64,000 nucleotides of DNA, from positions 1-64,000 of IMG/VR virus record IMGVR_UViG_3300005264_000006; one strand, 5' to 3'. Position numbers and translations under genes: made by a program. Below the pieces are notes generated by a model. That model made no database searches. It had not been told where the DNA came from and worked only from the letters and a program-made list of their open reading frames with translations. This document shows positions 1 through 64,000 of this stretch, one piece after another. Each line of letters begins with the position of its first letter. Position 1 is the first letter of the stretch. The stretch comes from a virus.

Positions 1-2
1 TT

Positions 3-1172
3 TATATAGTTTATATTTGTGACAAGAAAAATTTAGCACCGGAAATGTATGTTCCGGCTAGTGAAAGACACATTGCCGAAGAATTAGATAATGTAATAAC
101 AATAACGGAAGGACCACCATCAAATTATGGTGAAGAAACTCTTAGATTAACAACAACATTTCCATGGGAAATAAGAAGAAATAGGGACTTGTTTAGTCAT
201 ACATATTTATCTGATATTAAATGGGAAAAAATGTGTATAGAAAAAATGGGTTTAAGAACTCCTTATATATCAGTTCCGGATGATTTTAAAGAGAGATGGT
301 TAAAAGCAGATGAATTAAAAGAACTGGAACAACATGATCATTTTTATGTAAAGATAAGAACAGTTTCATGGGACATAGAAACAAATGGAGAACCGGTGTA
401 TCCAATGTTTAATGGATACGATGATGCGGAGATATGTAACATTATAAGTATTTCTGCATTTGACAATTATATAGAAGAATATCATAGATTTTTTTGGCAT
501 CCTCTCATTAAAAAAAATGATGTTTATTTAGCTAAAAATTGGGAGAGAAAAGGAGAATATTATGTACCCGCTCTTAAAAGGAAAAAAAAATATTTTAAAA
601 ATAATAAGGTTTACAATCACGATTACACTAATGAAATTGACATGTTGAAAGGTTTTATAGATTGGATTGCCCTAATAAGACCCGATGCTTTATTCGGTTT
701 TAACAGTGTTGGTGGTTATAAAATTTCAACAAAAAAAGGTTATTCAAGAAAATATTATTACGGCGGTTTTGACATGCCTTATCTCTATAAAAGATGTAAG
801 ACTCTCAAAATATTAGATTACATGCAAAAACTCAGTCCTTTTCCCCATACAATTAAAGGAGTTAAATGGAGAAATAGAGGAAAGAAAGGAGGAGTACAAA
901 TAGAGGGTCTTTGTCAAATAGATTTTATATACACGAATGCAATTTTTATGTATGATAAAAAGTTTAATGAATTTAGAGAAGGCAATTTAGACGGATATAT
1001 GAAATATTTTGTGGGTTTTGGAAAGGTACATCACAAAGAACATGTATGGGAATTGTGGAAGAGTAATGAACCTTCTGATTATGATCCAACAAATCCAGAT
1101 CAACATTTAATAGAAAAAAATGAGAATTTGGTGAAAAAATTATACGAGAAGGCAAAAAAAATATTCGAATGA
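3..1172 (+). CDS. Family B DNA polymerase, N-terminal and exonuclease part (5' end outside window)
   Basis: This is the front part of a replicative B-family DNA polymerase, carrying most of the 3'-5' proofreading domain. The first ATG is at 45, but the frame is open to the left edge and the upstream residues read as protein, so the true start is probably outside the window. Counting from that ATG, Exo I is the D-I-E triplet near residue 110 (SWDIETNG). Exo II is split: the Asn of FGFNS is near 220 and the FDMPYL part near 242, with a Lys/Tyr-rich insertion of about 20 residues where the family normally has two or three. Exo III and all polymerase motifs are missing here and lie in the gene at 1327. 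The last 30 or so residues are charged and look like an added tail. The ORF ends in an ATGA overlap with the next small gene. The family assignment is firm; a working two-chain enzyme is inferred. Confidence 0.88.
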   Translation, partial: YIVYICDKKNLAPEMYVPASERHIAEELDNVITITEGPPSNYGEETLRLTTTFPWEIRRNRDLFSHTYLSDIKWEKMCIEKMGLRTPYISVPDDFKERWLKADELKELEQHDHFYVKIRTVSWDIETNGEPVYPMFNGYDDAEICNIISISAFDNYIEEYHRFFWHPLIKKNDVYLAKNWERKGEYYVPALKRKKKYFKNNKVYNHDYTNEIDMLKGFIDWIALIRPDALFGFNSVGGYKISTKKGYSRKYYYGGFDMPYLYKRCKTLKILDYMQKLSPFPHTIKGVKWRNRGKKGGVQIEGLCQIDFIYTNAIFMYDKKFNEFREGNLDGYMKYFVGFGKVHHKEHVWELWKSNEPSDYDPTNPDQHLIEKNENLVKKLYEKAKKIFE

Positions 1173-1279
1173 TTTGTCCTTTTTGTATGAGTGAAAACAT
1201 ATATGATATTAGAGACATAGATCATCGAATTTGTTATTGTGATGATTGTAAAAAATATTGGTATGAAGATGATGATTAA
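1169..1279 (+). CDS. 36-residue zinc-ribbon mini-protein between the polymerase halves
   Basis: A very short ORF starts in an ATGA overlap with the end of the polymerase N-terminal gene. It encodes 36 residues with two CxxC pairs (CPFC near residue 3 and CDDC near residue 24, with one more Cys just before the second pair) and an acidic end. The spacing fits a small zinc ribbon. The tight coupling to the upstream gene and the dense Cys pattern suggest it is translated. Its position between two parts of one polymerase invites the idea that it is a clamp-like or assembly subunit, but nothing in the sequence proves that. It is too small for family assignment. Confidence 0.6.
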   Translation: MICPFCMSENIYDIRDIDHRICYCDDCKKYWYEDDD

Positions 1280-1326
1280 AAAAATTTTTATGAACATGTT
1301 TAAATTTATAAAAGTGAGGTGTTTAC

Positions 1327-3954
1327 ATGGAAATATGTAGCAAGTTATTAGCGTATAATTTGGTAGACGTTGAAGGTCTTGTCTTATTAGATGAATTTTT
1401 TAATATGATAGAAGATCAGTTTGAACAAGCACATCTTGTAGTTGCACCTCCGGATGATGGAATATATTCCAGTAAATTACACGACCACGATATGGTAAGA
1501 GATTATAGAGAAACAATGGTTTTTGATACAAAATATCAGAAATGGGAAAGGGAACCAATAACCGGTAAGAGACAAATTGGTTCTAAATTTATGATAACAT
1601 TGGAAGATTTAGTAGATGTTAGAAGAAGAAGAGGAGAAACTAAAGAATTCAAAAGTTTACATGATCTACCAAAAATCGGAGGTTTTGTTCCGGTACCATT
1701 GAGAGCCGGAATATTTGAATGGGTTATTACAATAGATTTTAATAAACAATACCCAAATGCTATAATGAGTTCAAACGCCGGAATAAAAACAGCAATAAAT
1801 TTGTTAAAGTATGATGATGAACACGTTTATGATAAAAACGGAACAGTTTACCAAAGAGCGAATTTGATTGAGACACCGATGGGTTTTTTTAGGAAAGATA
1901 TAGAATCGGTTAATAAGAAAAAATTTATGAAGTGGCTTGACTTAAGAGTAAAGGCACAGAACATGGCTAAATCGTACTTAAAAGCAAGAAAAACCATTGA
2001 AGATCCAATGTATAAATTACTAGATGGCAAGCAATTTCGAATCAAAACATTCACGAATGGAGGATTCGGTATCATGGGTTTACCGGCAGATAGGAATTAT
2101 TCAAAGTTCATTTTCAACAACACGACTCTCATGTGTCAGGATTTAACTAAGAAAATGATGTCAGTTTTGAAAGAACTTGAATATGTTGTCGTTGGAGGGG
2201 ACAGTGTTACTGGTGATACTCCATTGCTTTTAAAAAAAAATGGAATAATTGAAATAAAAACAATAGATGAAATTGCTACATGGAATAGAAAAACTCAAAG
2301 GAAAGAATATGGAGAATGTGAATATGAGGTTTGGAGTGAAAATGGTTTTACAAAAATAAAACAAGTTATAAGACACAAAACTAAGAAAAAAATATTTAGG
2401 GTTTTAACACATTGTGGTTGTGTTGATGTTACAGAAAATCATAGTTTGTTAAACGAAGATAATAAAAAAATAAAACCTTCTGAACTTATAATTGGTAATC
2501 ATTTATTGTATTCTTTTCCAGAAAATTTTCCCGAAACTAAAAATGAATTAACTATTGATGAATGTTGGTTGATGGGTTTGTTTTATGCAAACGGAACTTG
2601 TGGCAAATATGAATATAAATCTGGAACAAAATATCAATGGAATATAAGTAATGCAAATTTAGATTTATTAAAAAAAGCTAAAAAAATAATTCCAAATTCA
2701 AAAATATTAAATACAAGAAATTCTTCAGTTGTGTATAAGTTAGTGCCAACAAAATCAATAAAAAAAATGTATTTAAAATATAAATGTTTTTATAATAAAG
2801 GTTACAAAACAATACCAAAAATCATTCTCAATTCTTCTTATGAAAAGAGAAAAGCATTTTTTGATGGTTATTATGTGGGAGATGGTAATAGAAAATGGAG
2901 AGGAATTAGATGTGACAATAAAGGTAAAATTGGTTCAATGAGTCTATTTTACTTGATGAAATCATTAGGATATAATGTTTCAATAAATACAAGAAAAGAT
3001 AAACCAAATATTTTTAGATTAAACGGAACATTAAATAAATTAATAAAACAAGAAGGAGAAATAAAAAAAATAGAAGAAATTGGAATTGTAGATGATTATG
3101 TATATGATTTGGAAACAGAAAATCATCATTTTCAAGCAGGTGTGGGAAATTTGATAGTTCACAATACCGACTCTTGTTTTGTTTGTCTTAATAGTAAAAA
3201 ATTAGAAGATGCAATACAGGAAGCGACAGAATTAGTTTCTAAAATAAACAAAATAATAGATAACTATCTTTATAGAGTTTATAATATACAAAAACACACT
3301 ATGAAAGTTGGATTGGAAACTATATCGGATAAATTCTGGGTTAAAGCAGCTAAAAATTATGTTAAAAGAAATCTCTGGAAAGATGGTTCCATTCTCGATA
3401 AACCTGAATTAGAAATAAAAGGTATATCTCAAAAAAAGAGGAACACGTCAAAATTTGTTGCTGACTTACAATCTACCATGATAGATATATTATTAAATTC
3501 TTCCAATGTAGAAGAAGATTTTAAATTACTTATGAAAGTTTTGGATAAAAATTTTGAGAAATTACCTTGGACTTATATTGCACCAAAAGGAGCAATTAAT
3601 AGTGATATAGATGATTATGATATAGGTAATAGAAATGCACGGGGAGCGAGAAATGCTCGTGAATATTTTAACAAGTATTTTAACCCGGGTGACAATCCTT
3701 ACATAATGCCATTTAAACAGTTTCCTAAAAAGTTAAACGGGAAATTTGTTGCTCCTTACAAGGGAGACGTAATTGTCTTATCTTTCGATGAAGAAGATGT
3801 GGAAGAAATTAAAAGTTTAGGATTCTTACCGGATTATGAGGAATTAAAAAGAAGTCAATTAAATGAGAAATCAAAACCGTTTCTTAGTTTAATGGATACT
3901 TCTTATTATAAGATGAGAGCATTAGATAAAGTGAGCAATGATATGGAATTATGA
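1327..3954 (+). CDS. Family B DNA polymerase, catalytic part, interrupted by an intein
   Basis: This is the polymerase half of the split B-family enzyme. It starts with the ATG preceded by GTGAGGTG. Exo III lies at residues 10-14 (Y-N-L-V-D), so the gene break falls inside the exonuclease domain, between Exo II and Exo III. Motif A is DFNKQYPNAI near 137 (the family usual is DxxSLYPS). Motif B is the Lys/Asn/Gly string ending NGGFGIMG near 240-251. Motif C, GGDTDS, is split by an intein between GGD and TDS. Downstream are the K-x-Y region (KNYVKRN) and a thumb-like end. Without its 321-residue intein the chain is about 554 residues. The protein ends NDMEL, a C-terminus shared with four other genes here. 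The stop overlaps the next start as ATGA. The DNA-synthesis role is secure from the motifs; association with the upstream fragment is inferred. Confidence 0.92.
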   Translation: MEICSKLLAYNLVDVEGLVLLDEFFNMIEDQFEQAHLVVAPPDDGIYSSKLHDHDMVRDYRETMVFDTKYQKWEREPITGKRQIGSKFMITLEDLVDVRRRRGETKEFKSLHDLPKIGGFVPVPLRAGIFEWVITIDFNKQYPNAIMSSNAGIKTAINLLKYDDEHVYDKNGTVYQRANLIETPMGFFRKDIESVNKKKFMKWLDLRVKAQNMAKSYLKARKTIEDPMYKLLDGKQFRIKTFTNGGFGIMGLPADRNYSKFIFNNTTLMCQDLTKKMMSVLKELEYVVVGGDSVTGDTPLLLKKNGIIEIKTIDEIATWNRKTQRKEYGECEYEVWSENGFTKIKQVIRHKTKKKIFRVLTHCGCVDVTENHSLLNEDNKKIKPSELIIGNHLLYSFPENFPETKNELTIDECWLMGLFYANGTCGKYEYKSGTKYQWNISNANLDLLKKAKKIIPNSKILNTRNSSVVYKLVPTKSIKKMYLKYKCFYNKGYKTIPKIILNSSYEKRKAFFDGYYVGDGNRKWRGIRCDNKGKIGSMSLFYLMKSLGYNVSINTRKDKPNIFRLNGTLNKLIKQEGEIKKIEEIGIVDDYVYDLETENHHFQAGVGNLIVHNTDSCFVCLNSKKLEDAIQEATELVSKINKIIDNYLYRVYNIQKHTMKVGLETISDKFWVKAAKNYVKRNLWKDGSILDKPELEIKGISQKKRNTSKFVADLQSTMIDILLNSSNVEEDFKLLMKVLDKNFEKLPWTYIAPKGAINSDIDDYDIGNRNARGARNAREYFNKYFNPGDNPYIMPFKQFPKKLNGKFVAPYKGDVIVLSFDEEDVEEIKSLGFLPDYEELKRSQLNEKSKPFLSLMDTSYYKMRALDKVSNDMEL
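2203..3165 (+). other. Intein in DNA polymerase motif C (pol-c type site)
   Basis: In-frame intein of about 321 residues. It begins with Ser in SVTGDTPLL, the block A signature of polymerase inteins, and ends with His-Asn before the +1 Thr of TDS. Block B is T-E-N-H (VTENHSLL), and block F/G is HHFQAGVGNLIVHN. Insertion between Asp and Thr of the GDTDS motif is the site used by many archaeal PolB inteins (pol-c). A homing-endonuclease region is present with two LAGLIDADG-like stretches: LMGLFYANG, where Asn replaces the catalytic acid, and FFDGYYVGDG, where Asp is kept. Splicing looks intact; endonuclease activity is doubtful. Confidence 0.93.
3940..3954 (+). repeat. Gene-end motif GATATGGAATTATGA, copy 1 (NDMEL C-terminus)
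   Basis: First of five near-identical 15-base gene ends. It encodes the last residues D-M-E-L plus stop of the polymerase, and its ATGA is also the start of the next gene. The preceding codon is AAT (Asn). Confidence 0.85.
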
Positions 3955-4181
3955 ATTTATACGAAGCAAAAAAAAAGAAGAAATATAAAGTAACTACAAT
4001 AGATTCCGGTTTTAAAGCAAGAAATAGATTAGGAGAATTAGGTATTTTTAAAGGAGTTATAATCGAAAAGATAGAATCTATTTTACACGGTCCTTTAAAA
4101 ATTAAAGTAAAAGACACAATATATGCTTTAGGTAAAGGAATATGTAAAAAAATAATGGTGGAAGAAATTGAAGATTCTTAA
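3951..4181 (+). CDS. FeoA-like domain protein
   Basis: A 76-residue protein that reads as a single FeoA/SH3-like domain. After a Lys-rich start it has the pattern of FeoA: a first strand (YKVTTI), the RNRLGELGIFKG helix-turn matching the family's RRLxxLGlxxG, a strand pair around GPLKIKV, then YALGKGICKKIMVEE, matching the usual aLgrxxAxxIxV ending. FeoA domains normally attach to the FeoB iron transporter or to metal-responsive regulators such as DtxR. No FeoB or DNA-binding domain accompanies it here. It starts in the ATGA overlap at the polymerase stop and overlaps the downstream methyltransferase start by 14 bases. Role unknown: a host-metal modulator or a re-used protein-binding domain are both possible. 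Confidence 0.7.
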   Translation: MNLYEAKKKKKYKVTTIDSGFKARNRLGELGIFKGVIIEKIESILHGPLKIKVKDTIYALGKGICKKIMVEEIEDS

Positions 4182-4839
4182 TTTATTCGCAGGAATTGGC
4201 GGAAATCGTTTTTTGTGGGGTGACGAACATGAGGTTACAGCGGTAGAACATGATGAAGAAATAGCAAAAATTTACAAAAGAAGACATAAGAGTGATGAAG
4301 TTATCATTGCGGATGCCTATGATTATTGTCTTTGGTCTTATGATAAATACGACTTTATTTGGGCTAGTCCACCTTGTCCTACACATTCCATTTGTAACAA
4401 TTTTCTACACGCACAAAATATAAGAAGATACCCCGATATGAATCTTTGGAAGATAATTATATTCTTACGTTATTATACTACCTACAACAACAATAAAATT
4501 GATTGGGTTGTAGAAAACGTGAAGACTTATTATGAACCTCTTATTGAGCCTTCATTTATATTAGGAAGACATTATTTCTGGTCTAATGTTCGAATACCAC
4601 AAAAAACTTATGAATACTCGACAATTACGATTACTAACGCAAAAACTACTACAAGAAGAGATAATTGGAAATACTTGGAAGAGTTAGAAAATTATCTTGG
4701 GATTAATTTATTTGATGATATAAATGGGGAAAAGAGAAGACAATTATTAAGAAACTGTGTTAAACCGGAAATGGGAAAATATATACTAGATTATATAATG
4801 AATGGTTCAACAGAAGTTAGTGATGATATGGAATTATGA
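4168..4839 (+). CDS. DNA (cytosine-5) methyltransferase
   Basis: A short (223-residue) C5-cytosine DNA methyltransferase. Motif I is NLFAGIGGNRFLW at the N-terminus (AdoMet binding), an acidic residue follows the next strand (AVEHDEE), the catalytic motif IV is SPPCPTHS near residue 70, and motif VI is WVVENV near 112. A late Arg/Asn stretch (RRQLLRNCVKPEMGKYI) resembles motifs IX-X, where family members have GNaVxP-like sequence. Most family members exceed 300 residues, so the target-recognition domain is minimal. It overlaps its neighbours on both sides and ends DDMEL. It opens an island of three DNA methyltransferases, suggesting protection of viral DNA from host nucleases. No cognate restriction enzyme is next to it. 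Confidence 0.88.
   Translation: MKILNLFAGIGGNRFLWGDEHEVTAVEHDEEIAKIYKRRHKSDEVIIADAYDYCLWSYDKYDFIWASPPCPTHSICNNFLHAQNIRRYPDMNLWKIIIFLRYYTTYNNNKIDWVVENVKTYYEPLIEPSFILGRHYFWSNVRIPQKTYEYSTITITNAKTTTRRDNWKYLEELENYLGINLFDDINGEKRRQLLRNCVKPEMGKYILDYIMNGSTEVSDDMEL
4825..4839 (+). repeat. Gene-end motif, copy 2 (DDMEL C-terminus)
   Basis: Same 15 bases as copy 1, ending the cytosine methyltransferase and overlapping the start of the radical SAM gene. The preceding codon is GAT (Asp). Confidence 0.85.
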
Positions 4840-5747
4840 AAATTGGTTTGTTTGATATAGATAGTAAAATAGGAAATTTGGCTTTAATGAAATTGTCAAC
4901 ATATCATAAGAGATTAGGTGATGAAGTTGAGTTTTACGATCCTTTCTTTTATAAGGAATATGATAGAGTTTATGTATCAAAAATATTCTTTTATGAACAT
5001 CCAAACGATAAATATATAAAAAATTGGATGATTAAGGGTGGAACCGGTTTAGATATATATGCAAAATTGCCTTATAATGTTGAGCATATATATCCCGATT
5101 ATGATTTATATGGGATTGATTATGCAATGGGTTTTATAACCCGTGGTTGTATTAGAAATTGTTCTTTTTGCGTTGTTCCTAAAAAAGAAGGAATGGTTAG
5201 AAAAAATGCCGATTACACCGAATTTACAAAAGAACAAGAGAATGTGATGTTAATGGATAACAACATTCTTGCATACAAAAATCATTTAGAAGAACTAGAA
5301 AAATTGAAATGGGAAAATACTCATAAACATTTTGATTTTAATCAAGGATTAGACATTAGATTAATTAATAATGAAAATGCAAGAGCATTAAGAGAAATAA
5401 AAATATGGAAGGGTAAATATAGATTCTCAATGGATCATCCAAACATGGAAAAAATTTTTGAGAAAAAAATAAAAATTCTGAATGATGCGGGTATAAGTAA
5501 CGGAATACTTCGTGTGTTTTTGTTAGTTGGTTATGATACAACTCCAGAAGAAGATATGAAAAGAATACAATTTCTTAAAGAACGAAAAATAAAAGCATTT
5601 GTTATGCCTTTTAATAAATTTGACAAGTATCAGAGTAGATTAGCAAGATGGGTTAACAGATTTTATTATGGTTATATTTCTTTTGAAGAATTTTGTGATA
5701 ATTTTACCAAGGCAGATTTAAAATTTGTAAATGACATGGAATTATAA
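4836..5747 (+). CDS. Radical SAM protein with MiaB/B12-radical-SAM-like layout
   Basis: A 303-residue radical SAM enzyme. The 4Fe-4S motif is C105-x3-C109-x2-C112 in TRGCIRNCSFC, in the form seen in MiaB-like and B12-type radical SAM proteins. Before it lies a compact alpha/beta N-terminus (MKIGLFDIDS, then VEFYDPF) like a reduced cobalamin-binding or UPF0004-type domain, but without an evident B12-binding DxHxxG motif. After it come barrel strands including FDFNQGLDIRL, and ILRVFLLVGYDTTPEED, which resembles the family's GxxxET-type loop. The substrate is unknown. It is wedged between DNA methyltransferases, so a nucleic acid or nucleotide substrate is plausible. It ends NDMEL and overlaps both neighbours. 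Confidence 0.85.
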   Translation: MKIGLFDIDSKIGNLALMKLSTYHKRLGDEVEFYDPFFYKEYDRVYVSKIFFYEHPNDKYIKNWMIKGGTGLDIYAKLPYNVEHIYPDYDLYGIDYAMGFITRGCIRNCSFCVVPKKEGMVRKNADYTEFTKEQENVMLMDNNILAYKNHLEELEKLKWENTHKHFDFNQGLDIRLINNENARALREIKIWKGKYRFSMDHPNMEKIFEKKIKILNDAGISNGILRVFLLVGYDTTPEEDMKRIQFLKERKIKAFVMPFNKFDKYQSRLARWVNRFYYGYISFEEFCDNFTKADLKFVNDMEL

Positions 5748-6270
5748 AAATCAAAATGTTGTGAGAATAGTGGTAGATAAAGTTTTGTTTAAGTCAGAAT
5801 CTATTGAATGGGGTACTCCTCAATATCTTTTTGATGAATTAAATGAAGAGTTTGATTTTGTTTTAGATTGTTGTGCTAACGAAAAAAACCATAAATGCGA
5901 GAAATGGTTTTCTAAGGAAGAGAATGGATTATCGGTAGATTGGTTCATTTATAAAAGGGTTTTTATGAATCCTCCTTATGGAAGACAATTAAAACATTGG
6001 ATGAGAAAAGCATATGAAGAATATTTAAAAGGAACAACTGTAGTTTGTTTGGTTCCGTCAAGAACCGATACTATTTGGTGGCATGATTATTGTATGAAAG
6101 CTACTGAAATTAGATTCATTAAAGGTAGATTGACATTTGAGGGAGCTAAAAATTCCGCACCTTTTCCATCGGCAATCATTGTTTTTCAAGTAAGAGATTA
6201 TCCAAACTTTTTTGGAGAAGTAAGTAAATTTATTAAGAATGATGAAGTTAGGTGCATTAGTTATGAATGA
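5731..6270 (+). CDS. Phage-type DNA N6-adenine methyltransferase
   Basis: A 179-residue member of the small phage Dam family (phage_N6A_met). The N-terminal signature is EWGTPQYLFDELNEEFDFVLD, matching the family's W-x-TP-xxLF-xxLxxEFxFxLD, followed by CCANEKNHKCEKW. The catalytic motif is NPPYG near residue 83, and a following strand reads VVCLVPSRTDT. The ATG at 5731 overlaps the previous gene by 17 bases; GTG at 5761 is an in-frame alternative that starts closer to the conserved domain. It would transfer a methyl group to adenine in DNA. It stands beside a second, unrelated N6-adenine methyltransferase, so the two may have different target sites. Confidence 0.88.
   Translation: MTWNYKNQNVVRIVVDKVLFKSESIEWGTPQYLFDELNEEFDFVLDCCANEKNHKCEKWFSKEENGLSVDWFIYKRVFMNPPYGRQLKHWMRKAYEEYLKGTTVVCLVPSRTDTIWWHDYCMKATEIRFIKGRLTFEGAKNSAPFPSAIIVFQVRDYPNFFGEVSKFIKNDEVRCISYE
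5733..5747 (+). repeat. Gene-end motif variant GACATGGAATTATAA, copy 3 (NDMEL C-terminus)
   Basis: The radical SAM gene ends with the same D-M-E-L codons but GAC for Asp and a TAA stop, so there is no ATGA overlap here. Synonymous change at Asp with the peptide kept is the best hint that the protein end, rather than the DNA, is conserved. Confidence 0.8.
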
Positions 6271-7167
6271 ATGTATTTCGGAGGTGATAGCCAGCCTTGG
6301 GTAATTGGGTACAATCCTTATTGGGCTGGTATTGACGGAGGTAAGTATAATTTATTAGATTATATTTTACCTTTTCCAAGACACACGACTTTTATAGAAG
6401 TATTTGGAGGTAGTTCGGTTGTTTTGTTTAATAAAATACCTTCTCAGATTGAAATTGTAAATGATATAAATTCACGATTAATTAATTTTTGGGAGACAAT
6501 TCAGAAAGCGCGAAGAGAATTTGTAGATTACTGTAAAAACGAAGGAGGATTAGATAGTCGAGTTTTATTTGATAAATATAGAAAAAAAGCAGATAAGAAA
6601 GTTGAAGATGCTTTTCGTTTGTATTATATAAATCGTCATAGTTTTTCACAAATGAATAATGCTTATCACGGAATTTCATTTACAGGAAATGATCAATGGC
6701 ATTCTCCTTATCTTAATAAGTTAGAACATATAGACGAATATTATGAACGAATAAAACATGTACAGTTTGAATCTCAATGTTTCAGAAGATTACTTAAGAG
6801 ATGTGATAGAGAAAACGCTTGTATTTATTTAGATCCTCCGTATTTTAAAGGAGGTGATATTTATGAATACATGGTTGGAGTAGAAACAAGTTGGTCTCAT
6901 CAAGAATTTGTAGATTTAAGAACTTTATTAAAAGGATTAAAAAAAGCTAAGTTTGTTCTTAGTATAGATGAAAAGAATTTTTGGTTAGAAGAAATGCCGG
7001 ATTTATACATACAGCCGATAGAAAGAATTAATAATGCCTCCCTATCTATTGGAAAAGAGAAATCTAGGAGTATTGAATATGTAATTAGAAATTATAATCC
7101 AAAAACTACTCCGACCATGAGAGATTTTGATGGCAAAAATAAAATAAAAAACGATATGGAATTATGA
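6271..7167 (+). CDS. D12-class DNA N6-adenine methyltransferase (Dam-like)
   Basis: A 298-residue Dam-type adenine methyltransferase of the D12 class. Motif I is FIEVFGGSSVVLFNK near residue 50 (AdoMet-binding FxxPFxGGG region), followed by EIVNDINSRLINFW, the family's NDxNxxLxxxW element. The catalytic motif IV is YLDPPYFKGGDIYEY near 190, the DPPY form of this class. The D12 helical region between (RLYYINRHSFSQMNN) is in the usual place. The ATG lies directly after the previous stop, with GGAGGTGAT found just inside the ORF rather than upstream of it. The protein ends NDMEL and overlaps the next gene. Likely role: adenine methylation of viral DNA. Confidence 0.9.
   Translation: MYFGGDSQPWVIGYNPYWAGIDGGKYNLLDYILPFPRHTTFIEVFGGSSVVLFNKIPSQIEIVNDINSRLINFWETIQKARREFVDYCKNEGGLDSRVLFDKYRKKADKKVEDAFRLYYINRHSFSQMNNAYHGISFTGNDQWHSPYLNKLEHIDEYYERIKHVQFESQCFRRLLKRCDRENACIYLDPPYFKGGDIYEYMVGVETSWSHQEFVDLRTLLKGLKKAKFVLSIDEKNFWLEEMPDLYIQPIERINNASLSIGKEKSRSIEYVIRNYNPKTTPTMRDFDGKNKIKNDMEL
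7153..7167 (+). repeat. Gene-end motif, copy 4 (NDMEL C-terminus)
   Basis: Ends the D12 methyltransferase with the same 15 bases as copy 1; the preceding codon is AAC (Asn). The ATGATG that follows gives two possible starts for the next gene. Confidence 0.85.
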
Positions 7168-7484
7168 TGGGTGTTTATGATTGGTTACCTAACGGAAGTC
7201 AGGTAAAATGTTGGAAATGTAGAATGGAACAACTTGATGTAGATTCTAAGGTAGGAAAATTAGTAGGGGAGAAAAATTATATTGTTTTATTACGGGAAGG
7301 CGGTTATGTAAAAGTTATTAATAAAAAAATTTCTAAAATTTCTAGTCATAGAAAGAAAAAAGATCCTAAGGATTTTAAATTACCTGTTTTTGATAAATAC
7401 GGAGAAATGCTTTTTAGTAAAGAAGACATGCATGGGTTATTACCCAATGAATCATATTATTATTGTGAGAGAATTTATGACTGA
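7164..7484 (+). CDS. Hypothetical protein with N-terminal CxxC
   Basis: A 106-residue protein I do not recognise. It starts in the ATGA overlap with the methyltransferase (ATG at 7164 or 7167). The N-terminus has one CxxC (VKCWKCRM). The central part looks like short beta strands (YIVLLREGGYVKVI), followed by a basic stretch with RKKKDPKDFK and a Tyr/Cys-rich end. A small beta-rich, nucleic-acid- or metal-binding domain would fit, but with only one Cys pair a full zinc ribbon is not evident. It sits inside the DNA-modification island and is probably translated together with it. Confidence 0.6.
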   Translation: MMGVYDWLPNGSQVKCWKCRMEQLDVDSKVGKLVGEKNYIVLLREGGYVKVINKKISKISSHRKKKDPKDFKLPVFDKYGEMLFSKEDMHGLLPNESYYYCERIYD

Positions 7485-7577
7485 AACAATTAAGTGTAAA
7501 ATCATCAAAAAATAGAAGAATTAAATGAGTATATAACTAAATTAGAAAAAAAACATGTTGAAAAAAATGTACATTGA
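7477..7577 (+). other. Small ORF that needs a -1 shift at an A-run (possible coiled-coil peptide)
   Basis: ATG at 7477 begins a reading frame that stops after 12 codons at TAG 7513, just after the six-A run at 7507-7512. Re-reading one A (-1) at that run opens a second frame to TGA at 7575-7577, giving about 33 residues with a charged heptad-like region (KKIEELNEYITKLEKK). It could be a decayed small gene, a programmed frameshift or chance. It covers the otherwise non-coding gap before the second radical SAM gene. Confidence 0.3.
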
Positions 7578-8295
7578 AAACCCAAAAACAAAAGGTTCGG
7601 GGATCGTGTGTGCCATCCCTCAAAAAGGAAGATGTCCTAATGAATGCGAAGATTGTTTCTTCCAATCGGGACGTTCTTATTTAGAACCTTTAGAAGAAAA
7701 TTTACCTAATATGCCAGATTTAGAAGAAACATATGGTAGAATTGTAAGAGTTAACGATGGTAATGACAGTAACATTGATAGAACAAATGTTATGGAATCT
7801 GTAAAAGAATTTCCATGGAAATTTTACAACACTGCAATACCAAGAGATTTAGAAGAGTTTGAAGATCCGTTTGTTCTTACTGTAAATCCCGGTTACATGA
7901 CTGATAAAAGTTGGCATAAGTTAATAACAATTCCAAAGAACTTAATGTATGTAAGAGTAAGAACAAATTGTTGGAACTTAAATCTTGTAAAAGAAGTAGT
8001 AGAATATTACACAAAAAAAGAAGTACCGGTAATCTTAACATTCATGGCGTATTTTGACACTCCAATTCCATCTGCGCATGAGGATGATTACATATTTAGA
8101 AAGAGAACTCTTAATTCTTATAATGCTATAACCACACAAGCATGGAGAGAAATAATGAGAATGTTTCAAGACAATCATTATGTCTATTCTTGCGGAAAGA
8201 TTGAAGGAGAAAAAGGAACAACCAAATGTGCCAGGTGTGGAAATTGTATTAGAGAATATTTTGTAACATTAGAAAGGTTAAGAAATGAGTTATAA
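7555..8295 (+). CDS. Radical SAM protein, second copy type
   Basis: A 246-residue radical SAM protein unrelated in detail to the one at 4836. The cluster motif is C27-x3-C31-x2-C34 in GRCPNECEDCFF, close to the N-terminus. A second group of cysteines near the C-terminus (CGKIEGEKG then CARCGNC) could hold an auxiliary metal or Fe-S site, as in SPASM/twitch proteins. ATG at 7567 (MYIENPKTKG) is an equally good start, and neither has a clear ribosome-binding site. The substrate is unknown. It lies between the methyltransferase island and a nucleoside-transferase-like gene, so modification of a nucleobase or nucleotide is a reasonable but unproven idea. Confidence 0.8.
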   Translation: MLKKMYIENPKTKGSGIVCAIPQKGRCPNECEDCFFQSGRSYLEPLEENLPNMPDLEETYGRIVRVNDGNDSNIDRTNVMESVKEFPWKFYNTAIPRDLEEFEDPFVLTVNPGYMTDKSWHKLITIPKNLMYVRVRTNCWNLNLVKEVVEYYTKKEVPVILTFMAYFDTPIPSAHEDDYIFRKRTLNSYNAITTQAWREIMRMFQDNHYVYSCGKIEGEKGTTKCARCGNCIREYFVTLERLRNEL

Positions 8296-8779
8296 TAAAC
8301 GAATAGAACAAGGTTACAAAAAATTAGGTTTAAAATTAGATAAGGACGGATACGTGATGAAGAGTATTTATTTTGCCCATCCATTCGATAAATGGAATAG
8401 CAACCAAGAAAAAATGATAGAACAAATCTTAACTAAGAGAGGTTATGATGTTATAAATCCTTTTAAAAAAGAAGATAGAATAAACAAAAAATACGGAGTT
8501 AATAACTATTACGATAATCCAACATTTGAATTTGCCAAAGAAATAATAGAAAAAGATTATGAATTGGTTAAAGAATGTGATGAATATTTTGGTTGGTTTC
8601 CAAAAGATGTCACAATGATTGGTACACCTCTTGAATTATCTTGGGCAAATTCACTAGGTAAAAAGATTACGGTTCTTTGTTATAAACCGCAACCTTTCTT
8701 ATGGATGTATTCCGATATATTTTATATAGGCTATGAGAATTTTAAAAATGACGTTAGATTCTATGATAAAGAAGTTTAA
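8285..8779 (+). CDS. Nucleoside 2-deoxyribosyltransferase-like protein
   Basis: A 164-residue protein with the fold signature of the nucleoside 2-deoxyribosyltransferase / DUF4406 group. It has a first strand and loop SIYFAHPFDKW near residue 27, then an IINPF-like strand (DVINPFKKED), a helix with EKDYELVKECDEYFGW, and the key GTPLELSWANSLGKKI segment. In this family the Glu of GTxxElgxA is the nucleophile, and here it is Glu in GTPLEL. Such enzymes move deoxyribose between bases or hydrolyse nucleosides. In this place it could supply or remove unusual nucleotides for DNA modification. The first 24 residues look like an added extension; ATG at 8357 is an alternative start. It overlaps the preceding gene by 11 bases. 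Confidence 0.7.
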   Translation: MSYNKRIEQGYKKLGLKLDKDGYVMKSIYFAHPFDKWNSNQEKMIEQILTKRGYDVINPFKKEDRINKKYGVNNYYDNPTFEFAKEIIEKDYELVKECDEYFGWFPKDVTMIGTPLELSWANSLGKKITVLCYKPQPFLWMYSDIFYIGYENFKNDVRFYDKEV

Positions 8780-9215
8780 TGAACTTTTTGGAAAGTGTTT
8801 GGAAGAAGATAATAAAAACATGCGAGAATATGTCATACAGGCTTCTGCTTCTAGGATAGAAGGATTAATTTCATTAGAAAAATTTTATAAAGATCATACT
8901 CCGAGAGAGAGTTTTTATAACTTTACAGAATTACCAAAAATAATTAATAAGAAAAATCAGGTTATAGCTTTTGGTAATAGGTTTTTCCCTTTCGAAAGAG
9001 TTAAAAAAGTTTTAGAAAATTTCTTTCAGAATGGTGTAGAAGTTGGTCTTTATCACGGAAAAGGGGTTTCGGTTCTTGTTTTTAAAATTGATGAAAATTA
9101 CGGGATTATGATGGCAAATAAAAAAGATAAAAAAAAGAAAGACACAAATGAAGTATTATATAGATGGGAAGATTTATTTTTCCACAAAAATTTTGGAGAC
9201 GATATGGAATTATGA
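8733..9215 (+). CDS. Hypothetical protein ending DDMEL
   Basis: A 160-residue protein I do not recognise. It overlaps the previous gene by up to 47 bases; ATG codons at 8748 and 8763 would shorten the overlap. The sequence alternates helix (DNKNMREYVIQASASRIEGL) and strand (NQVIAFGNRFFPFERV, VSVLVFKIDENYGIMM), with a Lys-rich patch KKDKKKKD. The C-terminus is GDDMEL, the pentapeptide shared with the polymerase, two methyltransferases and a radical SAM protein. No transmembrane segment or Cys cluster is seen. Confidence 0.6.
   Translation: MRILKMTLDSMIKKFNELFGKCLEEDNKNMREYVIQASASRIEGLISLEKFYKDHTPRESFYNFTELPKIINKKNQVIAFGNRFFPFERVKKVLENFFQNGVEVGLYHGKGVSVLVFKIDENYGIMMANKKDKKKKDTNEVLYRWEDLFFHKNFGDDMEL
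9201..9215 (+). repeat. Gene-end motif, copy 5 (DDMEL C-terminus)
   Basis: Last of the five copies, identical to copy 1 over 15 bases; the preceding codon is GAC (Asp). Its ATGA is the start of the next small gene. Confidence 0.85.
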
Positions 9216-9391
9216 GTGAAGATGATGAAGCACAAACTTTGGCTAATAAGTTTTTTGGGAGAATTGGCGATTGGGGTTTAGAATGGGAAGTATTAACGTT
9301 CTTGTTTTTAATACTTAATAAACAATTTGATATATCTTATGAAACTATAAATAGTGCACTTGAAGAAGCATTAAGAGAGTGGGATGTTTAA
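9212..9391 (+). CDS. Small acidic hypothetical protein
   Basis: A 59-residue acidic protein starting at the ATG in the ATGA overlap with the upstream stop (MSEDDEAQT). An in-frame ATG further upstream at 9164 exists but would lie deep inside the previous gene. The middle is hydrophobic (LTFLFLILNKQF), and the ends are acidic helices. It could be a small binding or regulatory protein; no family is recognised. Confidence 0.55.
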   Translation: MSEDDEAQTLANKFFGRIGDWGLEWEVLTFLFLILNKQFDISYETINSALEEALREWDV

Positions 9392-9394
9392 TGA

Positions 9395-10249
9395 ATGTTA
9401 CGGCCATTTGAATTAGTACAAAATAACATAATAAAATTTTATAGAAAAGATAAAAAAAAGAAGGTGAATGTGAATATAACCGCTAAATTTTTGATTACCA
9501 GCGAGATGAGGGTAGGTTCTCGTTGGATTCATTATTTATTACAGGACATAACTGATTACCGTGTAACTCCGGAAATAGATGTAAGATTGATTGCAGGTAC
9601 TGAAAAAACAGTTAGAAGTTATTTTAACCAAAAAAGAATTCCAAAGTATCATCACACAACCCAATTTCAAATATTAAGACATGTAAAACCCCATGATTAT
9701 AAAATAATTGGTATAGTTAGAAATCCCTTCGATAGGATTACTTCTCTTACTTTTCATCAACGGTACAAACCTCCCGGAAAAGGATTAGAAAAGATAAAAT
9801 TAGCATCAAGTGATATTGAAGCAGTGAGAACTGCTTTTTACCACGAAGACTATCGTATTGACAATGAAAGACAATTTATCTTAATGGTTCCTGGTGCTAG
9901 TACAAAACAATTTAAATCGGGGAAAACCGAAAAACGCGGAGAATTGGAACAAAATTACATATGGACAACTTATGAATGGTTAAAAGAAGACACGTTCGGA
10001 GAAATTAAAGTAATACTGGATTTCTTAGGTTTTGATTTAAAAGATACATTTATTAAAACAAAAATAAGAAAACACTCATTTAGAAATAAAAGTGGAAGGG
10101 AACCCGGTCAAGAAAAAAGAAATGATGAATGGAGAAGAAAGGGAGTTAATGATGATTGGAAGAATTTCTTTACGGAGGATATGTATAAAGATGGTATCGT
10201 CGAACAAGCAACTTATTTAATGATTAAAGAAAATGAGGAGAAAATGTGA
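9395..10249 (+). CDS. PAPS-dependent sulfotransferase
   Basis: A 284-residue sulfotransferase. The 5'-phosphosulfate-binding loop is LITSEMRVGSRWIHYLL near residues 33-49. The 3'-phosphate-binding motif is IGIVRNPFDRITSL near 105-118, with Arg109 and Ser117 in the expected R-x7-S spacing. The C-terminal cofactor loop is recognisable in RRKGVNDDWKNFFT, the usual RKGxxGDWKNxfT. No signal peptide or membrane segment is seen, so it would act in the cytoplasm. It would move a sulfuryl group from PAPS to a hydroxyl or amine, probably on a glycan. An APS kinase that makes PAPS lies 4 kb downstream on the same strand, and a second sulfotransferase lies in the glycan cluster at 27 kb. The acceptor is unknown. 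Confidence 0.85.
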   Translation: MLRPFELVQNNIIKFYRKDKKKKVNVNITAKFLITSEMRVGSRWIHYLLQDITDYRVTPEIDVRLIAGTEKTVRSYFNQKRIPKYHHTTQFQILRHVKPHDYKIIGIVRNPFDRITSLTFHQRYKPPGKGLEKIKLASSDIEAVRTAFYHEDYRIDNERQFILMVPGASTKQFKSGKTEKRGELEQNYIWTTYEWLKEDTFGEIKVILDFLGFDLKDTFIKTKIRKHSFRNKSGREPGQEKRNDEWRRKGVNDDWKNFFTEDMYKDGIVEQATYLMIKENEEKM

Positions 10250-11413
10250 ATGGAAACCGAATACAAATTTAGAGCATTACCAAAACAATCAAAAAGCAGG
10301 ATAAATACAATGTTTTATTTTTGTCCTTATCTTGCTTACTGTAACGACTATTTAGGTGAAAGAAGTGGAGAAGTCAGTGTAAGAACCGCTGTTGGTACGG
10401 ATGCACACATGATTCTTGCTGAATTTTGGAAAGTGTTTGATATAAATTATTTATATAAAGAATTTAAGGTCGACCCTAATATAGATTTAGAAAATAATCC
10501 AATAACTTATTATTTTTATGGTATTTGCATGGAACTAACTCCAAAATATGATAGGGAAGTTCAGGTATTACAGAGAATATATTGGAAATTTGCTAAACTA
10601 CAGGCAGCAAGGTTCTTAGATTTGTATCAAATGTTTAAAGGAAACAAAATAAAAGTATATAAATATTTTACACCGGAAAAAGTAGAACAATATTATTATA
10701 ATGAAGATTTAGAAATTTATGGAACTATTGATTGTGTTTATAAAATACCGAAATTAGGTGAGCAACTAACAGAAGCATTATTTATTAGCGATATAAAAAC
10801 CGGTAACATACCGGCAAGTGTCAGGAGAGGAGCTATAAAAGTTGGTGATGAGACATCGGTTAAAGTACCACCTAAGTTTATGTTTGAGATTCATTTTTAC
10901 GCACTACTATATTTAACACAACATGGTTGGTATTTTAAAGATGAAAAAGTTCGGAAATTTGTTTTGAATAATGAATATTTTGATGAAATAACAAAAACTT
11001 ACAAGAGTTTTGGATTGGGTAAAACAAAGGAAGAAGAACAAGATTTACAAAAGAAGAAGAAAAAATATATTAAAAAGATAAATCATAAGTTATATATTTA
11101 TAATTATGCTCTTGAAAAGGAAATAGAATTAAATTATGGAGATTTAATTGTTGGTTATTTGTTCTTAACAGGAGATCCAAATATTAAAGATCCGGTTGTT
11201 GTTAAAAAGAAATTTACTTATTCTTCTTTTAAAGCAGTTTTATTAAAAATTAATTTATCAAGAGCAATATGGTTTAATAAAAATAATAATGAATTTTATC
11301 TTGTTAGACTTATGAAAACAAGACCGGAATACAATAAATATAAATGCGATAATTGTAGTCGAAAAGAAAAGTGTTTATTAGAAATAGAACAAGAATTTAA
11401 AAAGAGGAAATAA
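10250..11413 (+). CDS. Cas4/RecB-like PD-(D/E)XK nuclease with Fe-S cysteines
   Basis: A 387-residue exonuclease-like protein. Four or more conserved-looking cysteines frame the domain: C25 and C31 in FYFCPYLAYC at the N-terminus, and C366, C369 and C375 in KCDNCSRKEKC at the C-terminus. This is the arrangement that binds 4Fe-4S in Cas4 and AddB-type nucleases. Between them are VGTDAHMILAEF (a helix like the RecB-family motif with His), GTIDCVYKI (motif II Asp) and FISDIKTGN (motif III D-x-K). It would cut or resect DNA during replication or recombination. No Cas1/Cas2 is nearby, so a CRISPR role is not indicated. The ATG follows the sulfotransferase stop directly. Confidence 0.82.
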   Translation: METEYKFRALPKQSKSRINTMFYFCPYLAYCNDYLGERSGEVSVRTAVGTDAHMILAEFWKVFDINYLYKEFKVDPNIDLENNPITYYFYGICMELTPKYDREVQVLQRIYWKFAKLQAARFLDLYQMFKGNKIKVYKYFTPEKVEQYYYNEDLEIYGTIDCVYKIPKLGEQLTEALFISDIKTGNIPASVRRGAIKVGDETSVKVPPKFMFEIHFYALLYLTQHGWYFKDEKVRKFVLNNEYFDEITKTYKSFGLGKTKEEEQDLQKKKKKYIKKINHKLYIYNYALEKEIELNYGDLIVGYLFLTGDPNIKDPVVVKKKFTYSSFKAVLLKINLSRAIWFNKNNNEFYLVRLMKTRPEYNKYKCDNCSRKEKCLLEIEQEFKKRK

Positions 11414-11414
11414 A

Positions 11415-11654
11415 ATGTGTTGGGAACATGAAAATGAATATTGTAATATATGTTTTGATTTTTTATGGAATGATTACGGAATATTTGATGGAGAATCTAT
11501 TGTACCTCTCTTGAGAGGTTTTAATATAGAATTTAAAAATCATAAATCAGAGACGGAATGTAAGAATAAATTTTTTGATTTCTTATCAAAATGCCATGAC
11601 GAAGGATTAATCAAACATATAATGGTACCAGAAAATTTGAATGCGGATGAATAA
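11415..11654 (+). CDS. Small Cys/acidic hypothetical protein
   Basis: A 79-residue protein just after the nuclease stop. It has C-x6-C-x2-C near its start (CWEHENEYCNIC) and two more cysteines later (TECKN and SKCHD), so a metal site is possible. The rest is predicted helix with many acidic residues. I do not recognise a family. The tight spacing suggests one operon with nuclease and primase. Confidence 0.55.
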   Translation: MCWEHENEYCNICFDFLWNDYGIFDGESIVPLLRGFNIEFKNHKSETECKNKFFDFLSKCHDEGLIKHIMVPENLNADE

Positions 11655-11657
11655 ATT

Positions 11658-12698
11658 GTGTTTATCGAAACCGGTGTTTCACATCGCAGACCATTTAGGA
11701 AAATGTTTATTTCTCAACAAGAAGCTATTAAAGATTTCAATAAGTATAAACAATTCTCGAATATTTACCATTCTATATATATGTTTAAATTAAAAGAAGA
11801 GAAATTTGATAAATACGGAAATTTCATTAGATTTGGTCCCGATTATAATACCGCTATAATCACAAAAATTAGTCTTGACTTAGATTCGTATCGAACCATG
11901 CGAGTTAATGGAGATGTTATTGAAGTATACACCGATGATGGATTAATTTCTATTAATAAATTTGCTGAATGGTGTGAAAAACATGATTATATGAGAGAAT
12001 ATGTTTTTTCTGGAGGTGGTTTTTATGGGATTATTGCTGCTAAAGGGCACCCACTAAAACTAAGAGATGGAATGTTAAAATTAGGACAAGAAGCTAGTCT
12101 TGTAATTGATCCTGCTACTGTTGGTGATACAAGCAGGATGAGAAGAGTTCTAAATTCTTATAATTTTAAAGAACATAGAAAGTGTTATTGCATACCTTTA
12201 AAAGAAGAAGAGTTATCTTTAGATTATCACCAAATAAGAAAATTAGCTCAAACACCGAGATTTAGGCAAAAATATATTTATGGAACTAAATCTTATAATT
12301 TAGAAAAATTTAAAATTGATAGTTATAAACTCACAAAAAAAGAATTATTTGTTGATATAGAGAAAAATTTAGATGCCGACAAAATTCTGGAGAAGTATGG
12401 TTGGGAAACAGACGATTTTTGTGATACGATTAAACATATTATAAGTAGAGATTATTTAGGTCATTATTTAAGATTTGAATTAATTAAATATTTAAAATCG
12501 GTTGTTAAGATGAAATTTACAGATTGTGTAAATTACATAAATGCACTGTTAGGAGCAGAAGGAAGACATTCTCTTACTGAAGGTCAAGCAAAATATGTTT
12601 ATGGAAGAAATAGGGTGTTCAATCCAACCAAATTAAAAGCATCCGGTTTATGTCCGGTTAATTGTTACAAATGTTTGCGACTTCGTGATTTAATATGA
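11658..12698 (+). CDS. Archaeo-eukaryotic primase with PriL-like cysteine C-terminus
   Basis: A 346-residue primase of the archaeo-eukaryotic (PriS/prim-pol) superfamily. The metal-binding hDhD motif is ISLDLDSYR at D74/D76. The SGGGFYGIIA motif near 118 matches the family's sGGxGxH region with His replaced by Tyr. The third acid is in LVIDPATVGD, followed by SRMRRVLNSYNF, the R-x-P-x-S-like nucleotide-binding part. The C-terminal third resembles a reduced PriL: a helical RDYLGHYLRFELIKYLK and a GLCPVNCYKC cluster (C332, C336, C339) that could hold an Fe-S or zinc site. The start is GTG at 11658. It would make RNA or DNA primers for the virus polymerase. The His-to-Tyr change is unusual. Confidence 0.78.
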   Translation: MFIETGVSHRRPFRKMFISQQEAIKDFNKYKQFSNIYHSIYMFKLKEEKFDKYGNFIRFGPDYNTAIITKISLDLDSYRTMRVNGDVIEVYTDDGLISINKFAEWCEKHDYMREYVFSGGGFYGIIAAKGHPLKLRDGMLKLGQEASLVIDPATVGDTSRMRRVLNSYNFKEHRKCYCIPLKEEELSLDYHQIRKLAQTPRFRQKYIYGTKSYNLEKFKIDSYKLTKKELFVDIEKNLDADKILEKYGWETDDFCDTIKHIISRDYLGHYLRFELIKYLKSVVKMKFTDCVNYINALLGAEGRHSLTEGQAKYVYGRNRVFNPTKLKASGLCPVNCYKCLRLRDLI

Positions 12699-12745
12699 CT
12701 TTATTCTAAACGAAAAAAAAATAATAGAGGAATTAATAGCTCCAA

Positions 12746-13975
12746 ATGAAATTAACTGAAATAATTCAGGTAAAAAAATCAAAAGAATTATCAAAAGCAT
12801 GCCATTTAGCTAAGAACCTTTATAATTTGGCTAATTGGTATTTTAGACAGGATTTCTTTAATTTAAATAATTTTTTATCGTATTATGATTTAGATTTTAT
12901 TTTAAAAGACAAGGAAGCCTATAAAAATTTACCTTCTCAAACAGCCCAACAAATTTTAAAGTTAGTTATTAAGAATTGGAAATCGTATTTTAGAGCATTA
13001 AAAGAATATAAACGAGATTTCAAGAAATTTAAAGGAAAACCGAAGATTCCAAGATACAAGAAGAAAAACGGAGAATCAATCATTATTTTTACAAATCAGC
13101 AATGTAAAATTAAAGAAGGCTATTTACATTTTCCAAAAAAGAGTAATCTCGACTCTATTAAAACCAGAATTATAGATGTATTAAATCAAGTAAGAATAAT
13201 TCCTTTAGGTGTAAAATATAAAGTTGAAATTGTGTACGAGAAAGAAGCAACCGACTTAGAATTAGATAAAGAGCACGTTTTAGGTATTGATTTAGGGTTA
13301 AATAATCTCATAACTGCTGTAAATAATAATGGATGTAAACCATTTATTGTTAAAGGTGGGATGATTAAATCTATAAACCAATACTATAATAAACAGTTAG
13401 CATATTTTAGAAGCATTGAAAATAAGAAGGGCAATTTTATTGATACTAAAAGAATTCAAAAACTACATTTAACTCGAAATAATAAGATCAATACATTATT
13501 TCACCGAATCTCTAAGAACGTAATTGAATATTGTATTCAAAATAATATTGGAACAATAGTAATTGGATATAATCGAGGTTGGAAACAGAAAATCAATATA
13601 GGAAAAAGGAACAATCAGAATTTTGTAAACATCCCTTTTAATCAACTCTTAAAACAAATAAAATATAAAGCTCAATTAAAAGGAATCCAATTTTTAACTG
13701 TTAACGAAGCCTATACTTCAAAATGTAGTTTTTTGGATAATGAACTAATTGGGCACCATGATAAATATTTAGGAAAAAGGATCCATAGAGGATTGTTTAG
13801 AACGTTCAACGGAAGGTTTCTTAACGCTGACGTGAATGGTGCCTTTAACATAATGAAAAAAGCATTCCCAAATTCCGTTTCGGTTGATGGGATAGAGGCA
13901 TTCGGACTAATGCCACAAATACTTCAACAAAACATCGTTGATAATAGTATTTGCAATAAGATGAGCACAGTTTAA
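12746..13975 (+). CDS. tnpB: Lone TnpB (IS605 OrfB-like RNA-guided nuclease family)
   Basis: A 409-residue TnpB. RuvC-I is GIDLGLNN with Asp182. The usual RuvC-II Glu site reads VIGYNRGWKQ, with no Glu. The best acid is Glu321 in VNEAYTSKCSF, matching the known TnpB group with a relocated catalytic Glu. RuvC-III is NADVNGAFNI with Asp362. The zinc finger is reduced to one Cys in TSKCS, as is common in that group. The N-terminal half is basic and helical. No TnpA transposase is present, so this is an isolated, IS1341-like element. It interrupts the replication operon between the primase and APS kinase genes. Function could be transposon maintenance or viral reuse as an RNA-guided nuclease. Confidence 0.9.
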   Translation: MKLTEIIQVKKSKELSKACHLAKNLYNLANWYFRQDFFNLNNFLSYYDLDFILKDKEAYKNLPSQTAQQILKLVIKNWKSYFRALKEYKRDFKKFKGKPKIPRYKKKNGESIIIFTNQQCKIKEGYLHFPKKSNLDSIKTRIIDVLNQVRIIPLGVKYKVEIVYEKEATDLELDKEHVLGIDLGLNNLITAVNNNGCKPFIVKGGMIKSINQYYNKQLAYFRSIENKKGNFIDTKRIQKLHLTRNNKINTLFHRISKNVIEYCIQNNIGTIVIGYNRGWKQKINIGKRNNQNFVNIPFNQLLKQIKYKAQLKGIQFLTVNEAYTSKCSFLDNELIGHHDKYLGKRIHRGLFRTFNGRFLNADVNGAFNIMKKAFPNSVSVDGIEAFGLMPQILQQNIVDNSICNKMSTV

Positions 13976-14064
13976 CTCGTTTTAGTAGTCTGAGGATGGT
14001 AAGCATGAATTGATTTCAATTACAGTTGTTATAGATAAAAAAAGAAGTAGAGGAGGAGAATTTT
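13976..14064 (+). ncRNA. Candidate omegaRNA 3' region / right end of the TnpB element
   Basis: In IS200/IS605-type elements the guide RNA overlaps the 3' end of tnpB and the right end. This 89-base non-coding stretch directly follows the tnpB stop. It contains a small perfect hairpin AATTG-ATTT-CAATT at 14008-14021, like a subterminal right-end hairpin. The element boundary, and hence the guide, cannot be fixed from sequence alone. Its last bases (AGAGGAGGAGAA) are the ribosome-binding site of the APS kinase gene. Confidence 0.35.
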
Positions 14065-14622
14065 ATGGTTAAAGCAACATGTATTTGGTTTTTTGGTTTA
14101 TCCGGTGCGGGAAAAACGACTATTGCGAATAAATTGCGGGATAAATTCTTGGTTAGAGGTTTAAAAGTTCAGAGATTAGATGGTGATGTTGTAAGAAAAA
14201 TCTTAACAAAAGATTTAGGATTTTCTATGGAAGATAGGTTTGAACATATTAGGAGAGTTGTTTTTGTAGCAAAATTGTTAATGAAAAATGGAATAAATGT
14301 TGTAGCTTCATTTATAACACCCTTAAAATCCATGAGGTATTATATAAAACAAGAATTAGGAGAAAAGTGTTTACTTATTGAATGTCGTTGTGGTTTGCAA
14401 ACTTGTATTGAAAGAGATGTAAAAGGATTGTATGCAAAAGCATTAAATGGAATCATAAAGGATTTTACCGGTTTAACACAACCTTATGAAAGGGGAGGAA
14501 ATGAAGTTTTTTGGGTTTTAAATACGGAGGATTTTGAACCAAAAGAATCATTAAAAAATTTAGTAGAAAAGTTTAAATGTTTTAAAGTATTTGAACGCTT
14601 GATGAAAGATAATGAAACATGA
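14065..14622 (+). CDS. cysC: Adenylylsulfate (APS) kinase
   Basis: A complete 185-residue APS kinase, which phosphorylates APS with ATP to give PAPS. The P-loop is GLSGAGKTT at residues 11-19, and the LDGDVVRKIL segment (39-46) carries the Asp that binds APS. FSMEDRFEHIRR matches the family's F-S-x-x-D-R-x-x-N-I-R-R with Asn replaced by His. KGLYAKA (120-126) and FTGLTQPYE (134-142) form the mobile lid and substrate site. A strong AGAGGAGG site precedes the ATG. No ATP sulfurylase is in the window, so APS would have to come from the host or from a gene elsewhere. With the two sulfotransferases here it makes a PAPS-using pathway likely. Confidence 0.93.
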   Translation: MVKATCIWFFGLSGAGKTTIANKLRDKFLVRGLKVQRLDGDVVRKILTKDLGFSMEDRFEHIRRVVFVAKLLMKNGINVVASFITPLKSMRYYIKQELGEKCLLIECRCGLQTCIERDVKGLYAKALNGIIKDFTGLTQPYERGGNEVFWVLNTEDFEPKESLKNLVEKFKCFKVFERLMKDNET

Positions 14623-14642
14623 TTTGTTGTAAAAATTAAGAG

Positions 14643-15317
14643 GTGTTAAAAATTATAGTTATTGATGTTGGTGAACCACCAAAAGTATTTGAAATGTTTG
14701 AAAAAAAAGGAATACCCTATATTAGAGCAGAAATAAAAATGTTTTATTGTGCTAAATGCGAAAAAATTTACATCCAACAACCTGAAGTTTGTGAATGGCT
14801 CGACAAATCTTTACATGCTCAAGCAGCTAAAATGGCTAAATATTATTCCGGTTGGAAATTTGTATTTCTTGAAGGATTTATTTCAGTTATGGTAGATGAT
14901 CCTCATCATAAAAGAAGTATAAAAGCTTGGATAAGGTCAATGAGAGTAACATTAAGAAAATATGATGTATGTATGTGGCAATGTGATGACTTAAGTCAGT
15001 TAGTTGATGAGGTTTTTAGAGTTGAACAGAAGTCCGGAGAACAACCCAAAATATATGATAAAATAGATGATAAATATAAAGGATGGTCGGATTCTAAAAA
15101 GTTTATTTGTAAATTAATTGACGTATCAGATAAGAAAGCTGATATACTATTAGAAGAATTTAAACATCCTGTAGGAATTATAGAAGCTATATTATCAAGT
15201 GGAGTGACATTCACTAAAACCGGTAATCCAAAAGGAGTTGTTGGTCCTTTAGAAAGTGTGAAGGGGTTTGGTCCTAAATTTATAATTAAAAATAAGAAGA
15301 TGTTATATGAAAAATGA
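14643..15317 (+). CDS. ERCC4/XPF-like protein with HhH end, catalytic motif degenerate
   Basis: A 224-residue protein resembling archaeal XPF/Mus81 nucleases. It opens with a strand IIVIDVGEPP (family: IIVDxRE), then VCEWLDKSLHAQAAKMAKYY and KFVFLEG, matching the D-x-x-x-S-l-x-x-x-Q-x-x-R...LLvEG part of the ERCC4 domain. The ERK triplet that binds metal is not seen: the place reads IYIQQPEVCEWLD. A CxxC (YCAKCEK) sits just before it. The C-terminus has a helix-hairpin-helix-like GPLESVKGFGPKF. GTG at 14643 is the only standard start, but AGAGGTG lies so that ATT at 14652 is better spaced. It may be a structure-specific DNA binder rather than an active nuclease. Confidence 0.62.
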   Translation: MLKIIVIDVGEPPKVFEMFEKKGIPYIRAEIKMFYCAKCEKIYIQQPEVCEWLDKSLHAQAAKMAKYYSGWKFVFLEGFISVMVDDPHHKRSIKAWIRSMRVTLRKYDVCMWQCDDLSQLVDEVFRVEQKSGEQPKIYDKIDDKYKGWSDSKKFICKLIDVSDKKADILLEEFKHPVGIIEAILSSGVTFTKTGNPKGVVGPLESVKGFGPKFIIKNKKMLYEK

Positions 15318-15513
15318 AGAAACATTAGAAAAAATAGAGGAAATTTTATATTATTGGCTTATGGATATTAATGCTGGAGATAGAGATGAATATGTTATTG
15401 GTGATATGTTTATATATGAAATTATACATAAATTTTTTCCGGATTTAGTTAAAGAATTAAAAAAAATTAAAAAAAATCCACCGATGAGAGTAAATTACTT
15501 TGGAAAACATTAG
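15307..15513 (+). CDS. Small hypothetical protein
   Basis: A 68-residue mostly helical protein, acidic at the N-terminus and basic at the C-terminus (KELKKIKKNPP). It overlaps the ERCC4-like gene by 11 bases and the helicase gene by 14 bases, which fits translational coupling. No family recognised; perhaps a helicase or nuclease partner. Confidence 0.5.
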   Translation: MKNEETLEKIEEILYYWLMDINAGDRDEYVIGDMFIYEIIHKFFPDLVKELKKIKKNPPMRVNYFGKH

Positions 15514-18214
15514 AAAAATAATATCACAAGAGTGTTTAGAACACGTACGATATGGTAAGGGAAATTTAGTATATCGTACATTTACTGGTTGTTATGATGA
15601 AGACACAAAAATATTAACAAAAAAGGGTTGGATTCCGTTTAGAATATTAACAACTAATGATAAAGTTGCATGTCTTAGTAAAAACAATGAAATGTATTGG
15701 CACAATCCATCAGTGATACAAAAATTTTATTATAAAGGAAAAATGATAAAAATGTCTCATAGTTCACATGATTTACTTGTAACACCAGTTCATAACATGT
15801 TTCTAAGAAAACAAGACAAAAAAGAATTTGAGTTTATAAAAGCAAAAGATTGTGATTTATATTATTACGATGTTTTAAATACCGTCGATTGGAAAGGAAA
15901 AGAAGTAGAATATTTTAAATGCGGAAAAGAAAAATATTACATGGATGACTTTTTAGAATTTCTCGGATTGTACATATCGGATGGTTTTGTTAACAGTAAT
16001 GAAAAATTTTATTTCTCTTCCATTGATTTACATAATTATTTAAAAAAAATAGACAAATCTCTTGATAAATACATCCCGCAAGAATTTATGGATTTAAGTA
16101 AAAGACAGTTAAAAATATTGTTTGATTCTTTAATGAAAGGAAACGGTTCTATTAATAATCAAACCCCTTTTTACACAAACTCAAAAAAATTAAGAGATAA
16201 TTTTCAAGAGTTGTGTATAAAAATTGGTTATAATAGTACAACAAAATTTAGAAATAGAAAATCAAAAATTGATGATAGAATAAAACAAGATAAAAATTAT
16301 GAAATTACAATTACTAAAAACAAATTTCACGGTGTTGGTAAGAGGTTTAAAAGTTTCTCTGAAGAAAATTATGACGGAATGGTGTATTGTTGTACAGTAC
16401 CGGAACATGTAATTTGTGTCAAAAGAAATGGAAAAATAACCTGGTGTGGTAATTCTGGTAAAACAACTACAGTATTAAAGACGTTATATGAATCCAAGGA
16501 TGGTTTTAGTTGGATGTATTTTGCACCTTATCACAAGGTAATTCAAGAGAATATGGAATTATCAAAAGTGATAGATTTTTCCAACGATTGGATTCATCTT
16601 TTATCAAGAAGACATTTATGCTTGTCAAAAGAATATAAAGAACTATCAAAACACGGGGTAAATATACAACCGTTTTGTGAGAACTTCTGTACACTAAAAG
16701 ATACTCGTTGTCCTTATTATGAAAATCTACGAAAATTAAGAGAGTATCCTTATTGTTTTGCCGGTGTTCATGCCCATATTCCCACTCTGTTACAAAAAAT
16801 ATTGTATGAGAAATGGAAAGGTAGACCTTTTTTCTCTTATTATGATGTTATCGTAATAGATGAATTTCCTTACAATTCTATTTATAGCCAAGTATCTTTA
16901 GGAAGAAAAGATATAACTAAACAAATAGACACATTGGATTTGATGGAATTAGATGGTAAATTAGAACATGTAATAAGATATTTATTAGAGAGAATGCTTA
17001 TTGCTGTTGATAGTGCAAAAGGATTAGATCACGATGATTTAAAAAGAGTATTAGTAGAAGCAAGAGGATTAAATGTAGATACATATAAGGAAACATATGA
17101 CTTACAAATGTTAGAGTTGGTTAGAAGGAAAAAAATAAAAAGTCCTCCCGAAGATATCTTGCATTATATATTAGAAATAATTAAAAGACAACCTTCAAGA
17201 GACAAATTAGAATGGGTAATTCATAAAACAGTAGAAACAGTTTGGCACAAATCAAGACTATATCTAACAATTTCTAATATACCTTACTTTAAAAACTTAC
17301 CGGTTAAAGTTATAGCCTTAGATGGAACAGCGGATTTACCTGTTTGGAAGTCTGTTTTAGGAGATGATTGTACAGCAATAACATTTGATTTACAATATAA
17401 AAATGTATACCAAATGATTGGAGCAAGAAACCCCACTAGTACTATAGTTAAAAGTGGTGAATTATCTTCTTCCGGTTTAAGATTATATGAATTGTTAAAA
17501 AGAATTTGTGAATATAAGAAAAGAAAATATAAAGTATCGGGTTATAAAGTTAAAGAAGTTAATGTTTTGATTTGTTGTAGTTATAGAATTCAACAACTAT
17601 TAAAAAAGAAATTTAAGAAGGATAAGATAACAAACTTTGAGTTTGCTACATTTTATAAGTTACGCTCACGAAATTCATATTATGAATATTGTGATACTTG
17701 TGTCTTGTTTCACGAACCAAATATTCCGCCATTTCAAACAGAAATAATAAAGAATGTTCTGAATTTTGATTACGACACGATTAGATTAATTCATAGAGAA
17801 GATGAAATGAAACAAGGAATTGGTAGATTAAGACAAAACATACCGGTTACTCCACAAGGAAGAAAGAGAGAAAAATTACGTGAAATATTTATATTTTCAT
17901 CCACCGGTTATAAGAAATTATTTCCAGACGCAAGATACATGAGATATGGAGATATGCTTTCTTATGTAAGTGGCGGGAAAAAGAGATTATATTTTGATAC
18001 AATTAGAAATTTTATTACAGAACATACACCAATTTCAAAAACAAAATTAGGAAAACATTTAGATTTGTCATATTCAAAAGTAAATAGACTTGTTAGTATT
18101 TTAGAAAAAGAAGGAGACGTAAAAGTGGAGTGGGGAAAAATTACATGGATTAAAAAACCCACTTTAGAAGATGAAGAAAGATACTTAATAAAAATAGGAG
18201 GCGTGACATGGTAA
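15500..18214 (+). CDS. SF2 helicase, XPD/DinG-like with Fe-S cysteines, interrupted by an intein
   Basis: A 904-codon gene; the mature protein would be about 616 residues. The P-loop is rebuilt by splicing: TFTG joins SGKTTT to give G-S-G-K-T-T, with the intein inside Walker A. After it comes a cysteine region PFCENFCTLKDTRCPYY followed by CFAGVHAHIP, between Walker A and Walker B as in XPD, DinG and RTEL, where it binds 4Fe-4S. Walker B is VIVIDEFP. Further motifs are ALDGTAD (motif III-like) and KQGIGRLRQNIP (motif VI, Q-x-x-G-R-x-x-R). The C-terminus is a winged-helix-like domain (ISKTKLGKHLDLSYSKVNRLV). The only upstream start is TTG at 15500. Likely a replicative or repair helicase of the virus. 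Confidence 0.82.
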   Translation: MENIRKIISQECLEHVRYGKGNLVYRTFTGCYDEDTKILTKKGWIPFRILTTNDKVACLSKNNEMYWHNPSVIQKFYYKGKMIKMSHSSHDLLVTPVHNMFLRKQDKKEFEFIKAKDCDLYYYDVLNTVDWKGKEVEYFKCGKEKYYMDDFLEFLGLYISDGFVNSNEKFYFSSIDLHNYLKKIDKSLDKYIPQEFMDLSKRQLKILFDSLMKGNGSINNQTPFYTNSKKLRDNFQELCIKIGYNSTTKFRNRKSKIDDRIKQDKNYEITITKNKFHGVGKRFKSFSEENYDGMVYCCTVPEHVICVKRNGKITWCGNSGKTTTVLKTLYESKDGFSWMYFAPYHKVIQENMELSKVIDFSNDWIHLLSRRHLCLSKEYKELSKHGVNIQPFCENFCTLKDTRCPYYENLRKLREYPYCFAGVHAHIPTLLQKILYEKWKGRPFFSYYDVIVIDEFPYNSIYSQVSLGRKDITKQIDTLDLMELDGKLEHVIRYLLERMLIAVDSAKGLDHDDLKRVLVEARGLNVDTYKETYDLQMLELVRRKKIKSPPEDILHYILEIIKRQPSRDKLEWVIHKTVETVWHKSRLYLTISNIPYFKNLPVKVIALDGTADLPVWKSVLGDDCTAITFDLQYKNVYQMIGARNPTSTIVKSGELSSSGLRLYELLKRICEYKKRKYKVSGYKVKEVNVLICCSYRIQQLLKKKFKKDKITNFEFATFYKLRSRNSYYEYCDTCVLFHEPNIPPFQTEIIKNVLNFDYDTIRLIHREDEMKQGIGRLRQNIPVTPQGRKREKLREIFIFSSTGYKKLFPDARYMRYGDMLSYVSGGKKRLYFDTIRNFITEHTPISKTKLGKHLDLSYSKVNRLVSILEKEGDVKVEWGKITWIKKPTLEDEERYLIKIGGVTW
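15590..16453 (+). other. Intein in the Walker A motif of the helicase
   Basis: In-frame intein of about 288 residues. It starts with Cys in CYDEDTKILTKKGW (block A) and ends CGN before the +1 Ser of SGKTT. The penultimate residue is Gly, not the usual His. Block B is VTPVHNM. The homing-endonuclease part has FLGLYISDG (Asp kept) and a second stretch LFDSLMKGNG (Asn in the acidic place). Until it splices, the helicase has no P-loop. Confidence 0.92.
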
Positions 18215-18271
18215 AATATTTACAGGGTGATTTAAATTCCTACGATAACGGATGAAGAATTTAAAGAATAC

Positions 18272-18616
18272 ATGTCTCTTAAGAGGAAAGAAGTTGAGAG
18301 ACGAGAAGCAATTGACAAAACAATAATCAAAGGAGTTAGAGCAATTAGAAAATGGAGGAATGATCTAAAAACTCCGCGAGGTTATGCCACCATTTTTACC
18401 AATATATTAAACGAAGAATGGAAGAAAAGGGATTATCCGGAATCTTTCGTTCTTGATAGATGGAAAGTAGTGCGTAACTACTTAACTCCTGTTATTTATG
18501 TAAAGGGAGGAAAACATAACATACGACATACATTTAGACGATATATGAAAGAATACGGATGGTTGATGAGAATTGATCGTTCGTATGGTTTATTTGAAGT
18601 AACGAAAATTATTTAA
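18272..18616 (+). CDS. Hypothetical basic protein
   Basis: A 114-residue basic, helix-rich protein with many Arg and Lys (SLKRKEVERREAIDK, RHTFRRYMKEYG) that may bind nucleic acid. The only ATG is at 18272, but the frame is open from 18236 and a perfect GGTGAT site at 18225-18230 is well spaced for an ATT start at 18236, adding the residues PTITDEEFKEY. A 15-codon ORF from ATG 18208 covers the same leader in another frame. No family recognised. Confidence 0.55.
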   Translation: MSLKRKEVERREAIDKTIIKGVRAIRKWRNDLKTPRGYATIFTNILNEEWKKRDYPESFVLDRWKVVRNYLTPVIYVKGGKHNIRHTFRRYMKEYGWLMRIDRSYGLFEVTKII

Positions 18617-18625
18617 ATAACTATA

Positions 18626-18633
18626 TTTATAAA
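18626..18633 (+). promoter_or_regulatory. TATA box TTTATAAA ahead of the glycosyltransferase genes
   Basis: A perfect TTTATAAA lies 28 bases before the ATG at 18661, the distance at which archaeal RNA polymerase starts. No ribosome-binding site precedes the ATG, which fits a leaderless or nearly leaderless transcript. The bacterial -35/-10 pattern is not evident. Confidence 0.45.
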
Positions 18634-18660
18634 ATAATAAAAGAGTTAATATGAATTAAA

Positions 18661-19920
18661 ATGTTAATAGATAAAATAAAGAATAGAATAGTATGCCTGT
18701 CGCAGGACCCAAAGACGATATTCAGTTATGGTTTACAAGTATTGGAACTTATTAAGGGATTACCAAAACATCAATTCCATGTTATAAGTTCTCAATACCA
18801 ATATGGAAGACCGTATGAAGATAAAAATTATTCTTATGTAACTTGGGCAAATGAGGGAGATCAAGCAAGAACAACATCAACACTTAAAAAGGTTATTGAG
18901 TACACATATCCTATTTGTGTTTTTTCTATGGGTGATATACATCATCATCCCGGTGTTAATATTGGTAAACCTCTTCAAGTTCCATGGGTTTCTTGGTTTC
19001 CATGGGATAATCACGATGTACCTGCGATGTTAAGAGCACAACAAGCTATAATGGCACCCGATATAAAAGTTACAATGAATAAATTTTCATTTGACTTGAT
19101 GAATCAATACAATCTACAAGTTGATGAATGGATTTATAATATTGTTAATACTCAAGTATTTCGACCGTTAAATAAAGAAGAATTTGATAAACAACAAACG
19201 ATTAAACAAAATCCAAACATTCAAGGAAAGAAAATTCTATTATTCGTTGGAAGACCATCTTGGAGAAAAAATTTAGAATTTCTTATGGGTGCATTTAAAG
19301 AATTATGTAGAAGAAGAGATGATGTAATGCTTTATTTACATGTTGATTTTGAAGATCAAGGAATACCGGATAAACCTGACTTAAATAAGTTAATTCACGG
19401 TTTAGGTCTAAAAGAAAAAATGTTGTCAACCGAACAAAATAGATGGACAACCGGAGTAGATTCATTTTTTCTTAATAGGCTCTACAACTTTTGTGACTTA
19501 TATGTTTCTCCTCACGGTGGAGAAGGTTTTGGTTTACCTGTTTGTGAAGCAATGGCAACAGGAACTCCGTTTGTTGCTACCGATTGTACTTCCATGCCGG
19601 AATTTGCAGGTAATGATGAACGGGGTCTTCTTGCTAAAGTAGAAAAAAATATAAGAGAAAAGGGAGTTTTGAGACCTTGGGTTGATGTAAAAGATTTTGT
19701 TAATAAAATAGATTGGTTACTTGATAATGATGATGTAAGAAAAAGAATGGGAGAAAATGGAATGAAGTGGGTTAAAAAGAATTGTTCACATAATGTAATA
19801 GTTCCGCAATGGAGAAAAGTATTTACAAGGTTGGATATACCATTTTGCAGTATCGATAAAAGAAAAACCGAACTTGAGTGGTCAGAAAGATATGCACATG
19901 CTGAGGTGATGGAACAATGA
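18661..19920 (+). CDS. GT4-like glycosyltransferase
   Basis: A 419-residue GT-B glycosyltransferase. The C-terminal donor-binding half is clear: KILLFVGRPSWRKNLEFLM (strand and K of the family's GRxxxxKg), then SPHGGEGFGLPVCEAMATGTPFVA, the classic E-x7-E of GT4 (Glu in GEGFG and Glu in CEAMA). The N-terminal half has the expected strands and GDIHHHPGVN. It has no signal or membrane segment. A TATA box lies just upstream, and a second GT4 gene follows in an ATGA overlap. It probably adds a sugar to a glycan carried by the virion or host surface. Confidence 0.88.
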   Translation: MLIDKIKNRIVCLSQDPKTIFSYGLQVLELIKGLPKHQFHVISSQYQYGRPYEDKNYSYVTWANEGDQARTTSTLKKVIEYTYPICVFSMGDIHHHPGVNIGKPLQVPWVSWFPWDNHDVPAMLRAQQAIMAPDIKVTMNKFSFDLMNQYNLQVDEWIYNIVNTQVFRPLNKEEFDKQQTIKQNPNIQGKKILLFVGRPSWRKNLEFLMGAFKELCRRRDDVMLYLHVDFEDQGIPDKPDLNKLIHGLGLKEKMLSTEQNRWTTGVDSFFLNRLYNFCDLYVSPHGGEGFGLPVCEAMATGTPFVATDCTSMPEFAGNDERGLLAKVEKNIREKGVLRPWVDVKDFVNKIDWLLDNDDVRKRMGENGMKWVKKNCSHNVIVPQWRKVFTRLDIPFCSIDKRKTELEWSERYAHAEVMEQ

Positions 19921-21015
19921 TTGATATAACTTGGCTTAATAACTTCGGTCCCAATGGATATATTAATAGGTTAAACCTATAATACCATAAATGGTATTTG
20001 TGGCAGAGGTTATGTTAAAATTCTTCAAGAACTCGGTTATAATGTAAAGATATATCCTTATCCTTATATGAATGAAAACGACGAATTGTTTCCTTTAACA
20101 AAAACTAAAGTAGAAAATCCTTTAGACGTGTATCATGCGATTCCAACAGTTTTAAAAGAAGCATTCTATACTGTGACCGAAGTTAGAAATCCACCTGACT
20201 TCATGGCTTACCCGTTAAAAAAAGCAAAAATTATTTTGACACAATCTAAATTTTGTAAAGAGTCGTTTAGTAAGGTTACCGACCCTAAGAAAATACATGT
20301 AATTAATTTTCCGTTTTTTAAAGGTCAGTTTGAACCTGTTGGTCCACAATATAAGTTACACATAAAAAAGAAACATAAGTTTAAATTTTTTAGTGTAGCA
20401 AGAGTAGATGTAAGAAAGAACGTAGATACATTAATGAGAGCATTTGCTGAAGTATTTGGTGATAATGAAGATGTTTGTTTAATAATGAAATTAGGAAGTG
20501 ATAGATATTGCATTCCTAAAATGTTTTACGAATTAAATCTTCCTAAAAACATATATTGGATGACAGAATATGTTGAAGACACATCAATGCTTTATAGAGC
20601 AATGGATGCTTATGTTACCGCAGATTGTGGAGAAGGATGGGGAGCTCCAACCACTGAAGCTTTGTTATGTGGGATTCCAACAATAGCTCCCAGACATTCC
20701 GGTCATCTTGATTATATGAATGACGATAATTCTTTCTTAGTAGATGTTGGTGACTGGGAATATATCGGTTATAGAAAAGATAATCTTTATCCGGATTTGT
20801 TAGCACCGCAATTAGAGTGGAAAAGACCAAAAATTGAGTCATTAAAAGAACAGATGTGGGATTGCTATCAAAAATTTAAAGATAGGAGTAGAGAATCGAT
20901 ATTAGAAGATCCTCTCATTAAGAATGGATTAGAAGTAAATAAAATAGTGAACAAGGAATATATAGGAGAACAATTAAAACAAGCTTTTTCGTGGTACGAA
21001 ACTGAATACAGGTGA
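19917..21015 (+). CDS. GT4-like glycosyltransferase with an internal frame break near codon 19
   Basis: The conserved part runs from 20068 to 21015 and has KFKFFSVARVDVRKNVDTLM and ADCGEGWGAPTTEALLCGIPTIAP, the E-x7-E donor site of GT4 enzymes. The region upstream of ATG 20068 also reads as this protein (INGICGRGYVKILQELGYN), back to 19975. A good start, ATG at 19917 in an ATGA overlap with the previous gene, gives MIDITWLNNFGPNGYINR, typical for the family's N-terminus, but its frame stops at 19980-19982. Skipping one base within TTAAACC at 19971-19977 joins both into about 365 residues. It may be a frame-shifted gene, a sequencing error at the A-run, or programmed +1 shifting. Starting at 20068 would lose part of the acceptor domain. 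Confidence 0.75.
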
Positions 21016-21155
21016 TTATTATACAAAAGGGAATTTATGAAAACTGTGGAATGATTTGTGAGAAATCTGAATTTCATACTATATCTGGGAAACATAAAAG
21101 GAACGTAAATAATTATATAGAACTATGTAATTCGTGTCATAAAGTTAGTAGATGA
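21012..21155 (+). CDS. HNH-like mini-protein
   Basis: A 47-residue ORF starting with GTG in a GTGA overlap with the glycosyltransferase stop. It has C-x4-C (NCGMIC), then FHTISGKHKRNVNNYIELCNSCHK. This is the shape of the HNH core: His, a central Asn, and the final C-x-x-C-H. It is shorter than active HNH nucleases, so it may be a remnant of a homing endonuclease or a small free-standing DNA-binding protein. Its own stop lies just before the GAGG site of the next gene. Confidence 0.5.
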   Translation: MIIIQKGIYENCGMICEKSEFHTISGKHKRNVNNYIELCNSCHKVSR

Positions 21156-21165
21156 GGTTTAAATA

Positions 21166-23277
21166 ATGCCGAGAGAAAAAATAAGATTAACACAGGAACA
21201 GATAGATGATGCCAAAGCTCAATATAAAACTTACACTGCTCAAGCAAAATATTTAGGAGTAAGTGATGATGTTTATAGGCGTGAAAGAAAACGACTATTA
21301 AGGAGGAAGAGCTTTGATGATAAAGTAAAATATTTAACAGAAAGAGATCCAAAATTAGAATTAACAAAAAAAAGAACGATAGAAGCTCTAAAAAAGGAGT
21401 GCGAAAGTGTTTACGAAAGATCAAGAAAAACAATAGGATATAATGAAGTTACTTTTGATCTAGGAGACGATGATTGTGCTGTTAAATTAGATTGTGATTG
21501 GCATATCGGTAATGAGATGACAAACTTACCAAGGTGGGCAGAAGACATAGAAATTACAATTAAAACACCTAGGCTGTTTACAATATTAAATGGAGATTAT
21601 ACTGATAATTTAGATGCAATTAGTAAAGGATACGAATCCTTAATAACTGTGCCAGAAGCCAAAAATAAAGTTAAGGATGCTGTTATGATGATGGGTAGGA
21701 AAGTTCTTGGAACAATTCAGGGTTGTTTCTTAGAAGGAACACCAGTTGTAGCAGATGATTATACAATGAAACCAATTGAAACAATTGAAAAAGTACTTGG
21801 TAGTGATAAAACATACAATGTAAAAAAACACTGGAACGATAATTATACAAAAGATGGAATATACAAAATTTCTTATATGGGTAATACAGTGTATAGCATT
21901 CATGCGACAGCAGATCACCCATTTTATGGAATAAAACGAAAAAATTTAATTTGTCCTTATAGAAAAAACAATAGATTTTGTAAAGGCATTAACTCAAGAA
22001 ATAGTGCATATTGTAAAAAATATTGTAAAGAAAAACCAAACATGGATTTAGACGTAATACTATCGGAAAATTTAGAAATAGGAGATTTCTTATATATTCC
22101 AAAACCAAAAGATCCAAGAGGAAATAAGTTTACAATGGAAGATATGGAGATTTTTGGGTGGTATTTGGTAGAAGGCTCGTTGACCGTGACAAAAAATGTA
22201 GTTTTTAGTTTTGGAATAAAAGATTTAAAATATGCTAAAAGAATAAAAAAATTAATAAAAAAAGGTCATTCAAATAAAATTTCTTCTATTTCACTTAAAA
22301 AAAGAAAAAACAAAAATGTATATACCTTATATGTCGGTGGAAGAGATTTTGCAAATTGGATTTATAAATATTGTGGAAGACATTCACATTCTAAAAAATT
22401 GCATATAGATGTAATCAATGAATCTAACGAAAAATTAGCTAAACTTGTTGATTGTTTTAGATTAGGAAATGGTCACACTAGAGATAACAATGGTTTAGAT
22501 ATAACTTTGACAACAATTTCAGAAGATTTAGCTTGGCAATTGTGGAATATTCTTCTTAGAATCGGAGAATTTGCTTCAATAAGAAAACAAGATAGATCAA
22601 AAATGTCCAAAAATTATAAGATAAATGGACATGTTGTAAAACACAACTATGATTTTTTTGCTATAAATTATAGACCACATAGAAAACAGTTTAAATTCTG
22701 TGAAACGGAAAAGGGATATTTTGTTCCAATAACAAAAATAGAATTTGAAGAGTATGAAGGAAATGTTAAAAATTTAACAGTAAATTCAATTGAACATTTA
22801 ATTAGACCTTGTGGTGTGATAGTCAGCCAATGCCACGATGAGTGGTTCTTCAAACAAGATTCATGGGACATTTCTCAATATTTAGCCGATCATTCTGATG
22901 GATATTGGCTTGGTTTTAGAGGTAAATTAAATCTAAAAGTAGGTGAACAAACATATAAAATCTACACGAGACATAAGTATAGAAGACATTCAACCGATAA
23001 TTTAACATGGGGCATGTTATACAAGTTTAGAAAGTTAAAAGAACCTGTTGATATTATGATGAGCGGTCATCACCATCAACCGACCATAAGAGTAGCTCAC
23101 GATAGAGGTCAAATAGTTTATTTAGCAATGGGTGGTTCTTATAAACCGTATGATAGGTTCATAGAACATAGAGACATAGATGAAGGCGTGGCTTTAATGC
23201 CCGCTTTCTACTTACGTTCTGACAAGCACGATATAACCCCATTTATAGATTTCAGATCAATATCTGATTATCTATAA
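21166..23277 (+). CDS. Calcineurin-like metallophosphoesterase, interrupted by an intein
   Basis: A 703-codon gene; the spliced product would be about 334 residues. The metal-binding motifs of the family are in order: LDCDWHIGN (D-x-H), LNGDYTDN (G-D-x-x-D), GCHDEW made by splicing (the GNH[D/E] box), a late His in YTRHKYRRH, and SGHHHQP (G-H-x-H). The box has Cys where Asn is usual; this Cys is also the intein's +1 nucleophile. The N-terminal 70 residues look like a helix-turn-helix (LTQEQIDDAKAQYKTYTAQAKYLGVS). Substrate unknown: DNA ends, cyclic nucleotides or phosphates are all possible. A GAGG site precedes the ATG. Confidence 0.83.
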   Translation: MPREKIRLTQEQIDDAKAQYKTYTAQAKYLGVSDDVYRRERKRLLRRKSFDDKVKYLTERDPKLELTKKRTIEALKKECESVYERSRKTIGYNEVTFDLGDDDCAVKLDCDWHIGNEMTNLPRWAEDIEITIKTPRLFTILNGDYTDNLDAISKGYESLITVPEAKNKVKDAVMMMGRKVLGTIQGCFLEGTPVVADDYTMKPIETIEKVLGSDKTYNVKKHWNDNYTKDGIYKISYMGNTVYSIHATADHPFYGIKRKNLICPYRKNNRFCKGINSRNSAYCKKYCKEKPNMDLDVILSENLEIGDFLYIPKPKDPRGNKFTMEDMEIFGWYLVEGSLTVTKNVVFSFGIKDLKYAKRIKKLIKKGHSNKISSISLKKRKNKNVYTLYVGGRDFANWIYKYCGRHSHSKKLHIDVINESNEKLAKLVDCFRLGNGHTRDNNGLDITLTTISEDLAWQLWNILLRIGEFASIRKQDRSKMSKNYKINGHVVKHNYDFFAINYRPHRKQFKFCETEKGYFVPITKIEFEEYEGNVKNLTVNSIEHLIRPCGVIVSQCHDEWFFKQDSWDISQYLADHSDGYWLGFRGKLNLKVGEQTYKIYTRHKYRRHSTDNLTWGMLYKFRKLKEPVDIMMSGHHHQPTIRVAHDRGQIVYLAMGGSYKPYDRFIEHRDIDEGVALMPAFYLRSDKHDITPFIDFRSISDYL
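21724..22830 (+). other. Intein in the GNHD box of the metallophosphoesterase
   Basis: In-frame intein of about 369 residues, starting Cys in CFLEGTPVVADDYTM and ending Ser-Gln before the +1 Cys of CHDEW. A C-terminal Gln in place of Asn is a known but minority form that splices more slowly. Block B is ATADHPFYGI. LAGLIDADG-like stretches are FGWYLVEGS (Glu kept) and LVDCFRLGNG (Asn in the acidic place). A four-Cys stretch from CPYRKNNRFCKG to YCKKYC could bind zinc. Confidence 0.9.
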
Positions 23278-23309
23278 TTATTTATTTTTTCTTAAAAAAA
23301 GAAAATATA

Positions 23310-23334
23310 CTTTAAATAACTTAAAAAGAACATG
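23310..23334 (+). promoter_or_regulatory. Promoter-like element (TTTAAATA ... CTTAAAAAGAACATG)
   Basis: The stretch ACTTTAAATAACTTAAAAAGAACATG resembles two leftward elements at 35.8 and 54.0 kb (CTTTATAAAGCTTAAAAACAACATG). The TATA-like core is at 23311-23318, and a possible start lies about 25 bases downstream, before the small ORF at 23349 and the gene at 23407. Confidence 0.4.
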
Positions 23335-23348
23335 TAGGTATAGGTAAA

Positions 23349-23405
23349 ATGAAAAAAGTTTGCACGAAATATCAAAAAGAATCGACATCTCCACGAGATA
23401 CCTAA
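23349..23405 (+). CDS. Possible 18-residue peptide
   Basis: A tiny ORF (MKKVCTKYQKESTSPRDT) after TAGGT, just downstream of a promoter-like element and one base before the next gene. It may be a leader peptide or chance. Confidence 0.2.
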   Translation: MKKVCTKYQKESTSPRDT

Positions 23406-23406
23406 A

Positions 23407-23673
23407 ATGAGTCTTGATATACGAAAATTACGGAAAGAAGAACGGGTAGTCTTCAAACAAATGGTAAAAAAGTATACATCTTATGATAAAATAGATTTAT
23501 TAATACACAAAACACTTAAATGTATGGGAATTTCTAAAGAAGAATTCTTAAACCGAAAAGAAAAAAAGAGAAAAAAAGAGGATTTTATTAAGATTAACAT
23601 ACCGGATCAAGCCTTGTTTTTTTGTGATGGTGATAAATGTCAATTTGATCCTACTAAATTAGGGGCATGTTAA
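23407..23673 (+). CDS. Hypothetical basic protein with C-terminal cysteines
   Basis: An 88-residue protein, last of the rightward block. The first two thirds are helical and Lys/Arg-rich (NRKEKKRKKEDF). The end holds cysteines in FFCDGDKCQFDPTKLGAC, which could bind a metal. Not recognised. T-rich tracts typical of a transcription end follow directly. Confidence 0.55.
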   Translation: MSLDIRKLRKEERVVFKQMVKKYTSYDKIDLLIHKTLKCMGISKEEFLNRKEKKRKKEDFIKINIPDQALFFCDGDKCQFDPTKLGAC

Positions 23674-23702
23674 CTACTTCCAAAATCAACAAAAACTATC
23701 AT

Positions 23703-23737
23703 TATTTTCTTTTTTTTAATCTTTTTTTATTTTTTAA
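23703..23737 (+). terminator. T-rich terminator of the rightward block
   Basis: Three close T-runs, of eight, seven and six T, with no hairpin in front, follow the last rightward gene. This is the form of archaeal intrinsic terminators. Confidence 0.5.
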
Positions 23738-23912
23738 TAAAAAATACTATTAAAAATTTTAACGAGCTGGACTTGTTTTAAAATATAGCTATTAGAAGAA
23801 GTTCTATATTATAAAAATATGATAGTTTGGGGATAAAAAAATCATCTTTTTCAAACGGGCTAGCTGAAAATGATATAAGAGATATAACTTTTTCTTCTAA
23901 AAACTATATTAA

Positions 23913-23934
23913 ATCTCTTAATAGAATAAGAGAT
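23913..23934 (-). terminator. Hairpin at the end of the leftward block
   Basis: A perfect 8-bp stem ATCTCTTA/TAAGAGAT with a 6-base loop lies right after the stop at 23938. On the - strand it is followed by TTTAATATAGTTTTT, so it could end leftward transcripts. Confidence 0.5.
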
Positions 23935-23937
23935 GAG

Positions 23938-24492
23938 CTATTCATACCACCAAAAATTATCTTCATACCTAACAATTCTGTTATAGATGGTAGATAATTT
24001 ATCAATTGCTTTTTTTACTGTTGGCTTGTCATAGTCATCACCGCAAATCATACTTCCAACAGGATACCATGCTTTTATATCTTTTAAAACAGATAAGTAA
24101 TCATGTCTTGCGTCAATATAAATTAAGTCAGTTTTAATTCCCAATTTCTGAAATATAATTCCAACATCCGAGGAGTCGCCTTTAATGGGAATTATTTTAT
24201 CTTGAAGGTTGCTTCTTATTACATTCGATATGAATTGTTTTTGCGGAAACATGCAACCTCTTAAATTCATCGACCAATTATCAACAGCAAAAACCTTTTC
24301 TATTTCATTTTTTCTTGCTAAATGACAAGCGGTAAATCCTACAAAAGTTCCGACCTCCACGATTTTATGAATTGCCCCCGATGAAACTAACCCGTCAAAT
24401 ATATCATTATGATGCGAGAAGTTAACATCATACCAATTTAATTTTTCAGGTGCTTTCTTTGGATATGTTATTATGCTTAATTTTTTTGTCAT
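23938..24492 (-). CDS. Class I SAM-dependent methyltransferase (TylF/CmcI-like, Methyltransf_24)
   Basis: A 184-residue Rossmann methyltransferase. Motif I is KIVEVGTFVGFTACHLA near residue 40 (E-x-G-x-x-x-G), motif II is VFAVDNWS, and a later acidic motif is TDLIYIDARHDYLSVLKDI followed by GSMICGDDYD, a metal-binding D-x...DD pattern as in macrocin O-methyltransferase-like enzymes. It overlaps the radical SAM gene by 47 bases. In a cluster of glycosyltransferases its likely role is O-methylation of a sugar. It is the last gene of the leftward transcript. Confidence 0.8.
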   Translation of the reverse strand: MTKKLSIITYPKKAPEKLNWYDVNFSHHNDIFDGLVSSGAIHKIVEVGTFVGFTACHLARKNEIEKVFAVDNWSMNLRGCMFPQKQFISNVIRSNLQDKIIPIKGDSSDVGIIFQKLGIKTDLIYIDARHDYLSVLKDIKAWYPVGSMICGDDYDKPTVKKAIDKLSTIYNRIVRYEDNFWWYE

Positions 24493-25174
24493 GTTTTTTA
24501 TTCCACTTTCCCATTATTACATTAGCTTTGAAACAATGTTGACATGCTTTCCATACCGGTAAATTTCTCCAATCTTTTTTCCAATTAGGTGACATTTCAA
24601 CGTGAACCGAACTATTAAGAAATTCTCTTTCTACACCCTCTGATAGACAACATCTATATAAATTTTTACCGACAATTCTTACTTGGTGAAAACATTTTTT
24701 TTCTACCGCCATTGCCTTTTTTACACTTAAATTGGGATCGATATTTATATCCCACCAACCACCCCATCTGGAAATTCTTACATTTTTTACCTTACTAAAT
24801 TTTTGTATTACTTCATCATTCCAACCGGGATATTCTGAAATTCTCCAGGTCCAATCAAAAAATGTATCGTGATTAACATACGGTAATAATCTTCCATTTG
24901 TTGAAATTACTCTTCTATTTCTTGGCACGCGTTTAAATTTTAATTTAATCATATTAAGAATTTCATCTAAATTAGGATGACAAAGAGGTTCACCTCCTAT
25001 AATAAGAATGTCTTTTATATCTTCCGGTTTAAAACATTTTAATATATCGTACATCTCTTTTTGGGTTACAAATTTAAAATCACTTGTAGAAATTCTATGA
25101 CTACAATTCTTACACATTTTATCGCAAAGATGGGTTATTTCAAATTCGGCTTTAGTTATCGGTATTATTCCCAC
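24446..25174 (-). CDS. Radical SAM enzyme of the glycan cluster
   Basis: A 242-residue radical SAM protein. The cluster motif is C17-x3-C21-x2-C24 in LCDKMCKNCSH. The GGEP motif, which binds the AdoMet amino group, is in LIIGGEPLCHPN. Later cysteines (KKCFHQ, YRCCLS, KACQHCF) suggest an extra Fe-S or metal site in a SPASM-like end. Enzymes of this layout often modify sugars, peptides or antibiotics. The place between a methyltransferase and a glycosyltransferase suggests a sugar-related substrate. The start is GTG at 25174; the GAGGTGGG before it overlaps the start, so ATA codons just downstream are possible. Confidence 0.82.
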   Translation of the reverse strand: MGIIPITKAEFEITHLCDKMCKNCSHRISTSDFKFVTQKEMYDILKCFKPEDIKDILIIGGEPLCHPNLDEILNMIKLKFKRVPRNRRVISTNGRLLPYVNHDTFFDWTWRISEYPGWNDEVIQKFSKVKNVRISRWGGWWDINIDPNLSVKKAMAVEKKCFHQVRIVGKNLYRCCLSEGVEREFLNSSVHVEMSPNWKKDWRNLPVWKACQHCFKANVIMGKWNKKHDKKIKHNNISKEST

Positions 25175-25266
25175 CTCAACTGTCTACTTTTTTCATATCT
25201 TTCAATTTTTTTCTTCCACTTTTTTGGTCTATTTGCGTATAAAAAAAATATTCCACCTGTAATCAT
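25165..25266 (-). CDS. Small basic peptide of 33 residues
   Basis: An ORF too short for routine calling fills the gap between the GT2-like and radical SAM genes. It starts in an ATGA overlap with the glycosyltransferase stop and ends 10 bases inside the next gene. It is hydrophobic at first (GGIFFLYANR), then basic (KKWKKKIERYEKSR). This could be a membrane-tethering peptide or a fragment of a larger gene. Confidence 0.4.
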   Translation of the reverse strand: MITGGIFFLYANRPKKWKKKIERYEKSRQLRWE

Positions 25267-26018
25267 ACACCGGCTCCTGTTGACATTATAATTTTCTTAA
25301 AATTTCTTGTAATTTCGGCTTTAGTATGACGACTTTTATTGGATTTAAACATATCAATTCCATAATGATCCAGTTTTGTTCTCTTTGATTTTACCGGTAC
25401 CACCCATCGAGCAACATTATTTTCTGCTAAAATCAGGTTAAACCAAAACTCATCATCGTATGGAACTCCGTATTCGTCATATTGTTGCCAATTAAATATT
25501 TCTTCCGTAAAATATTTTGGCTTTATAAGACAACAATAACCTGTGGAAATAATATCACAACGAACAGGTTTTGATAAACCGTCACCATGAAACCATTTTT
25601 TAACCCAACTATTTGGATTATCGTTTACATAAAAATTTCCGGCAGTTGCAATTACTCCGTCTAATTTTTTTTCCCATCTCAATAATGTTTGTATTGTTTC
25701 ATCATGCCAGATATGATCATCATCGGTAAGAATAATGATTTGTTCCGGTTCATTCCAGTATTTTCTTAGTATAGGCATGAATTTTCTAAGTGCTCCTGTA
25801 TTCGGAACGAAATGAATTTTAGTTCTAAGACAATTAATGGTTGGTTTTTTATCAAATCCTTCGTCAAGATAAAACGGTTCCTTGCTTATGTAGACATGTA
25901 TTTCATCCGGTTTTTTTGTTTGGTTATTTAAATTTCTAATTATTTTGCCCAAATTTTTTTCTCTTGCTTTAACTAATGCAAAAGAAACAACAACTTTTCT
26001 ATTTCCAGTATTGCTCAT
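25263..26018 (-). CDS. GT2-like glycosyltransferase (GT-A fold)
   Basis: A 251-residue protein with a GT-A look: VVVSFALVKAREKNLGKIIRNLNNQT at the N-terminus (family: rxxxLxxxlxSlxxQ), a strand with HVYISKEP, and the metal-binding acid run IIILTDDDHIW near residue 95. GALRKFMPIL and DEYGVPYDDEFWFNLIL come later, the latter perhaps carrying the catalytic base. No membrane helices. It would transfer one sugar from a nucleotide donor. It overlaps the epimerase gene by 20 bases. Confidence 0.72.
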   Translation of the reverse strand: MSNTGNRKVVVSFALVKAREKNLGKIIRNLNNQTKKPDEIHVYISKEPFYLDEGFDKKPTINCLRTKIHFVPNTGALRKFMPILRKYWNEPEQIIILTDDDHIWHDETIQTLLRWEKKLDGVIATAGNFYVNDNPNSWVKKWFHGDGLSKPVRCDIISTGYCCLIKPKYFTEEIFNWQQYDEYGVPYDDEFWFNLILAENNVARWVVPVKSKRTKLDHYGIDMFKSNKSRHTKAEITRNFKKIIMSTGAGV

Positions 26019-27018
26019 TTTCTTTAACCCATTTTAAAAGTCTTTTAACTCCTTCATATGGGGAAACTTCCGGTTCCCATTGCAACCTTTTACATACATT
26101 TCTAATGTCAGAAATATATACATGTTGATCAAAAGGTCTAACCTTATCAAATTTTAATTTTATTGTTTTATTCATTTCTCTTCCTAGAAAAACTAACAAT
26201 TCAAGTAAAGACATTGTATTATTAATTCCTCCACCCATTTGCATTACATTTATTCCCGTTATTTTTTTAGTGGCAAAAATTTTCATTGCATTAACTAAAT
26301 CATCTATATATAATAAATCTCTTCTCTGATTACCATCACCAAAAATTGTTACAGGTTTATCCAAATAGGTTGTTATTACAAAATGTGCAACCCAACCTTG
26401 ATCTTCTACACCAAATTGTCTCGTTCCGTATATACAAGACATTCTAAGAACTAATACATCAAAACCAAATGAGAAACCATATTCTTGAATATAATGATCG
26501 GCACATAATTTAGAACAACCATATGGTGAATGACCTGTTAAATCAGTTGGTCCTAATGCTTCTCCCTTTGATGAAACTCTCTCACCAAAAACCTTGTTTG
26601 TTGAGGTAAATATAATAGCGGGTCTTAAATTGGCTTGTCTTGCTGATTCTAATATATTCATTGTTCCTAAAGTATTTGTTCTAAAATCTTCATAAGGTTC
26701 ATCCATTGAAGTTGTTACCGCCGTTTGACCGGCACAATGAACAATAACATCCGGCATGTATTTCATTACACTAAAACAATCATTAAAATTTCTTACATCG
26801 CCAACGACAAAGGTAATTTCATCGTATTGTTCTAAATATTTCTTGTTAATTTCACTACCCGATCTTGACATGTTATCAAATACAATTACTTCCTTACCTA
26901 ATCTTGCAAATTCTTCGGCGACATGAGAACCGATAAAACCGCAACCTCCCGTTACTAAAATCACTCCGCATTCCCTATCCGGAATTGGTTCCCTATATTT
27001 ATGAAATTCATTTGTCAT
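25999..27018 (-). CDS. NAD-dependent sugar epimerase, CDP-paratose/tyvelose 2-epimerase-like
   Basis: A 339-residue extended short-chain dehydrogenase. The NAD site is VTGGCGFIGSHVAEE (GxxGxxG), the catalytic Tyr-Lys is in SPYGCSKLCAD (Y-x3-K), and TSTNKVFG precedes it. The stretch SCIYGTRQFG with EDQGWVAHF, then GDGNQRRDLLYIDD, is characteristic of CDP-tyvelose (paratose) 2-epimerases (RfbE-like), more so than of UDP-glucose 4-epimerase. It would invert the sugar at C2 of a nucleotide-activated hexose. The deoxyhexose pathway genes that normally precede it are not in the window, so the precursor must come from the host or the substrate differs. Confidence 0.85.
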   Translation of the reverse strand: MTNEFHKYREPIPDRECGVILVTGGCGFIGSHVAEEFARLGKEVIVFDNMSRSGSEINKKYLEQYDEITFVVGDVRNFNDCFSVMKYMPDVIVHCAGQTAVTTSMDEPYEDFRTNTLGTMNILESARQANLRPAIIFTSTNKVFGERVSSKGEALGPTDLTGHSPYGCSKLCADHYIQEYGFSFGFDVLVLRMSCIYGTRQFGVEDQGWVAHFVITTYLDKPVTIFGDGNQRRDLLYIDDLVNAMKIFATKKITGINVMQMGGGINNTMSLLELLVFLGREMNKTIKLKFDKVRPFDQHVYISDIRNVCKRLQWEPEVSPYEGVKRLLKWVKENEQYWK

Positions 27019-27575
27019 TATTTATTTCTCCTATTATGTTTATGTGGAAATTTTTCATTTAATATTTTTAAATTTAAGAAAGGGCATAGCTTTTCATAAC
27101 CATCCCCTTCTAATATGTTCATAACCAGTAAATCTTCCGGTCTATTTTTAAAGTATTGAAACACTTTATCGTGATAAGTAAGAAAACCTTCTTTATACTT
27201 TTCTCTATTAAACCATTTAGAACCATAAAGTATTTCTCTTATATATATTTGTTGGAATGTTAATTTTCCATCCTTTTGTTTTGCTTTTCCAAAAAACCAC
27301 TTAGCAGATTTAAGCCAATCGTTTAAATTTCTCGTGGTTAATATAAATTTAGAATTAGGATAATGCTTGTCAAGTTTTATATAGTTAATAGAAACAGGTG
27401 TATCAGAAATTGCATCATTCTTATCAACAACACTCCATAAGTTGGCTAATTTAGGATAATGGACGGACGTGAAACCTAATTTCTTTAGTGCTTCGTGCAC
27501 GGAGAGAGTACCTGTTCTTGATAATCCTATACAAAATATTTTGTTAAAATCCTTCGAATTCATAATCTTTATCAT
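27018..27575 (-). CDS. Second sulfotransferase (Sulfotransfer_4-like)
   Basis: A 185-residue protein with sulfotransferase signatures. The phosphosulfate loop is IFCIGLSRTGTLSVHEALKK (R-T-G-T form), and the 3'-phosphate motif is FILTTRNLNDWLKSAKWF. It ends with a basic tail (PHKHNRRNK). This resembles the short sulfotransferase group that lacks the RKGxxGDW end, unlike the one at 9395, so the two probably act on different acceptors. The real start may be the second Met at 27563. It sits between the epimerase and a glycosyltransferase, which points to a glycan acceptor. Confidence 0.8.
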   Translation of the reverse strand: MIKIMNSKDFNKIFCIGLSRTGTLSVHEALKKLGFTSVHYPKLANLWSVVDKNDAISDTPVSINYIKLDKHYPNSKFILTTRNLNDWLKSAKWFFGKAKQKDGKLTFQQIYIREILYGSKWFNREKYKEGFLTYHDKVFQYFKNRPEDLLVMNILEGDGYEKLCPFLNLKILNEKFPHKHNRRNK

Positions 27576-28542
27576 CTAAAATTAAATCCGTTGCTTTATT
27601 TAATTCTCTTTTAAAAACTTGAGGACTTGCTTTTTCTCTTGCTCTTATTTTATATTTATTTACCAGTTTTGGACTCCATTTTTCTATTGTTTTAACACAA
27701 AAATCATAGGCATTATTTACATCATAATTTGAAACGTCATATGTTAAATCCGGAAATAATTGTTCCATTGCTCCGTAAGTGTGGGTACCTATACAAATAC
27801 AATTATTAAAAAGAGCTTCATAAATTACTCTTCCATAAGTCCATCTAAAAGCAAAATCAATCATTATTTTAGATTTAGAAGCAATTTTATGAAACTTCTT
27901 TTGACCATCAAGATTCTTTTTGTTTAATGTTGTATTGAAACCGCATTTATTATTATATTGTCTTGCATAAGAACAATCAATTAATATTCCATGAACATTA
28001 TAACCAGCAGATTTTAACATCTCTCCTAAATACAAAGTTTTTGTATAATTGTAGAAAAGTCTATCGTCCATCATTAATAAGAAATCAATAGGTTTTTCAC
28101 CCATTGGTTTCTCATATTTCTTATCGTATAAAACTTGAGGAACTTTATTCACATGATAAGGAAAGAAATTATAATTCATTGGCATTTCCCATAAAAAGTT
28201 CTTACATAAATCACTCATCATTTTATAATGAGAAAAGGGTGTTCTGTCCGGATTATTGTCATAATGAGGCATGTTAGTTGCTCCGGTTCCACACGCAAAT
28301 TTAAGCCAGGTTATATTTGTATTTTTTATAATTTTTTTATAGAAAGGTTTGTATATTTTAAGTCCTCTATCTGACATATGAAAAATGAGGTTTTTATCCT
28401 TCCAAAATTTTATTGGCTTAGATTGTGCTTGTTTATAAGTAAGTCTTTTTGCATCTAAAACTTCCGGAAAAATGTTTGAAGGAAAAAATACATCGGGCAC
28501 TCTACTTGCGTGTAGAGTGACAACAAACCATTTACGAGTCAT
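27544..28542 (-). CDS. GT-B-like glycosyltransferase
   Basis: A 332-residue protein that looks like a GT-B glycosyltransferase of no clear family. The C-terminal half has PIDFLLMMDDRLF, a second Rossmann-like strand pattern, and RWTYGRVIYEALFNNCICIGTHTYGAMEQLF, which resembles the donor-binding helix with Glu (YEALFNN) of GT-B enzymes. The N-terminal half has IFHMSDRG and Trp/Tyr-rich segments. The gene overlaps its neighbours by 32 and 11 bases. Function is inferred from shape and the surrounding glycan genes. Confidence 0.6.
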   Translation of the reverse strand: MTRKWFVVTLHASRVPDVFFPSNIFPEVLDAKRLTYKQAQSKPIKFWKDKNLIFHMSDRGLKIYKPFYKKIIKNTNITWLKFACGTGATNMPHYDNNPDRTPFSHYKMMSDLCKNFLWEMPMNYNFFPYHVNKVPQVLYDKKYEKPMGEKPIDFLLMMDDRLFYNYTKTLYLGEMLKSAGYNVHGILIDCSYARQYNNKCGFNTTLNKKNLDGQKKFHKIASKSKIMIDFAFRWTYGRVIYEALFNNCICIGTHTYGAMEQLFPDLTYDVSNYDVNNAYDFCVKTIEKWSPKLVNKYKIRAREKASPQVFKRELNKATDLILDDKDYEFEGF

Positions 28543-28879
28543 TACTCATTCTTTTTATTTTTTCTGTTAGTTTTTCTATAAGTCTTTTGTTCTTTTCTCT
28601 TGTGTTTTGAATTGCCAATATAGATGCTTGTTTTTCGCTTGTTTTATCACCAAAAGATTGACCTGATCTTAAAGCATAAAGGTAATTTAATAAAACAATC
28701 CAACAACTAGGGCTAACAACCCAATTGTTCATGTTTAAAGCCATGATAAACTGTAATAAGGCTATTAATGTTGAAAACAAGAGTGAGCCTATACTTATAT
28801 ATATTGTATCCGTGAATCTAATCTTTTTTGACAGATCAATCACTATTTCCTTCTCTTCCTTTTTTGACATCACTATCAT
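28532..28879 (-). CDS. Small membrane protein with two helices (holin candidate)
   Basis: A 115-residue protein with a charged N-terminus (SKKEEKEIVIDLSKK), two hydrophobic stretches (SIGSLLFSTLIALLQFIMAL and SPSCWIVLLNYLYALR) and a basic, helical C-terminus. The start is 28879 or the Met three codons on. Two helices, small size and a place at the end of the structural genes fit a holin or a spanin-like membrane protein, but no lysis enzyme is adjacent. Some unrelated membrane proteins have the same outline. Confidence 0.5.
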   Translation of the reverse strand: MIVMSKKEEKEIVIDLSKKIRFTDTIYISIGSLLFSTLIALLQFIMALNMNNWVVSPSCWIVLLNYLYALRSGQSFGDKTSEKQASILAIQNTREKNKRLIEKLTEKIKRMSNDS

Positions 28880-28949
28880 CCTTCTCTTTTTTCCAGAAGT
28901 CTAATTTAAAGTCATGGTTTTGATTAGTTGTTATTATTTTCAATTTCAT
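28836..28949 (-). CDS. Small charged 37-residue protein
   Basis: A short ORF that begins in an ATGA overlap with the stop of the zinc-binding gene at 28946 and overlaps the membrane protein's 5' end by 44 bases. It starts MKLKIITTNQNHDF and is then rich in Lys, Glu and Asp. The overlap style matches real genes of this genome, but nothing else supports it. Confidence 0.35.
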   Translation of the reverse strand: MKLKIITTNQNHDFKLDFWKKEKDDSDVKKGREGNSD

Positions 28950-29188
28950 GTTATTTCCTCTTTTTTATTTTCTAAAATTTCCACGCGATTTTCGAGTTCT
29001 AAAAACACTTTATAACGCGTGTTTTTAAATGAAACAAAATTAGTTGCTTTTTCTTCCAGTTTTTGACCGCAAGCGAAATCAACTCTTAAATCATCTATTT
29101 TCATGTATGAACCATCACTCAATATTGTTCCGTAACATTCAGGGTAATGGTTAAACTTGCAATTTTTACAAACTTCATGTTCTGTCAT
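28946..29188 (-). CDS. Small protein with a likely zinc site
   Basis: An 80-residue protein with cysteines in VCKNCKFNHYPECYG and a fourth in FACGQK, a C-x2-C-x8-C pattern plus one, fitting a zinc site. The C-terminal half is a predicted coiled coil (FLELENRVEILENKKEE). An AGGTGAT ribosome-binding site precedes the ATG. Placed after the distal fibre gene. No family recognised. Confidence 0.55.
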   Translation of the reverse strand: MTEHEVCKNCKFNHYPECYGTILSDGSYMKIDDLRVDFACGQKLEEKATNFVSFKNTRYKVFLELENRVEILENKKEEIT

Positions 29189-29198
29189 TTTATATCAC

Positions 29199-30905
29199 CT
29201 AAGCAGTTCTGTATAACCTCATCCCATGAACATATAAATTATGTTCACCATCATTTGTGTTTTTCCTCCAGTATACTCTTATAACATCTCCAGCCGTTGC
29301 AGAAATACTAGTTTCTATTGAATCACTTTTAACATTGGTAGTAATGGTAGAAATATTTGCAGTATCACCATTAGCTTGATTGTACGTTGTTGACTGAACT
29401 CCAACATATACTAAACCATGTATCGTGATAGGAGCATCATCGGCATGAAAAATAAGTTGCACGGAATAAGTTCCCGATAATGGAACAATAAATGTTGCCG
29501 ATATACCTGCATCGGTATCTGCAGTAGACACAGAAAACCAACCTTCCGTGTTTGAAACAAAACCATTATATGGTTCCATGGTTATTGGTGCAACATTCTT
29601 TTCTACCGCACTGACATCAATACCGTCAACATTTCCGCTTACCGTTATGTTTCCATTGATTGTTAATCCCGCAAAAGTTGGACTTGCATCACTAGTTACT
29701 GATTGACTTATATATGTATGAGAACTTCCACTTGAACTGGCATGTGAATCGGTGTAACTATTTGCTGATGCTTCCGTTGCGTCTGCATATGCCTTAACAT
29801 TACCTTGAGTACAAAGTTTAGTGTCGGAAGTTCCTAAATTATCATTATTTTCTATTTCCGTTACTCTTGCTCCGGTACCAAATCTAACACCACTATTATT
29901 AATGTCTATTCTTGCCGTTCCGTTAGTTTCAAAACTTATAGCATCGGTTGTAAATGATACAAGAGTATTTGTATTACCACTATGAATTATATCATCAGCG
30001 ATAGTAACATTTGCAAAAGTTGGACTTGCTGTATTCGTGACATTTTGATTTATATAAGTGTGACTTGCTCCTGTACTTCCTTCATGGCTCGTTAAGTTTG
30101 ATTGAACAGTATCAACCTCAGTTTTTCTTGCAGAATCATTATCGTTTGACGGAGCGGATAAATTTATAATCTTACCGGCAGAGTTCATATCAACAGTTCC
30201 AGCAAGAACATTACTTTTATTTCGAGCCTGTTCTAAACTAACTTGATGTGGATTACTAGTATTTGTTGTATGAGAATTAAATTCATCATATCTCATTGAA
30301 TCTCCGGAAGTAGTTCCCGCCACAAGACCCGTAATTTTCTTAGAATTCATGTCAAGATTTTCGTGAAAATCCACTGCTCCGGAAACATCAAGAGTACCAT
30401 CCACATCCGTGTTATCAAGATTTGTTGTTCCATCAACATCTAAATCTCCAAGAATGTCAACATTTGCTTGTATGTTTAATCCATATATATTTAATATGTT
30501 GTTTGTTTGTCTAAATCTAATATCATAAGGAGTTCCGCTTATATCTTGAGCAATTAAGACGCCGGCTTTAGCTGTTGATTCTATTCCCGTTGCGTGACCA
30601 ATTCCAGACGAATCTATATAAAGCCACTCGTCATTACTAAGAGAAATGGATTGTTGTTCTACTTTAACAACTTTTCCATTCCACATTATATAACCGTTAT
30701 TTAGTGTTCCACCCGAATGAGAACATCCTTCTATTACAAATCTCGGTAATAACAACATTCCTAAAATTTTATGTATCATCCATTGTATTCCAGGAATTCC
30801 ATCACCGGCGTTTTGTGTATATTGTAATATTCGAGGATCAAATCTACCGGGTCTTTGTTGCTGACTAACATCATTCATATCCCTATTATATTTATTGCTT
30901 GTCAT
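29199..30905 (-). CDS. Tail fibre protein with repeats and a beta-sandwich tip
   Basis: A 568-residue fibre-like protein. The N-terminus (QQQRPGRFDPRILQY, then LPRFVIEGC) looks like a virion attachment part. The middle is a low-complexity, Asn/Thr/Ser/Asp-rich shaft with repeats such as SHTYINQNVTNTASPTFANV and SHTYISQSVTSDASPTFAGL, typical of trimeric fibres. The last 120 residues are beta-rich (GTYSVQLIFHADDAP ... VIRVYWRKNTNDGEHNLYVHG), resembling a C1q/TNF-type jelly roll that could bind receptor. The fibre at 37974 ends in a domain of similar type. The Met at codon 10 is a possible start. Confidence 0.75.
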   Translation of the reverse strand: MTSNKYNRDMNDVSQQQRPGRFDPRILQYTQNAGDGIPGIQWMIHKILGMLLLPRFVIEGCSHSGGTLNNGYIMWNGKVVKVEQQSISLSNDEWLYIDSSGIGHATGIESTAKAGVLIAQDISGTPYDIRFRQTNNILNIYGLNIQANVDILGDLDVDGTTNLDNTDVDGTLDVSGAVDFHENLDMNSKKITGLVAGTTSGDSMRYDEFNSHTTNTSNPHQVSLEQARNKSNVLAGTVDMNSAGKIINLSAPSNDNDSARKTEVDTVQSNLTSHEGSTGASHTYINQNVTNTASPTFANVTIADDIIHSGNTNTLVSFTTDAISFETNGTARIDINNSGVRFGTGARVTEIENNDNLGTSDTKLCTQGNVKAYADATEASANSYTDSHASSSGSSHTYISQSVTSDASPTFAGLTINGNITVSGNVDGIDVSAVEKNVAPITMEPYNGFVSNTEGWFSVSTADTDAGISATFIVPLSGTYSVQLIFHADDAPITIHGLVYVGVQSTTYNQANGDTANISTITTNVKSDSIETSISATAGDVIRVYWRKNTNDGEHNLYVHGMRLYRTA

Positions 30906-31137
30906 TTACATCACTTAAATTTTTTCTCAATTCTTTTAATTCGTTTTTTTGTAAAGCAATTTCTTTCTTAATATCTTTTACTTCCTTCATATATTTATGT
31001 ACTAGATATCCCTTGTATGCTCTTTCAGCTTTCTCCTTCGAATCATACATGCATTTCCCGTTACCAATTCGATATTTTCCGTTAGGACATTTATGTACTG
31101 GCATTTTATAATTCACCGAATTTCCATTTAATTTCAA
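30892..31137 (-). CDS. Small virion-associated hypothetical protein
   Basis: An 81-residue protein. The front part PVHKCPNGKYRIGNGKCMYDSKEKAERAY is a short motif known from many tailed-virus proteins: a basic beta hairpin with the K-C-M-Y-x-S-K-x-x-A-E-R-A element. The rest is a charged coiled coil (KDIKKEIALQKNELKELRKN). It overlaps genes on both sides. Possibly a capsid- or fibre-linked peptide; function unknown. Confidence 0.5.
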   Translation of the reverse strand: MKLNGNSVNYKMPVHKCPNGKYRIGNGKCMYDSKEKAERAYKGYLVHKYMKEVKDIKKEIALQKNELKELRKNLSDVNDKQ

Positions 31138-31768
31138 TATCTTCGTCAGATACTAACGGATCGTCTATATAGACTCCCGTTGCTCCACAAAACCCACTAC
31201 CATAAATAGCGACCCTACAAAGCATTGAATTCGGTTTACTAGCTTCGTGATAAGATGGATCATGTGAGGGACCTGAACTACCTAAGAATAAACCAAACTC
31301 TCTTATTTTAACTCCTGTTGGTAAAGTACCAGGAACATTAAAACGACCTGTAAATTCAAGGGTTTGATCTCTTCTAGTTACATTTAACTGTATTCTTGTA
31401 CCTACTTCATTGGATAGTGTTGAGTCTTCCGGGCTTACCAACATCGTATCGGTAATTGGATAATCACAACTACCACTCGGTACACCAAAAGTTCCAACTG
31501 CTCTTTCCGATGAAGAATTATTAAACATACAAGTTCCTGCTGCACCGTATCTGGGTTTAGTCCATAAACCTACATTTCCCGTTCCATAATTACCGGGATC
31601 TTTTGGATTATGCCAAGTCTTTCTGCCTCCTAAAAAGTCTAATATATATTCTTTTCCATCATCAACAAGAAGATTTGGAAACTCTCCCCAAACTTTTTTT
31701 TCATATTTCTTATTTCCTTTAATTATTTCTACTTTACCTTCTAATCCAAATAATTTCATTTTTAACAA
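31106..31768 (-). CDS. Probable tail/baseplate-associated protein
   Basis: A 220-residue beta-rich protein with many Gly, Thr and Pro, no membrane segment and a Trp-rich end (IEIKWKFGEL). The segment TRIQLNVTRRDQTLEFTGRFNVP and VKIREFGLFLG is of the kind seen in phage proteins near the baseplate or tail fibre. It lies between the fibre and the baseplate proteins. Family not identified. Confidence 0.5.
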   Translation of the reverse strand: MLKMKLFGLEGKVEIIKGNKKYEKKVWGEFPNLLVDDGKEYILDFLGGRKTWHNPKDPGNYGTGNVGLWTKPRYGAAGTCMFNNSSSERAVGTFGVPSGSCDYPITDTMLVSPEDSTLSNEVGTRIQLNVTRRDQTLEFTGRFNVPGTLPTGVKIREFGLFLGSSGPSHDPSYHEASKPNSMLCRVAIYGSGFCGATGVYIDDPLVSDEDIEIKWKFGEL

Positions 31769-33588
31769 ACTCCACTTACATTTGTGTTAAACAGTATGTC
31801 CGGCAAAAAGTAATTATACAATAAACCAGAAATACCACTTAGACAATCTAAATGATTCAAACCCCAACCCCAAGGATATAAGGTTTGCCAATTCTTATTT
31901 TTTGTATAACCAATAACATTTGTTATACCAAATCCATCTATAAACCCCGTGCCGGTGGTGGTGTTGTGGAATTTAATATAACCTACATTTCCCGAAGTGT
32001 TACCACTCGAAAGAAGTGTTTTATTTATAAAAGTTTTTCTATCGGAAGCATTCTGATCATAATAGATACTTATATGAGAATCGTTATCCGGAAAAATATT
32101 AAGAAGAGGTTTGCTTGAATCAACAAATCCGCTTTGTGACTGATTATATTCTACCCAATACAATTCCTGTAATCCTGTAGTTAAAATACTACATCTTAAT
32201 GTTGAACTTTCTGGATGAATCCAAAAATCTACATGACCACTATCGTATGTTCCAACCATATAACTCATTGATGAACCATTGCCTTTTAATCTTGCGACAT
32301 GCCTAAATCTATCGTTAGCGTTGAATATATCAACCGCTCCACTAGTCTGCCAAATTCCCGATAACGCAACACCTGAACTTTCGAAATTATCCACTGCTTC
32401 AATCCATCCGTTATAACATCTAAATCTACTATTCCAATCATCATAATTGTAACTTAAACTTCCCATTTCCCAAAATTTTTTAGTTAATATTTTTGGTTTT
32501 ACCTTCATTGCTAATAATCCTTGTTCAAGAAAATCATCAAGGTCACCGATTTGTTCTATTCCATAAAATCCTACAAATACACTTACACCTGCTGGTGTAA
32601 CACTTCGAGCAATATATTCAGCTAAATCGGTATCTCCTGCTTCAAACGGAGCACCTAAAGTGGATGTTAAGGGTAGATTTATTTGCCAGTGAGGCATTGA
32701 ATGATGATATCTTTCCGTTATAATAATATCTTCTTTTCTTACATTATAAAAATGTGCAAACATTCTTTTTATTTCCGAAATTGTGGGAGTAACCCACCAT
32801 TTCTGAGTCCAACATTTATTTACAAATTCCCATATCTTAGCATTTTGAGCATTAGTTACGGGATAATCAGAAAACTTTTCTCTTGTTAATCTTACATCAT
32901 AACCTTTATCAATTTGAATGCTTTTTTCAGCATTATAACCGCTATAACCATAAGAAAGACATTGTGGACAGGTATCACCTGTATTCGGGTCAATTCCAGT
33001 TCCATTACAATATGGACAAGTTGTTGGTGCTAACCATATAGAATTTAATATTTTTTTAATCATGTTGTGAATTTTATACATTCCTAAAAGCCAAATTAAT
33101 TGACTACCAACACTAGCTAATACATAAAATTTTACCTTTCCGCCTTTTTCACCGAATATGTCAACATTGGCGGTTATATCGGTTATTTCATATATCTTAT
33201 TACCTAAACCGGAAATTAACCAACATGCACTTTTTCCTGTAAATCTGGGTATTTCCAGGTATGCTTGAACTATTTCGGAACCTTTTTCATAAACATCTTT
33301 TGTTAATTCCATGCCAATTTGAGTCCACGTTTCGGTTCCTGCCTTTTCAGCAACCCTACCATATATTGTTAATGTTAAATTATTTTCTCTTATTTTTTCA
33401 TCAACAATTGCTATAACAGGTCCTGGAGCAGTAACACTATCATATAAAGAAACATTCTTTTTTATGAAACCCTCTGTTCTACTCCATTCGGCAAGTTCAA
33501 TTATATTTGTTCCAGCATGAGGCGTTTGTTCTCTAACCCTTTTAAATGCCGTGTTCAAATAATAATCAATTTGGTCTCTAATATCCAT
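31762..33588 (-). CDS. Large baseplate/tail protein (in the place of P2 gpI) with a zinc ribbon
   Basis: A 608-residue protein following baseplate J, the position of tail protein I. The middle holds two Cys pairs, CPYCNGTG and CPQC with 13 residues between, a DnaJ-like zinc ribbon unusual in tail proteins. The C-terminal 250 residues are beta-rich with Trp, Ser and Gly (AVDNFESSGVALSGIW ... VDFWIHPESSTLRCSI), resembling a concanavalin-like lectin or LamG domain. It may link the baseplate to fibres and bind a surface glycan. Function is inferred from place and composition. Confidence 0.6.
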   Translation of the reverse strand: MDIRDQIDYYLNTAFKRVREQTPHAGTNIIELAEWSRTEGFIKKNVSLYDSVTAPGPVIAIVDEKIRENNLTLTIYGRVAEKAGTETWTQIGMELTKDVYEKGSEIVQAYLEIPRFTGKSACWLISGLGNKIYEITDITANVDIFGEKGGKVKFYVLASVGSQLIWLLGMYKIHNMIKKILNSIWLAPTTCPYCNGTGIDPNTGDTCPQCLSYGYSGYNAEKSIQIDKGYDVRLTREKFSDYPVTNAQNAKIWEFVNKCWTQKWWVTPTISEIKRMFAHFYNVRKEDIIITERYHHSMPHWQINLPLTSTLGAPFEAGDTDLAEYIARSVTPAGVSVFVGFYGIEQIGDLDDFLEQGLLAMKVKPKILTKKFWEMGSLSYNYDDWNSRFRCYNGWIEAVDNFESSGVALSGIWQTSGAVDIFNANDRFRHVARLKGNGSSMSYMVGTYDSGHVDFWIHPESSTLRCSILTTGLQELYWVEYNQSQSGFVDSSKPLLNIFPDNDSHISIYYDQNASDRKTFINKTLLSSGNTSGNVGYIKFHNTTTGTGFIDGFGITNVIGYTKNKNWQTLYPWGWGLNHLDCLSGISGLLYNYFLPDILFNTNVSGVC

Positions 33589-33589
33589 T

Positions 33590-35428
33590 TTATCCTATTC
33601 CTCTTTGGAGGTTTCTGGTTCCCAAATCAGGTATTTCATCATCTGCTAAATACACATCTTCTTGTTTCCAAGTGTCTTGATCCGATCTTTTAATGTATAG
33701 TTCTTTTTGTCTCCATACGTTTGGATGTTTCATTATTTCGTATTCAATCCGAGAATAAATAACATTATCTCCTGTTTGTAAAGATTCAAGATAAGTTTCT
33801 ATATTCGCTATTACATCTTCTCTTACCGTAGCAAAATCAGATAATTCGGTTATATATATAATACCTTTTATATCTATATTAACTTCTTCCGATTCTAAAA
33901 TTTGGTATTGAATTCCAACTGGACTAAGACCTCCACCATCAACATAATCCAATTGAGATTCTAAAGTATTTTTTAGATTGTCAAAACCAAAACCATCTTG
34001 TGGCGATAGTATAACTGTATACCCTGCACCGTTATACCAAGTTTTGAACATTAAATCAACACCGGTTGATTGTTCCTGTGCAACGCCAGAAACATATTTA
34101 TATAAACTATATCTTGAACTCTCCCCGCCATATCCTTCAAGACTTGTTCTAATTTCCCAGTAGTTTGAATTAAAGTCTATTCCGGTAACACCGTCTTCCG
34201 GTGGATGACACCATAAATCAAACCTATAAGTTCTAGTTTTATCTAATCCGTTATATTTTAGATCAAGATTAATATCTTGGAATCCGGTAATTCCTGGAAC
34301 TAAATCAACTTCCTCTATTAATGCATCATCCAAATGTAAGCCGGTTGCTACTGTATTTAATCTAATACCACATTTCAATCCAGGCGGTGCATTAATTGTT
34401 CTTCCACTTAATGTTATTCTACCTAAAGATAATACTAAATCTCCCGGTACAAAAGATTGACTCCAAACTATATCATAAGAGTCAACCCTTTTTGTTGCTC
34501 CTGTATTTGGAGAATCCCAATTTAATACCGAAGTTTGGTCAACGCCCTTATTTTGATAAACTTTTACAGCTCTAACGCCCTCTATATTAGAAGCTAAGTC
34601 TCTAACTTTTCCAAGGGTGAAATTTCTATATCTCGCTTCTAATTGTCTTGCCCTATAATTATCATCCGATTCTTTATCAGCACCGGAAGTTATGTCTTCA
34701 CTATTTGTAACTGTTAGAAATGGATATGTAACGCTATTAGTTATTTCTCCAACTTTAGCATTGCTAACAATTCCAGAAGCAACTGAAGTGACTTCAACTC
34801 TCTTTGTAACCTGACCCTCAACTTCAACATAATACCCTTCATTCTCAATTATATAACCAGAACTGGTATTAAGCCAATGAATATTATTGTGATATGTTTC
34901 ATCAAATTCCCAAACATTATCTGTAATTGGCGTTAAATTTTCCTTTAGTATTTGGGTAACACTTTCAACATAAGGATAATCACTGGAAAAGTATTCATAT
35001 GATTCTCCGGTTTTTGTTTTTGTTTGTTTAATTCTATATGGAATATAACTGTCGTCATCTGCTAAATAACTATTAAGAGAAGAACTAAATTCTGCTCCTT
35101 GTTGAATTAATATTGGTGCTCCATTAATTGTTGCAGTACAATCAACATATCCCTGAGCATGCGTTGCTCCTCTTCTAGGCATTCCATTTTCTATTCCGTG
35201 CTTGTCAAGCCAATTACCAACAGCATTTCTTATAGACATTTGTTCGGATGCTGTTTCTAAAAGAGTTTCATAATAAAACTCATCAAGACTATGAATTTTC
35301 ATTTGTTGCCAAAGCCAAGAACTAGGTGTAAAATTAACAACATCAAATATATCTTGAGCTTTTTCTTCATAATCCTCTATAATTTCCTTTGCTGAACGCG
35401 GGGTAAATCCATTATCGTTATATGGCAT
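33590..35428 (-). CDS. Baseplate J-like protein
   Basis: A 612-residue wedge protein. The J-family core is visible: FTPSSWLWQQMKIHS near the start, then ITSGADKESDDNYRARQLEARYR (family: sGxDxEsdexyRxRi), followed by IEGVRAVKVYQN. A beta-rich insertion of about 170 residues (SYDIVWSQSFVPGDLVLSL to LDLMFKTWYNG) separates this from the C-terminal NIDIKGIIYITELSDF and YSRIEYEIMKHP. The insertion is larger than in P2 gpJ and may carry a carbohydrate-binding domain. It forms baseplate wedges with the gp25-like protein encoded upstream in an 11-base overlap. Confidence 0.86.
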   Translation of the reverse strand: MPYNDNGFTPRSAKEIIEDYEEKAQDIFDVVNFTPSSWLWQQMKIHSLDEFYYETLLETASEQMSIRNAVGNWLDKHGIENGMPRRGATHAQGYVDCTATINGAPILIQQGAEFSSSLNSYLADDDSYIPYRIKQTKTKTGESYEYFSSDYPYVESVTQILKENLTPITDNVWEFDETYHNNIHWLNTSSGYIIENEGYYVEVEGQVTKRVEVTSVASGIVSNAKVGEITNSVTYPFLTVTNSEDITSGADKESDDNYRARQLEARYRNFTLGKVRDLASNIEGVRAVKVYQNKGVDQTSVLNWDSPNTGATKRVDSYDIVWSQSFVPGDLVLSLGRITLSGRTINAPPGLKCGIRLNTVATGLHLDDALIEEVDLVPGITGFQDINLDLKYNGLDKTRTYRFDLWCHPPEDGVTGIDFNSNYWEIRTSLEGYGGESSRYSLYKYVSGVAQEQSTGVDLMFKTWYNGAGYTVILSPQDGFGFDNLKNTLESQLDYVDGGGLSPVGIQYQILESEEVNIDIKGIIYITELSDFATVREDVIANIETYLESLQTGDNVIYSRIEYEIMKHPNVWRQKELYIKRSDQDTWKQEDVYLADDEIPDLGTRNLQRGIG

Positions 35429-35795
35429 TTGGCACCCCCTCTTCTATCATTATTAAATCTCCTAATTTAGATTGAACTGACATTTTAAGATGTAATTGTT
35501 GACCGTCCCTCCAAGCTTCAATTGAATCTATTGCATAAATCAATCGTTCCTTAGCAGGATTAAGAGCATCCGCCAACAAACTCTTAACAACTTCTGTTGG
35601 TGTTCCGTTACTATTCATCTTTATTGCTTCTCTTAAATCAAAACCATAGTATAAATTCCATATTTCTGAACCTGTTTGCGTGTTCAACAGATTGTCTATA
35701 ATTTGATAAAATGCGTATTTATCTTCCACCTCTATGTAATCACCACTCTCCAAAATGGGATCACCTGTTCGGAGATCTAAAAGAATTCCGGGCAT
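35418..35795 (-). CDS. gp25/W-like baseplate wedge protein
   Basis: A 125-residue protein of the T4 gp25 / P2 gpW-baseplate group. Its signs are the size, the central YAFYQIIDNLLNTQTGSEIWNLYYG, in place of the family's QxixxxLxTxxGE...yG, and LREAIK after it. It joins sheath and wedge in contractile tails. Its position just before baseplate J is the canonical order. A promoter-like element lies 43 to 72 bases upstream. Confidence 0.82.
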   Translation of the reverse strand: MPGILLDLRTGDPILESGDYIEVEDKYAFYQIIDNLLNTQTGSEIWNLYYGFDLREAIKMNSNGTPTEVVKSLLADALNPAKERLIYAIDSIEAWRDGQQLHLKMSVQSKLGDLIMIEEGVPNAI

Positions 35796-35837
35796 TTTTT
35801 ATCATTCCTCTTACTTGTCATTTTTTTTCTTCCTTAA

Positions 35838-35867
35838 CCTATTATTGTTTTTAAAGTTTATAAAGTT
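35838..35867 (-). promoter_or_regulatory. Late promoter-like element with TATA box
   Basis: On the - strand this reads AACTTTATAAACTTTAAAAACAATAATAGG. TTTATAAA occupies 35857-35864. It shares its core and the following CTTTAAAAACAA with the element at 54015-54048, and lies in a 113-base gap before the gp25-like gene, where a separate transcript could start. Confidence 0.5.
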
Positions 35868-35908
35868 ATGTATTTTTTAATGTCAAAATTATTTGCATTT
35901 AATCTTCC

Positions 35909-36472
35909 TCATTTTCCATTTACTTTTCCTATACTTGCTGTTGCTACTCCTAACACTTTTCCTATGCTTGCCGATGCCACGCCTAAAACTTTATGATCGT
36001 ATCCGGTTGATGTTGAGGTATAAGTCACTATGACATAAACAACATCAAGATAGTTTCCATCGTTTTTATCCGTTGCATCACAATAATACTGAACTACTAA
36101 ACTATCTAAAGCAGATTGTGACCAAGAACCATTAAAAGAGTTACTACACCATTTAAAACTAGCTATTGTTCCTAATGAAGTTTCTTGTGCGGTTTCTCCT
36201 ATACCTCCTACTATTATCTGAACTTCCGGATGATGACTAGAATAGACTCCACCATAAGTCCAAACAGTGATATTAGTTACTTCATCAACATCATCAATCG
36301 TATCCGGAAAAGTCATGGCAATAAATTCATTATTATCATCGGTATAACCGTTCCAAGTATCACCACCACCTGCATTTGGTTGTGTTACTGCTTCATCTAC
36401 ATATGTATGATCACCATAACCCCATTGATTTACCGATGTACCGTTTGGTCTTAAAGGGTCACTAACAGTCAT
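35909..36472 (-). CDS. Virion protein with a short tandem repeat tail
   Basis: A 187-residue beta-rich, secreted-looking structural protein without a signal peptide (NITVWTYGG, VQIIVGGIGETA, LDVVYVIVTYTSTSTG). The C-terminus is a repeat: KVLGVASASIGKVLGVATASIGKVNGK, two copies of a unit of about 11 residues plus a partial one. Such GVAxASIxKVxGV tails are seen on some phage fibre proteins and may act as an oligomerisation or docking segment. Place: between a fibre-associated gene and the baseplate operon. Confidence 0.55.
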   Translation of the reverse strand: MTVSDPLRPNGTSVNQWGYGDHTYVDEAVTQPNAGGGDTWNGYTDDNNEFIAMTFPDTIDDVDEVTNITVWTYGGVYSSHHPEVQIIVGGIGETAQETSLGTIASFKWCSNSFNGSWSQSALDSLVVQYYCDATDKNDGNYLDVVYVIVTYTSTSTGYDHKVLGVASASIGKVLGVATASIGKVNGK

Positions 36473-36473
36473 G

Positions 36474-36944
36474 TTATATCAACTCATTTGTAACTTCATT
36501 TTTTCCGAAAGTCGTTTTGAAACCTATTTTTCCATATTCTTCTATAACTATTTTCATAAATTCGGAGAATCCAATTTTGCCTATACCAATATTAGCTTCA
36601 TTCATTTGGATTTCATCATCACTTCCGTAATAAATTGCAAGTTTTTTTATTGTTCTTGTACTTAAATATTCTTTAGCGTGTTCGGCCATTAATCTTACAG
36701 CTTCGGGATAATCTTCTAATTCTGCCTTTATAGTATACGCTATTAAATTTATGACACCGTTTAATTCTTTATATCCTTTTATTAATTCAATTTTATCCGA
36801 TTCATAACGATAATAGTGACAATCGGTTTTTCTTTCAATAATATTCAAATATATTTGTCCAGTTTTATTAATTCCACACCCAAAATTTTCTCTCAAGGAA
36901 GCCATTTCATTAAAATCTTCTAATGTAATCATTTCTCTCCACAT
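36474..36944 (-). CDS. Hypothetical protein in the fibre region
   Basis: A 156-residue mixed alpha/beta protein, slightly acidic, with no clear motif. Segments such as KTGQIYLNIIERKTDCHYY and KLAIYYGSDDEIQMNEANIG are strands, and EAVRLMAEHAKEYL is a helix. It is not fibre-like and may be a fibre-assembly chaperone. It is packed two bases from its neighbours. Confidence 0.45.
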   Translation of the reverse strand: MWREMITLEDFNEMASLRENFGCGINKTGQIYLNIIERKTDCHYYRYESDKIELIKGYKELNGVINLIAYTIKAELEDYPEAVRLMAEHAKEYLSTRTIKKLAIYYGSDDEIQMNEANIGIGKIGFSEFMKIVIEEYGKIGFKTTFGKNEVTNELI

Positions 36945-36945
36945 T

Positions 36946-37812
36946 TTAAGCCACCTCCACCCAACAAATGTCTTTTACTAATACAGTGTTAGCATCTACT
37001 GCTACACCAACACATTGAACCAAATCTCCGGTAGCATATGCACTTATATCATCGGTTAATGCACCATTATCACCTACATAAATAGGATCACCTGCTGACC
37101 AATCCCAATCATCTTCTCTTACGGTTCCTAATATTAATACTCTACCCGTCCCCACTGATACGCCAATAGCTAAATTAATACTATCCTTGTCACAAGCAGC
37201 CACTGTATTATTAGCACTAATATAAACTGCTTTACCATAAGTTTGTGTATTAGTAAGCGTGATGATTGTTCCACTATATTTTCCATCAGCACTAAGAGTT
37301 CCGTCTACTATTAATCCGTAATTTTCAGCCGGTAATATATCTTCGGTAATTATATTCTCTGTTAACGTTAAAGCATGTGATTCCACATAGGCATGTGCTT
37401 CTGCTTCAGTACATAAACTAGACACATCTTTACCATCAACATTACCAACATTAGTAATATTATGCGTGCCCATGTTAAGATCGTTTTCTAGTGTAAGAGC
37501 AGTTTCTTCCACATAATCATGGGCTTCTTCTTTAGTGTCGCCGGCATTGTCATCTACATATTTCTTAGTAGCTGCATCTTGGTTGTCATCCGGATCTCCT
37601 ACACCCGTAATTTTATACGTGCCCATGGCTATATTACCATCCGGAGTATTCCATTTATTTAATTTAAAAGCATCCACTTCTGCTTCTGTATAAACATCGG
37701 CATTAGGAATTAAAATCCACTTGTCATCTGCCGCTACATATTTAAAATACGAACCGTTTGTATTGGGTCCTATTTCATCTCCATCATTTGGACTAGTCGG
37801 AAAGAATCCCAT
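36946..37812 (-). CDS. Fibre-like virion protein sharing modules with the long fibre
   Basis: A 288-residue protein. The N-terminus (MGFFPTSPNDGDE ... YFKYVAADDKWIL) is a short attachment-like domain. It carries the repeat unit TEAEAHAYVE...ALTL and NVDGKDVSSLC, also found in the 1002-residue fibre. ATKKYVDD is another shared element. The C-terminal 120 residues are a beta domain (AVYISANNTVAACDKDSINLAIGVSVGTGRVLILG) like capsid-decorating or fibre-tip proteins. Likely a tail fibre or fibre adaptor. Confidence 0.65.
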   Translation of the reverse strand: MGFFPTSPNDGDEIGPNTNGSYFKYVAADDKWILIPNADVYTEAEVDAFKLNKWNTPDGNIAMGTYKITGVGDPDDNQDAATKKYVDDNAGDTKEEAHDYVEETALTLENDLNMGTHNITNVGNVDGKDVSSLCTEAEAHAYVESHALTLTENIITEDILPAENYGLIVDGTLSADGKYSGTIITLTNTQTYGKAVYISANNTVAACDKDSINLAIGVSVGTGRVLILGTVREDDWDWSAGDPIYVGDNGALTDDISAYATGDLVQCVGVAVDANTVLVKDICWVEVA

Positions 37813-37813
37813 C

Positions 37814-37972
37814 TTATTCCTCCAATTCTTCTAAGAATAAATTTATGTTTTCTAATTTTTTTAATTCCGATTGTAAAACTCTTAAACTTCTCTTTAAATT
37901 TGGAATACTTTCTTTAATTTCTTCAATTCTTATATTGTTTTCTTCTATTTTTTTATTTATATCTATATTCAT
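37814..37972 (-). CDS. Small coiled-coil protein
   Basis: A 52-residue coiled coil with regular leucines (IEEIKESIPNLKRSLRVLQSEL). ATG at 37972 has GAGTGG upstream and begins MNIDINKK; the more distal ATG at 38005 lies inside the fibre gene. A fibre trimerisation or assembly helper is a possible role. Confidence 0.55.
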   Translation of the reverse strand: MNIDINKKIEENNIRIEEIKESIPNLKRSLRVLQSELKKLENINLFLEELEE

Positions 37973-37973
37973 T

Positions 37974-40900
37974 TTAATAACCACTCGTGTTTGAAAATTT
38001 TGCATATTTAATTCTCATGTATCTAACATAAATTGTATCGGCAATTACCGGATCAAAACTATGAAATGCTCTACCGTATATTTGTATCAAATCATCAGGT
38101 TCTACACTTATATCTTCTGTTTCTGATGTATAAGAAGATGATGCAGAAAATTGTGTGCCAATCAAAACACCGTTCTTATATACAACGGTTTGTGCAGAAG
38201 TTGCATCTGCTTCCGCTTTATGTTCCCAATATACTCTAATATTGCCTTTGATATGGGAAACTATTTCTTTAACTTTAACATAAGAGATGGAAGTTTTGCT
38301 CCTCTCCGTATCATTTGAATGAATTAAATCATCAGATTCTTTAAAGAAGGTGGATTTATCATTTATTTCATCATCTACATATTTTTTAGTAGCAGCTTCT
38401 TGATTTGACGTGGGATCCACGACATTGGTAATTTTATGGGTGTTCATGTTTAAATTTTGAGTAGCCGTGTGATTTCCGAGATTATCCGTCTCACTTGCTA
38501 CTGCACCCATTACACCAACTTCTATCCACGCTTCTGCTTCTCCATTGTATCTATAAAGTGAATCATCATCTTCATCATAGTGAAAATCACCTTCACTCGG
38601 TGTTGTCGGAAATGTTGAAGATTGTTCATCAAATCTATCTATTATATTATTGACTTCAGTTTTTGTATAAATATTGGTGTCGATTTCTGTTTCGGTATAA
38701 TATCTTGTATCGTGAGTATGAGAATCGTTTGCTACTACCATGTTTTCGACACTTCCGGATATATCACCACCCAAAGCTGCACTGACCGCTAAAATTGCTT
38801 CCGAATCGGTATATTTAGACATGTTAGGTATATCATTAAACTGTAAAGTAGAAAGGTCGTGGTAATCTTCTATAACTCCCCCATCATGTGAATCAAAATC
38901 ACTTTTAAAACTTGATATATCAACACCATCAACATTACCGACATTAGTTATAGCATTTCCTCCACAATCAAGCTGTTTCGCAAATATAACTTCATTATTA
39001 TAAAGATTTATATAGTTTACATCTTGTAAATCTAACATCAATTTTGTGTATCCCTTCACTCTCAAATAATATTGAGATGCATCATAATATAATCCAATTT
39101 TATATAAAGTTCCACCATCTGTACCATCTGATGAAATTCTTGCAAGGTATCTTGAAGTATCATCATGGTAAACTGTTCCTACGTTTTCTATATCGTTATC
39201 TCCCAAATCTAAATCTTTTTCTAATGTAAGTGCGTTTGCTTCTACATAAGCATGTGCTTCTGCTTCCGTGCATAACCCAGACACGTCCTTACCATCCACG
39301 AGACCAACATAAAAAGGAGCATTTGGTGGGTAAGTAGATGTATTACTTGCATCAAATACTAAGCTTCCACTTGGGGTGCTAGTAGACCAACCTGCTGTTA
39401 AATCATCGGTTCCTAATATTCCATTAACGTTATAACTATCATCTTGACTTTGGTTACCTCCTCTAATAATAACTCTAACTTGGAAAACAACATAACTTTC
39501 ATTGTTTTTAATATATATATTTTTTCTACCGGAAACATCATAAACAACTATTAAAGGTCTTGAAGAATTCCAAGCGTCTCCTATATAATACCATTCATAA
39601 CTAAAACCCGATCTATTTCTAAACATGTAAACTTGTTTTACCGGATCGCTTGTCCAATCTTGACCGAGTATTTCGACATAAACCATGTCGTATGTTCCAG
39701 AACCACTTACCGGTAAAGTACAAAGATATTTATATTCCGGTATTGATGGTGTGTTTCTACTTTCAAAACGATAATCATAATCTGATGGTATTGATGGTTT
39801 TCCGGTAAGTTCCGAATAAGCTACTTGTCCCCAAGCAGGATATGTTGCTCCCATTTTAAGAACATAATTTTCTGTTCCCGGTGTTAAATAATCCCAATCA
39901 GAAACTCCTCCATAAATTAATCTTCCGGCGGAATAACCGCCAATATCCGCTAAATCTAAATCACCGCTATGCGTGTCAAAATCGTGATTGGTGTTTGCCT
40001 TATTACCGAGTTCGCTATTTATCTTGTTTGAAGACCATAATTCCGTGGTAGAAGTTCCGGAATCATTAATTAACCTATGTTTGGTTGCTTCATCATCATT
40101 AATGTTGCTATGAGCAATGGTCGATTCTAAATTTCCAAAAGTAACAGCTTTCTTAACATAAGAAGCACCGGAATCTTCTATAACAAATTCATCATTACTT
40201 ACCGGTGTTGTTTTTGGAGTTATTGACGTAATCTCATTAGCAATATTATCGTGAATGGCATTCGTGTCATTATGATTTAAATCTGATATATCCGATTCTT
40301 GTAATTGTGCCCAACTTATATCTGAAGCACCTGCTTTTAAGAAATAACCATCCGTTCCCTTTGCTAAAGCTTCCCAATCACTACTACCCCCTTTTATGAT
40401 AGAACCATGTGCATATGAACCTAAATCTGTTAATGGTAAACTACCCGTGTGTGGACCACTCGTACCTAAAACATGTGCCTCTGGTGTAAACTCAGAAGGT
40501 ACACCGGTAAGTTCCGAATAAGCTACCTGACCCCAAACTACATCAGAATTACCTGCTTTTAACACGTATGTTTCTGTTCCTAATGCCAAATTTTCCCAGA
40601 CCGATGTTCCCCTATGGAGTATATCTCCTTGAGTTACACTGGTAATGTTAACATCGGTTAAACCATTCAAATCTAAAGAACTTTCTCCACCATTATAAAG
40701 AGAAAACCATAAACCTGATACTTCGTGCCAACCCCAAACACCGGAAGCATCAACTCTTATTCTATTATGATCCCATAAACCAATTTCTACTTGTTGAGAA
40801 GCAGGAACCCAATTTTTTGTTTTAACAGCAAATGACATGAAAGGGTCTCCTTGATCTACATCATTCGGCATTTTCTGATTATCATAAACGCCTGATGCAA

Positions 40901-40982
40901 AACCATTCATGTTCATATAAAAACCCATGTGAAAACCCGTCGGATTATCATAATTTGATTGACCTTTCATATACCAAGACAT
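37974..40982 (-). CDS. Long tail fibre protein
   Basis: A 1002-residue fibre. The first 100 residues (SWYMKGQSNYDNPTG ... VWGWHEVSGLWFSLYNGGESS) form the attachment domain. Then follow three units of a 40- to 70-residue repeat around VWENLALGTETYVLKAGNSDVVWGQVAYSELTG. The middle carries beta insertions (YKYLCTLPVSGSGTYDMVYVE). The distal half has fibre modules (CTEAEAHAYVE, KITNVVDPTSNQEAATKKYVDD), and the end is a beta-sandwich (GNIRVYWEHKAEADATSAQTVVYKNG). Host recognition is the likely role. Shared modules with the genes at 36946 and 29199 point to swapping among fibres. Confidence 0.8.
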   Translation of the reverse strand: MSWYMKGQSNYDNPTGFHMGFYMNMNGFASGVYDNQKMPNDVDQGDPFMSFAVKTKNWVPASQQVEIGLWDHNRIRVDASGVWGWHEVSGLWFSLYNGGESSLDLNGLTDVNITSVTQGDILHRGTSVWENLALGTETYVLKAGNSDVVWGQVAYSELTGVPSEFTPEAHVLGTSGPHTGSLPLTDLGSYAHGSIIKGGSSDWEALAKGTDGYFLKAGASDISWAQLQESDISDLNHNDTNAIHDNIANEITSITPKTTPVSNDEFVIEDSGASYVKKAVTFGNLESTIAHSNINDDEATKHRLINDSGTSTTELWSSNKINSELGNKANTNHDFDTHSGDLDLADIGGYSAGRLIYGGVSDWDYLTPGTENYVLKMGATYPAWGQVAYSELTGKPSIPSDYDYRFESRNTPSIPEYKYLCTLPVSGSGTYDMVYVEILGQDWTSDPVKQVYMFRNRSGFSYEWYYIGDAWNSSRPLIVVYDVSGRKNIYIKNNESYVVFQVRVIIRGGNQSQDDSYNVNGILGTDDLTAGWSTSTPSGSLVFDASNTSTYPPNAPFYVGLVDGKDVSGLCTEAEAHAYVEANALTLEKDLDLGDNDIENVGTVYHDDTSRYLARISSDGTDGGTLYKIGLYYDASQYYLRVKGYTKLMLDLQDVNYINLYNNEVIFAKQLDCGGNAITNVGNVDGVDISSFKSDFDSHDGGVIEDYHDLSTLQFNDIPNMSKYTDSEAILAVSAALGGDISGSVENMVVANDSHTHDTRYYTETEIDTNIYTKTEVNNIIDRFDEQSSTFPTTPSEGDFHYDEDDDSLYRYNGEAEAWIEVGVMGAVASETDNLGNHTATQNLNMNTHKITNVVDPTSNQEAATKKYVDDEINDKSTFFKESDDLIHSNDTERSKTSISYVKVKEIVSHIKGNIRVYWEHKAEADATSAQTVVYKNGVLIGTQFSASSSYTSETEDISVEPDDLIQIYGRAFHSFDPVIADTIYVRYMRIKYAKFSNTSGY
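39785..40640 (-). repeat. Threefold protein repeat in the long fibre
   Basis: Three diverged copies of a unit with the pattern [I/L]-x-x-G-x-S-x-W-x-x-L-x-x-G-T-x-x-Y-x-L-K-x-G, two of them followed by WGQVAYSELTG. The copies lie near 40503-40625, about 40290-40400 and about 39790-39930. Confidence 0.6.
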
Positions 40983-40983
40983 T

Positions 40984-42879
40984 TTAAGTCGCCTTCGTTT
41001 TTGTAGTTATTCCACCAGTTGGTATTGCTTGTGATGGAGGTCCTGGAATTGCTGGTCCAACAGGCACCTTATGGGTGTGTGTATCTAAAGCAAGAAAATT
41101 ATTTCCACCCGCTAAATTAACCATTGTTGCACCTTCACCAATATTTACAACTCCCGCTGTATTTATTGTTATTGTACCAATTTTTAAACCACCTGCACCA
41201 TCACTAATTTCTATATCAATACTAGCGTTATCCTCTCTTGTTTTTATCTTTATTGCATTATCGGCATAAAAATTTATCTGTCCTACATCATTATTAGCAA
41301 TGATTTGATATTTTCCAATTCCATTTCCATCCGGTTCATGTCGAGGATCAACATAAAAACATCCGCCAGATAAGAGATACATTCTCGAAACATCCGTTTG
41401 AATCATAAAATCTCCACTTTTGAAATACATGTGATTAACATTTGTTAATCCCGTATCGGTTGGTGTTTCAGTTGGTTCGGTTATTTTTTGCTTGTAAACA
41501 ATTCCATGTTCAGATTCTATTATCCAATTTGCATTTTCATCATCAAAATAAATTTCTCCTTTCGGAGTCTTGAGCCTAAAATCTTTTGGATTTTTTATGG
41601 GAATAACAAATCCCTCATTGCCATCTCCAAAAACATAAGGACCTTGAACTGTATTCTCAATCCTATCATCAGGCATCAACATTATAAAGTTTGCAGGTGT
41701 ATCAGGTACCGGGTATTGTATTCCTTCACCACTTCCTAAATAAGGAGAAGTTCTTCCTATTTTACTTAATACATAAGAAGGATCGGTCACGTTTAAAACT
41801 CTTCTTCTCGGTATTTTTTTTGCAATTTGATTTATATCCTTTTCATATGTAATTTGTTCTATATATTTTTGATCGTATTTATCTTCTTCATCATCTTCAA
41901 AATTGTGAACTATTGCTCCTACTTTTATTTGTTTGAATAATTTCTTATGTGAAAACCTAGCGTATGCCTCAGAAATTTCTTTATCTCCCTCTAAGCTATC
42001 AACAAAAACATCTCTTGTTATTTTTTCTCCAATCGGTACAAAACAACCGATAGTTTTATCTCCATTTGCTCCTACTTCATGCCTGACCCAAACACATCGT
42101 AATTCAGTCATGTTTTGTCCTTCTCTTAGTTGATAATAATAAAGAACATCAAGTGGCATTCCGTGTGAATAAATCTTAACAGTGTGAGGTGTTCTTACTA
42201 TTTTAACAACCTCATTACCATCTATCATATCAGTTGCATTTAATTCTTCATAAGTCCAAAGTTCCGGTCCAACATATAAAGAACCATTCTTAACCGACCA
42301 TTCTAAAGCATTTTCATTTGTTACATAATCAATAAAATCATAAACAGTCCAATCCGGTTCAAAAGCAAAATTAGGATACTCAAACTTGGTAGATTTCTTA
42401 TCTTCATCAAAATGTTCCATAAAAATTACCGGTAATAAACCGGTATTCACAAGAACTTCATATAATAATTTTTGTGCATCCCTATTTTCATCATAAGGAA
42501 GTGAGTATGTTCGTGACATAAATACCGCAGTTCTTAATAATGCATATTCTTCTTGAACTGCAAACAAAACCTTTCTTGAAGAGTTATAATCATCATAAAC
42601 TGTAACAACCCTGTATTGATCTTGATGATACACCTCATCTTTATCACCGGTAAGATATAATCTTAAATCTAATGAGTATTTAGAAAAATTATAGCTTTCC
42701 ATGTCTTGATGAAAGTACCAAAGCATAAAATCAGGCACTCCGTACATGCCGCTAAATACAACTATATCATCGTGGTATCTACCATCGGCATTATCAAAAC
42801 TACCAACAAATGTTAAACTTTCATCATCAACATCGAATGGGGAATAAAATCTTATCGCCCATTTTGCTAATTGCGTCAT
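40984..42879 (-). CDS. Baseplate hub/spike protein
   Basis: A 631-residue protein in the hub position, between tape-measure-side proteins and the fibre. The C-terminus is spike-like: short beta-helix repeats (KYQIIANNDVGQINFYADNAIKIKT ... KIGTITINTAGVVNIGEGATMV) and HTHKVPVGPAIPGPPSQAIP, as in the central spike of P2 gpV-type and archaeal/bacterial contractile systems. The N-terminal half is alpha/beta with LDVLYYYQLREGQNMTELRC, hub-like. A fused hub and spike would pierce the cell envelope when the sheath contracts. Confidence 0.7.
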   Translation of the reverse strand: MTQLAKWAIRFYSPFDVDDESLTFVGSFDNADGRYHDDIVVFSGMYGVPDFMLWYFHQDMESYNFSKYSLDLRLYLTGDKDEVYHQDQYRVVTVYDDYNSSRKVLFAVQEEYALLRTAVFMSRTYSLPYDENRDAQKLLYEVLVNTGLLPVIFMEHFDEDKKSTKFEYPNFAFEPDWTVYDFIDYVTNENALEWSVKNGSLYVGPELWTYEELNATDMIDGNEVVKIVRTPHTVKIYSHGMPLDVLYYYQLREGQNMTELRCVWVRHEVGANGDKTIGCFVPIGEKITRDVFVDSLEGDKEISEAYARFSHKKLFKQIKVGAIVHNFEDDEEDKYDQKYIEQITYEKDINQIAKKIPRRRVLNVTDPSYVLSKIGRTSPYLGSGEGIQYPVPDTPANFIMLMPDDRIENTVQGPYVFGDGNEGFVIPIKNPKDFRLKTPKGEIYFDDENANWIIESEHGIVYKQKITEPTETPTDTGLTNVNHMYFKSGDFMIQTDVSRMYLLSGGCFYVDPRHEPDGNGIGKYQIIANNDVGQINFYADNAIKIKTREDNASIDIEISDGAGGLKIGTITINTAGVVNIGEGATMVNLAGGNNFLALDTHTHKVPVGPAIPGPPSQAIPTGGITTKTKAT

Positions 42880-43919
42880 TTAAAAAATTCCCCTTGTATA
42901 TCTTGAACCATGTTAATATTATTTGTATAAGCACCAACTACATTATTCATAAATTTATTATTTATACTTCTTATATATTTTCCTGCTTCCGGTATATTCA
43001 TGCCGTAAGACGGTAACAATTCAACAGTTGCTTTTATCATCGATTTATAAAGTGGGTGTGCCGATTCCTCTTGTTTGTAAACAACTTTCGTTTTTATCTT
43101 TTTACCTCTAGTGGGAAAGATCATTTTCTTAAATTCATATTTCGGTTCCGGATCGTATTTCCTAAAGAATATCGTGTATTCGATTTGTTTCTGACCCGTT
43201 CTATCAACCGATTGTCTCCAGGAATATGTTTCAATATACATTGATAAATATATACGATGTTTTGTAATTACCGGAAATGTTAGATGTCTATCGTGATATC
43301 CTTCACTAATATTTTTTAAATCAAATTCTTCCCATGCTTGATTATTTGCTTCAACCCTTTTTGCCACATCAATAATTGCCTGTGTTCCATCAGGTCTAGT
43401 GACTACAGCAGCACCCTTATTAACCGGTAAGTTCTCAATTTGGGAAAAATCTGTCCGATATTGATATTTTGGATGTTCGGCAACATTTGTTTGTTCTTTT
43501 AATAAATCAATTCTTGTGCTTGAGCCGTATAAAAATAATAAATCAAGCATATTAAGAAAAATGAATCTATTAGGACCGTATGCCTTGCCAACTATTCTTA
43601 ATGATTCATTTCCTCCGTCTTGGTGTGCTAAAAATATTCCTCCATTAGCCCTATATCTTACATCTCTATCGGAAATACCGTGACTTAGTTCTTCTACTGT
43701 TCCTAATGGTATACCGCCTATTACAGCAGACGGTTGAATGTCATCTAAATTTCCGTAATAATATCTTGCTAAACCGTAAGTTAATGCTATTCCATTTAAA
43801 ATAGATACCTGTGAACCATAACCCAGGACTTTATTCATCGTGTAAGCACTAAGTACTCCTCCGGCAATACCAGTCATTGTTCCTAAACTGGTCATAATTA
43901 AATTGTTTTGTAAGCTCAT
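42876..43919 (-). CDS. Tail protein, paralogue A of a tandem pair
   Basis: A 347-residue protein. The central segment VRYRANGGIFLAHQDGGNESLRIVGKAYGPNRFIFL and the later HLTFPVITKHRIYLSMYIETYSW align by eye with the next gene upstream (43916-45238), so the two are duplicates. The N-terminus is hydrophobic with a TM-like stretch (TSLGTMTGIAGGVLSAYTM). It ends ATGA-overlapped with the hub gene. A proximal baseplate or tail-tube-cap role is likely from its place between tape measure and hub. Confidence 0.55.
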   Translation of the reverse strand: MSLQNNLIMTSLGTMTGIAGGVLSAYTMNKVLGYGSQVSILNGIALTYGLARYYYGNLDDIQPSAVIGGIPLGTVEELSHGISDRDVRYRANGGIFLAHQDGGNESLRIVGKAYGPNRFIFLNMLDLLFLYGSSTRIDLLKEQTNVAEHPKYQYRTDFSQIENLPVNKGAAVVTRPDGTQAIIDVAKRVEANNQAWEEFDLKNISEGYHDRHLTFPVITKHRIYLSMYIETYSWRQSVDRTGQKQIEYTIFFRKYDPEPKYEFKKMIFPTRGKKIKTKVVYKQEESAHPLYKSMIKATVELLPSYGMNIPEAGKYIRSINNKFMNNVVGAYTNNINMVQDIQGEFFK

Positions 43920-45238
43920 GTTACTAAACCTCCTAACGCTAACATAAATGTCATGCCTACATCTACTGCATCAACATCATAATAATTTTTAATCTTCCAA
44001 TTCTTATTATCAATGAACCAAGTTTCTTTACCCATCCTGAATAATCTATACATAAAATTTATTGCATAATTTAAAACTTCTTGTACTTTTGTTTCTTTTT
44101 TTAAACCATAAAATGTCTTTTCGGCATTGGCTAAAAATTCTGTCGGTTCACTATAAGTTCTTAATAATAAATCATATTCTATTGTATCTTTCTTTCCTTT
44201 AGTGGTTTCTGTGAATGAAAATGTTTCTATATAACAATTTGGGATTATTTCATGTTGCAAAACGACAGGAAATGTTATATGTTTCTCAAAAGCGGGAGCC
44301 TGAACTACTACATCATTTATTTTTTGCATACTCATTACAGGTCCTGCAGTTTCTCTAAATATTTCAACATCTAATTTACTTGAACCTAAACTGGTTACAA
44401 TTGGAGAGTCCCAATCAAATAATTGCATATATCTTTGAGTTAACAAAGAAAGTACCCATAATGAAGTTAACCATATATATCGTCCGGGACCGGTCAATTT
44501 CCCCGTTATCTTAATTGCATCACTTCCACCTGCCTGTTGATGAGCTAAGAAAATACTTCCTATGGCTCTAAATTTTACAACCTTGTTTGAGTGAGCAACT
44601 TCTATATTTTGTATTGAAGTAGGATGTTCAGTACCCATACAACCTAATGGTAAGAAACCAACAACGCATTCATTTTCTAAACCCGCTACAAGAGCACCGG
44701 CAGATAATATCAAGTCAAGACTTAGTTTTAATTGTTCTAATGGTGTTAAAGCATATAATTTCGCTTTTAATTCTTTACCCGTCTCTAATGCGTGTTCTTT
44801 TAAATTATTCCAATAATCATGTAATCTTTGTTCGAGTGCAGCTTTTGCGTTTGAAATAGGATTTTGAAATAACTGATCCCATGTTAAACCAACATCTTCA
44901 ATTTCTTGCGGTTCTTTTTGTTCTATCCATTTATTTATTTCTACAATAGCATTGCCGTACTTAAGCCTTTGTTTTAAAGCTAATATTTGTATTCTTGAAA
45001 CATTAAAATTAGGTTCATTTTCCAAAGCATTAAGTAAAGCTTTTAATGTTTTATATTTACTTGTTCTAACCTGACCCGTTCCATATTCATTATAAGTAAC
45101 CCAATGAGGACCACTAGCTTTTAGGATGGTATCTATTAACCAATCAGAAATTTCAGTGGATTTGGAAACACTAAAACCTTGTCGTCTAAAACCAGCAAGA
45201 ATTCTCATCCTAAATTGTAATTCACTTATTGGCGCCAT
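43916..45238 (-). CDS. Tail protein, paralogue B of a tandem pair
   Basis: A 440-residue protein with the same core as its neighbour: VKFRAIGSIFLAHQQAGGSDAIKITGKLTGPGRYIWL and HITFPVVLQHEIIPNCYIETFSF. It carries an extra N-terminal helical region of about 170 residues (MAPISELQFRMRILAGFRRQGFS ... EHALETGKELKAKLYALTPLEQL). A duplicated pair here may form stacked rings between the tube and the baseplate hub. Family name not known. Confidence 0.55.
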   Translation of the reverse strand: MAPISELQFRMRILAGFRRQGFSVSKSTEISDWLIDTILKASGPHWVTYNEYGTGQVRTSKYKTLKALLNALENEPNFNVSRIQILALKQRLKYGNAIVEINKWIEQKEPQEIEDVGLTWDQLFQNPISNAKAALEQRLHDYWNNLKEHALETGKELKAKLYALTPLEQLKLSLDLILSAGALVAGLENECVVGFLPLGCMGTEHPTSIQNIEVAHSNKVVKFRAIGSIFLAHQQAGGSDAIKITGKLTGPGRYIWLTSLWVLSLLTQRYMQLFDWDSPIVTSLGSSKLDVEIFRETAGPVMSMQKINDVVVQAPAFEKHITFPVVLQHEIIPNCYIETFSFTETTKGKKDTIEYDLLLRTYSEPTEFLANAEKTFYGLKKETKVQEVLNYAINFMYRLFRMGKETWFIDNKNWKIKNYYDVDAVDVGMTFMLALGGLVT

Positions 45239-47052
45239 TAGAGAGTTCCTCTTCTTTTTTTTGCTTTTTCTCTATCATCATCTAAAGTTCTTTGTGCTTC
45301 GTCTCCTCTCGGATTAATATCATCCAAAGAATCTAATGCATCATCTAACTTCTCGTTTATTGAACTTAAAGTTCTTTTAAAATCTTGTCCTCTTAATTCA
45401 ATATTTTCCCTTCCTCCCAAGTATCTTTGTTTTTCCTCTTTTTCATAAGTTTCCATGGCGTCAAACAAATCACTCGATGTCATTGTTCTTATTGATTCCC
45501 TTGCCTTTTCGGTCGATTCTCCTTCCAATTCTTCCATTGTTTCCGGTTTCGTGAGAACGTTTAATATTCTATAAAGTTCATTAAACTCTTTATCAAGATA
45601 CATTGTTATTTCTTCATTTACTCTTTCAGCAACCCGTTCTTCCATATCCGGAAATTTCTTATCCAGCATCTCTTTAACAACTCTTTGCCATCTCCTCTTC
45701 TTATTAAATTCTTTGAGATCCCTGTCTATGTCTATGATTGACATTTCCATGTTGAACAATCTATCATCTTTCATTTTTATTGTTCCCCATCTATAATACC
45801 AGTCCCGTCTAAATTCTTCAAAAATTGTATATGTAAGAGCATTATTAATCACTTCTTCTATCTGAACAAGTCTATTATCTAACTCTTCAATTTCATCTTT
45901 TATTTTCATTTCCACTATACCGGTAAAAGCATCAAAATCAGTATCTGATATAGTAACAATCGGTTCATCGCCAAGCGGTGCTTGTTGTATTATTTGCGTA
46001 ACATCTTTTTGTTCTTTTATTAAATTCTTGAGATTTATTTCACTTTCTTCCACCTGCTTTAAAACTCTTGAAAAGAATTCTTCCATATCTAATGGGATTA
46101 CTTCAGCAAGTTCTTTCAAGTGTTCGGATATAAAATCTTTTAAATCATCAACATTTATTTTAGGATTCTTAAGTTTTTCCTCAATAATTTCTAACATTTC
46201 TTTAACTTCCGGTTCAAAACTTTTCTTATTCTCTATCAACTTATTAAGAAGTTCTGTATTACCGGTAATTAAATCTTTATAATCAATGTCTTTAAGAAGA
46301 TTCTTTATTGTTGTTATTGTTTTTCCATATTTTTGCATTAAATTTCTTACAGATTTTATTTGTTTGGTTAAATTATCCTCAACACCTTCACTACCGGACG
46401 TAATTATATTTTCTAAATTATCAAGTATTTCCTTAACTTCCGGCTCGAATTGTTCCTTATTTTCTATTATTTGTTCTAATAATTGTTTATTATCTCCAAT
46501 TAGTTCATCAAAATTAAAATTTTTAACAACATTCTTTATTTCGGTTATTTTCTTATTGTATTGTTGCATTAACTTTCTTAGGCTTTTTATCCTTTCTTCT
46601 ATATCATCAAAAAGACCAGGTTCAAGTTTAATATTCTTTATTTGTTCAATTATATAAGAAAGTTGACTCATTACATCCACTTTAATGTAATTATCAATTT
46701 CATTTAGTTTTGTTCTATAAGCTTCTAAATGAGCAGCTATGTCAGTATCAAGAGCCATGACAAAACCATCAATAATTGCAGCAATTGCATTATTTATTAT
46801 ATCATCAATAAATGCTTTAATATCTTCTGCTGTTTGCGGTATTAAATCCTGTAAACTTCTACAACAATCCCTTATATTATCTAATCTTGTTAATAATCCT
46901 CTCCAAGCTTGTTGAGAAAACCAACTTGGCATGGTAGCCTTAATTTTTCCTCCGGCTTCCTGTAAATCCCTTAACATTTCATATAAGGACATTAAATTAG
47001 AACCTTGTTCAATTCTTACCGCTATTAATAATTCATCTATTGGAGCGCTCAT
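45238..47052 (-). CDS. Tail tape measure protein candidate
   Basis: A 604-residue protein that is almost all helix and coiled coil, with two internal copies of a unit of about 90 residues: KSLRKLMQQYNKKITEIKN ... FEPEVKEIL and KSVRNLMQKYGKTITTIKN ... FEPEVKEML. A hydrophobic segment (AFIDDIINNAIAAIIDGFVMALD) lies near residue 90. Its place, after tube and chaperone and before the hub-side proteins, is that of the tape measure. At about 1.5 Angstrom per residue it would set a tail of roughly 90 nm. It lacks obvious lysozyme or peptidase domains. Confidence 0.68.
   Translation of the reverse strand: MSAPIDELLIAVRIEQGSNLMSLYEMLRDLQEAGGKIKATMPSWFSQQAWRGLLTRLDNIRDCCRSLQDLIPQTAEDIKAFIDDIINNAIAAIIDGFVMALDTDIAAHLEAYRTKLNEIDNYIKVDVMSQLSYIIEQIKNIKLEPGLFDDIEERIKSLRKLMQQYNKKITEIKNVVKNFNFDELIGDNKQLLEQIIENKEQFEPEVKEILDNLENIITSGSEGVEDNLTKQIKSVRNLMQKYGKTITTIKNLLKDIDYKDLITGNTELLNKLIENKKSFEPEVKEMLEIIEEKLKNPKINVDDLKDFISEHLKELAEVIPLDMEEFFSRVLKQVEESEINLKNLIKEQKDVTQIIQQAPLGDEPIVTISDTDFDAFTGIVEMKIKDEIEELDNRLVQIEEVINNALTYTIFEEFRRDWYYRWGTIKMKDDRLFNMEMSIIDIDRDLKEFNKKRRWQRVVKEMLDKKFPDMEERVAERVNEEITMYLDKEFNELYRILNVLTKPETMEELEGESTEKARESIRTMTSSDLFDAMETYEKEEKQRYLGGRENIELRGQDFKRTLSSINEKLDDALDSLDDINPRGDEAQRTLDDDREKAKKRRGTL
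46180..46605 (-). repeat. Internal duplication in the tape measure candidate
   Basis: Two units at about 46415-46605 and 46180-46345, each encoding a K-S-[L/V]-R-x-L-M-Q-x-Y-x-K-x-I-T helix and ending F-E-P-E-V-K-E-[I/M]-L. DNA similarity is lower than protein similarity, so the copy is not recent. Confidence 0.6.
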
Positions 47053-47650
47053 TTATTAAACCACCTAATATATCACCAAGTTTCATAGTATCCCCAGATT
47101 TAGAGATAGAATGTTTTGGCTTTATTCTTTTTTGTTTTTCTAATTTTGATAAAATAAGAAAATCTCTCTGAAGTTTTGTTAATTTAGATAATTCTCCTAA
47201 CGGAACATTTAAATTAAAAACTATTGTAGCAACATGCCTTCCTTCTTTATCTCTTATTATTTCCTCAATAATTTCTTTTGGTTGATATGAAGCACCATAA
47301 ATGTGTCTTGCCATTTCATGGACATGTTGCATTGTTTTAATATCATCAAAAGAAAAAGAATCGTCTTGGAAGTCTTTCATTCCGTAGTAAACAACCCAAT
47401 AATCAAGATTATCGAAATAATTTCTTAATTCAGCAAGTAGATTGTTGTCGTATGTTATTTCTTGACTTCCTTTAATTATATCCATTTTTAGTTTGAAAAA
47501 AATTTCAGCCGTTTCCTTCTTAGCTCCTTTCAAAGCATTATAGAAACACTGATCTAGTTCATAACTAGAAATAGGTCGGAGAGGTAGTTTCTCTCCATTA
47601 TAATTAAAATATATTACCTCATTAATCCCATGTGTTATGTGTTTAATCAT
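47033..47650 (-). CDS. Tail assembly chaperone candidate
   Basis: A 205-residue alpha/beta protein between the tube and tape measure genes, the usual place of tail assembly chaperones. Notable segments are YFNYNGEKLPLRPISSYELDQ and ATIVFNLNVPLGELSKLTKLQRDFL. No second, frameshifted ORF is evident over its end, as would be expected for the gpG/gpGT-type pair. It overlaps the tape measure gene by 20 bases. Assignment rests on position. Confidence 0.5.
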   Translation of the reverse strand: MIKHITHGINEVIYFNYNGEKLPLRPISSYELDQCFYNALKGAKKETAEIFFKLKMDIIKGSQEITYDNNLLAELRNYFDNLDYWVVYYGMKDFQDDSFSFDDIKTMQHVHEMARHIYGASYQPKEIIEEIIRDKEGRHVATIVFNLNVPLGELSKLTKLQRDFLILSKLEKQKRIKPKHSISKSGDTMKLGDILGGLINERSNR

Positions 47651-47682
47651 TTTAAAACACTTTTGTTCTGTTCATTTTTTAA

Positions 47683-47698
47683 GAGAATCATAATTCTC
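47683..47698 (-). terminator. Hairpin after the tail tube gene
   Basis: A perfect 6-bp stem GAGAAT/ATTCTC with the 4-base loop CATA overlaps the tube stop codon. On the - strand no T-run follows, so it may be a processing or stabilising hairpin rather than a true terminator. It sits in a 46-base gap. Confidence 0.35.
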
Positions 47699-48293
47699 AT
47701 GCAGAACTTTTATTTGGTATTGAATCTAAATAGTTACCGTCTCCTTCAAGCATATTATCGAAGTTTATTTCTAAATCATTAGACTCCTTTATTCTTCGTC
47801 TTAATGCCATGCATTCGAATTCCCTAACAGGAAATTCTGCTACTGTGTAGTTTGTTCTTTCGTTAGTAACCCTACAACCTAAATATTCTTCATAACCATC
47901 TATCCAAATTCCTTTATGTGGATTGTCTTCTAAATTAACATCCATATCACTAGCTAAAACCAGTGAAACATCGAATGGTTGTTGCGTAGCAGCAAGTCTC
48001 CTTAATTTTTCAAATGATACTCCGCTCTCCTTAGTAAATATAGTCAATCTTATATCTGGTACACCGTGTTGATAACCCTGATTATATCGTTCTAAAGAAC
48101 TAATCCTCGTTAATGGTCTTGAGATTGAAATGGAACCCCTATCAACCCCATAAATTTCAAAACTATCACCAGTATAATTAACCGGTGGAGAAAAGAGTTC
48201 TGAAGGATATGTTACAGTCCATATGAGCTTGACATCCCAAGTCTTAAAATTATCCGATAATAATGGTTCGGATGGTGGTTCTTCTTCACTCAT
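47697..48293 (-). CDS. Tail tube protein candidate
   Basis: A 198-residue beta-rich protein directly downstream of the sheath gene, the standard place of the tube. It has alternating strands (VKLIWTVTYPSELF, DIRLTIFTKESG, PFDVSLVLASDMDV) and a C-terminal strand-helix region (YTVAEFPVREFECMALRRRI). Size and composition fit tube subunits. No specific motif is recognised. Confidence 0.6.
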   Translation of the reverse strand: MSEEEPPSEPLLSDNFKTWDVKLIWTVTYPSELFSPPVNYTGDSFEIYGVDRGSISISRPLTRISSLERYNQGYQHGVPDIRLTIFTKESGVSFEKLRRLAATQQPFDVSLVLASDMDVNLEDNPHKGIWIDGYEEYLGCRVTNERTNYTVAEFPVREFECMALRRRIKESNDLEINFDNMLEGDGNYLDSIPNKSSA

Positions 48294-48295
48294 TT

Positions 48296-49735
48296 TTATG
48301 CCTCATTTCTTATTGATGTGATTATAATTTTTTCTAAAGAACTGTACCAATAAAATCCAATTTCAATGGAAGGAATAGTTCTAGTTGCTCTAGCTGCTTG
48401 TCCAGTCGCAGTATTGTTCTTTAAATCATTCTCAATAGGAATTTTAACATATGCCAAACCATCTACAATTTTTTGACTTTGTAGAGTTTTGAATATGCCA
48501 GTAATTTTATTTTTTACTTTTTGCATTCCCTGATATGACATTTGAACTGTTCTTGAAGCTAACAATTCCCATAATCCATTTACAAGGGTTTGACTGATTA
48601 TGTATTTACATCTCACGTAATTTATTCTTGAAGAGTAACCTACACCAAGAGTAAATCCATGTGAGATAAGATATGGTTCGCCAGATAACTCTTTCCTTTT
48701 CATAGGAGATGCTATTTGACCGCCATTCCAATATGTTCTATTAATAAGGCTTTCTTCTTCTTGTATTCCCATATGAATGGTGGCAAAACTCATGGTCGTG
48801 TGCGGATGAGTTCCAGCTGTCATACCCATATAACCAGCAGCGATGTCATGGTTTAAATCACTTGGTTTTGCTTTTATAGGTGCAACATCTTCTCTCTGTC
48901 CAACAAGATTCTTAAAATCTTCCCATTTTGTGTTTAAGGCACAACCGCTTGCACCGGGTTCTGAAGCTCCCGGTAAAGCATAAAAGAGAATACAATTTTT
49001 ACCAGATATCGAGTTAGTAAATCTGCTAATGTCAGTTAACATATTTCCATAATAAACATTGCTATCATCAGAAGTGTAACAACTTTTACTTGAAGAATTC
49101 TGATATGAAACTGCCATCATATTTATTTTATATTGTTCGATAGTATCTGTAACATCTGCTACCGCTTTCCCTATTTTATAAGAACATGTTATTTTAGAGC
49201 CTGTTCTCGGAGGCTTATCTATTACATTACCTGAAAGTCCATTCACGAAATTAAGTTGTCCAACCCAATTACCTAATTCATCATTTACTAATGAAAAGCC
49301 TAAACCCGTTGCTCCACCTTGTGTATTAATCCAGTAACCTGTATTTTCGGCTACCGGGAAGTATTTCACTTCGGGAGTTCCAATAAATCCTAATGGAGGT
49401 TTGGTTGCTGTTTCATAAATGTAATCTGTTACGTACAACATTGGTTGGTCATGGTATTCCTGTATATTACCACTTACTAAAGCTAACACGTATAACGTGC
49501 AGCCAGGAGTTGGAGTTGCAGCAAAGAATATTGAGGTCGATTCATAGGCTTGGTCACTAACTGAAAATCCTGCATTTATTAATTGGGTTGACCAATCATT
49601 TGCATTACAAGCTATAACAGTAGAATTTGCTAAACTTGCTTCACTTCCCTGTACAACTAACATGCAATTATCCCAAGGAACTTCAGCTGGTGCTGGTGTT
49701 TCAGCATCCCAAATTATTGTTAAATATTCACCCAT
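48296..49735 (-). CDS. Contractile tail sheath protein
   Basis: A 479-residue sheath-like protein. The C-terminal domain, which is the conserved part of sheaths, has ISHGFTLGVGYSSRINYVRCKYIISQTLVNGLW (a long helix after a beta hairpin), then KTLQSQKIVDGLAYVKIPIENDL and a final strand set with IPSIEIGFYWYSSLEKIIITSI. This matches the usual order of a helix, the inner strand carrying the partner interface, and a C-terminal arm. It shows the virion to be a myovirus. It overlaps the tail-terminator-like gene upstream by 8 bases. Confidence 0.78.
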   Translation of the reverse strand: MGEYLTIIWDAETPAPAEVPWDNCMLVVQGSEASLANSTVIACNANDWSTQLINAGFSVSDQAYESTSIFFAATPTPGCTLYVLALVSGNIQEYHDQPMLYVTDYIYETATKPPLGFIGTPEVKYFPVAENTGYWINTQGGATGLGFSLVNDELGNWVGQLNFVNGLSGNVIDKPPRTGSKITCSYKIGKAVADVTDTIEQYKINMMAVSYQNSSSKSCYTSDDSNVYYGNMLTDISRFTNSISGKNCILFYALPGASEPGASGCALNTKWEDFKNLVGQREDVAPIKAKPSDLNHDIAAGYMGMTAGTHPHTTMSFATIHMGIQEEESLINRTYWNGGQIASPMKRKELSGEPYLISHGFTLGVGYSSRINYVRCKYIISQTLVNGLWELLASRTVQMSYQGMQKVKNKITGIFKTLQSQKIVDGLAYVKIPIENDLKNNTATGQAARATRTIPSIEIGFYWYSSLEKIIITSIRNEA

Positions 49736-50342
49736 TAAAAATCACCTTAAATCTCGTGGGAGTTGCTTCTTCTTCAGAATGTATCTCTCCACGAACTTCT
49801 TCTACTAATTTCTCATCTACTTCATAGTCAGCTGGCATTCTTGACCATCTGACGTCCGTTCTAATATATACATCAACTTCGTACTCATGGATTCTATCTC
49901 CACTTCTTGCACGAAAGTTAGTTAAATCCTTTACCGGTATCGCTCTCGATCTATCTATCGAAGCTTTATTATCTTTTAAAACGTCGTTCCAAAAGCCTAG
50001 AATTCTTTTTCTTATTCTATCGGCTATAACGACTGCGTAGTTTCTTCCACGCACTGTATTATTGTTATGATATTTTTTTGCATATATACTAACCGTGCAT
50101 AATTCTAATTCACAGAAAGCATATGTATAATAAACATCATCAACTATGCCTACTACATCTCCCATTGATGGAAATTTTTTCATGCTCGTTTGTATGAAAT
50201 CAATTGCTACATATGGATATTCTCTTGCAAATCCTTCTCCAGCTCTCCAAACTTGAATTGCAGGATTCCAAGATCCATAAGAAAAATCTACCTGATTTTG
50301 TATGTCATCAAGTAATCTATTCTTGATCGTTTCATATAACAT
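49728..50342 (-). CDS. Neck/tail-terminator-like protein
   Basis: A 204-residue alpha/beta protein between head-tail adaptors and the sheath. It has an N-terminal helix (ETIKNRLLDDIQNQV), strands (YPYVAIDFIQTSMKKFPSM) and CTVSIYAKKYHNNNTVRGRNYAVVIADRIRKRIL, a strand-helix layout like tail terminator or head-tail joining proteins. The role is inferred from order. Confidence 0.5.
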   Translation of the reverse strand: MLYETIKNRLLDDIQNQVDFSYGSWNPAIQVWRAGEGFAREYPYVAIDFIQTSMKKFPSMGDVVGIVDDVYYTYAFCELELCTVSIYAKKYHNNNTVRGRNYAVVIADRIRKRILGFWNDVLKDNKASIDRSRAIPVKDLTNFRARSGDRIHEYEVDVYIRTDVRWSRMPADYEVDEKLVEEVRGEIHSEEEATPTRFKVIFNG

Positions 50343-50691
50343 GTATTTTTCTCACCAATCGTATTTCGGCATTTTTAAAATTGGGTTTTGAAGTATAATC
50401 CACTATATCCATAACCCTATACGTGTTACCATTCCAAATTACTTTAGTTCTCCCTGGAATAAGAAAAACCTTCTCCATTTCATTTTTAGATACATGCGCA
50501 AATAATTGTTCTATTTGTGTATATCCTCCGTGTCTATCTTCTTCATATATTGAATCGTCTGGAAGCATAACCATGGACACATCTTGTCGGGAACCATCAG
50601 TAATTACACCAACACCACCAGAACCTCTGGTAGTTGTTGACTCATTTATTACTGTTACAATTTCCTCATGTTTTTTTTGTGTCTTAAACAT
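50332..50691 (-). CDS. Head-tail adaptor-like protein
   Basis: A 119-residue mostly beta protein with KVFLIPGRTKVIWNGNTYRVMDIVDY, typical of small phage stopper or adaptor proteins (HK97 gp10 or Mu gp-like beta barrels). It lies second in the neck group. It overlaps both neighbours slightly. Confidence 0.5.
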   Translation of the reverse strand: MFKTQKKHEEIVTVINESTTTRGSGGVGVITDGSRQDVSMVMLPDDSIYEEDRHGGYTQIEQLFAHVSKNEMEKVFLIPGRTKVIWNGNTYRVMDIVDYTSKPNFKNAEIRLVRKIHVI

Positions 50692-51290
50692 TATAAAGGT
50701 TCGTCCTCTAAATATTGATAATGAACCAGTTCTCCTTCCTCAACATCCGATAAACCCGAACCGCTTGAAACATCTGCTATCTCAATTAATGATTCATCTA
50801 TATTCCAACTCCAGCCCCTTGAGGAGTTATCCCTAGTAACCCTTGGAATGGGTGTTGGAGAATTATAATTTTTAAAAAAATCATCTCGGCAATAAGCTCG
50901 TACATAAGCGTAAGCCATCATTCTATAAGTATCATGGGGTAACAACTGATAGAATGGTTCTGCTGCTCCTTGTGCAAAAAAGAACATGGGTTGCCATCTT
51001 TGATACGCATAAGTCACCTTATTCAAATGTTCTAAAGCTATGTCACCAGTTGTCCATTTGACGTCTCCGAAATAACATAACATTTCTAAGCCCATACAAA
51101 TTGCGGCACACCATAATAAATTAAACCTGTCTTTAATGTTGACAGGTCGTAATCTGTTTGATATGATCATCTGATCTATTCTAGCGTCTATCATTTTCAT
51201 AAATCGATCGGTTAAACGTGATTCATCAAATGTTTCATCGTTTAACTTGACAAAATATGAAATGTCCTCTTTTTCTGCGTATTTTCCCAT
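50691..51290 (-). CDS. Head-tail connector-like protein
   Basis: A 199-residue helical protein right after the major capsid gene, the place of the head completion protein (HK97 gp6-like). It begins with an acidic region, then SRLTDRFMKMIDARIDQMI and a helical core (LLWCAAICMGLEMLCYFGD). It ends acidic (SDVEEGELVHYQYLEDEP). Assignment by place and helix content. Confidence 0.5.
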   Translation of the reverse strand: MGKYAEKEDISYFVKLNDETFDESRLTDRFMKMIDARIDQMIISNRLRPVNIKDRFNLLWCAAICMGLEMLCYFGDVKWTTGDIALEHLNKVTYAYQRWQPMFFFAQGAAEPFYQLLPHDTYRMMAYAYVRAYCRDDFFKNYNSPTPIPRVTRDNSSRGWSWNIDESLIEIADVSSGSGLSDVEEGELVHYQYLEDEPL

Positions 51291-51304
51291 GTTTATAAAC
51301 CTAC

Positions 51305-52426
51305 CTACTGCATTGCTGTTTGATCAATTCTCAAAGCATTTGCAAAATCATTTACAACGGGTGTAACTGAAATTTCTGCAATGTTTTTGATTTCTAAAGG
51401 ATCATGCTCTATGACTTGGTGCATATAGAATTCCGTTGGAGACTTCCTTGCTTGTTTGTGGAGCTTGTGAGTCCATCCACAAGCAGTATAACCTAAGTTT
51501 CGGTTTGCCATTAAGCCCCATTCCCATCGACCTGATGCGTAATCTTTGGTCATCATATCGACCTTGTTTAATCTATCCCAAGTTTGTCTTAAATAGTCAC
51601 CCTTGCCTGGATAACCTTCTAAATCGGTATTAATTCCAGGAACTTCTTTATAGGTATTACCAACTACACGAACAATTTTTAATCCTTGAATAGCACTACC
51701 CAAAACTCCTTGGGTCGTGTCCTTGATGTTAATCAATCTATCTAAGAGTTTATTATTGTCTTCTAAGTGTCTCGTGGTAACTCTTCCTAAAGCAAGAAAT
51801 TCAGGCAATTCTCCGGACATTAGCTCAAATCGGTCTTTAAGATAATTTAAATCTTTAAAAACGTCCTTGCTTGTATTACTCCAAGCTCCTGCAGCTAAAT
51901 TAGCGTCAGCTGCTCCTCGAAAGGTTCCTGTTCTGACATTTACATAAGCTTGTCTTTCTAATGTTTGTGTGGAAAATGAAGCCATCACAATAGGATCTCC
52001 ATAGACATACTTGGTAAGAGTAAATTCGATGAGACGGTTGATAAAACGAATTAAATTTCTATCAAGCAATAAACGCTTGGCTTGAATGACTCCGTTTTCA
52101 AAGTCTTCTTCAAACTCTTCCATATCTTCCGGATAGCCGTTCTTAATAGTTCGGCAATTAAAAGTAATTCCTTCAATATGTGGTGCAGCCATCATATCAA
52201 CTCGTTCACGGGGATCGTGAAATCGAGCCATTCCCTGTGGATCGGCCAACCAAGGCAAACTAAAATGTTTCTTGGAGCCCTTTCCGGGAGCTTCTTTTTT
52301 GGGCATGAATCTTGTGAACATCGGCATCCATTCTTGATCAAAGAAGTCAATTGCAGCAATATAACGCCTATACAACCAAGTAGGTATTAAGGCGGGTTCT
52401 GTTAAGTTAGACCAATCTATACTCAT
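51305..52426 (-). CDS. Major capsid protein
   Basis: A 373-residue protein, most likely the HK97-fold major capsid subunit. It lies between the protease/decoration genes and the neck genes. It has an N-terminal helical arm (YRRYIAAIDFFDQEWMPMFTRFMPKKEA), an E-loop-like region with FSLPWLADPQ, a long spine-helix-like part (EFEEDFENGVIQAKRLLLDRNLIRFINRLIEF) and C-terminal axial-domain-like strands (GLKIVRVVGNT, EIKNIAEISVTPVVNDFANALR). The long N-arm reaching toward the protease gene is not obvious, so scaffold function likely sits in the protease protein. A promoter-like element precedes the protease gene. Confidence 0.8.
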   Translation of the reverse strand: MSIDWSNLTEPALIPTWLYRRYIAAIDFFDQEWMPMFTRFMPKKEAPGKGSKKHFSLPWLADPQGMARFHDPRERVDMMAAPHIEGITFNCRTIKNGYPEDMEEFEEDFENGVIQAKRLLLDRNLIRFINRLIEFTLTKYVYGDPIVMASFSTQTLERQAYVNVRTGTFRGAADANLAAGAWSNTSKDVFKDLNYLKDRFELMSGELPEFLALGRVTTRHLEDNNKLLDRLINIKDTTQGVLGSAIQGLKIVRVVGNTYKEVPGINTDLEGYPGKGDYLRQTWDRLNKVDMMTKDYASGRWEWGLMANRNLGYTACGWTHKLHKQARKSPTEFYMHQVIEHDPLEIKNIAEISVTPVVNDFANALRIDQTAMQ

Positions 52427-52439
52427 TTTTTTAACCTCT

Positions 52440-52967
52440 CTAAGTTAATGGATATTTTTTATGTGTTTCTGGATTAACCCAAACCAAGCCAGGTACTCCG
52501 GGTGGAGCATCTTGTAATGCTTTTCCCAAAGTATGCTTATCAGCTCTTACACCAGTTGCTACACTAGCAAGTGATTCACATCCACCATTCGATGGAATTA
52601 CAGTTTGGTTGACTAAAGTCGTGTAACCAGTGTGAGTGTTAACTATAGGACAAATTCCTATTTGCATAATAAGAATGTCACGCGGCCAATAATAATCGGG
52701 TCGTAGAATCTTGTTATCACTAGATACGCCTGAAATGGCATATTTAATATCCAACGAAACACCTAAAGCTTCAACTGCTCCGGGTGTTGCATTGTCATAA
52801 GATTTAACTTTCTTCTTATTAATTGGATTAGTAACAAATCCTGTGTCTGCGTGTCGAACAATAGGTTCTCCTAATTCAACATCACTCTCGTCAGCAAGCC
52901 AGTACTTTCCTTTAGATAAGGCAGTAGTGTGTTCTTTAAACCATCCTTCTCTTCCTTGGTAAGACAT
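52440..52967 (-). CDS. Capsid decoration/stabilisation protein candidate
   Basis: A 175-residue beta-rich protein between protease and capsid, the usual place of decoration proteins. It has TGFVTNPINKKKVKSYDN, AVEALGVSLDIKYAISG and Pro/Gly-rich loops at the end (DAPPGVPGLVWVNPE). A DUF2190-like single-domain decoration protein would fit. No motif is decisive. Confidence 0.5.
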   Translation of the reverse strand: MSYQGREGWFKEHTTALSKGKYWLADESDVELGEPIVRHADTGFVTNPINKKKVKSYDNATPGAVEALGVSLDIKYAISGVSSDNKILRPDYYWPRDILIMQIGICPIVNTHTGYTTLVNQTVIPSNGGCESLASVATGVRADKHTLGKALQDAPPGVPGLVWVNPETHKKYPLT

Positions 52968-52971
52968 TTAT

Positions 52972-54000
52972 CTAATCACCTCTAAACCATTTCTGGAATT
53001 CCGGAGGCATGTTTCTAAATGCTTTTTTATCCCTCTTACTTTTAAGTCCTTCATCTTCCAATTCCTCATCAATAACACTTTCGGCACTTTCCCTAAGGTC
53101 GGTTACCTCGGCCATTGGTTTTTCCTTTTCTAAATCTTTGACTCTTTCTAAGAGAAATTTCTTAGCATCTTCAAATTTGCCCTCTTTTACTAAAGATTTT
53201 GCCTCTTTTGTATAAAGTGGACGCATTAATTCACCATCTTCTTTCACTGCTCGTTCAATTAATGGGTTTAATTCATCCATTTTTCTGGCTTCCTTTAGTT
53301 CGTCTACAACTTTCTCTTGTTCCTTAAATTTATCATTTAATTCCAAGAGCTTATCAAGAATTTCTTTACGCTCTCCTTCTTTTTCTTCCAAGACCTTGTC
53401 TTTTTCGGAAATTGATTTTTCAAGTGTAACAATCTTGACTTCCAAGTCTTCGAGTAATTTTTCCTTTTTTGTCAATTCAGCTTCAAGAATCTTAATCTTT
53501 TTCAGTTCTTCAGCATTTTTATTGTCTTCAGGCATAATATCACTCTCGTTTACAAAATCTATCATTTTACATTCCTTGCAAGCCGGTGTCGGCGTTAAAG
53601 AATGTTCAATGACATCATAATGTATCGGATTCCCACCTCTTTCATATTGTCTAAATCGCATTGAAATTTTTATTGGATCTCCTAATTCCTTTCGCATTTT
53701 TATAACATCCCTCACCTTTTTATGATCATTGGTATGGTTATAAATTTCATATTTACTATAAATTGATCCATCTTCAGCCTTCGATTCTAAGACCGTACCA
53801 TAAATGTGGGTGTTTTTGAAATCCGGAATAATTGGGTGTTCATGTCTCCATACAACCGGTTTATTTATGGAGTCTTGAGCCAATCTATTCAATCCTTTTT
53901 CACAAACGAAATCTTTCGTAATAGATTTTGCGGTAAACATAAACCTATCTTCCAAAACTTCTATATCCTCTAATGCAAAATCAATATTGTAATCAGTCAT
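52972..54000 (-). CDS. Prohead protease fused to a coiled-coil scaffold
   Basis: A 342-residue protein with two parts. Residues 1-150 resemble the S78 prohead protease: a first strand (IDFALEDIEVLEDRFMFTAKSI), VVWRHEHPI carrying the likely catalytic His, KYEIYNH, and GDPIKISMRFRQYER with the Ser of the nucleophile strand, then IHYDVIEHSLTPTPACKEC. From about 160 to 290 it is a long charged coiled coil (LEAELTKKEKLLEDLEVKIVTLEKS ...), typical of a scaffold. The end (PPEFQKWFRGD) may touch the capsid shell. Processing of itself and the capsid during maturation is inferred. Confidence 0.75.
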   Translation of the reverse strand: MTDYNIDFALEDIEVLEDRFMFTAKSITKDFVCEKGLNRLAQDSINKPVVWRHEHPIIPDFKNTHIYGTVLESKAEDGSIYSKYEIYNHTNDHKKVRDVIKMRKELGDPIKISMRFRQYERGGNPIHYDVIEHSLTPTPACKECKMIDFVNESDIMPEDNKNAEELKKIKILEAELTKKEKLLEDLEVKIVTLEKSISEKDKVLEEKEGERKEILDKLLELNDKFKEQEKVVDELKEARKMDELNPLIERAVKEDGELMRPLYTKEAKSLVKEGKFEDAKKFLLERVKDLEKEKPMAEVTDLRESAESVIDEELEDEGLKSKRDKKAFRNMPPEFQKWFRGD

Positions 54001-54014
54001 TGTTTAATTATCTC

Positions 54015-54048
54015 CTCTGATATCATGTTGTTTTTAAGCTTTATAAAG
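54015..54048 (-). promoter_or_regulatory. Late promoter-like element with TATA box ahead of the capsid genes
   Basis: The - strand reads CCTTTATAAAGCTTAAAAACAACATGATATCAGA. TTTATAAA occupies 54040-54047, and about 25 bases further a start would leave a leader of about 15 bases before the protease ATG, which has AGAGGAGAT. The CTTTATAAA core and CTTAAAAACAACA match the elements at 35.8 kb and 23.3 kb. Confidence 0.5.
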
Positions 54049-54055
54049 GTGAACA

Positions 54056-54403
54056 TTAAAATCTACATCTACTGTCAAAAATGTATTGGTTAGTCATTGC
54101 TCGATGGTCTACATTCTTGTATTTTATCTTATATCTACTATCGCCATTTATATTTCCGGGACACAGCGGTTTACGACATGACATAATAATTGAACCTTGT
54201 CCATCATATTCTGCCGCATACATTTCTTGTCCGCACCATTTACAATAGAAAATTTTCTTGAAACTTTTAAGAAAATTCTTATCATAAGCCCATCCATCAT
54301 CCCAACTTTTTGATAATGTTCTACTTACAATACTATTCCTATGCTCTAAATATTTTTTAGAGTCGTTAAACCTTTTTATTTTTTCTTGTTTTGTTATCGG
54401 CAC
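54056..54403 (-). CDS. Small zinc-ribbon-like protein
   Basis: A 115-residue protein with CKWCGQEM and, after a turn, SCRKPLCPG: two Cys pairs with about 20 residues between, a zinc-ribbon arrangement. The N-terminus is basic and helical (RFNDSKKYLEHRNSIVSRTL). It lies just upstream of the promoter for the capsid operon. Role unknown. Confidence 0.55.
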   Translation of the reverse strand: MPITKQEKIKRFNDSKKYLEHRNSIVSRTLSKSWDDGWAYDKNFLKSFKKIFYCKWCGQEMYAAEYDGQGSIIMSCRKPLCPGNINGDSRYKIKYKNVDHRAMTNQYIFDSRCRF

Positions 54404-54404
54404 C

Positions 54405-54962
54405 TTAACTTGCCTCCGCTATTTTTTTATATGCTTCTGTTAACCTAGTCATTATATCTTGCCAACCAAATACTATGGTTGCTTTTAAAATCGATTTTCT
54501 TCTTTCGTGAATCGGACCAAAATTATAATAATAAACTCTTCCCGTTTTTCTTGAAATTCTAAACCTTGTTGTCGGTGTAACATGTGAAAGATTTATTGCA
54601 CCTGAAGGTATGCCAAATAATATTCTATTCGAATGTATATCACAAAAAATTGCTCCCACCATTGTACCGGTTACAACATGAGGAGGTAATCCTCTTCTAA
54701 CCTTCCAGGCTCTATATAATGGGTTATAACTACCCCTTCTTGGAGTTGCTCCGCTAGCCATTAGCATGCGCATTTCATGTGCGTCTGTTATTTCCCATAC
54801 ATCATCTAAATTGTCAACCAAAACATTCATATTAAGAGAAGCCAGTATTCCTGCTCTTGCTCCTAACAAAGCAGCACTTATAGCAGAACCGTCTCTTAAT
54901 CTATCTAAAAATCTAAGAGCACCTCCTAAAGTTTTTCGTATTATGACCCTTCTTACCGGCAT
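54405..54962 (-). CDS. Head-associated hypothetical protein
   Basis: A 185-residue basic alpha/beta protein downstream of the portal group. It has LRDGSAISAALLGARAGILASLNMNVLVDN, a basic loop around SGATPRRGSYNPLYRAWKVRRGLPPHV, and GPIHERRKSILKATIVFG near the C-terminus. It may be a minor head protein or morphogenesis factor; no family recognised. Confidence 0.5.
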   Translation of the reverse strand: MPVRRVIIRKTLGGALRFLDRLRDGSAISAALLGARAGILASLNMNVLVDNLDDVWEITDAHEMRMLMASGATPRRGSYNPLYRAWKVRRGLPPHVVTGTMVGAIFCDIHSNRILFGIPSGAINLSHVTPTTRFRISRKTGRVYYYNFGPIHERRKSILKATIVFGWQDIMTRLTEAYKKIAEAS

Positions 54963-55192
54963 TATATAAAACTACCTTTAGCATCCTCATTTATTGGTGG
55001 CGAACTTTCATTAAAATCCATGTCAAATTCGTAAAATAATTGAATTATTTTCTTAACATCGGAACTATTATAACCTATCTGTCTTGCCATGCTCTTAAGG
55101 ATTGGTTTCAACTTTCTCAAATTTTTATTATTGATTCGAATTATATTTTGTAATCTTTCCATCCGCTCTTTTAATTTTTCTATTTCATTCAT
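54962..55192 (-). CDS. Small helical protein of the portal group
   Basis: A 76-residue protein, mostly helix, with a coiled-coil N-terminus (IEKLKERMERLQNIIRINNKNL) and an acidic C-terminus. It overlaps the next genes by one and eight bases. Function unknown; an assembly partner of portal is possible. Confidence 0.45.
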   Translation of the reverse strand: MNEIEKLKERMERLQNIIRINNKNLRKLKPILKSMARQIGYNSSDVKKIIQLFYEFDMDFNESSPPINEDAKGSFI

Positions 55193-55520
55193 AATTCTTG
55201 AGTTTATTTATTTCATTTAACACCCAATTCATGTTTCTATATAATAAATTTTTAGTAGCTTTTATTGCTTCAATTATGTCTTGATAAAAATTTTTTTCCA
55301 TTGCATCGTAGAAATATGAAAGTACTTCTTCATAAATCGATTCTAATCCGTTAGATAAATTCCTTAAATCTACATGACTAATAATATTACATCCAAGTAA
55401 TTCATCTTTAATTGCTTCGTAAAAATCAAAATTACTTATCTTTTCTTTGTTGATTATATGCCACAAGTCGTTCTCTAGCGCTTTCTTGATTTTGCATAGA
55501 AGACGATTGTTTGATTTCAT
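55185..55520 (-). CDS. Helical protein overlapping the portal end
   Basis: A 111-residue helical protein that overlaps the portal stop by up to 89 bases if it starts at 55520; later non-ATG codons, such as TTG around 55465, would shorten the overlap. It contains FYEAIKDELLGC and NWVLNEINKLKN. Start uncertain; function unknown. Confidence 0.4.
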   Translation of the reverse strand: MKSNNRLLCKIKKALENDLWHIINKEKISNFDFYEAIKDELLGCNIISHVDLRNLSNGLESIYEEVLSYFYDAMEKNFYQDIIEAIKATKNLLYRNMNWVLNEINKLKNYE

Positions 55521-56904
55521 CTTTTCTCAATTCCTCATAGTTTTTATTTAAACCGTCCGTTAAAGCATTCAAAAATGGAAATGAAGTTTGTGCAGCTTTT
55601 CTTGCTTCATTTATGTCCTTAAAAATGTGTGAATTTACACCAACTTCTATTGCTTTCATTAAATTAAGCGTTTCTTCAAATATTAAATTGCTCCATTCTA
55701 TATCTATATCAGTTGGTTCTATATTATTTATTCCGTGATACGGCAATAATACATTAGCATAAAAATCTGTTAATAATAACTCGTATTGTCTTCTTATTCC
55801 TGCTATGAATCTTAACCATCCTTTTTCTAAAATCCTACCGGTAGCTAATTCATTTCCGGAAGCGTCTCTTTGACCCATGGAGCCAAAAATAGTATACATT
55901 ATTTGTTTATCAAGTTCTTTTATGTACGTTACATAAATTTCAGAACTTCTCGATGTTTGTTTCTCCAGTGTTTCAAAAGTATAATCACCTGGAACTGCTG
56001 CACCGCCAAATGATGTTATTTGCTTAACAAATAAACTTGCATTATCGATTGCCTTTTGCATTTCTTGCGGACTTGTAGGATAAGTACTAGTTTTTGGGTC
56101 GCCTATTTTTATTATAATAAAAGGAGCCCAATGCTTTTGTGAATATTTTCTCATAAACCAAAGAATCCATCTCTTGTAAACAATGTAGTGCATCGCATTA
56201 GCAATCGGCGGTTTTTCAAAAAAATCACCGTATAATACATTATTTAATTCATCCGGTATGTGTATTTTATTAGCAAAATTACTTGTTCTTCTAAAATTAT
56301 TACCGTAATTTATTGCTTTAGAATTCCATTTTACCCAATCATGCTCATTATCTTTACCGGCTTGTCTATAAAATTGCTTCTTTGTTCTATAATATTTATA
56401 ATTACTAACATGTTGAATGAATTTACGATAACCCATCACCGGATCTTCTCTTATTTCAATTGATTTAGGATCAAGTCGTTGAACATCCACATTATCATAT
56501 TCCGGTGTTCTATCATCAACTCTCCACATGAAATGTTTATGAATAATTGCATCAAACCAACTATCTCTAAGAAAACTTTCTACCGTTTGTCTTTTAACAT
56601 TAATTCTTCTATTCCATTCTTCTATAACTTTCTTTGCTTTTTCATTCTTATCTAATCTTATCCTCAAACCATCACCAATGATGACGTGTGCCGTTATATC
56701 GGTAAAACTAGTGGCAATAGAATCATTCCAAAATGCTTCTTCAAGATTAACGTCATTTATTTTAATCATAACCTTTTGAAGGTTCTTGAGATCCTTGTCT
56801 AATTCATATTTATCGACTTCAATGTTGGCTGTAATTGCTTTATGACTCGGTAAATATTCCGTTTTATTTTCTTTTTCTCTCCTTATCGGCATCCAAAAAA
56901 TCAC
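55432..56904 (-). CDS. Portal protein
   Basis: A 490-residue portal-like protein after the terminase genes. The core has a crown-side helix (ATSFTDITAHVIIGDGLRIRLD), NVDVQRLDPKSIEIREDPVMGY (portal wing-like strand pair), a long helix with NAMHYIVYKRWILWFMRKYS, and the segment PFIIIKIGDP. The late KELDKQIMYTIFGS with ELATGRILEKGWLRFIAGIRRQYELLL resembles the tunnel and clip part (DUF935-type portals). The start is 56904 or the Met at 56892. Confidence 0.82.
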   Translation of the reverse strand: MIFWMPIRREKENKTEYLPSHKAITANIEVDKYELDKDLKNLQKVMIKINDVNLEEAFWNDSIATSFTDITAHVIIGDGLRIRLDKNEKAKKVIEEWNRRINVKRQTVESFLRDSWFDAIIHKHFMWRVDDRTPEYDNVDVQRLDPKSIEIREDPVMGYRKFIQHVSNYKYYRTKKQFYRQAGKDNEHDWVKWNSKAINYGNNFRRTSNFANKIHIPDELNNVLYGDFFEKPPIANAMHYIVYKRWILWFMRKYSQKHWAPFIIIKIGDPKTSTYPTSPQEMQKAIDNASLFVKQITSFGGAAVPGDYTFETLEKQTSRSSEIYVTYIKELDKQIMYTIFGSMGQRDASGNELATGRILEKGWLRFIAGIRRQYELLLTDFYANVLLPYHGINNIEPTDIDIEWSNLIFEETLNLMKAIEVGVNSHIFKDINEARKAAQTSFPFLNALTDGLNKNYEELRKDEIKQSSSMQNQESARERLVAYNQQRKDK

Positions 56905-57088
56905 CCATGAACTTATCTATTTCTTTTAATAATTCATCAAATGGATTTACTCCTTCGGACATTCTAATAATTTTAAAATGTAATACCGGAGGAGAAGGTT
57001 CTAATACAATGCATGGAAATCCATCAACCAAAACAATTTTTGTTTTGTCTAATTTTCTTAATTCTTCTTCCGTCATTTCTTCATTCAT
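56864..57088 (-). CDS. Small protein between terminase and portal
   Basis: A 74-residue protein with an acidic start (MNEEMTEEELRKLDKTKIVLVDG), one beta hairpin (GFPCIVLEPSPPVLHFKIIRM) and a basic helical end. It touches the terminase stop by one base and overlaps the portal start. Possibly a small packaging factor. Confidence 0.45.
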   Translation of the reverse strand: MNEEMTEEELRKLDKTKIVLVDGFPCIVLEPSPPVLHFKIIRMSEGVNPFDELLKEIDKFMGDFLDADKERKRK

Positions 57089-58764
57089 TATCTCACACCA
57101 TATATATCATAACTTAAACCTCTTGGTTTAACATTATGAACAATTATAGGTTTTTGTCTATGACCCCATAAACTAAGAGCAAACGCAATAACTCTATCAT
57201 CGTGAAATGATTGAGTTCCGTATTTAATATAATTAGTTCCTGGCATCACTTCTGCTTCAAATCTTAAACATTCCTCCCTAAATTCTCCAATTTCCGGTTC
57301 ATTAGCCGGAGGTATTTCAACTAATCCTTTCGAAAACATCTTAATTACTTCTCCAATTAAATCGGGTTTTGTAGCACGAGAAATTATGAATCCCCGTGAA
57401 TTCGTTTTATTGTCAAAAATTCTCGTGTTAATTTCTTTATCGGTTCTAAGTATGTACTTCTTCCCTTCATCTTTAAATACCAATACTTTTTCTCGTTGTA
57501 AAGATCTTACATCTTCTTCAAATAATTCTACAAGAGGATCACCCAATCCTGTGGCATCAAGAACTGCTAAATACGGATTAAATTTTTCAACTACCATCAT
57601 TAATTTTCTTCTAATATATTTATAAGTTCTTCTTAAATCATTATCACCCGCAACCGATAAAGCATAATCAAGAATAACATGACCTGTCTTTTTATTTCTA
57701 TGCGTTACATAAAAACAAGAAGCATCATGTTTTCTACCGTAATCAACACCTAATACATAAGCCTCTTTTTCACTAGATACAAACGCATTTCTTAATTTAT
57801 GATTTGTACAATTTGTAATCCATTGTCCCAAAATAACCATCGATGCATCCGATATAATTTCTCCTAAATATTCTTGTCGACCCCAAGGTGTCCAACCATC
57901 ATCATCGAGTAGATCTTTAACATCATCGGGACTTCTTAAACCATCTTTCCAAGGATCTACATACGGAACAGAAAATCTTCCGATACCATATTTATAGTCT
58001 AATGCACCACAATCAACACAAGGATACATTTCATTAATTGGAATTTTTCCATTAGGGAAATGATCAACATTAAATGCAGATTGATGATATTCTGCTCCGC
58101 AATTATTGCAAATAATCGGTCTTGTTTCTAATCCTCTGTAATAATAATCAATAAATTTTCCTTTTGGACCCCATGGAGTTGATAACATTATCCATCTTTC
58201 GCCGTGAGTTGTTGTAGGTAATGCTGCTGCAAATAGAATTTCTTCGTCTATTTGTGCTGCTTCGTCTGCAAATAGAAATGTATACGTTGAACCACGAATG
58301 TTGTCGGTACATGGCCAAACCTCTATATAATTCCCGTTGTCTATTTCTAAGAAATCTACTCTTAATGATTTCCGCACGACTTTCCTCCAAAATATTGAAA
58401 ACCTCAAAATTGCTTTAATTTTTCTATATAATTTTTTTGCTGCTTTATCCGAAGCCGATATTATTCCAATCGTACAATTCGGAAACATTAATAAGAAAGC
58501 ACATGCAGCATATGCACATGCACTTGATTTTCCGGTTTGTCTCGGCCAAATCATTACAGAACCCTTAGGGGTTCTTTTTACATTGCTAAATTTAAATTGT
58601 GAAAGAGGAAAACCAAATTGAATTGAATCAATTGCATCCTTTTGAGCCTGAGTTAATGATATTTTTCTACCGGAATGATATATATCCGGTAAGAATTCTT
58701 CTATAAAATTAACAGCTCTAAAAGCAACATCTTGAATGTGTTTGATTTCCTCTACACTAATCAC
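57088..58764 (-). CDS. terL: Terminase large subunit
   Basis: A 558-residue DNA-packaging motor. The ATPase site is MIWPRQTGKSS near residue 71-81 (Walker A variant PRQ-x-GK[S/T]), Walker B with the catalytic Glu is FLFADEAAQ near 163-171, and the coupling motif is MLSTPWG. A zinc-ribbon-like insert with CNNCGAEYH and CVDCGALDY interrupts the linker. The nuclease domain has VLGVDYGRKHDASCFY (first Asp), VLDATGLGDPL (second) and FHDDRVIAFALSLWG (third). The two CxxC pairs are unusual but seen in some phage terminases. No small terminase is obvious. Confidence 0.93.
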   Translation of the reverse strand: MISVEEIKHIQDVAFRAVNFIEEFLPDIYHSGRKISLTQAQKDAIDSIQFGFPLSQFKFSNVKRTPKGSVMIWPRQTGKSSACAYAACAFLLMFPNCTIGIISASDKAAKKLYRKIKAILRFSIFWRKVVRKSLRVDFLEIDNGNYIEVWPCTDNIRGSTYTFLFADEAAQIDEEILFAAALPTTTHGERWIMLSTPWGPKGKFIDYYYRGLETRPIICNNCGAEYHQSAFNVDHFPNGKIPINEMYPCVDCGALDYKYGIGRFSVPYVDPWKDGLRSPDDVKDLLDDDGWTPWGRQEYLGEIISDASMVILGQWITNCTNHKLRNAFVSSEKEAYVLGVDYGRKHDASCFYVTHRNKKTGHVILDYALSVAGDNDLRRTYKYIRRKLMMVVEKFNPYLAVLDATGLGDPLVELFEEDVRSLQREKVLVFKDEGKKYILRTDKEINTRIFDNKTNSRGFIISRATKPDLIGEVIKMFSKGLVEIPPANEPEIGEFREECLRFEAEVMPGTNYIKYGTQSFHDDRVIAFALSLWGHRQKPIIVHNVKPRGLSYDIYGVR

Positions 58765-59110
58765 TAATTCTCGCCTTAATTTTAATTTTATCTTTAATTA
58801 CTATATATTCATCCGTACCTAAAACTATTAATACATCGTATTGATATGTTCTTGATTCTATTTCTTTTGTATTAGTCGGAACTAAATGAATTCTAAATTT
58901 AGAATTTGGTAAGTCTATATCTTCAATTTCATCTGCTCCTCCGCCGGCTGCTGTATTTTTTCTTTGTAATACAATTTCGGAATCATCATCTTCTTCATCT
59001 TCTTTCATTGTAAAAGTAATTTTAGCTCCGGTTAAATCAACATTTCCTTCATTTACGGTGACATCTAATTTAACCGTGGTACCTTGAAATATTTTAATAT
59101 AATTAGTCAT
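58757..59110 (-). CDS. Virion-associated beta-sandwich protein (BppU-like)
   Basis: A 117-residue protein resembling the N-terminal domain of phage BppU: FQGTTVKLDVTVNEGNVDLTGAKITFTMKED followed by IHLVPTNTKEIESRTYQYDVLI and IVIKDKIKIK. It forms a small sandwich that usually anchors receptor-binding proteins or decorates the virion. It overlaps the terminase start by 8 bases. Confidence 0.6.
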   Translation of the reverse strand: MTNYIKIFQGTTVKLDVTVNEGNVDLTGAKITFTMKEDEEDDDSEIVLQRKNTAAGGGADEIEDIDLPNSKFRIHLVPTNTKEIESRTYQYDVLIVLGTDEYIVIKDKIKIKARISD

Positions 59111-59294
59111 CTAATTCTCCCTCTAAACTTTCTGTATAAGTTAAAATTCCTACTAATTCTTCAACTTGAATTAGAGAACCTTCTAAAACTTCCACCTGTT
59201 CTATTATTCCCGTTAAATATGTTACCAATTGTAAATCTCCTCCAACCCCTCCTCTCCAACCTCTGGTTGCTTTTCTTAATGTAATGAATGGCAT
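59103..59294 (-). CDS. Small repeat-rich virion peptide
   Basis: A 63-residue protein with the pseudo-repeat LVTYLTGIIEQVEVLEGSL and LVGILTYTESLEGEL. GGAGG in front of the ATG supports translation. The function is unknown; a short beta-roll-like docking segment is possible. Confidence 0.5.
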   Translation of the reverse strand: MPFITLRKATRGWRGGVGGDLQLVTYLTGIIEQVEVLEGSLIQVEELVGILTYTESLEGELDD

Positions 59295-59425
59295 TTAAAT
59301 TTCCTCCAACTTATCTCCTTCTTATTTCCATTTCCATCTTGTGTATAGAATTTCATTGTTCTTCCATGCCAATTCTTGTTCTTCCTATCCTTCTTACTAA
59401 CTAATTCTTCTCCTTGATAAGCCAT
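59276..59425 (-). CDS. Small basic 49-residue protein
   Basis: An ORF between 59426 and 59294 on the - strand: MAYQGEELVSKKDRKNKNWHGRTMKFYTQ and a basic end. It begins directly at the stop of the preceding gene and overlaps the next start by 19 bases. It resembles the small Lys-rich proteins found between phage structural genes. Otherwise unknown. Confidence 0.4.
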   Translation of the reverse strand: MAYQGEELVSKKDRKNKNWHGRTMKFYTQDGNGNKKEISWRKFKCHSLH

Positions 59426-60625
59426 TTAATCACTTTGTTTTACAAAATATGGGTCGGTATCACCTAAATTTTTATACCATAAATATAACGATTGTTGTTC
59501 CACACCGGAAACTGTCCAATCCGGATCACCTGTTTTCTTATAATAAAAATTTATATGGTCAACAACTCCGGATGCGACATTTCTAGGTGCATAATCGGAT
59601 AATGCTTCTATGAATTCATAAGCAACATTTCCTTCTTTTAGCATGTCTATTGTTTTCATAAGCACTCCGTAAGTACCGGGAGTCATGTGAGCTGTTAATA
59701 ATTCATCCCACACAGCACTTGATATATCGTCTAAAGAATGTACGTGTTCTGCTCTAATTTCAAAATCATCGCCGTTTGCGGGTGCTTGCGGTAATGCTTT
59801 TACCAAATGAATATTTTTTGTTGTTGAATCGTAATGGGATATTATTCTTACGATTCCTTCTAAATCTCCGCTTGTAAAATATATATATTGGTCGTCATAA
59901 AATCCATCAATTGTTTGGGTTAGGTCTGTTATGAAATCTGTTGTTGTAGGAGATGGATCGTTAATTTCTCCTATTTGAATTTCACCTAAAGATCTTAATC
60001 TTCTTCCTGATGAATATTTAATGTTATGGGTTACTGCTGTTAACGGTTCGTCCCATATTTTATCTACCAATGCATCTTCATCAATACCGCTTGCTTTATA
60101 ATCATTAATATTTTCCGATGGAACTAATTTTTGATTTTTAGCTCCGAAAGTATTCGGAGTATTATGACTTCCTATTGTTTGATCCCATACTAATCCTGCT
60201 ATTTCAGTTTTATCTTCAGGAAGAACCGCACTCCCAACCTCAACTGTTTGTGTTAGTGGTGAAGTATCAAATCTTACAAAAACATTACAATTACCGGATG
60301 GTTTTACATGTATCGGTTTATTTACATCGGCGGGATATAAATTTCCGTTAATTGTTAATTCGTAATCACCGCACCATGGAACTATTCTCCAACCTTGAAC
60401 ACCGGAAGCAACATCTTGATTCTGAAACATGTAGTAGTCTCCGGCTAATCTACCCCCTCCAAGTGCATTACCTCCAAAAGTCTCAAACATCGGATGAAAC
60501 ATGACACCCGAACCGGATTTGACCCATTCTTTCCAATTGGAGTATAAATCAACCTGACAGTCAATTTCAACAACACCGGTTGCGACACGAACGTGATAAT
60601 TTTGTCCATCAAATATTGCTTTCAT
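59426..60625 (-). CDS. Virion structural protein with beta-rich domains
   Basis: A 399-residue protein. The first part (GQNYHVRVATGVVEIDCQVDLYSNWKEWV ... PMFETFGGNALGGGRLAGDYYM) is typical of phage proteins in this family of virion adsorption components. The middle has the Trp-containing unit LVDKIWDEPLT and a similar SSAVWDELLTAHM, a repeated W-D-E-x-L-T motif also seen in phage fibres. A short C-terminal helix-strand follows. It probably belongs to the outer capsid or neck appendages, as it lies before the terminase. Confidence 0.55.
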   Translation of the reverse strand: MKAIFDGQNYHVRVATGVVEIDCQVDLYSNWKEWVKSGSGVMFHPMFETFGGNALGGGRLAGDYYMFQNQDVASGVQGWRIVPWCGDYELTINGNLYPADVNKPIHVKPSGNCNVFVRFDTSPLTQTVEVGSAVLPEDKTEIAGLVWDQTIGSHNTPNTFGAKNQKLVPSENINDYKASGIDEDALVDKIWDEPLTAVTHNIKYSSGRRLRSLGEIQIGEINDPSPTTTDFITDLTQTIDGFYDDQYIYFTSGDLEGIVRIISHYDSTTKNIHLVKALPQAPANGDDFEIRAEHVHSLDDISSAVWDELLTAHMTPGTYGVLMKTIDMLKEGNVAYEFIEALSDYAPRNVASGVVDHINFYYKKTGDPDWTVSGVEQQSLYLWYKNLGDTDPYFVKQSD

Positions 60626-60981
60626 AATTTCTGACCTGTAAATGCGGTTGGTTCATGTATGATAATTCCTTTCTTCTTCCAATATTCACTAAATTTTCCT
60701 CCTGCTCTAACCCATTCATTAACACCTACAGTCATAAGAGGAAATTGTGGATGAACATCCCATAAAAAAGTAAAGTTCTCCCACGTCATTAATTCACCAT
60801 TAATATACCTGAATTGTTTCTCAAAAATAATACGGAGCCCTGGGGCTCGTTTCTCGAAATATTTATCATAAATTCTATTACCTCTAATACGATGAAGAAT
60901 TTTTCTTACATCTCTTCTGGTCATCGAGCCAAGTTGTATTTCGTTTGTTACTAATTCCATGGAATCTATAACATTCATCAT
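60622..60981 (-). CDS. Hypothetical virion-region protein
   Basis: A 119-residue protein, helical at the start (TRRDVRKILHRIRGNRIYDKYFEKRAPG), then a Trp-containing strand region (YINGELMTWENFTFLWDVHPQFP) and KYWKKKG at the end. AGGTGAT lies before the ATG. Function unknown; an adaptor between structural proteins is possible. Confidence 0.45.
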   Translation of the reverse strand: MMNVIDSMELVTNEIQLGSMTRRDVRKILHRIRGNRIYDKYFEKRAPGLRIIFEKQFRYINGELMTWENFTFLWDVHPQFPLMTVGVNEWVRAGGKFSEYWKKKGIIIHEPTAFTGQKL

Positions 60982-60986
60982 ATCAC

Positions 60987-62300
60987 CTAAGGATTGCTAT
61001 AGTTCCTCTCTAATGTTGATACTAACGAAAAGTTATTTGTCTTGCTTCTTTCTATGGTTCCAGTTGTCTTTACAAATGCTGCTGTTTCTAATCCAATAGC
61101 TACAATTGTTATCGGTGCATCTTCTTCTGCGGATGCTGCACCTCGTTGAGTATTGCCGTCATAATCATAATCAAATGATTTAGAGGATGAACCACCAACA
61201 TCTCCTTTAATTTCTACTGATGAGTTATCTTGAACTATTATTGCGTCTTTAGTTCCGTAGTCTCTTCCTAGATCGTCTCCTGCGTCGTCATTAGTAAAGA
61301 ACATCCAATATTTAGCATTAGCGTCATTTTGCAGGTTGTTGTTAAACAAAATGTTTCCTGCTGCTATATATTTTTCAGTTCTTGTATTTTCCGTTGCGTC
61401 GGTATAAGTTATATTGTTTGCATCGGCTGAATTCAAATCATCAATAATCATGTCATACGTGATTGCCGTAGGATAAGAATAAGACATTAGAATGTCTGTT
61501 ATGTCTCCTCTACTAACTTCGGGACCATGGTCTATATCGGTTGTTTGTCTTAATTGATGTTGACAATATTGATATAAATCTCCTAAAGTTGCATCATTTC
61601 CAAGTAATCTCCATTTAAATCCATAAACAACGGAATTTATTGTTCTTCTGAATCCCCGATACACGCTCTTAGTACAAGATACAGGACCTTCTGCCGTTAA
61701 GCTATCCGTGGCTACTAGCGTCATTGTAGTTGTTCCGGGCGTTGCTACCGTGTAAGAACCATCATTATTAGCTGTACCGGAAATGATAATTATATCACCA
61801 GCTTCAACTCCATCGGATGACCAATCACCGGAAGCTCTGGTAATCGTGTCAGGATCATCATTAGCAAATGTTAAATTACCGGTTGATGATAATGAAATTT
61901 CATCCCATCTGTACTGTAAATACATTCCGGGTTCCACGATGTAGAAATCTATGTTACTAACCGAAGTAAAACTCTTGTCAGAAGTATTCAAGGTTAGTTG
62001 CGTGTCAGTATCTTGACTCACAACTTTATAAACTCCCCTATGGTCGCTACCATCTTCAACGATTATGACCATATCATCTGCATTCACAACACCGCTAAAA
62101 CCACCAGTTACGGAAGTTAGTGTTCCGGTGTCGCCATCAACATTAGCTAATTGACCGTCGGTTCCGGGAGTTTCAGCATCATAAAGAATGAACCTGGTAT
62201 AAATCGTCCAAGTTAATCCGGTATCTCCCGAAAATTGTCCTCCGCTTAATTCCCATGTATCGACCGTTAATTGAGTGTCCGAATCTACCGAAGTGACCAT
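60987..62300 (-). CDS. Virion structural protein with beta-repeat domains, ends RNYSNP
   Basis: A 437-residue protein with repeated units of the type SVDSDTQLTVDTW, VSQDTDTQLTLNTSDKS and GDIIIISGTANNDGSYTVAT, short beta domains common in phage structural proteins. The frame starts in the middle of the first unit (MVTSVDSDTQLTV), so the N-terminal domain seems cut off or the real start lies elsewhere. It ends LERNYSNP, a C-terminus also found on the gene at 63134. The C-terminal third (FDYDYDGNTQRGAASAEEDAPITIVA) looks like a beta-structured tip. Confidence 0.5.
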   Translation of the reverse strand: MVTSVDSDTQLTVDTWELSGGQFSGDTGLTWTIYTRFILYDAETPGTDGQLANVDGDTGTLTSVTGGFSGVVNADDMVIIVEDGSDHRGVYKVVSQDTDTQLTLNTSDKSFTSVSNIDFYIVEPGMYLQYRWDEISLSSTGNLTFANDDPDTITRASGDWSSDGVEAGDIIIISGTANNDGSYTVATPGTTTMTLVATDSLTAEGPVSCTKSVYRGFRRTINSVVYGFKWRLLGNDATLGDLYQYCQHQLRQTTDIDHGPEVSRGDITDILMSYSYPTAITYDMIIDDLNSADANNITYTDATENTRTEKYIAAGNILFNNNLQNDANAKYWMFFTNDDAGDDLGRDYGTKDAIIVQDNSSVEIKGDVGGSSSKSFDYDYDGNTQRGAASAEEDAPITIVAIGLETAAFVKTTGTIERSKTNNFSLVSTLERNYSNP

Positions 62301-63121
62301 TCCTGTTCACTATTCAGATCATAAGAAGAATATGTCTTGTATTTTTTTCTAAGAAATGCCTTGAAATAAGTTCTACGATTATCTAGTGGTTCCCATATTT
62401 TGACCGATTCGTTTATTTTTCCCGTAAATTCAAAATCAATGGGAGCCGTTTGCGTGCTGTATTGTTGATAGTATGGTTGTGCATCGGAATCCATGTCTCC
62501 TAGTGAACCCATTCCTGCCCAAGATTCTACTAAACCACCGGTGGAGTTTTTAGAATCCCATCCACCATCTCTTATTTTTTTCTTGGTATAATAATTGAAG
62601 AATTCCCAATCCCAATTATCATCTCCGCCTCCGAGTTCTGCTTGTTTAGGCGTGATCATTTCATGCGGAAACCAATAATTAATTAAATTATCTCCGCCGT
62701 ATTGTTCGGAATCGGTTCTCCATTCCAATTTTTCAAATGAATAAAGACATTGTTCTGTAACACCATCTGTTACACTGCCTCCGGTTGGTTCTCTTACTTC
62801 AAACCAAATCCCAGTTTCTGCTACATCTACGACATAACCTGTAATTGTGATTCCGGTTTCACTATTAACACTCCCAATTTTATGATGTGCCGCCTGTTCT
62901 TTATTAAATACTAAGAGAATGTCTCCTGCTTGGGCACCCCAACTTGTGAATGTTGCAGTTGCTGATGTGAAAGCATTATTAACCGGCCAGAATCTTCCGT
63001 CAATTCCGGAAGCTCCTGCTCCAACCGCATTTCCAACCGGCCAAATTGAAATTTCTCGACTTTCTGTACCAAATATTATTTGTTTTCTATCCAGATTATC
63101 TGGATCGGTTACTTTTGCCAT
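62285..63121 (-). CDS. Virion protein of the accessory structural group
   Basis: A 278-residue protein. The front part has a beta domain (ESREISIWPVGNAVGAGASG, ATATFTSWGAQAGDILLVFNKEQ), then SVTDGVTEQCLYSFEKLEWRTDSEQYGGDNLINYWFPHE. It is rich in Trp and Tyr, as in surface-exposed phage appendages. It overlaps the next gene by 16 bases. Confidence 0.5.
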   Translation of the reverse strand: MAKVTDPDNLDRKQIIFGTESREISIWPVGNAVGAGASGIDGRFWPVNNAFTSATATFTSWGAQAGDILLVFNKEQAAHHKIGSVNSETGITITGYVVDVAETGIWFEVREPTGGSVTDGVTEQCLYSFEKLEWRTDSEQYGGDNLINYWFPHEMITPKQAELGGGDDNWDWEFFNYYTKKKIRDGGWDSKNSTGGLVESWAGMGSLGDMDSDAQPYYQQYSTQTAPIDFEFTGKINESVKIWEPLDNRRTYFKAFLRKKYKTYSSYDLNSEQEWSLR

Positions 63122-63133
63122 TTTTTAACCTCT

Positions 63134-64000
63134 TTAAGGGTTTGAATAATTTCTATCCTGCGATTGAAACACAGGAATAGTTTGATCCGAATTGGATAAT
63201 GTTGCACCAAAACGGATGTACTCGTAATCTATATGAAGAACAACCGCCCATATTTCTATGTCCCCTGTCCAATTATAGTCGTATTGATAAACGGTACCCG
63301 AGTTTTCGGTACCATCTATTTCAGAATTGTCGCTTTTCTTAATTAAACGAACTTCTGAATTTGATTTTAAATTAGTAATTTTAAGAGTGACCGCAGCAAC
63401 GATAGACACCGAACTTCCTCCTCCTGTTATTTCATAAGTGCTAGGTGCATTTGAAGGAGTTAAAGTAACATTTATTGTTAATTCTCCGGTCGTTGAAAAT
63501 TCAATATCATAGGTGCAATTGATGTATTGATTGGCTATTGAACTGTAAGTTCCTGCCGAATAATCGGTTCCGTGATTACAGTTTATGAAATTACAATAAG
63601 AAAGATGATGTGAAGTTGAAGTTATAACGCAACCCGCATCGTTAGCCGAAATGAAACTGCAAAATTTTGTTAAACAGGTGTTCACGTAAATGTCTCCGCA
63701 GGATTCAAACGTGCAGTTTAAAACTTCCACGTTTGTTGCATTAGCCGGAAAATTAATCGTTGAAGCATCTAAAATGGAACATCCGTATAACTTAAAATTG
63801 TCAACGTTTGTATTGTCGCCATCTATGTAGAATTTGGATGTTTGTGCCGTGTCTTGCACTCGAATATTACAACCAGAAACTCCCGCTACTCCTGCTTTGG
63901 TTCCCAAAATAAATTCTGTTGTTCCGGTACCGTTGTCTACAATATTAATGCCCATTAATCCGGATTTTATGTTGTCATAACTTCCAATTTTTCTGTTTTC
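63134..64000 (-). CDS. Beta-helix virion protein, ends RNYSNP (5' end outside window)
   Basis: A right-handed beta-helix-like protein with repeated short strands and turns: NVDNFKLYGCSILDAST, NVEVLNCTFESCGDIYV, HLSYCNFINCNHGT. Such folds occur in phage appendages that bind or cut polysaccharides. The first ATG is at 63955, but the frame is open to the window edge and the upstream codons read as protein, so the gene likely begins outside. It ends QDRNYSNP, matching the gene at 60987. Its C-terminal part (IWAVVLHIDYEYIRFGATLS) is a separate beta domain. Confidence 0.55.
   Translation of the reverse strand, partial: ENRKIGSYDNIKSGLMGINIVDNGTGTTEFILGTKAGVAGVSGCNIRVQDTAQTSKFYIDGDNTNVDNFKLYGCSILDASTINFPANATNVEVLNCTFESCGDIYVNTCLTKFCSFISANDAGCVITSTSHHLSYCNFINCNHGTDYSAGTYSSIANQYINCTYDIEFSTTGELTINVTLTPSNAPSTYEITGGGSSVSIVAAVTLKITNLKSNSEVRLIKKSDNSEIDGTENSGTVYQYDYNWTGDIEIWAVVLHIDYEYIRFGATLSNSDQTIPVFQSQDRNYSNP

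Follow-up and report, generated by a model that had tools for sequence, protein, structure and literature searches.

APS kinase, sulfotransferases and an exchangeable glycan cassette in a tailed virus with a probable Asgard host

Viral glycan and sulfation genes

Large cyanophages carry gene sets for glycans and LPS. Giant viruses (NCLDV) are described as capable of autonomous glycosylation (PMC4691112). The virus described below resembles both groups in having its own nucleotide-sugar enzymes and glycosyltransferases. The difference is that an enzyme making the sulfate donor and two or three sulfotransferases are encoded here as well, by tailed viruses whose replication genes are of archaeal type. 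Single sulfotransferase genes, likewise virus-encoded and of the PAPS type, occur in marine phages (OM43 phages and Synechococcus phage S-SRM01), where their function was called unclear; those genes belong, however, to the Sulfotransfer_3 family, and neither a donor-making kinase nor a conserved glycan operon is reported with them in the sections of that paper covered here (PMC10580990). Virus-encoded APS kinases (cysC) are also on record and are listed as auxiliary metabolic genes of assimilatory sulfate reduction (PMC9789665), whereas here the kinase is paired with sulfotransferases at conserved positions. In Halobacterium salinarum the N-glycan is sulfated by dedicated archaeal enzymes, Agl30 and Agl31 (PMC11980604); these too are two enzymes sulfating the sugars of an archaeal glycan, but they are cellular and annotated as alkaline-phosphatase-domain proteins, not of SULT type. 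Kunpengvirus of Bathyarchaeia, a tailed virus of archaea, has its family B polymerase and the exonuclease in separate genes, as here (45-1172 and 1327-3954), but its paper mentions neither a sulfotransferase nor an APS kinase (PMC10848311). One of the main papers on Asgard viruses makes no mention of these genes.

Genome layout and relatives

The record (IMG/VR IMGVR_UViG_3300005264_000006; G000 below) is a 65.8 kb contig of a tailed virus, with terminase, baseplate, portal and tape measure genes; the window analysed here is its first 64,000 nucleotides. Four related viral lineages were recovered (G001; G002/G004; G005/G006; G007), with G001 the nearest relative and G004 a distant one, and an unrelated virus, G003, was used for the gene neighbourhood of the first sulfotransferase (ST1). 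The plus strand, which bears the replication genes and is presumably expressed early, holds ST1, the APS kinase and a pair of GT4 glycosyltransferase genes. The minus strand, structural and presumably late, has at its end the cassette with the second sulfotransferase (ST2), directly after the tail-fibre region. An earlier note made from this sequence had named an APS kinase, two sulfotransferases, two GT4 genes and a six-gene cassette, and all were found where it placed them (Table 1). The tail-fibre-like gene shows only short conserved stretches in relatives and has no family match.

Table 1. Features of the sulfation and glycan loci in the window
Feature	Position	Strand	Family match (E value) or basis	Remarks
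ST1, PAPS-dependent sulfotransferase, Sulfotransfer_1/SULT type	9395..10249	+	PF00685 1.6e-16	
TnpB (IS200/605-type) element	12744..13991	+	Pfam	Insertion separating the primase-like gene from the APS kinase
APS kinase (CysC), APS to PAPS	14065..14622	+	PF01583 1.4e-46 (Pfam)	
GT4 glycosyltransferase a	18661..19920	+	PF00534 1.5e-25; phrog_2170 7.5e-39	Core gene
GT4 glycosyltransferase b	20068..21015	+	PF00534 1e-14	Core gene
Swappable island	23919..28613	.	DNA alignment to G001	
Methyltransferase, class I (Methyltransf_24)	23938..24492	-	PF13578 9.2e-11	46% identity in G004
Radical SAM enzyme	24446..25174	-	Pfam 6.1e-9	55% identity in G004
GT2-like glycosyltransferase	25263..26018	-	PF00535 7.8e-5 (weak, just below cut-off)	60% identity in G004
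Nucleotide-sugar SDR enzyme nearest CDP-tyvelose 2-epimerase	25999..27018	-	PF01370 1.5e-51	50% identity in G004
ST2, Sulfotransfer_4-type	27018..27575	-	PF17784 2.9e-29	63% identity in G004, 45% in G001
Protein, perhaps GT-B glycosyltransferase	27544..28542	-		59% identity in G004
Tail-fibre-like gene	29199..30905	-	Position at end of tail genes	Adjoins island; varies among relatives

APS kinase

The kinase had been called intact from its motifs, and this holds. Membership in the family rests on the curated TIGR00455 (apsK equivalog, NCBI) score, 166.6 bits against a cut-off of 138.7, and a sequence search of the PDB matches APS kinases at E 4.8e-41. Judged by the patterns GxxxxGK[ST] for the P-loop, DGD and KGLY/FTG, its motifs are complete (GLSGAGKTT, LDGD, KGLY, FTGLTQPYE), and all are kept in G001. 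The Asn of the (E)NIRR motif, on the substrate side, is typical of APS kinases and considered important. It is replaced by His in the kinases of G000, G001 and G006, and retained in that of G007 and in those cellular relatives where the motif is recognisable. The viral kinases form one clade (SH-aLRT 98). The gene occupies the same locus in G000, G001, G005/G006 and G007, that is, in three of the four related lineages, each of which also has ST1; it is absent from G002/G004, which keeps ST1 and ST2. No ATP sulfurylase was found in the record, where the earlier note had proposed to look for one, which leaves the host as the source of APS. The note had further held the host to be limited in PAPS, which does not follow from a kinase that one lineage dispenses with while keeping both sulfotransferases, nor from a virus that encodes no ATP sulfurylase.

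First sulfotransferase and the GT4 pair

ST1 scores 60.9 bits against a Pfam gathering cut-off of 22 and matches SULTs in the PDB by sequence search. Its first 30 residues or so are probably not part of the protein, because relatives start later. The cofactor motifs sought were the 5'-phosphosulfate loop, the 3'-phosphate site (RxxxxxxxS) and RKGxxxD; all three, as reported earlier, are present and are invariant in seven viral sequences (R39-V-G-S, R109...S117 and R248-K-G...D254), as is His86, probably the catalytic base. The AlphaFold model (pLDDT 80.6) finds PAP-bound SULTs, including SULT7A1, as its best folds (E 2.9e-7, TM about 0.55-0.6) and predicts a SULT fold with a PAP(S) pocket. ST1 occurs in every related lineage, also when the primase-like gene alone served to find relatives. 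All three sulfation genes are unbroken, and ST1 and the kinase are conserved among relatives at dN/dS of about 0.2 (0.21 and 0.185), indicating purifying selection. Neither ST1 nor ST2 has a match in 50,697 phage records.

Elsewhere the surroundings of ST1 are those of sugar metabolism: it adjoins a GT2 gene and two methyltransferases in G007, FkbM in G006, and in G003 NeuB, a CTP transferase, FkbM and another gene resembling a sulfotransferase (NKWYS). Such neighbours in three viruses argue for a glycan acceptor. In the present virus ST1 and the GT4 genes lie among DNA methyltransferase, nuclease, primase-like and helicase genes. The GT4 pair are conserved early-strand core genes, distinct from the swappable cassette, and GT4 a has 88% identity in G001 and 62-67% in the other lineages. 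Both had been described as GT4 genes and both match that family, but here a short insertion and a frameshift interrupt GT4 b at its N-terminal end; relatives have longer, intact copies.

The exchangeable cassette

The DNA of G001 aligns to the window up to position 23918 and again from 28614 (77-78%), and between these points holds an unrelated stretch of about 7 kb with conserved flanks. This replacement encodes an NTP transferase, dTDP-glucose dehydratase, GT4, methyltransferase, radical SAM enzyme and Sulfotransfer_4 protein; G001 also has a third Sulfotransfer_1. The site is fixed, beside the tail-fibre gene, and the distant relative G004 has all six genes whole, while in G006/G007 the ST2 cassette is missing at its site. 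ST2 was rightly recognised as a second, different sulfotransferase: it scores 102.9 bits against a gathering cut-off of 22.8, matches PDB 5tiz at E 2e-16, and largely conserves the phosphosulfate-binding motifs GLSRTGT and TTRNLNDWLKS. The methyltransferase and radical SAM assignments also stand. The epimerase label agrees with the best PDB matches of that protein, 9rl0 (1.9e-72) and 1orr (1.1e-70), the next being 2.4e-36; since neither a CDP-glucose dehydratase nor a synthase was found in the cassette, it is classed only as most like CDP-tyvelose 2-epimerase. The GT2 label keeps its family match, though one just under the cut-off, and the GT-B label of the gene at 27544 is unproven, as this protein matches no Pfam family and no PDB sequence and its structure model (pLDDT 48.7) is too poor for a fold search.

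Host

An archaeal host was merely implicit in the earlier note. Archaeal genomes that bear actins, and that were identified as Asgard through these actins only, hold copies of the TnpB element that are 79-80% identical to it in DNA; its site is empty in G001. The shared copies point to an Asgard host, and the viruses probably infect Asgard archaea. CRISPR spacers against a single 20-kb piece of the window were sought in 83 genomes, all from the class to which the genome with the nearest APS kinase belongs. The matches were all short and mostly of low complexity, and the best of them (30 bases) lies in no repeat array. A provirus search with the primase-like gene had no match in GTDB contigs. 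Sulfotransfer_4 homologues are also encoded by cellular genomes of the class that is the likely host. An S-layer should not be assumed for a host that belongs to the Asgard archaea.

Proposed pathway and alternatives

The best explanation, and one we regard as likely, is a virus-encoded kit for sulfated glycans. Host ATP sulfurylase would supply APS, which the viral kinase would phosphorylate to PAPS; ST1 and ST2 would then move sulfate from PAPS onto sugars assembled or altered by the two core GT4 enzymes and the cassette's own glycosyltransferases, epimerase, methyltransferase and radical SAM enzyme. From the genes we infer this flow of PAPS, a glycan acceptor and a surface location, the product most likely being a sulfated glycan on virion proteins, on the host surface, or on both. 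By analogy with serotype cassettes, cassette exchange would alter the structure of the glycan. The coupling of PAPS synthesis to sulfotransferases in a glycan-building context, proposed earlier, is strengthened by the ST1 operons of relatives and the Sulfotransfer_4 cassette of G001. The parts are not obligatorily coupled, as seen from G002/G004 without the kinase and G006/G007 without the cassette. Three features of the locus were counted against the kit: the His for Asn in the kinase, the interrupted GT4 b, and the gene at 27544 with no family assignment.

A narrower form of this explanation, possible but short of likely, would have the enzymes act on the infected host surface only, excluding other viruses or changing a receptor, with the virion undecorated. 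The early-strand position of ST1, the kinase and the GT4 genes is in keeping with it, and the Sulfotransfer_4 homologues of the likely host class make host sulfated glycans plausible targets. Sequon counts in the structural proteins are mostly near expectation (best z 2.5), and this lack of a general excess gives no support for virion N-glycans. Against it, the swappable cassette lies on the late strand beside the tail fibre, as expected of a virion or fibre function.

It is unlikely that the kinase gene serves sulfur assimilation in the usual auxiliary manner, raising PAPS for reduction to sulfite and having nothing to do with the sulfotransferases. Viral cysC has been placed in that pathway (PMC9789665), and G002/G004 does uncouple kinase from sulfotransferases, but neither PAPS reductase nor ATP sulfurylase was found in the record, and ST1 accompanies the kinase in all lineages that have it.

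More improbable still is a kinase acting on another nucleotide, the modification being, for example, phosphoramidate and not sulfate. The precedent is Cj1415, which resembles APS kinases. In Campylobacter this cytidine diphosphoramidate kinase takes part in capsule synthesis and with Cj1416-1418 yields CDP-phosphoramidate 3'-phosphate (PMC11800397). The His in the ENIRR motif of three viral kinases would suit such a change, but the score exceeds the apsK equivalog cut-off, G007 keeps the Asn, sulfotransferases with intact PAPS motifs accompany the kinase, and no partner of a phosphoramidate pathway was noticed. The least probable reading has ST1 and the two GT4 enzymes acting on viral DNA, to give a base that is glycosylated and sulfated, and not on a surface glycan. 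Their replication-gene neighbours here would speak for it, but against it stand the sugar-related neighbours of ST1 in three other viruses and the failure to find a base-hydroxylating or hydroxymethylating enzyme in the record.

Significance

Sulfotransferases occur in phages with no role assigned to them, and APS kinases are as a rule put under sulfur assimilation. A clade that keeps a kinase with sulfotransferases, and swaps glycan cassettes by its tail fibre, suggests a testable role for them, the sulfation of surface sugars by the virus. More tentatively, a clade of Asgard tailed viruses may keep the APS kinase together with one glycan sulfotransferase as a core gene while swapping whole sugar-and-sulfation cassettes at a single site beside the tail-fibre gene, thereby varying a sulfated coat of the virion or the infected cell much as bacterial serotypes vary. 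If the host is indeed an Asgard archaeon, these viruses would open its little-known surface chemistry.

Features of the sulfation genes

All of the genes from which the earlier note had read viral PAPS synthesis, two sulfotransferases and a glycan cassette are present in the window, at the positions that it gave. Their Pfam assignments have E-values far beyond chance, except that the GT2-like gene matches weakly and gene 27544 fits no family.

Features of the window
Feature	Position	Strand	Remark
Exonuclease of family B polymerase	45-1172	early	separate gene
DNA polymerase	1327-3954	early	intein
ST1 (SULT-type)	9395-10249	+ (early)	
TnpB element (IS200/605-type)	12,744-13,991		empty site in G001
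APS kinase	14065-14622	+ (early)	
XPF-like nuclease	14643-15317		~30 residues missing
Helicase	15500-18214		intein
GT4 gene	18661	+ (early)	
GT4 gene	20068	+ (early)	N-terminal end broken
Third intein-bearing protein	21166-23277		intein
Six-gene cassette	23938-28542	- (late)	
GT2-like gene	25263	- (late)	in cassette
ST2 (Sulfotransfer_4)	27018-27575	- (late)	in cassette
Gene 27544	27544	- (late)	in cassette
Tail-fibre-like gene	29199-30905		adjoins cassette

At 166.6 bits the APS kinase exceeds the curated apsK cut-off of 138.7, and it aligns over its length with solved APS kinases. ST1 matches SULT-type enzymes in Pfam and among PDB sequences; the first structural matches of its AlphaFold model (pLDDT 80.6) are PAP-bound SULT7A1 and other SULTs, and residues invariant across seven viral sequences include those of the cofactor loops and one His. 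ST2 matches Sulfotransfer_4 and schistosome sulfotransferases of solved structure. Given the kinase score, the ST1 model with its invariant loops and the ST2 family match, neither of the findings that the earlier note had named as damaging, a missing PAPS pocket or inactivating mutations, was encountered in these three proteins. Between the window and its relative G001, dN/dS is 0.21 for ST1, 0.185 for the kinase and 0.07-0.09 for core genes; judged from sequence, the two genes are conserved and evolving somewhat faster than the core. The Asn of the kinase ENIRR motif is His in the window, G001 and G006 (Asn in G007), so that substrate use deserves assay.

The virus and its relatives

The record (65,830 bases, possibly incomplete) is nearly all covered by the window and encodes terminase, baseplate wedge, tape measure and portal; by these hallmarks its source is a tailed virus. 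The exonuclease and polymerase genes are split as in Kunpengvirus, a Bathyarchaeia virus (PMC10848311). Inspection suggests that the early strand also carries a primase-like gene (no match in Pfam or PDB sequences) and an XPF-like nuclease (no Pfam match). The segment missing from the latter, including an ERKxxxD motif, is present in G001 and G002; the nuclease could be inactive here or the gap could be an assembly fault, and the broken GT4 end could likewise be real or an assembly fault. G001 lacks the helicase and third-protein inteins, and the G002 and G007 polymerases are shorter than the intein-bearing one of the window.

Among the viral contigs searched there are four related lineages: G001 (IMGVR 3300027917_002335), G002/G004 and G005/G006 (each one virus in two records), and G007. 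The primase-like gene, a query blind to sulfation genes, recovered the same four. All carry ST1, which has a homologue in G003, an otherwise different tailed virus. Three of these lineages, G001, G005/G006 and G007, also encode the APS kinase, in each case flanked by the primase-like and XPF-like nuclease genes; G002/G004 has small ORFs at that point and no kinase. The four viral sequences of this enzyme group as a single clade (SH-aLRT 98), and nearest to it is the kinase of a MAG labelled Bathyarchaeota (SH-aLRT 86).

Gene neighbourhoods and a swappable cassette

ST1 adjoins FkbM in G006, GT2 and two methyltransferases in G007, and NeuB, cytidylyltransferase, FkbM and a capsule-type, sulfotransferase-like NKWYS gene in G003. 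Mainly from the neighbourhoods of ST1 and ST2 across viruses we infer, by association, that the sulfate acceptor is a glycan. The G003 cluster (L018, IMGVR 3300028815_000025) is a nonulosonate-type cassette directly upstream of terminase. Elsewhere in its genome, G001 has a third sulfotransferase (Sulfotransfer_1). This neighbours a 316-residue protein of Cys-rich repeats (L115:2549-3499, G001 ~17-18 kb), which may be RiPP-like or a modified structural protein, with two small CxxCGxCC Cys-cluster proteins and a fragment that is SPASM-type by eye (no Pfam match) also alongside.

Window positions 23,919-28,613 share no DNA with G001, and the flanks align on both sides at 77-78%. At this site G001 has ~7 kb of different genes: an NTP transferase, a dTDP-glucose dehydratase-like gene, GT4, a methyltransferase, radical SAM/SPASM, one Sulfotransfer_4 and two resembling GT2 by eye (no Pfam family match). 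In G004, a more distant relative, all six genes of the window cassette are present at 46-63% identity, much like its core genes, so that the window cassette probably came first and was replaced in G001. No cassette genes occupy the site in G006 and G007.

Host

Copies that share 79-80% DNA identity with the TnpB occur in the class of the nearest APS-kinase genome, where 47 of 83 genomes have matches, many of them several copies. All 12 genomes tested from this class encode actins, nearly all at ~440 bits, such as were not seen in archaeal control genomes. Actins of that kind are a mark of Asgard archaea, which makes the label of the nearest-kinase MAG, 'Candidatus Bathyarchaeota Bin_245' (G008, L033; actins at 442 bits), doubtful and probably wrong. 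No CRISPR link (one 20-kb window stretch against 83 genomes) or provirus link (primase-like gene against GTDB contigs) was found, and TnpB was compared within one class only; an Asgard host is therefore favoured by a modest margin over even chances. Sulfotransfer_4 homologues are encoded in 8 of the 83 genomes. In Asgard-like genomes (L132, L133, L134) a 458-470 aa protein, part Sulfotransfer_4-like and the rest GT2-like by eye, adjoins another sulfotransferase-like gene; the two may be a conserved pair for sulfation in the cell.

Proposed role of sulfation

The position of the cassette beside the tail fibre favours a function in the virion or fibre; sequon counts gave no support for N-glycans on virion proteins, and modification of the host surface may be the function instead. 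The placement of ST1, the kinase and the GT4 pair on the early strand and of the cassette on the late strand suggests two stages of action. A Sat-type ATP sulfurylase was sought in the record and not found, nor was any other sulfate-assimilation enzyme among the viral proteins scanned, so that the host would have to supply APS, which the viral kinase would convert to PAPS for use by ST1 and ST2. That PAPS is limiting in the host, as had been proposed, is not established: the G002/G004 lineage manages with no kinase, which shows viral PAPS synthesis to be helpful rather than required.
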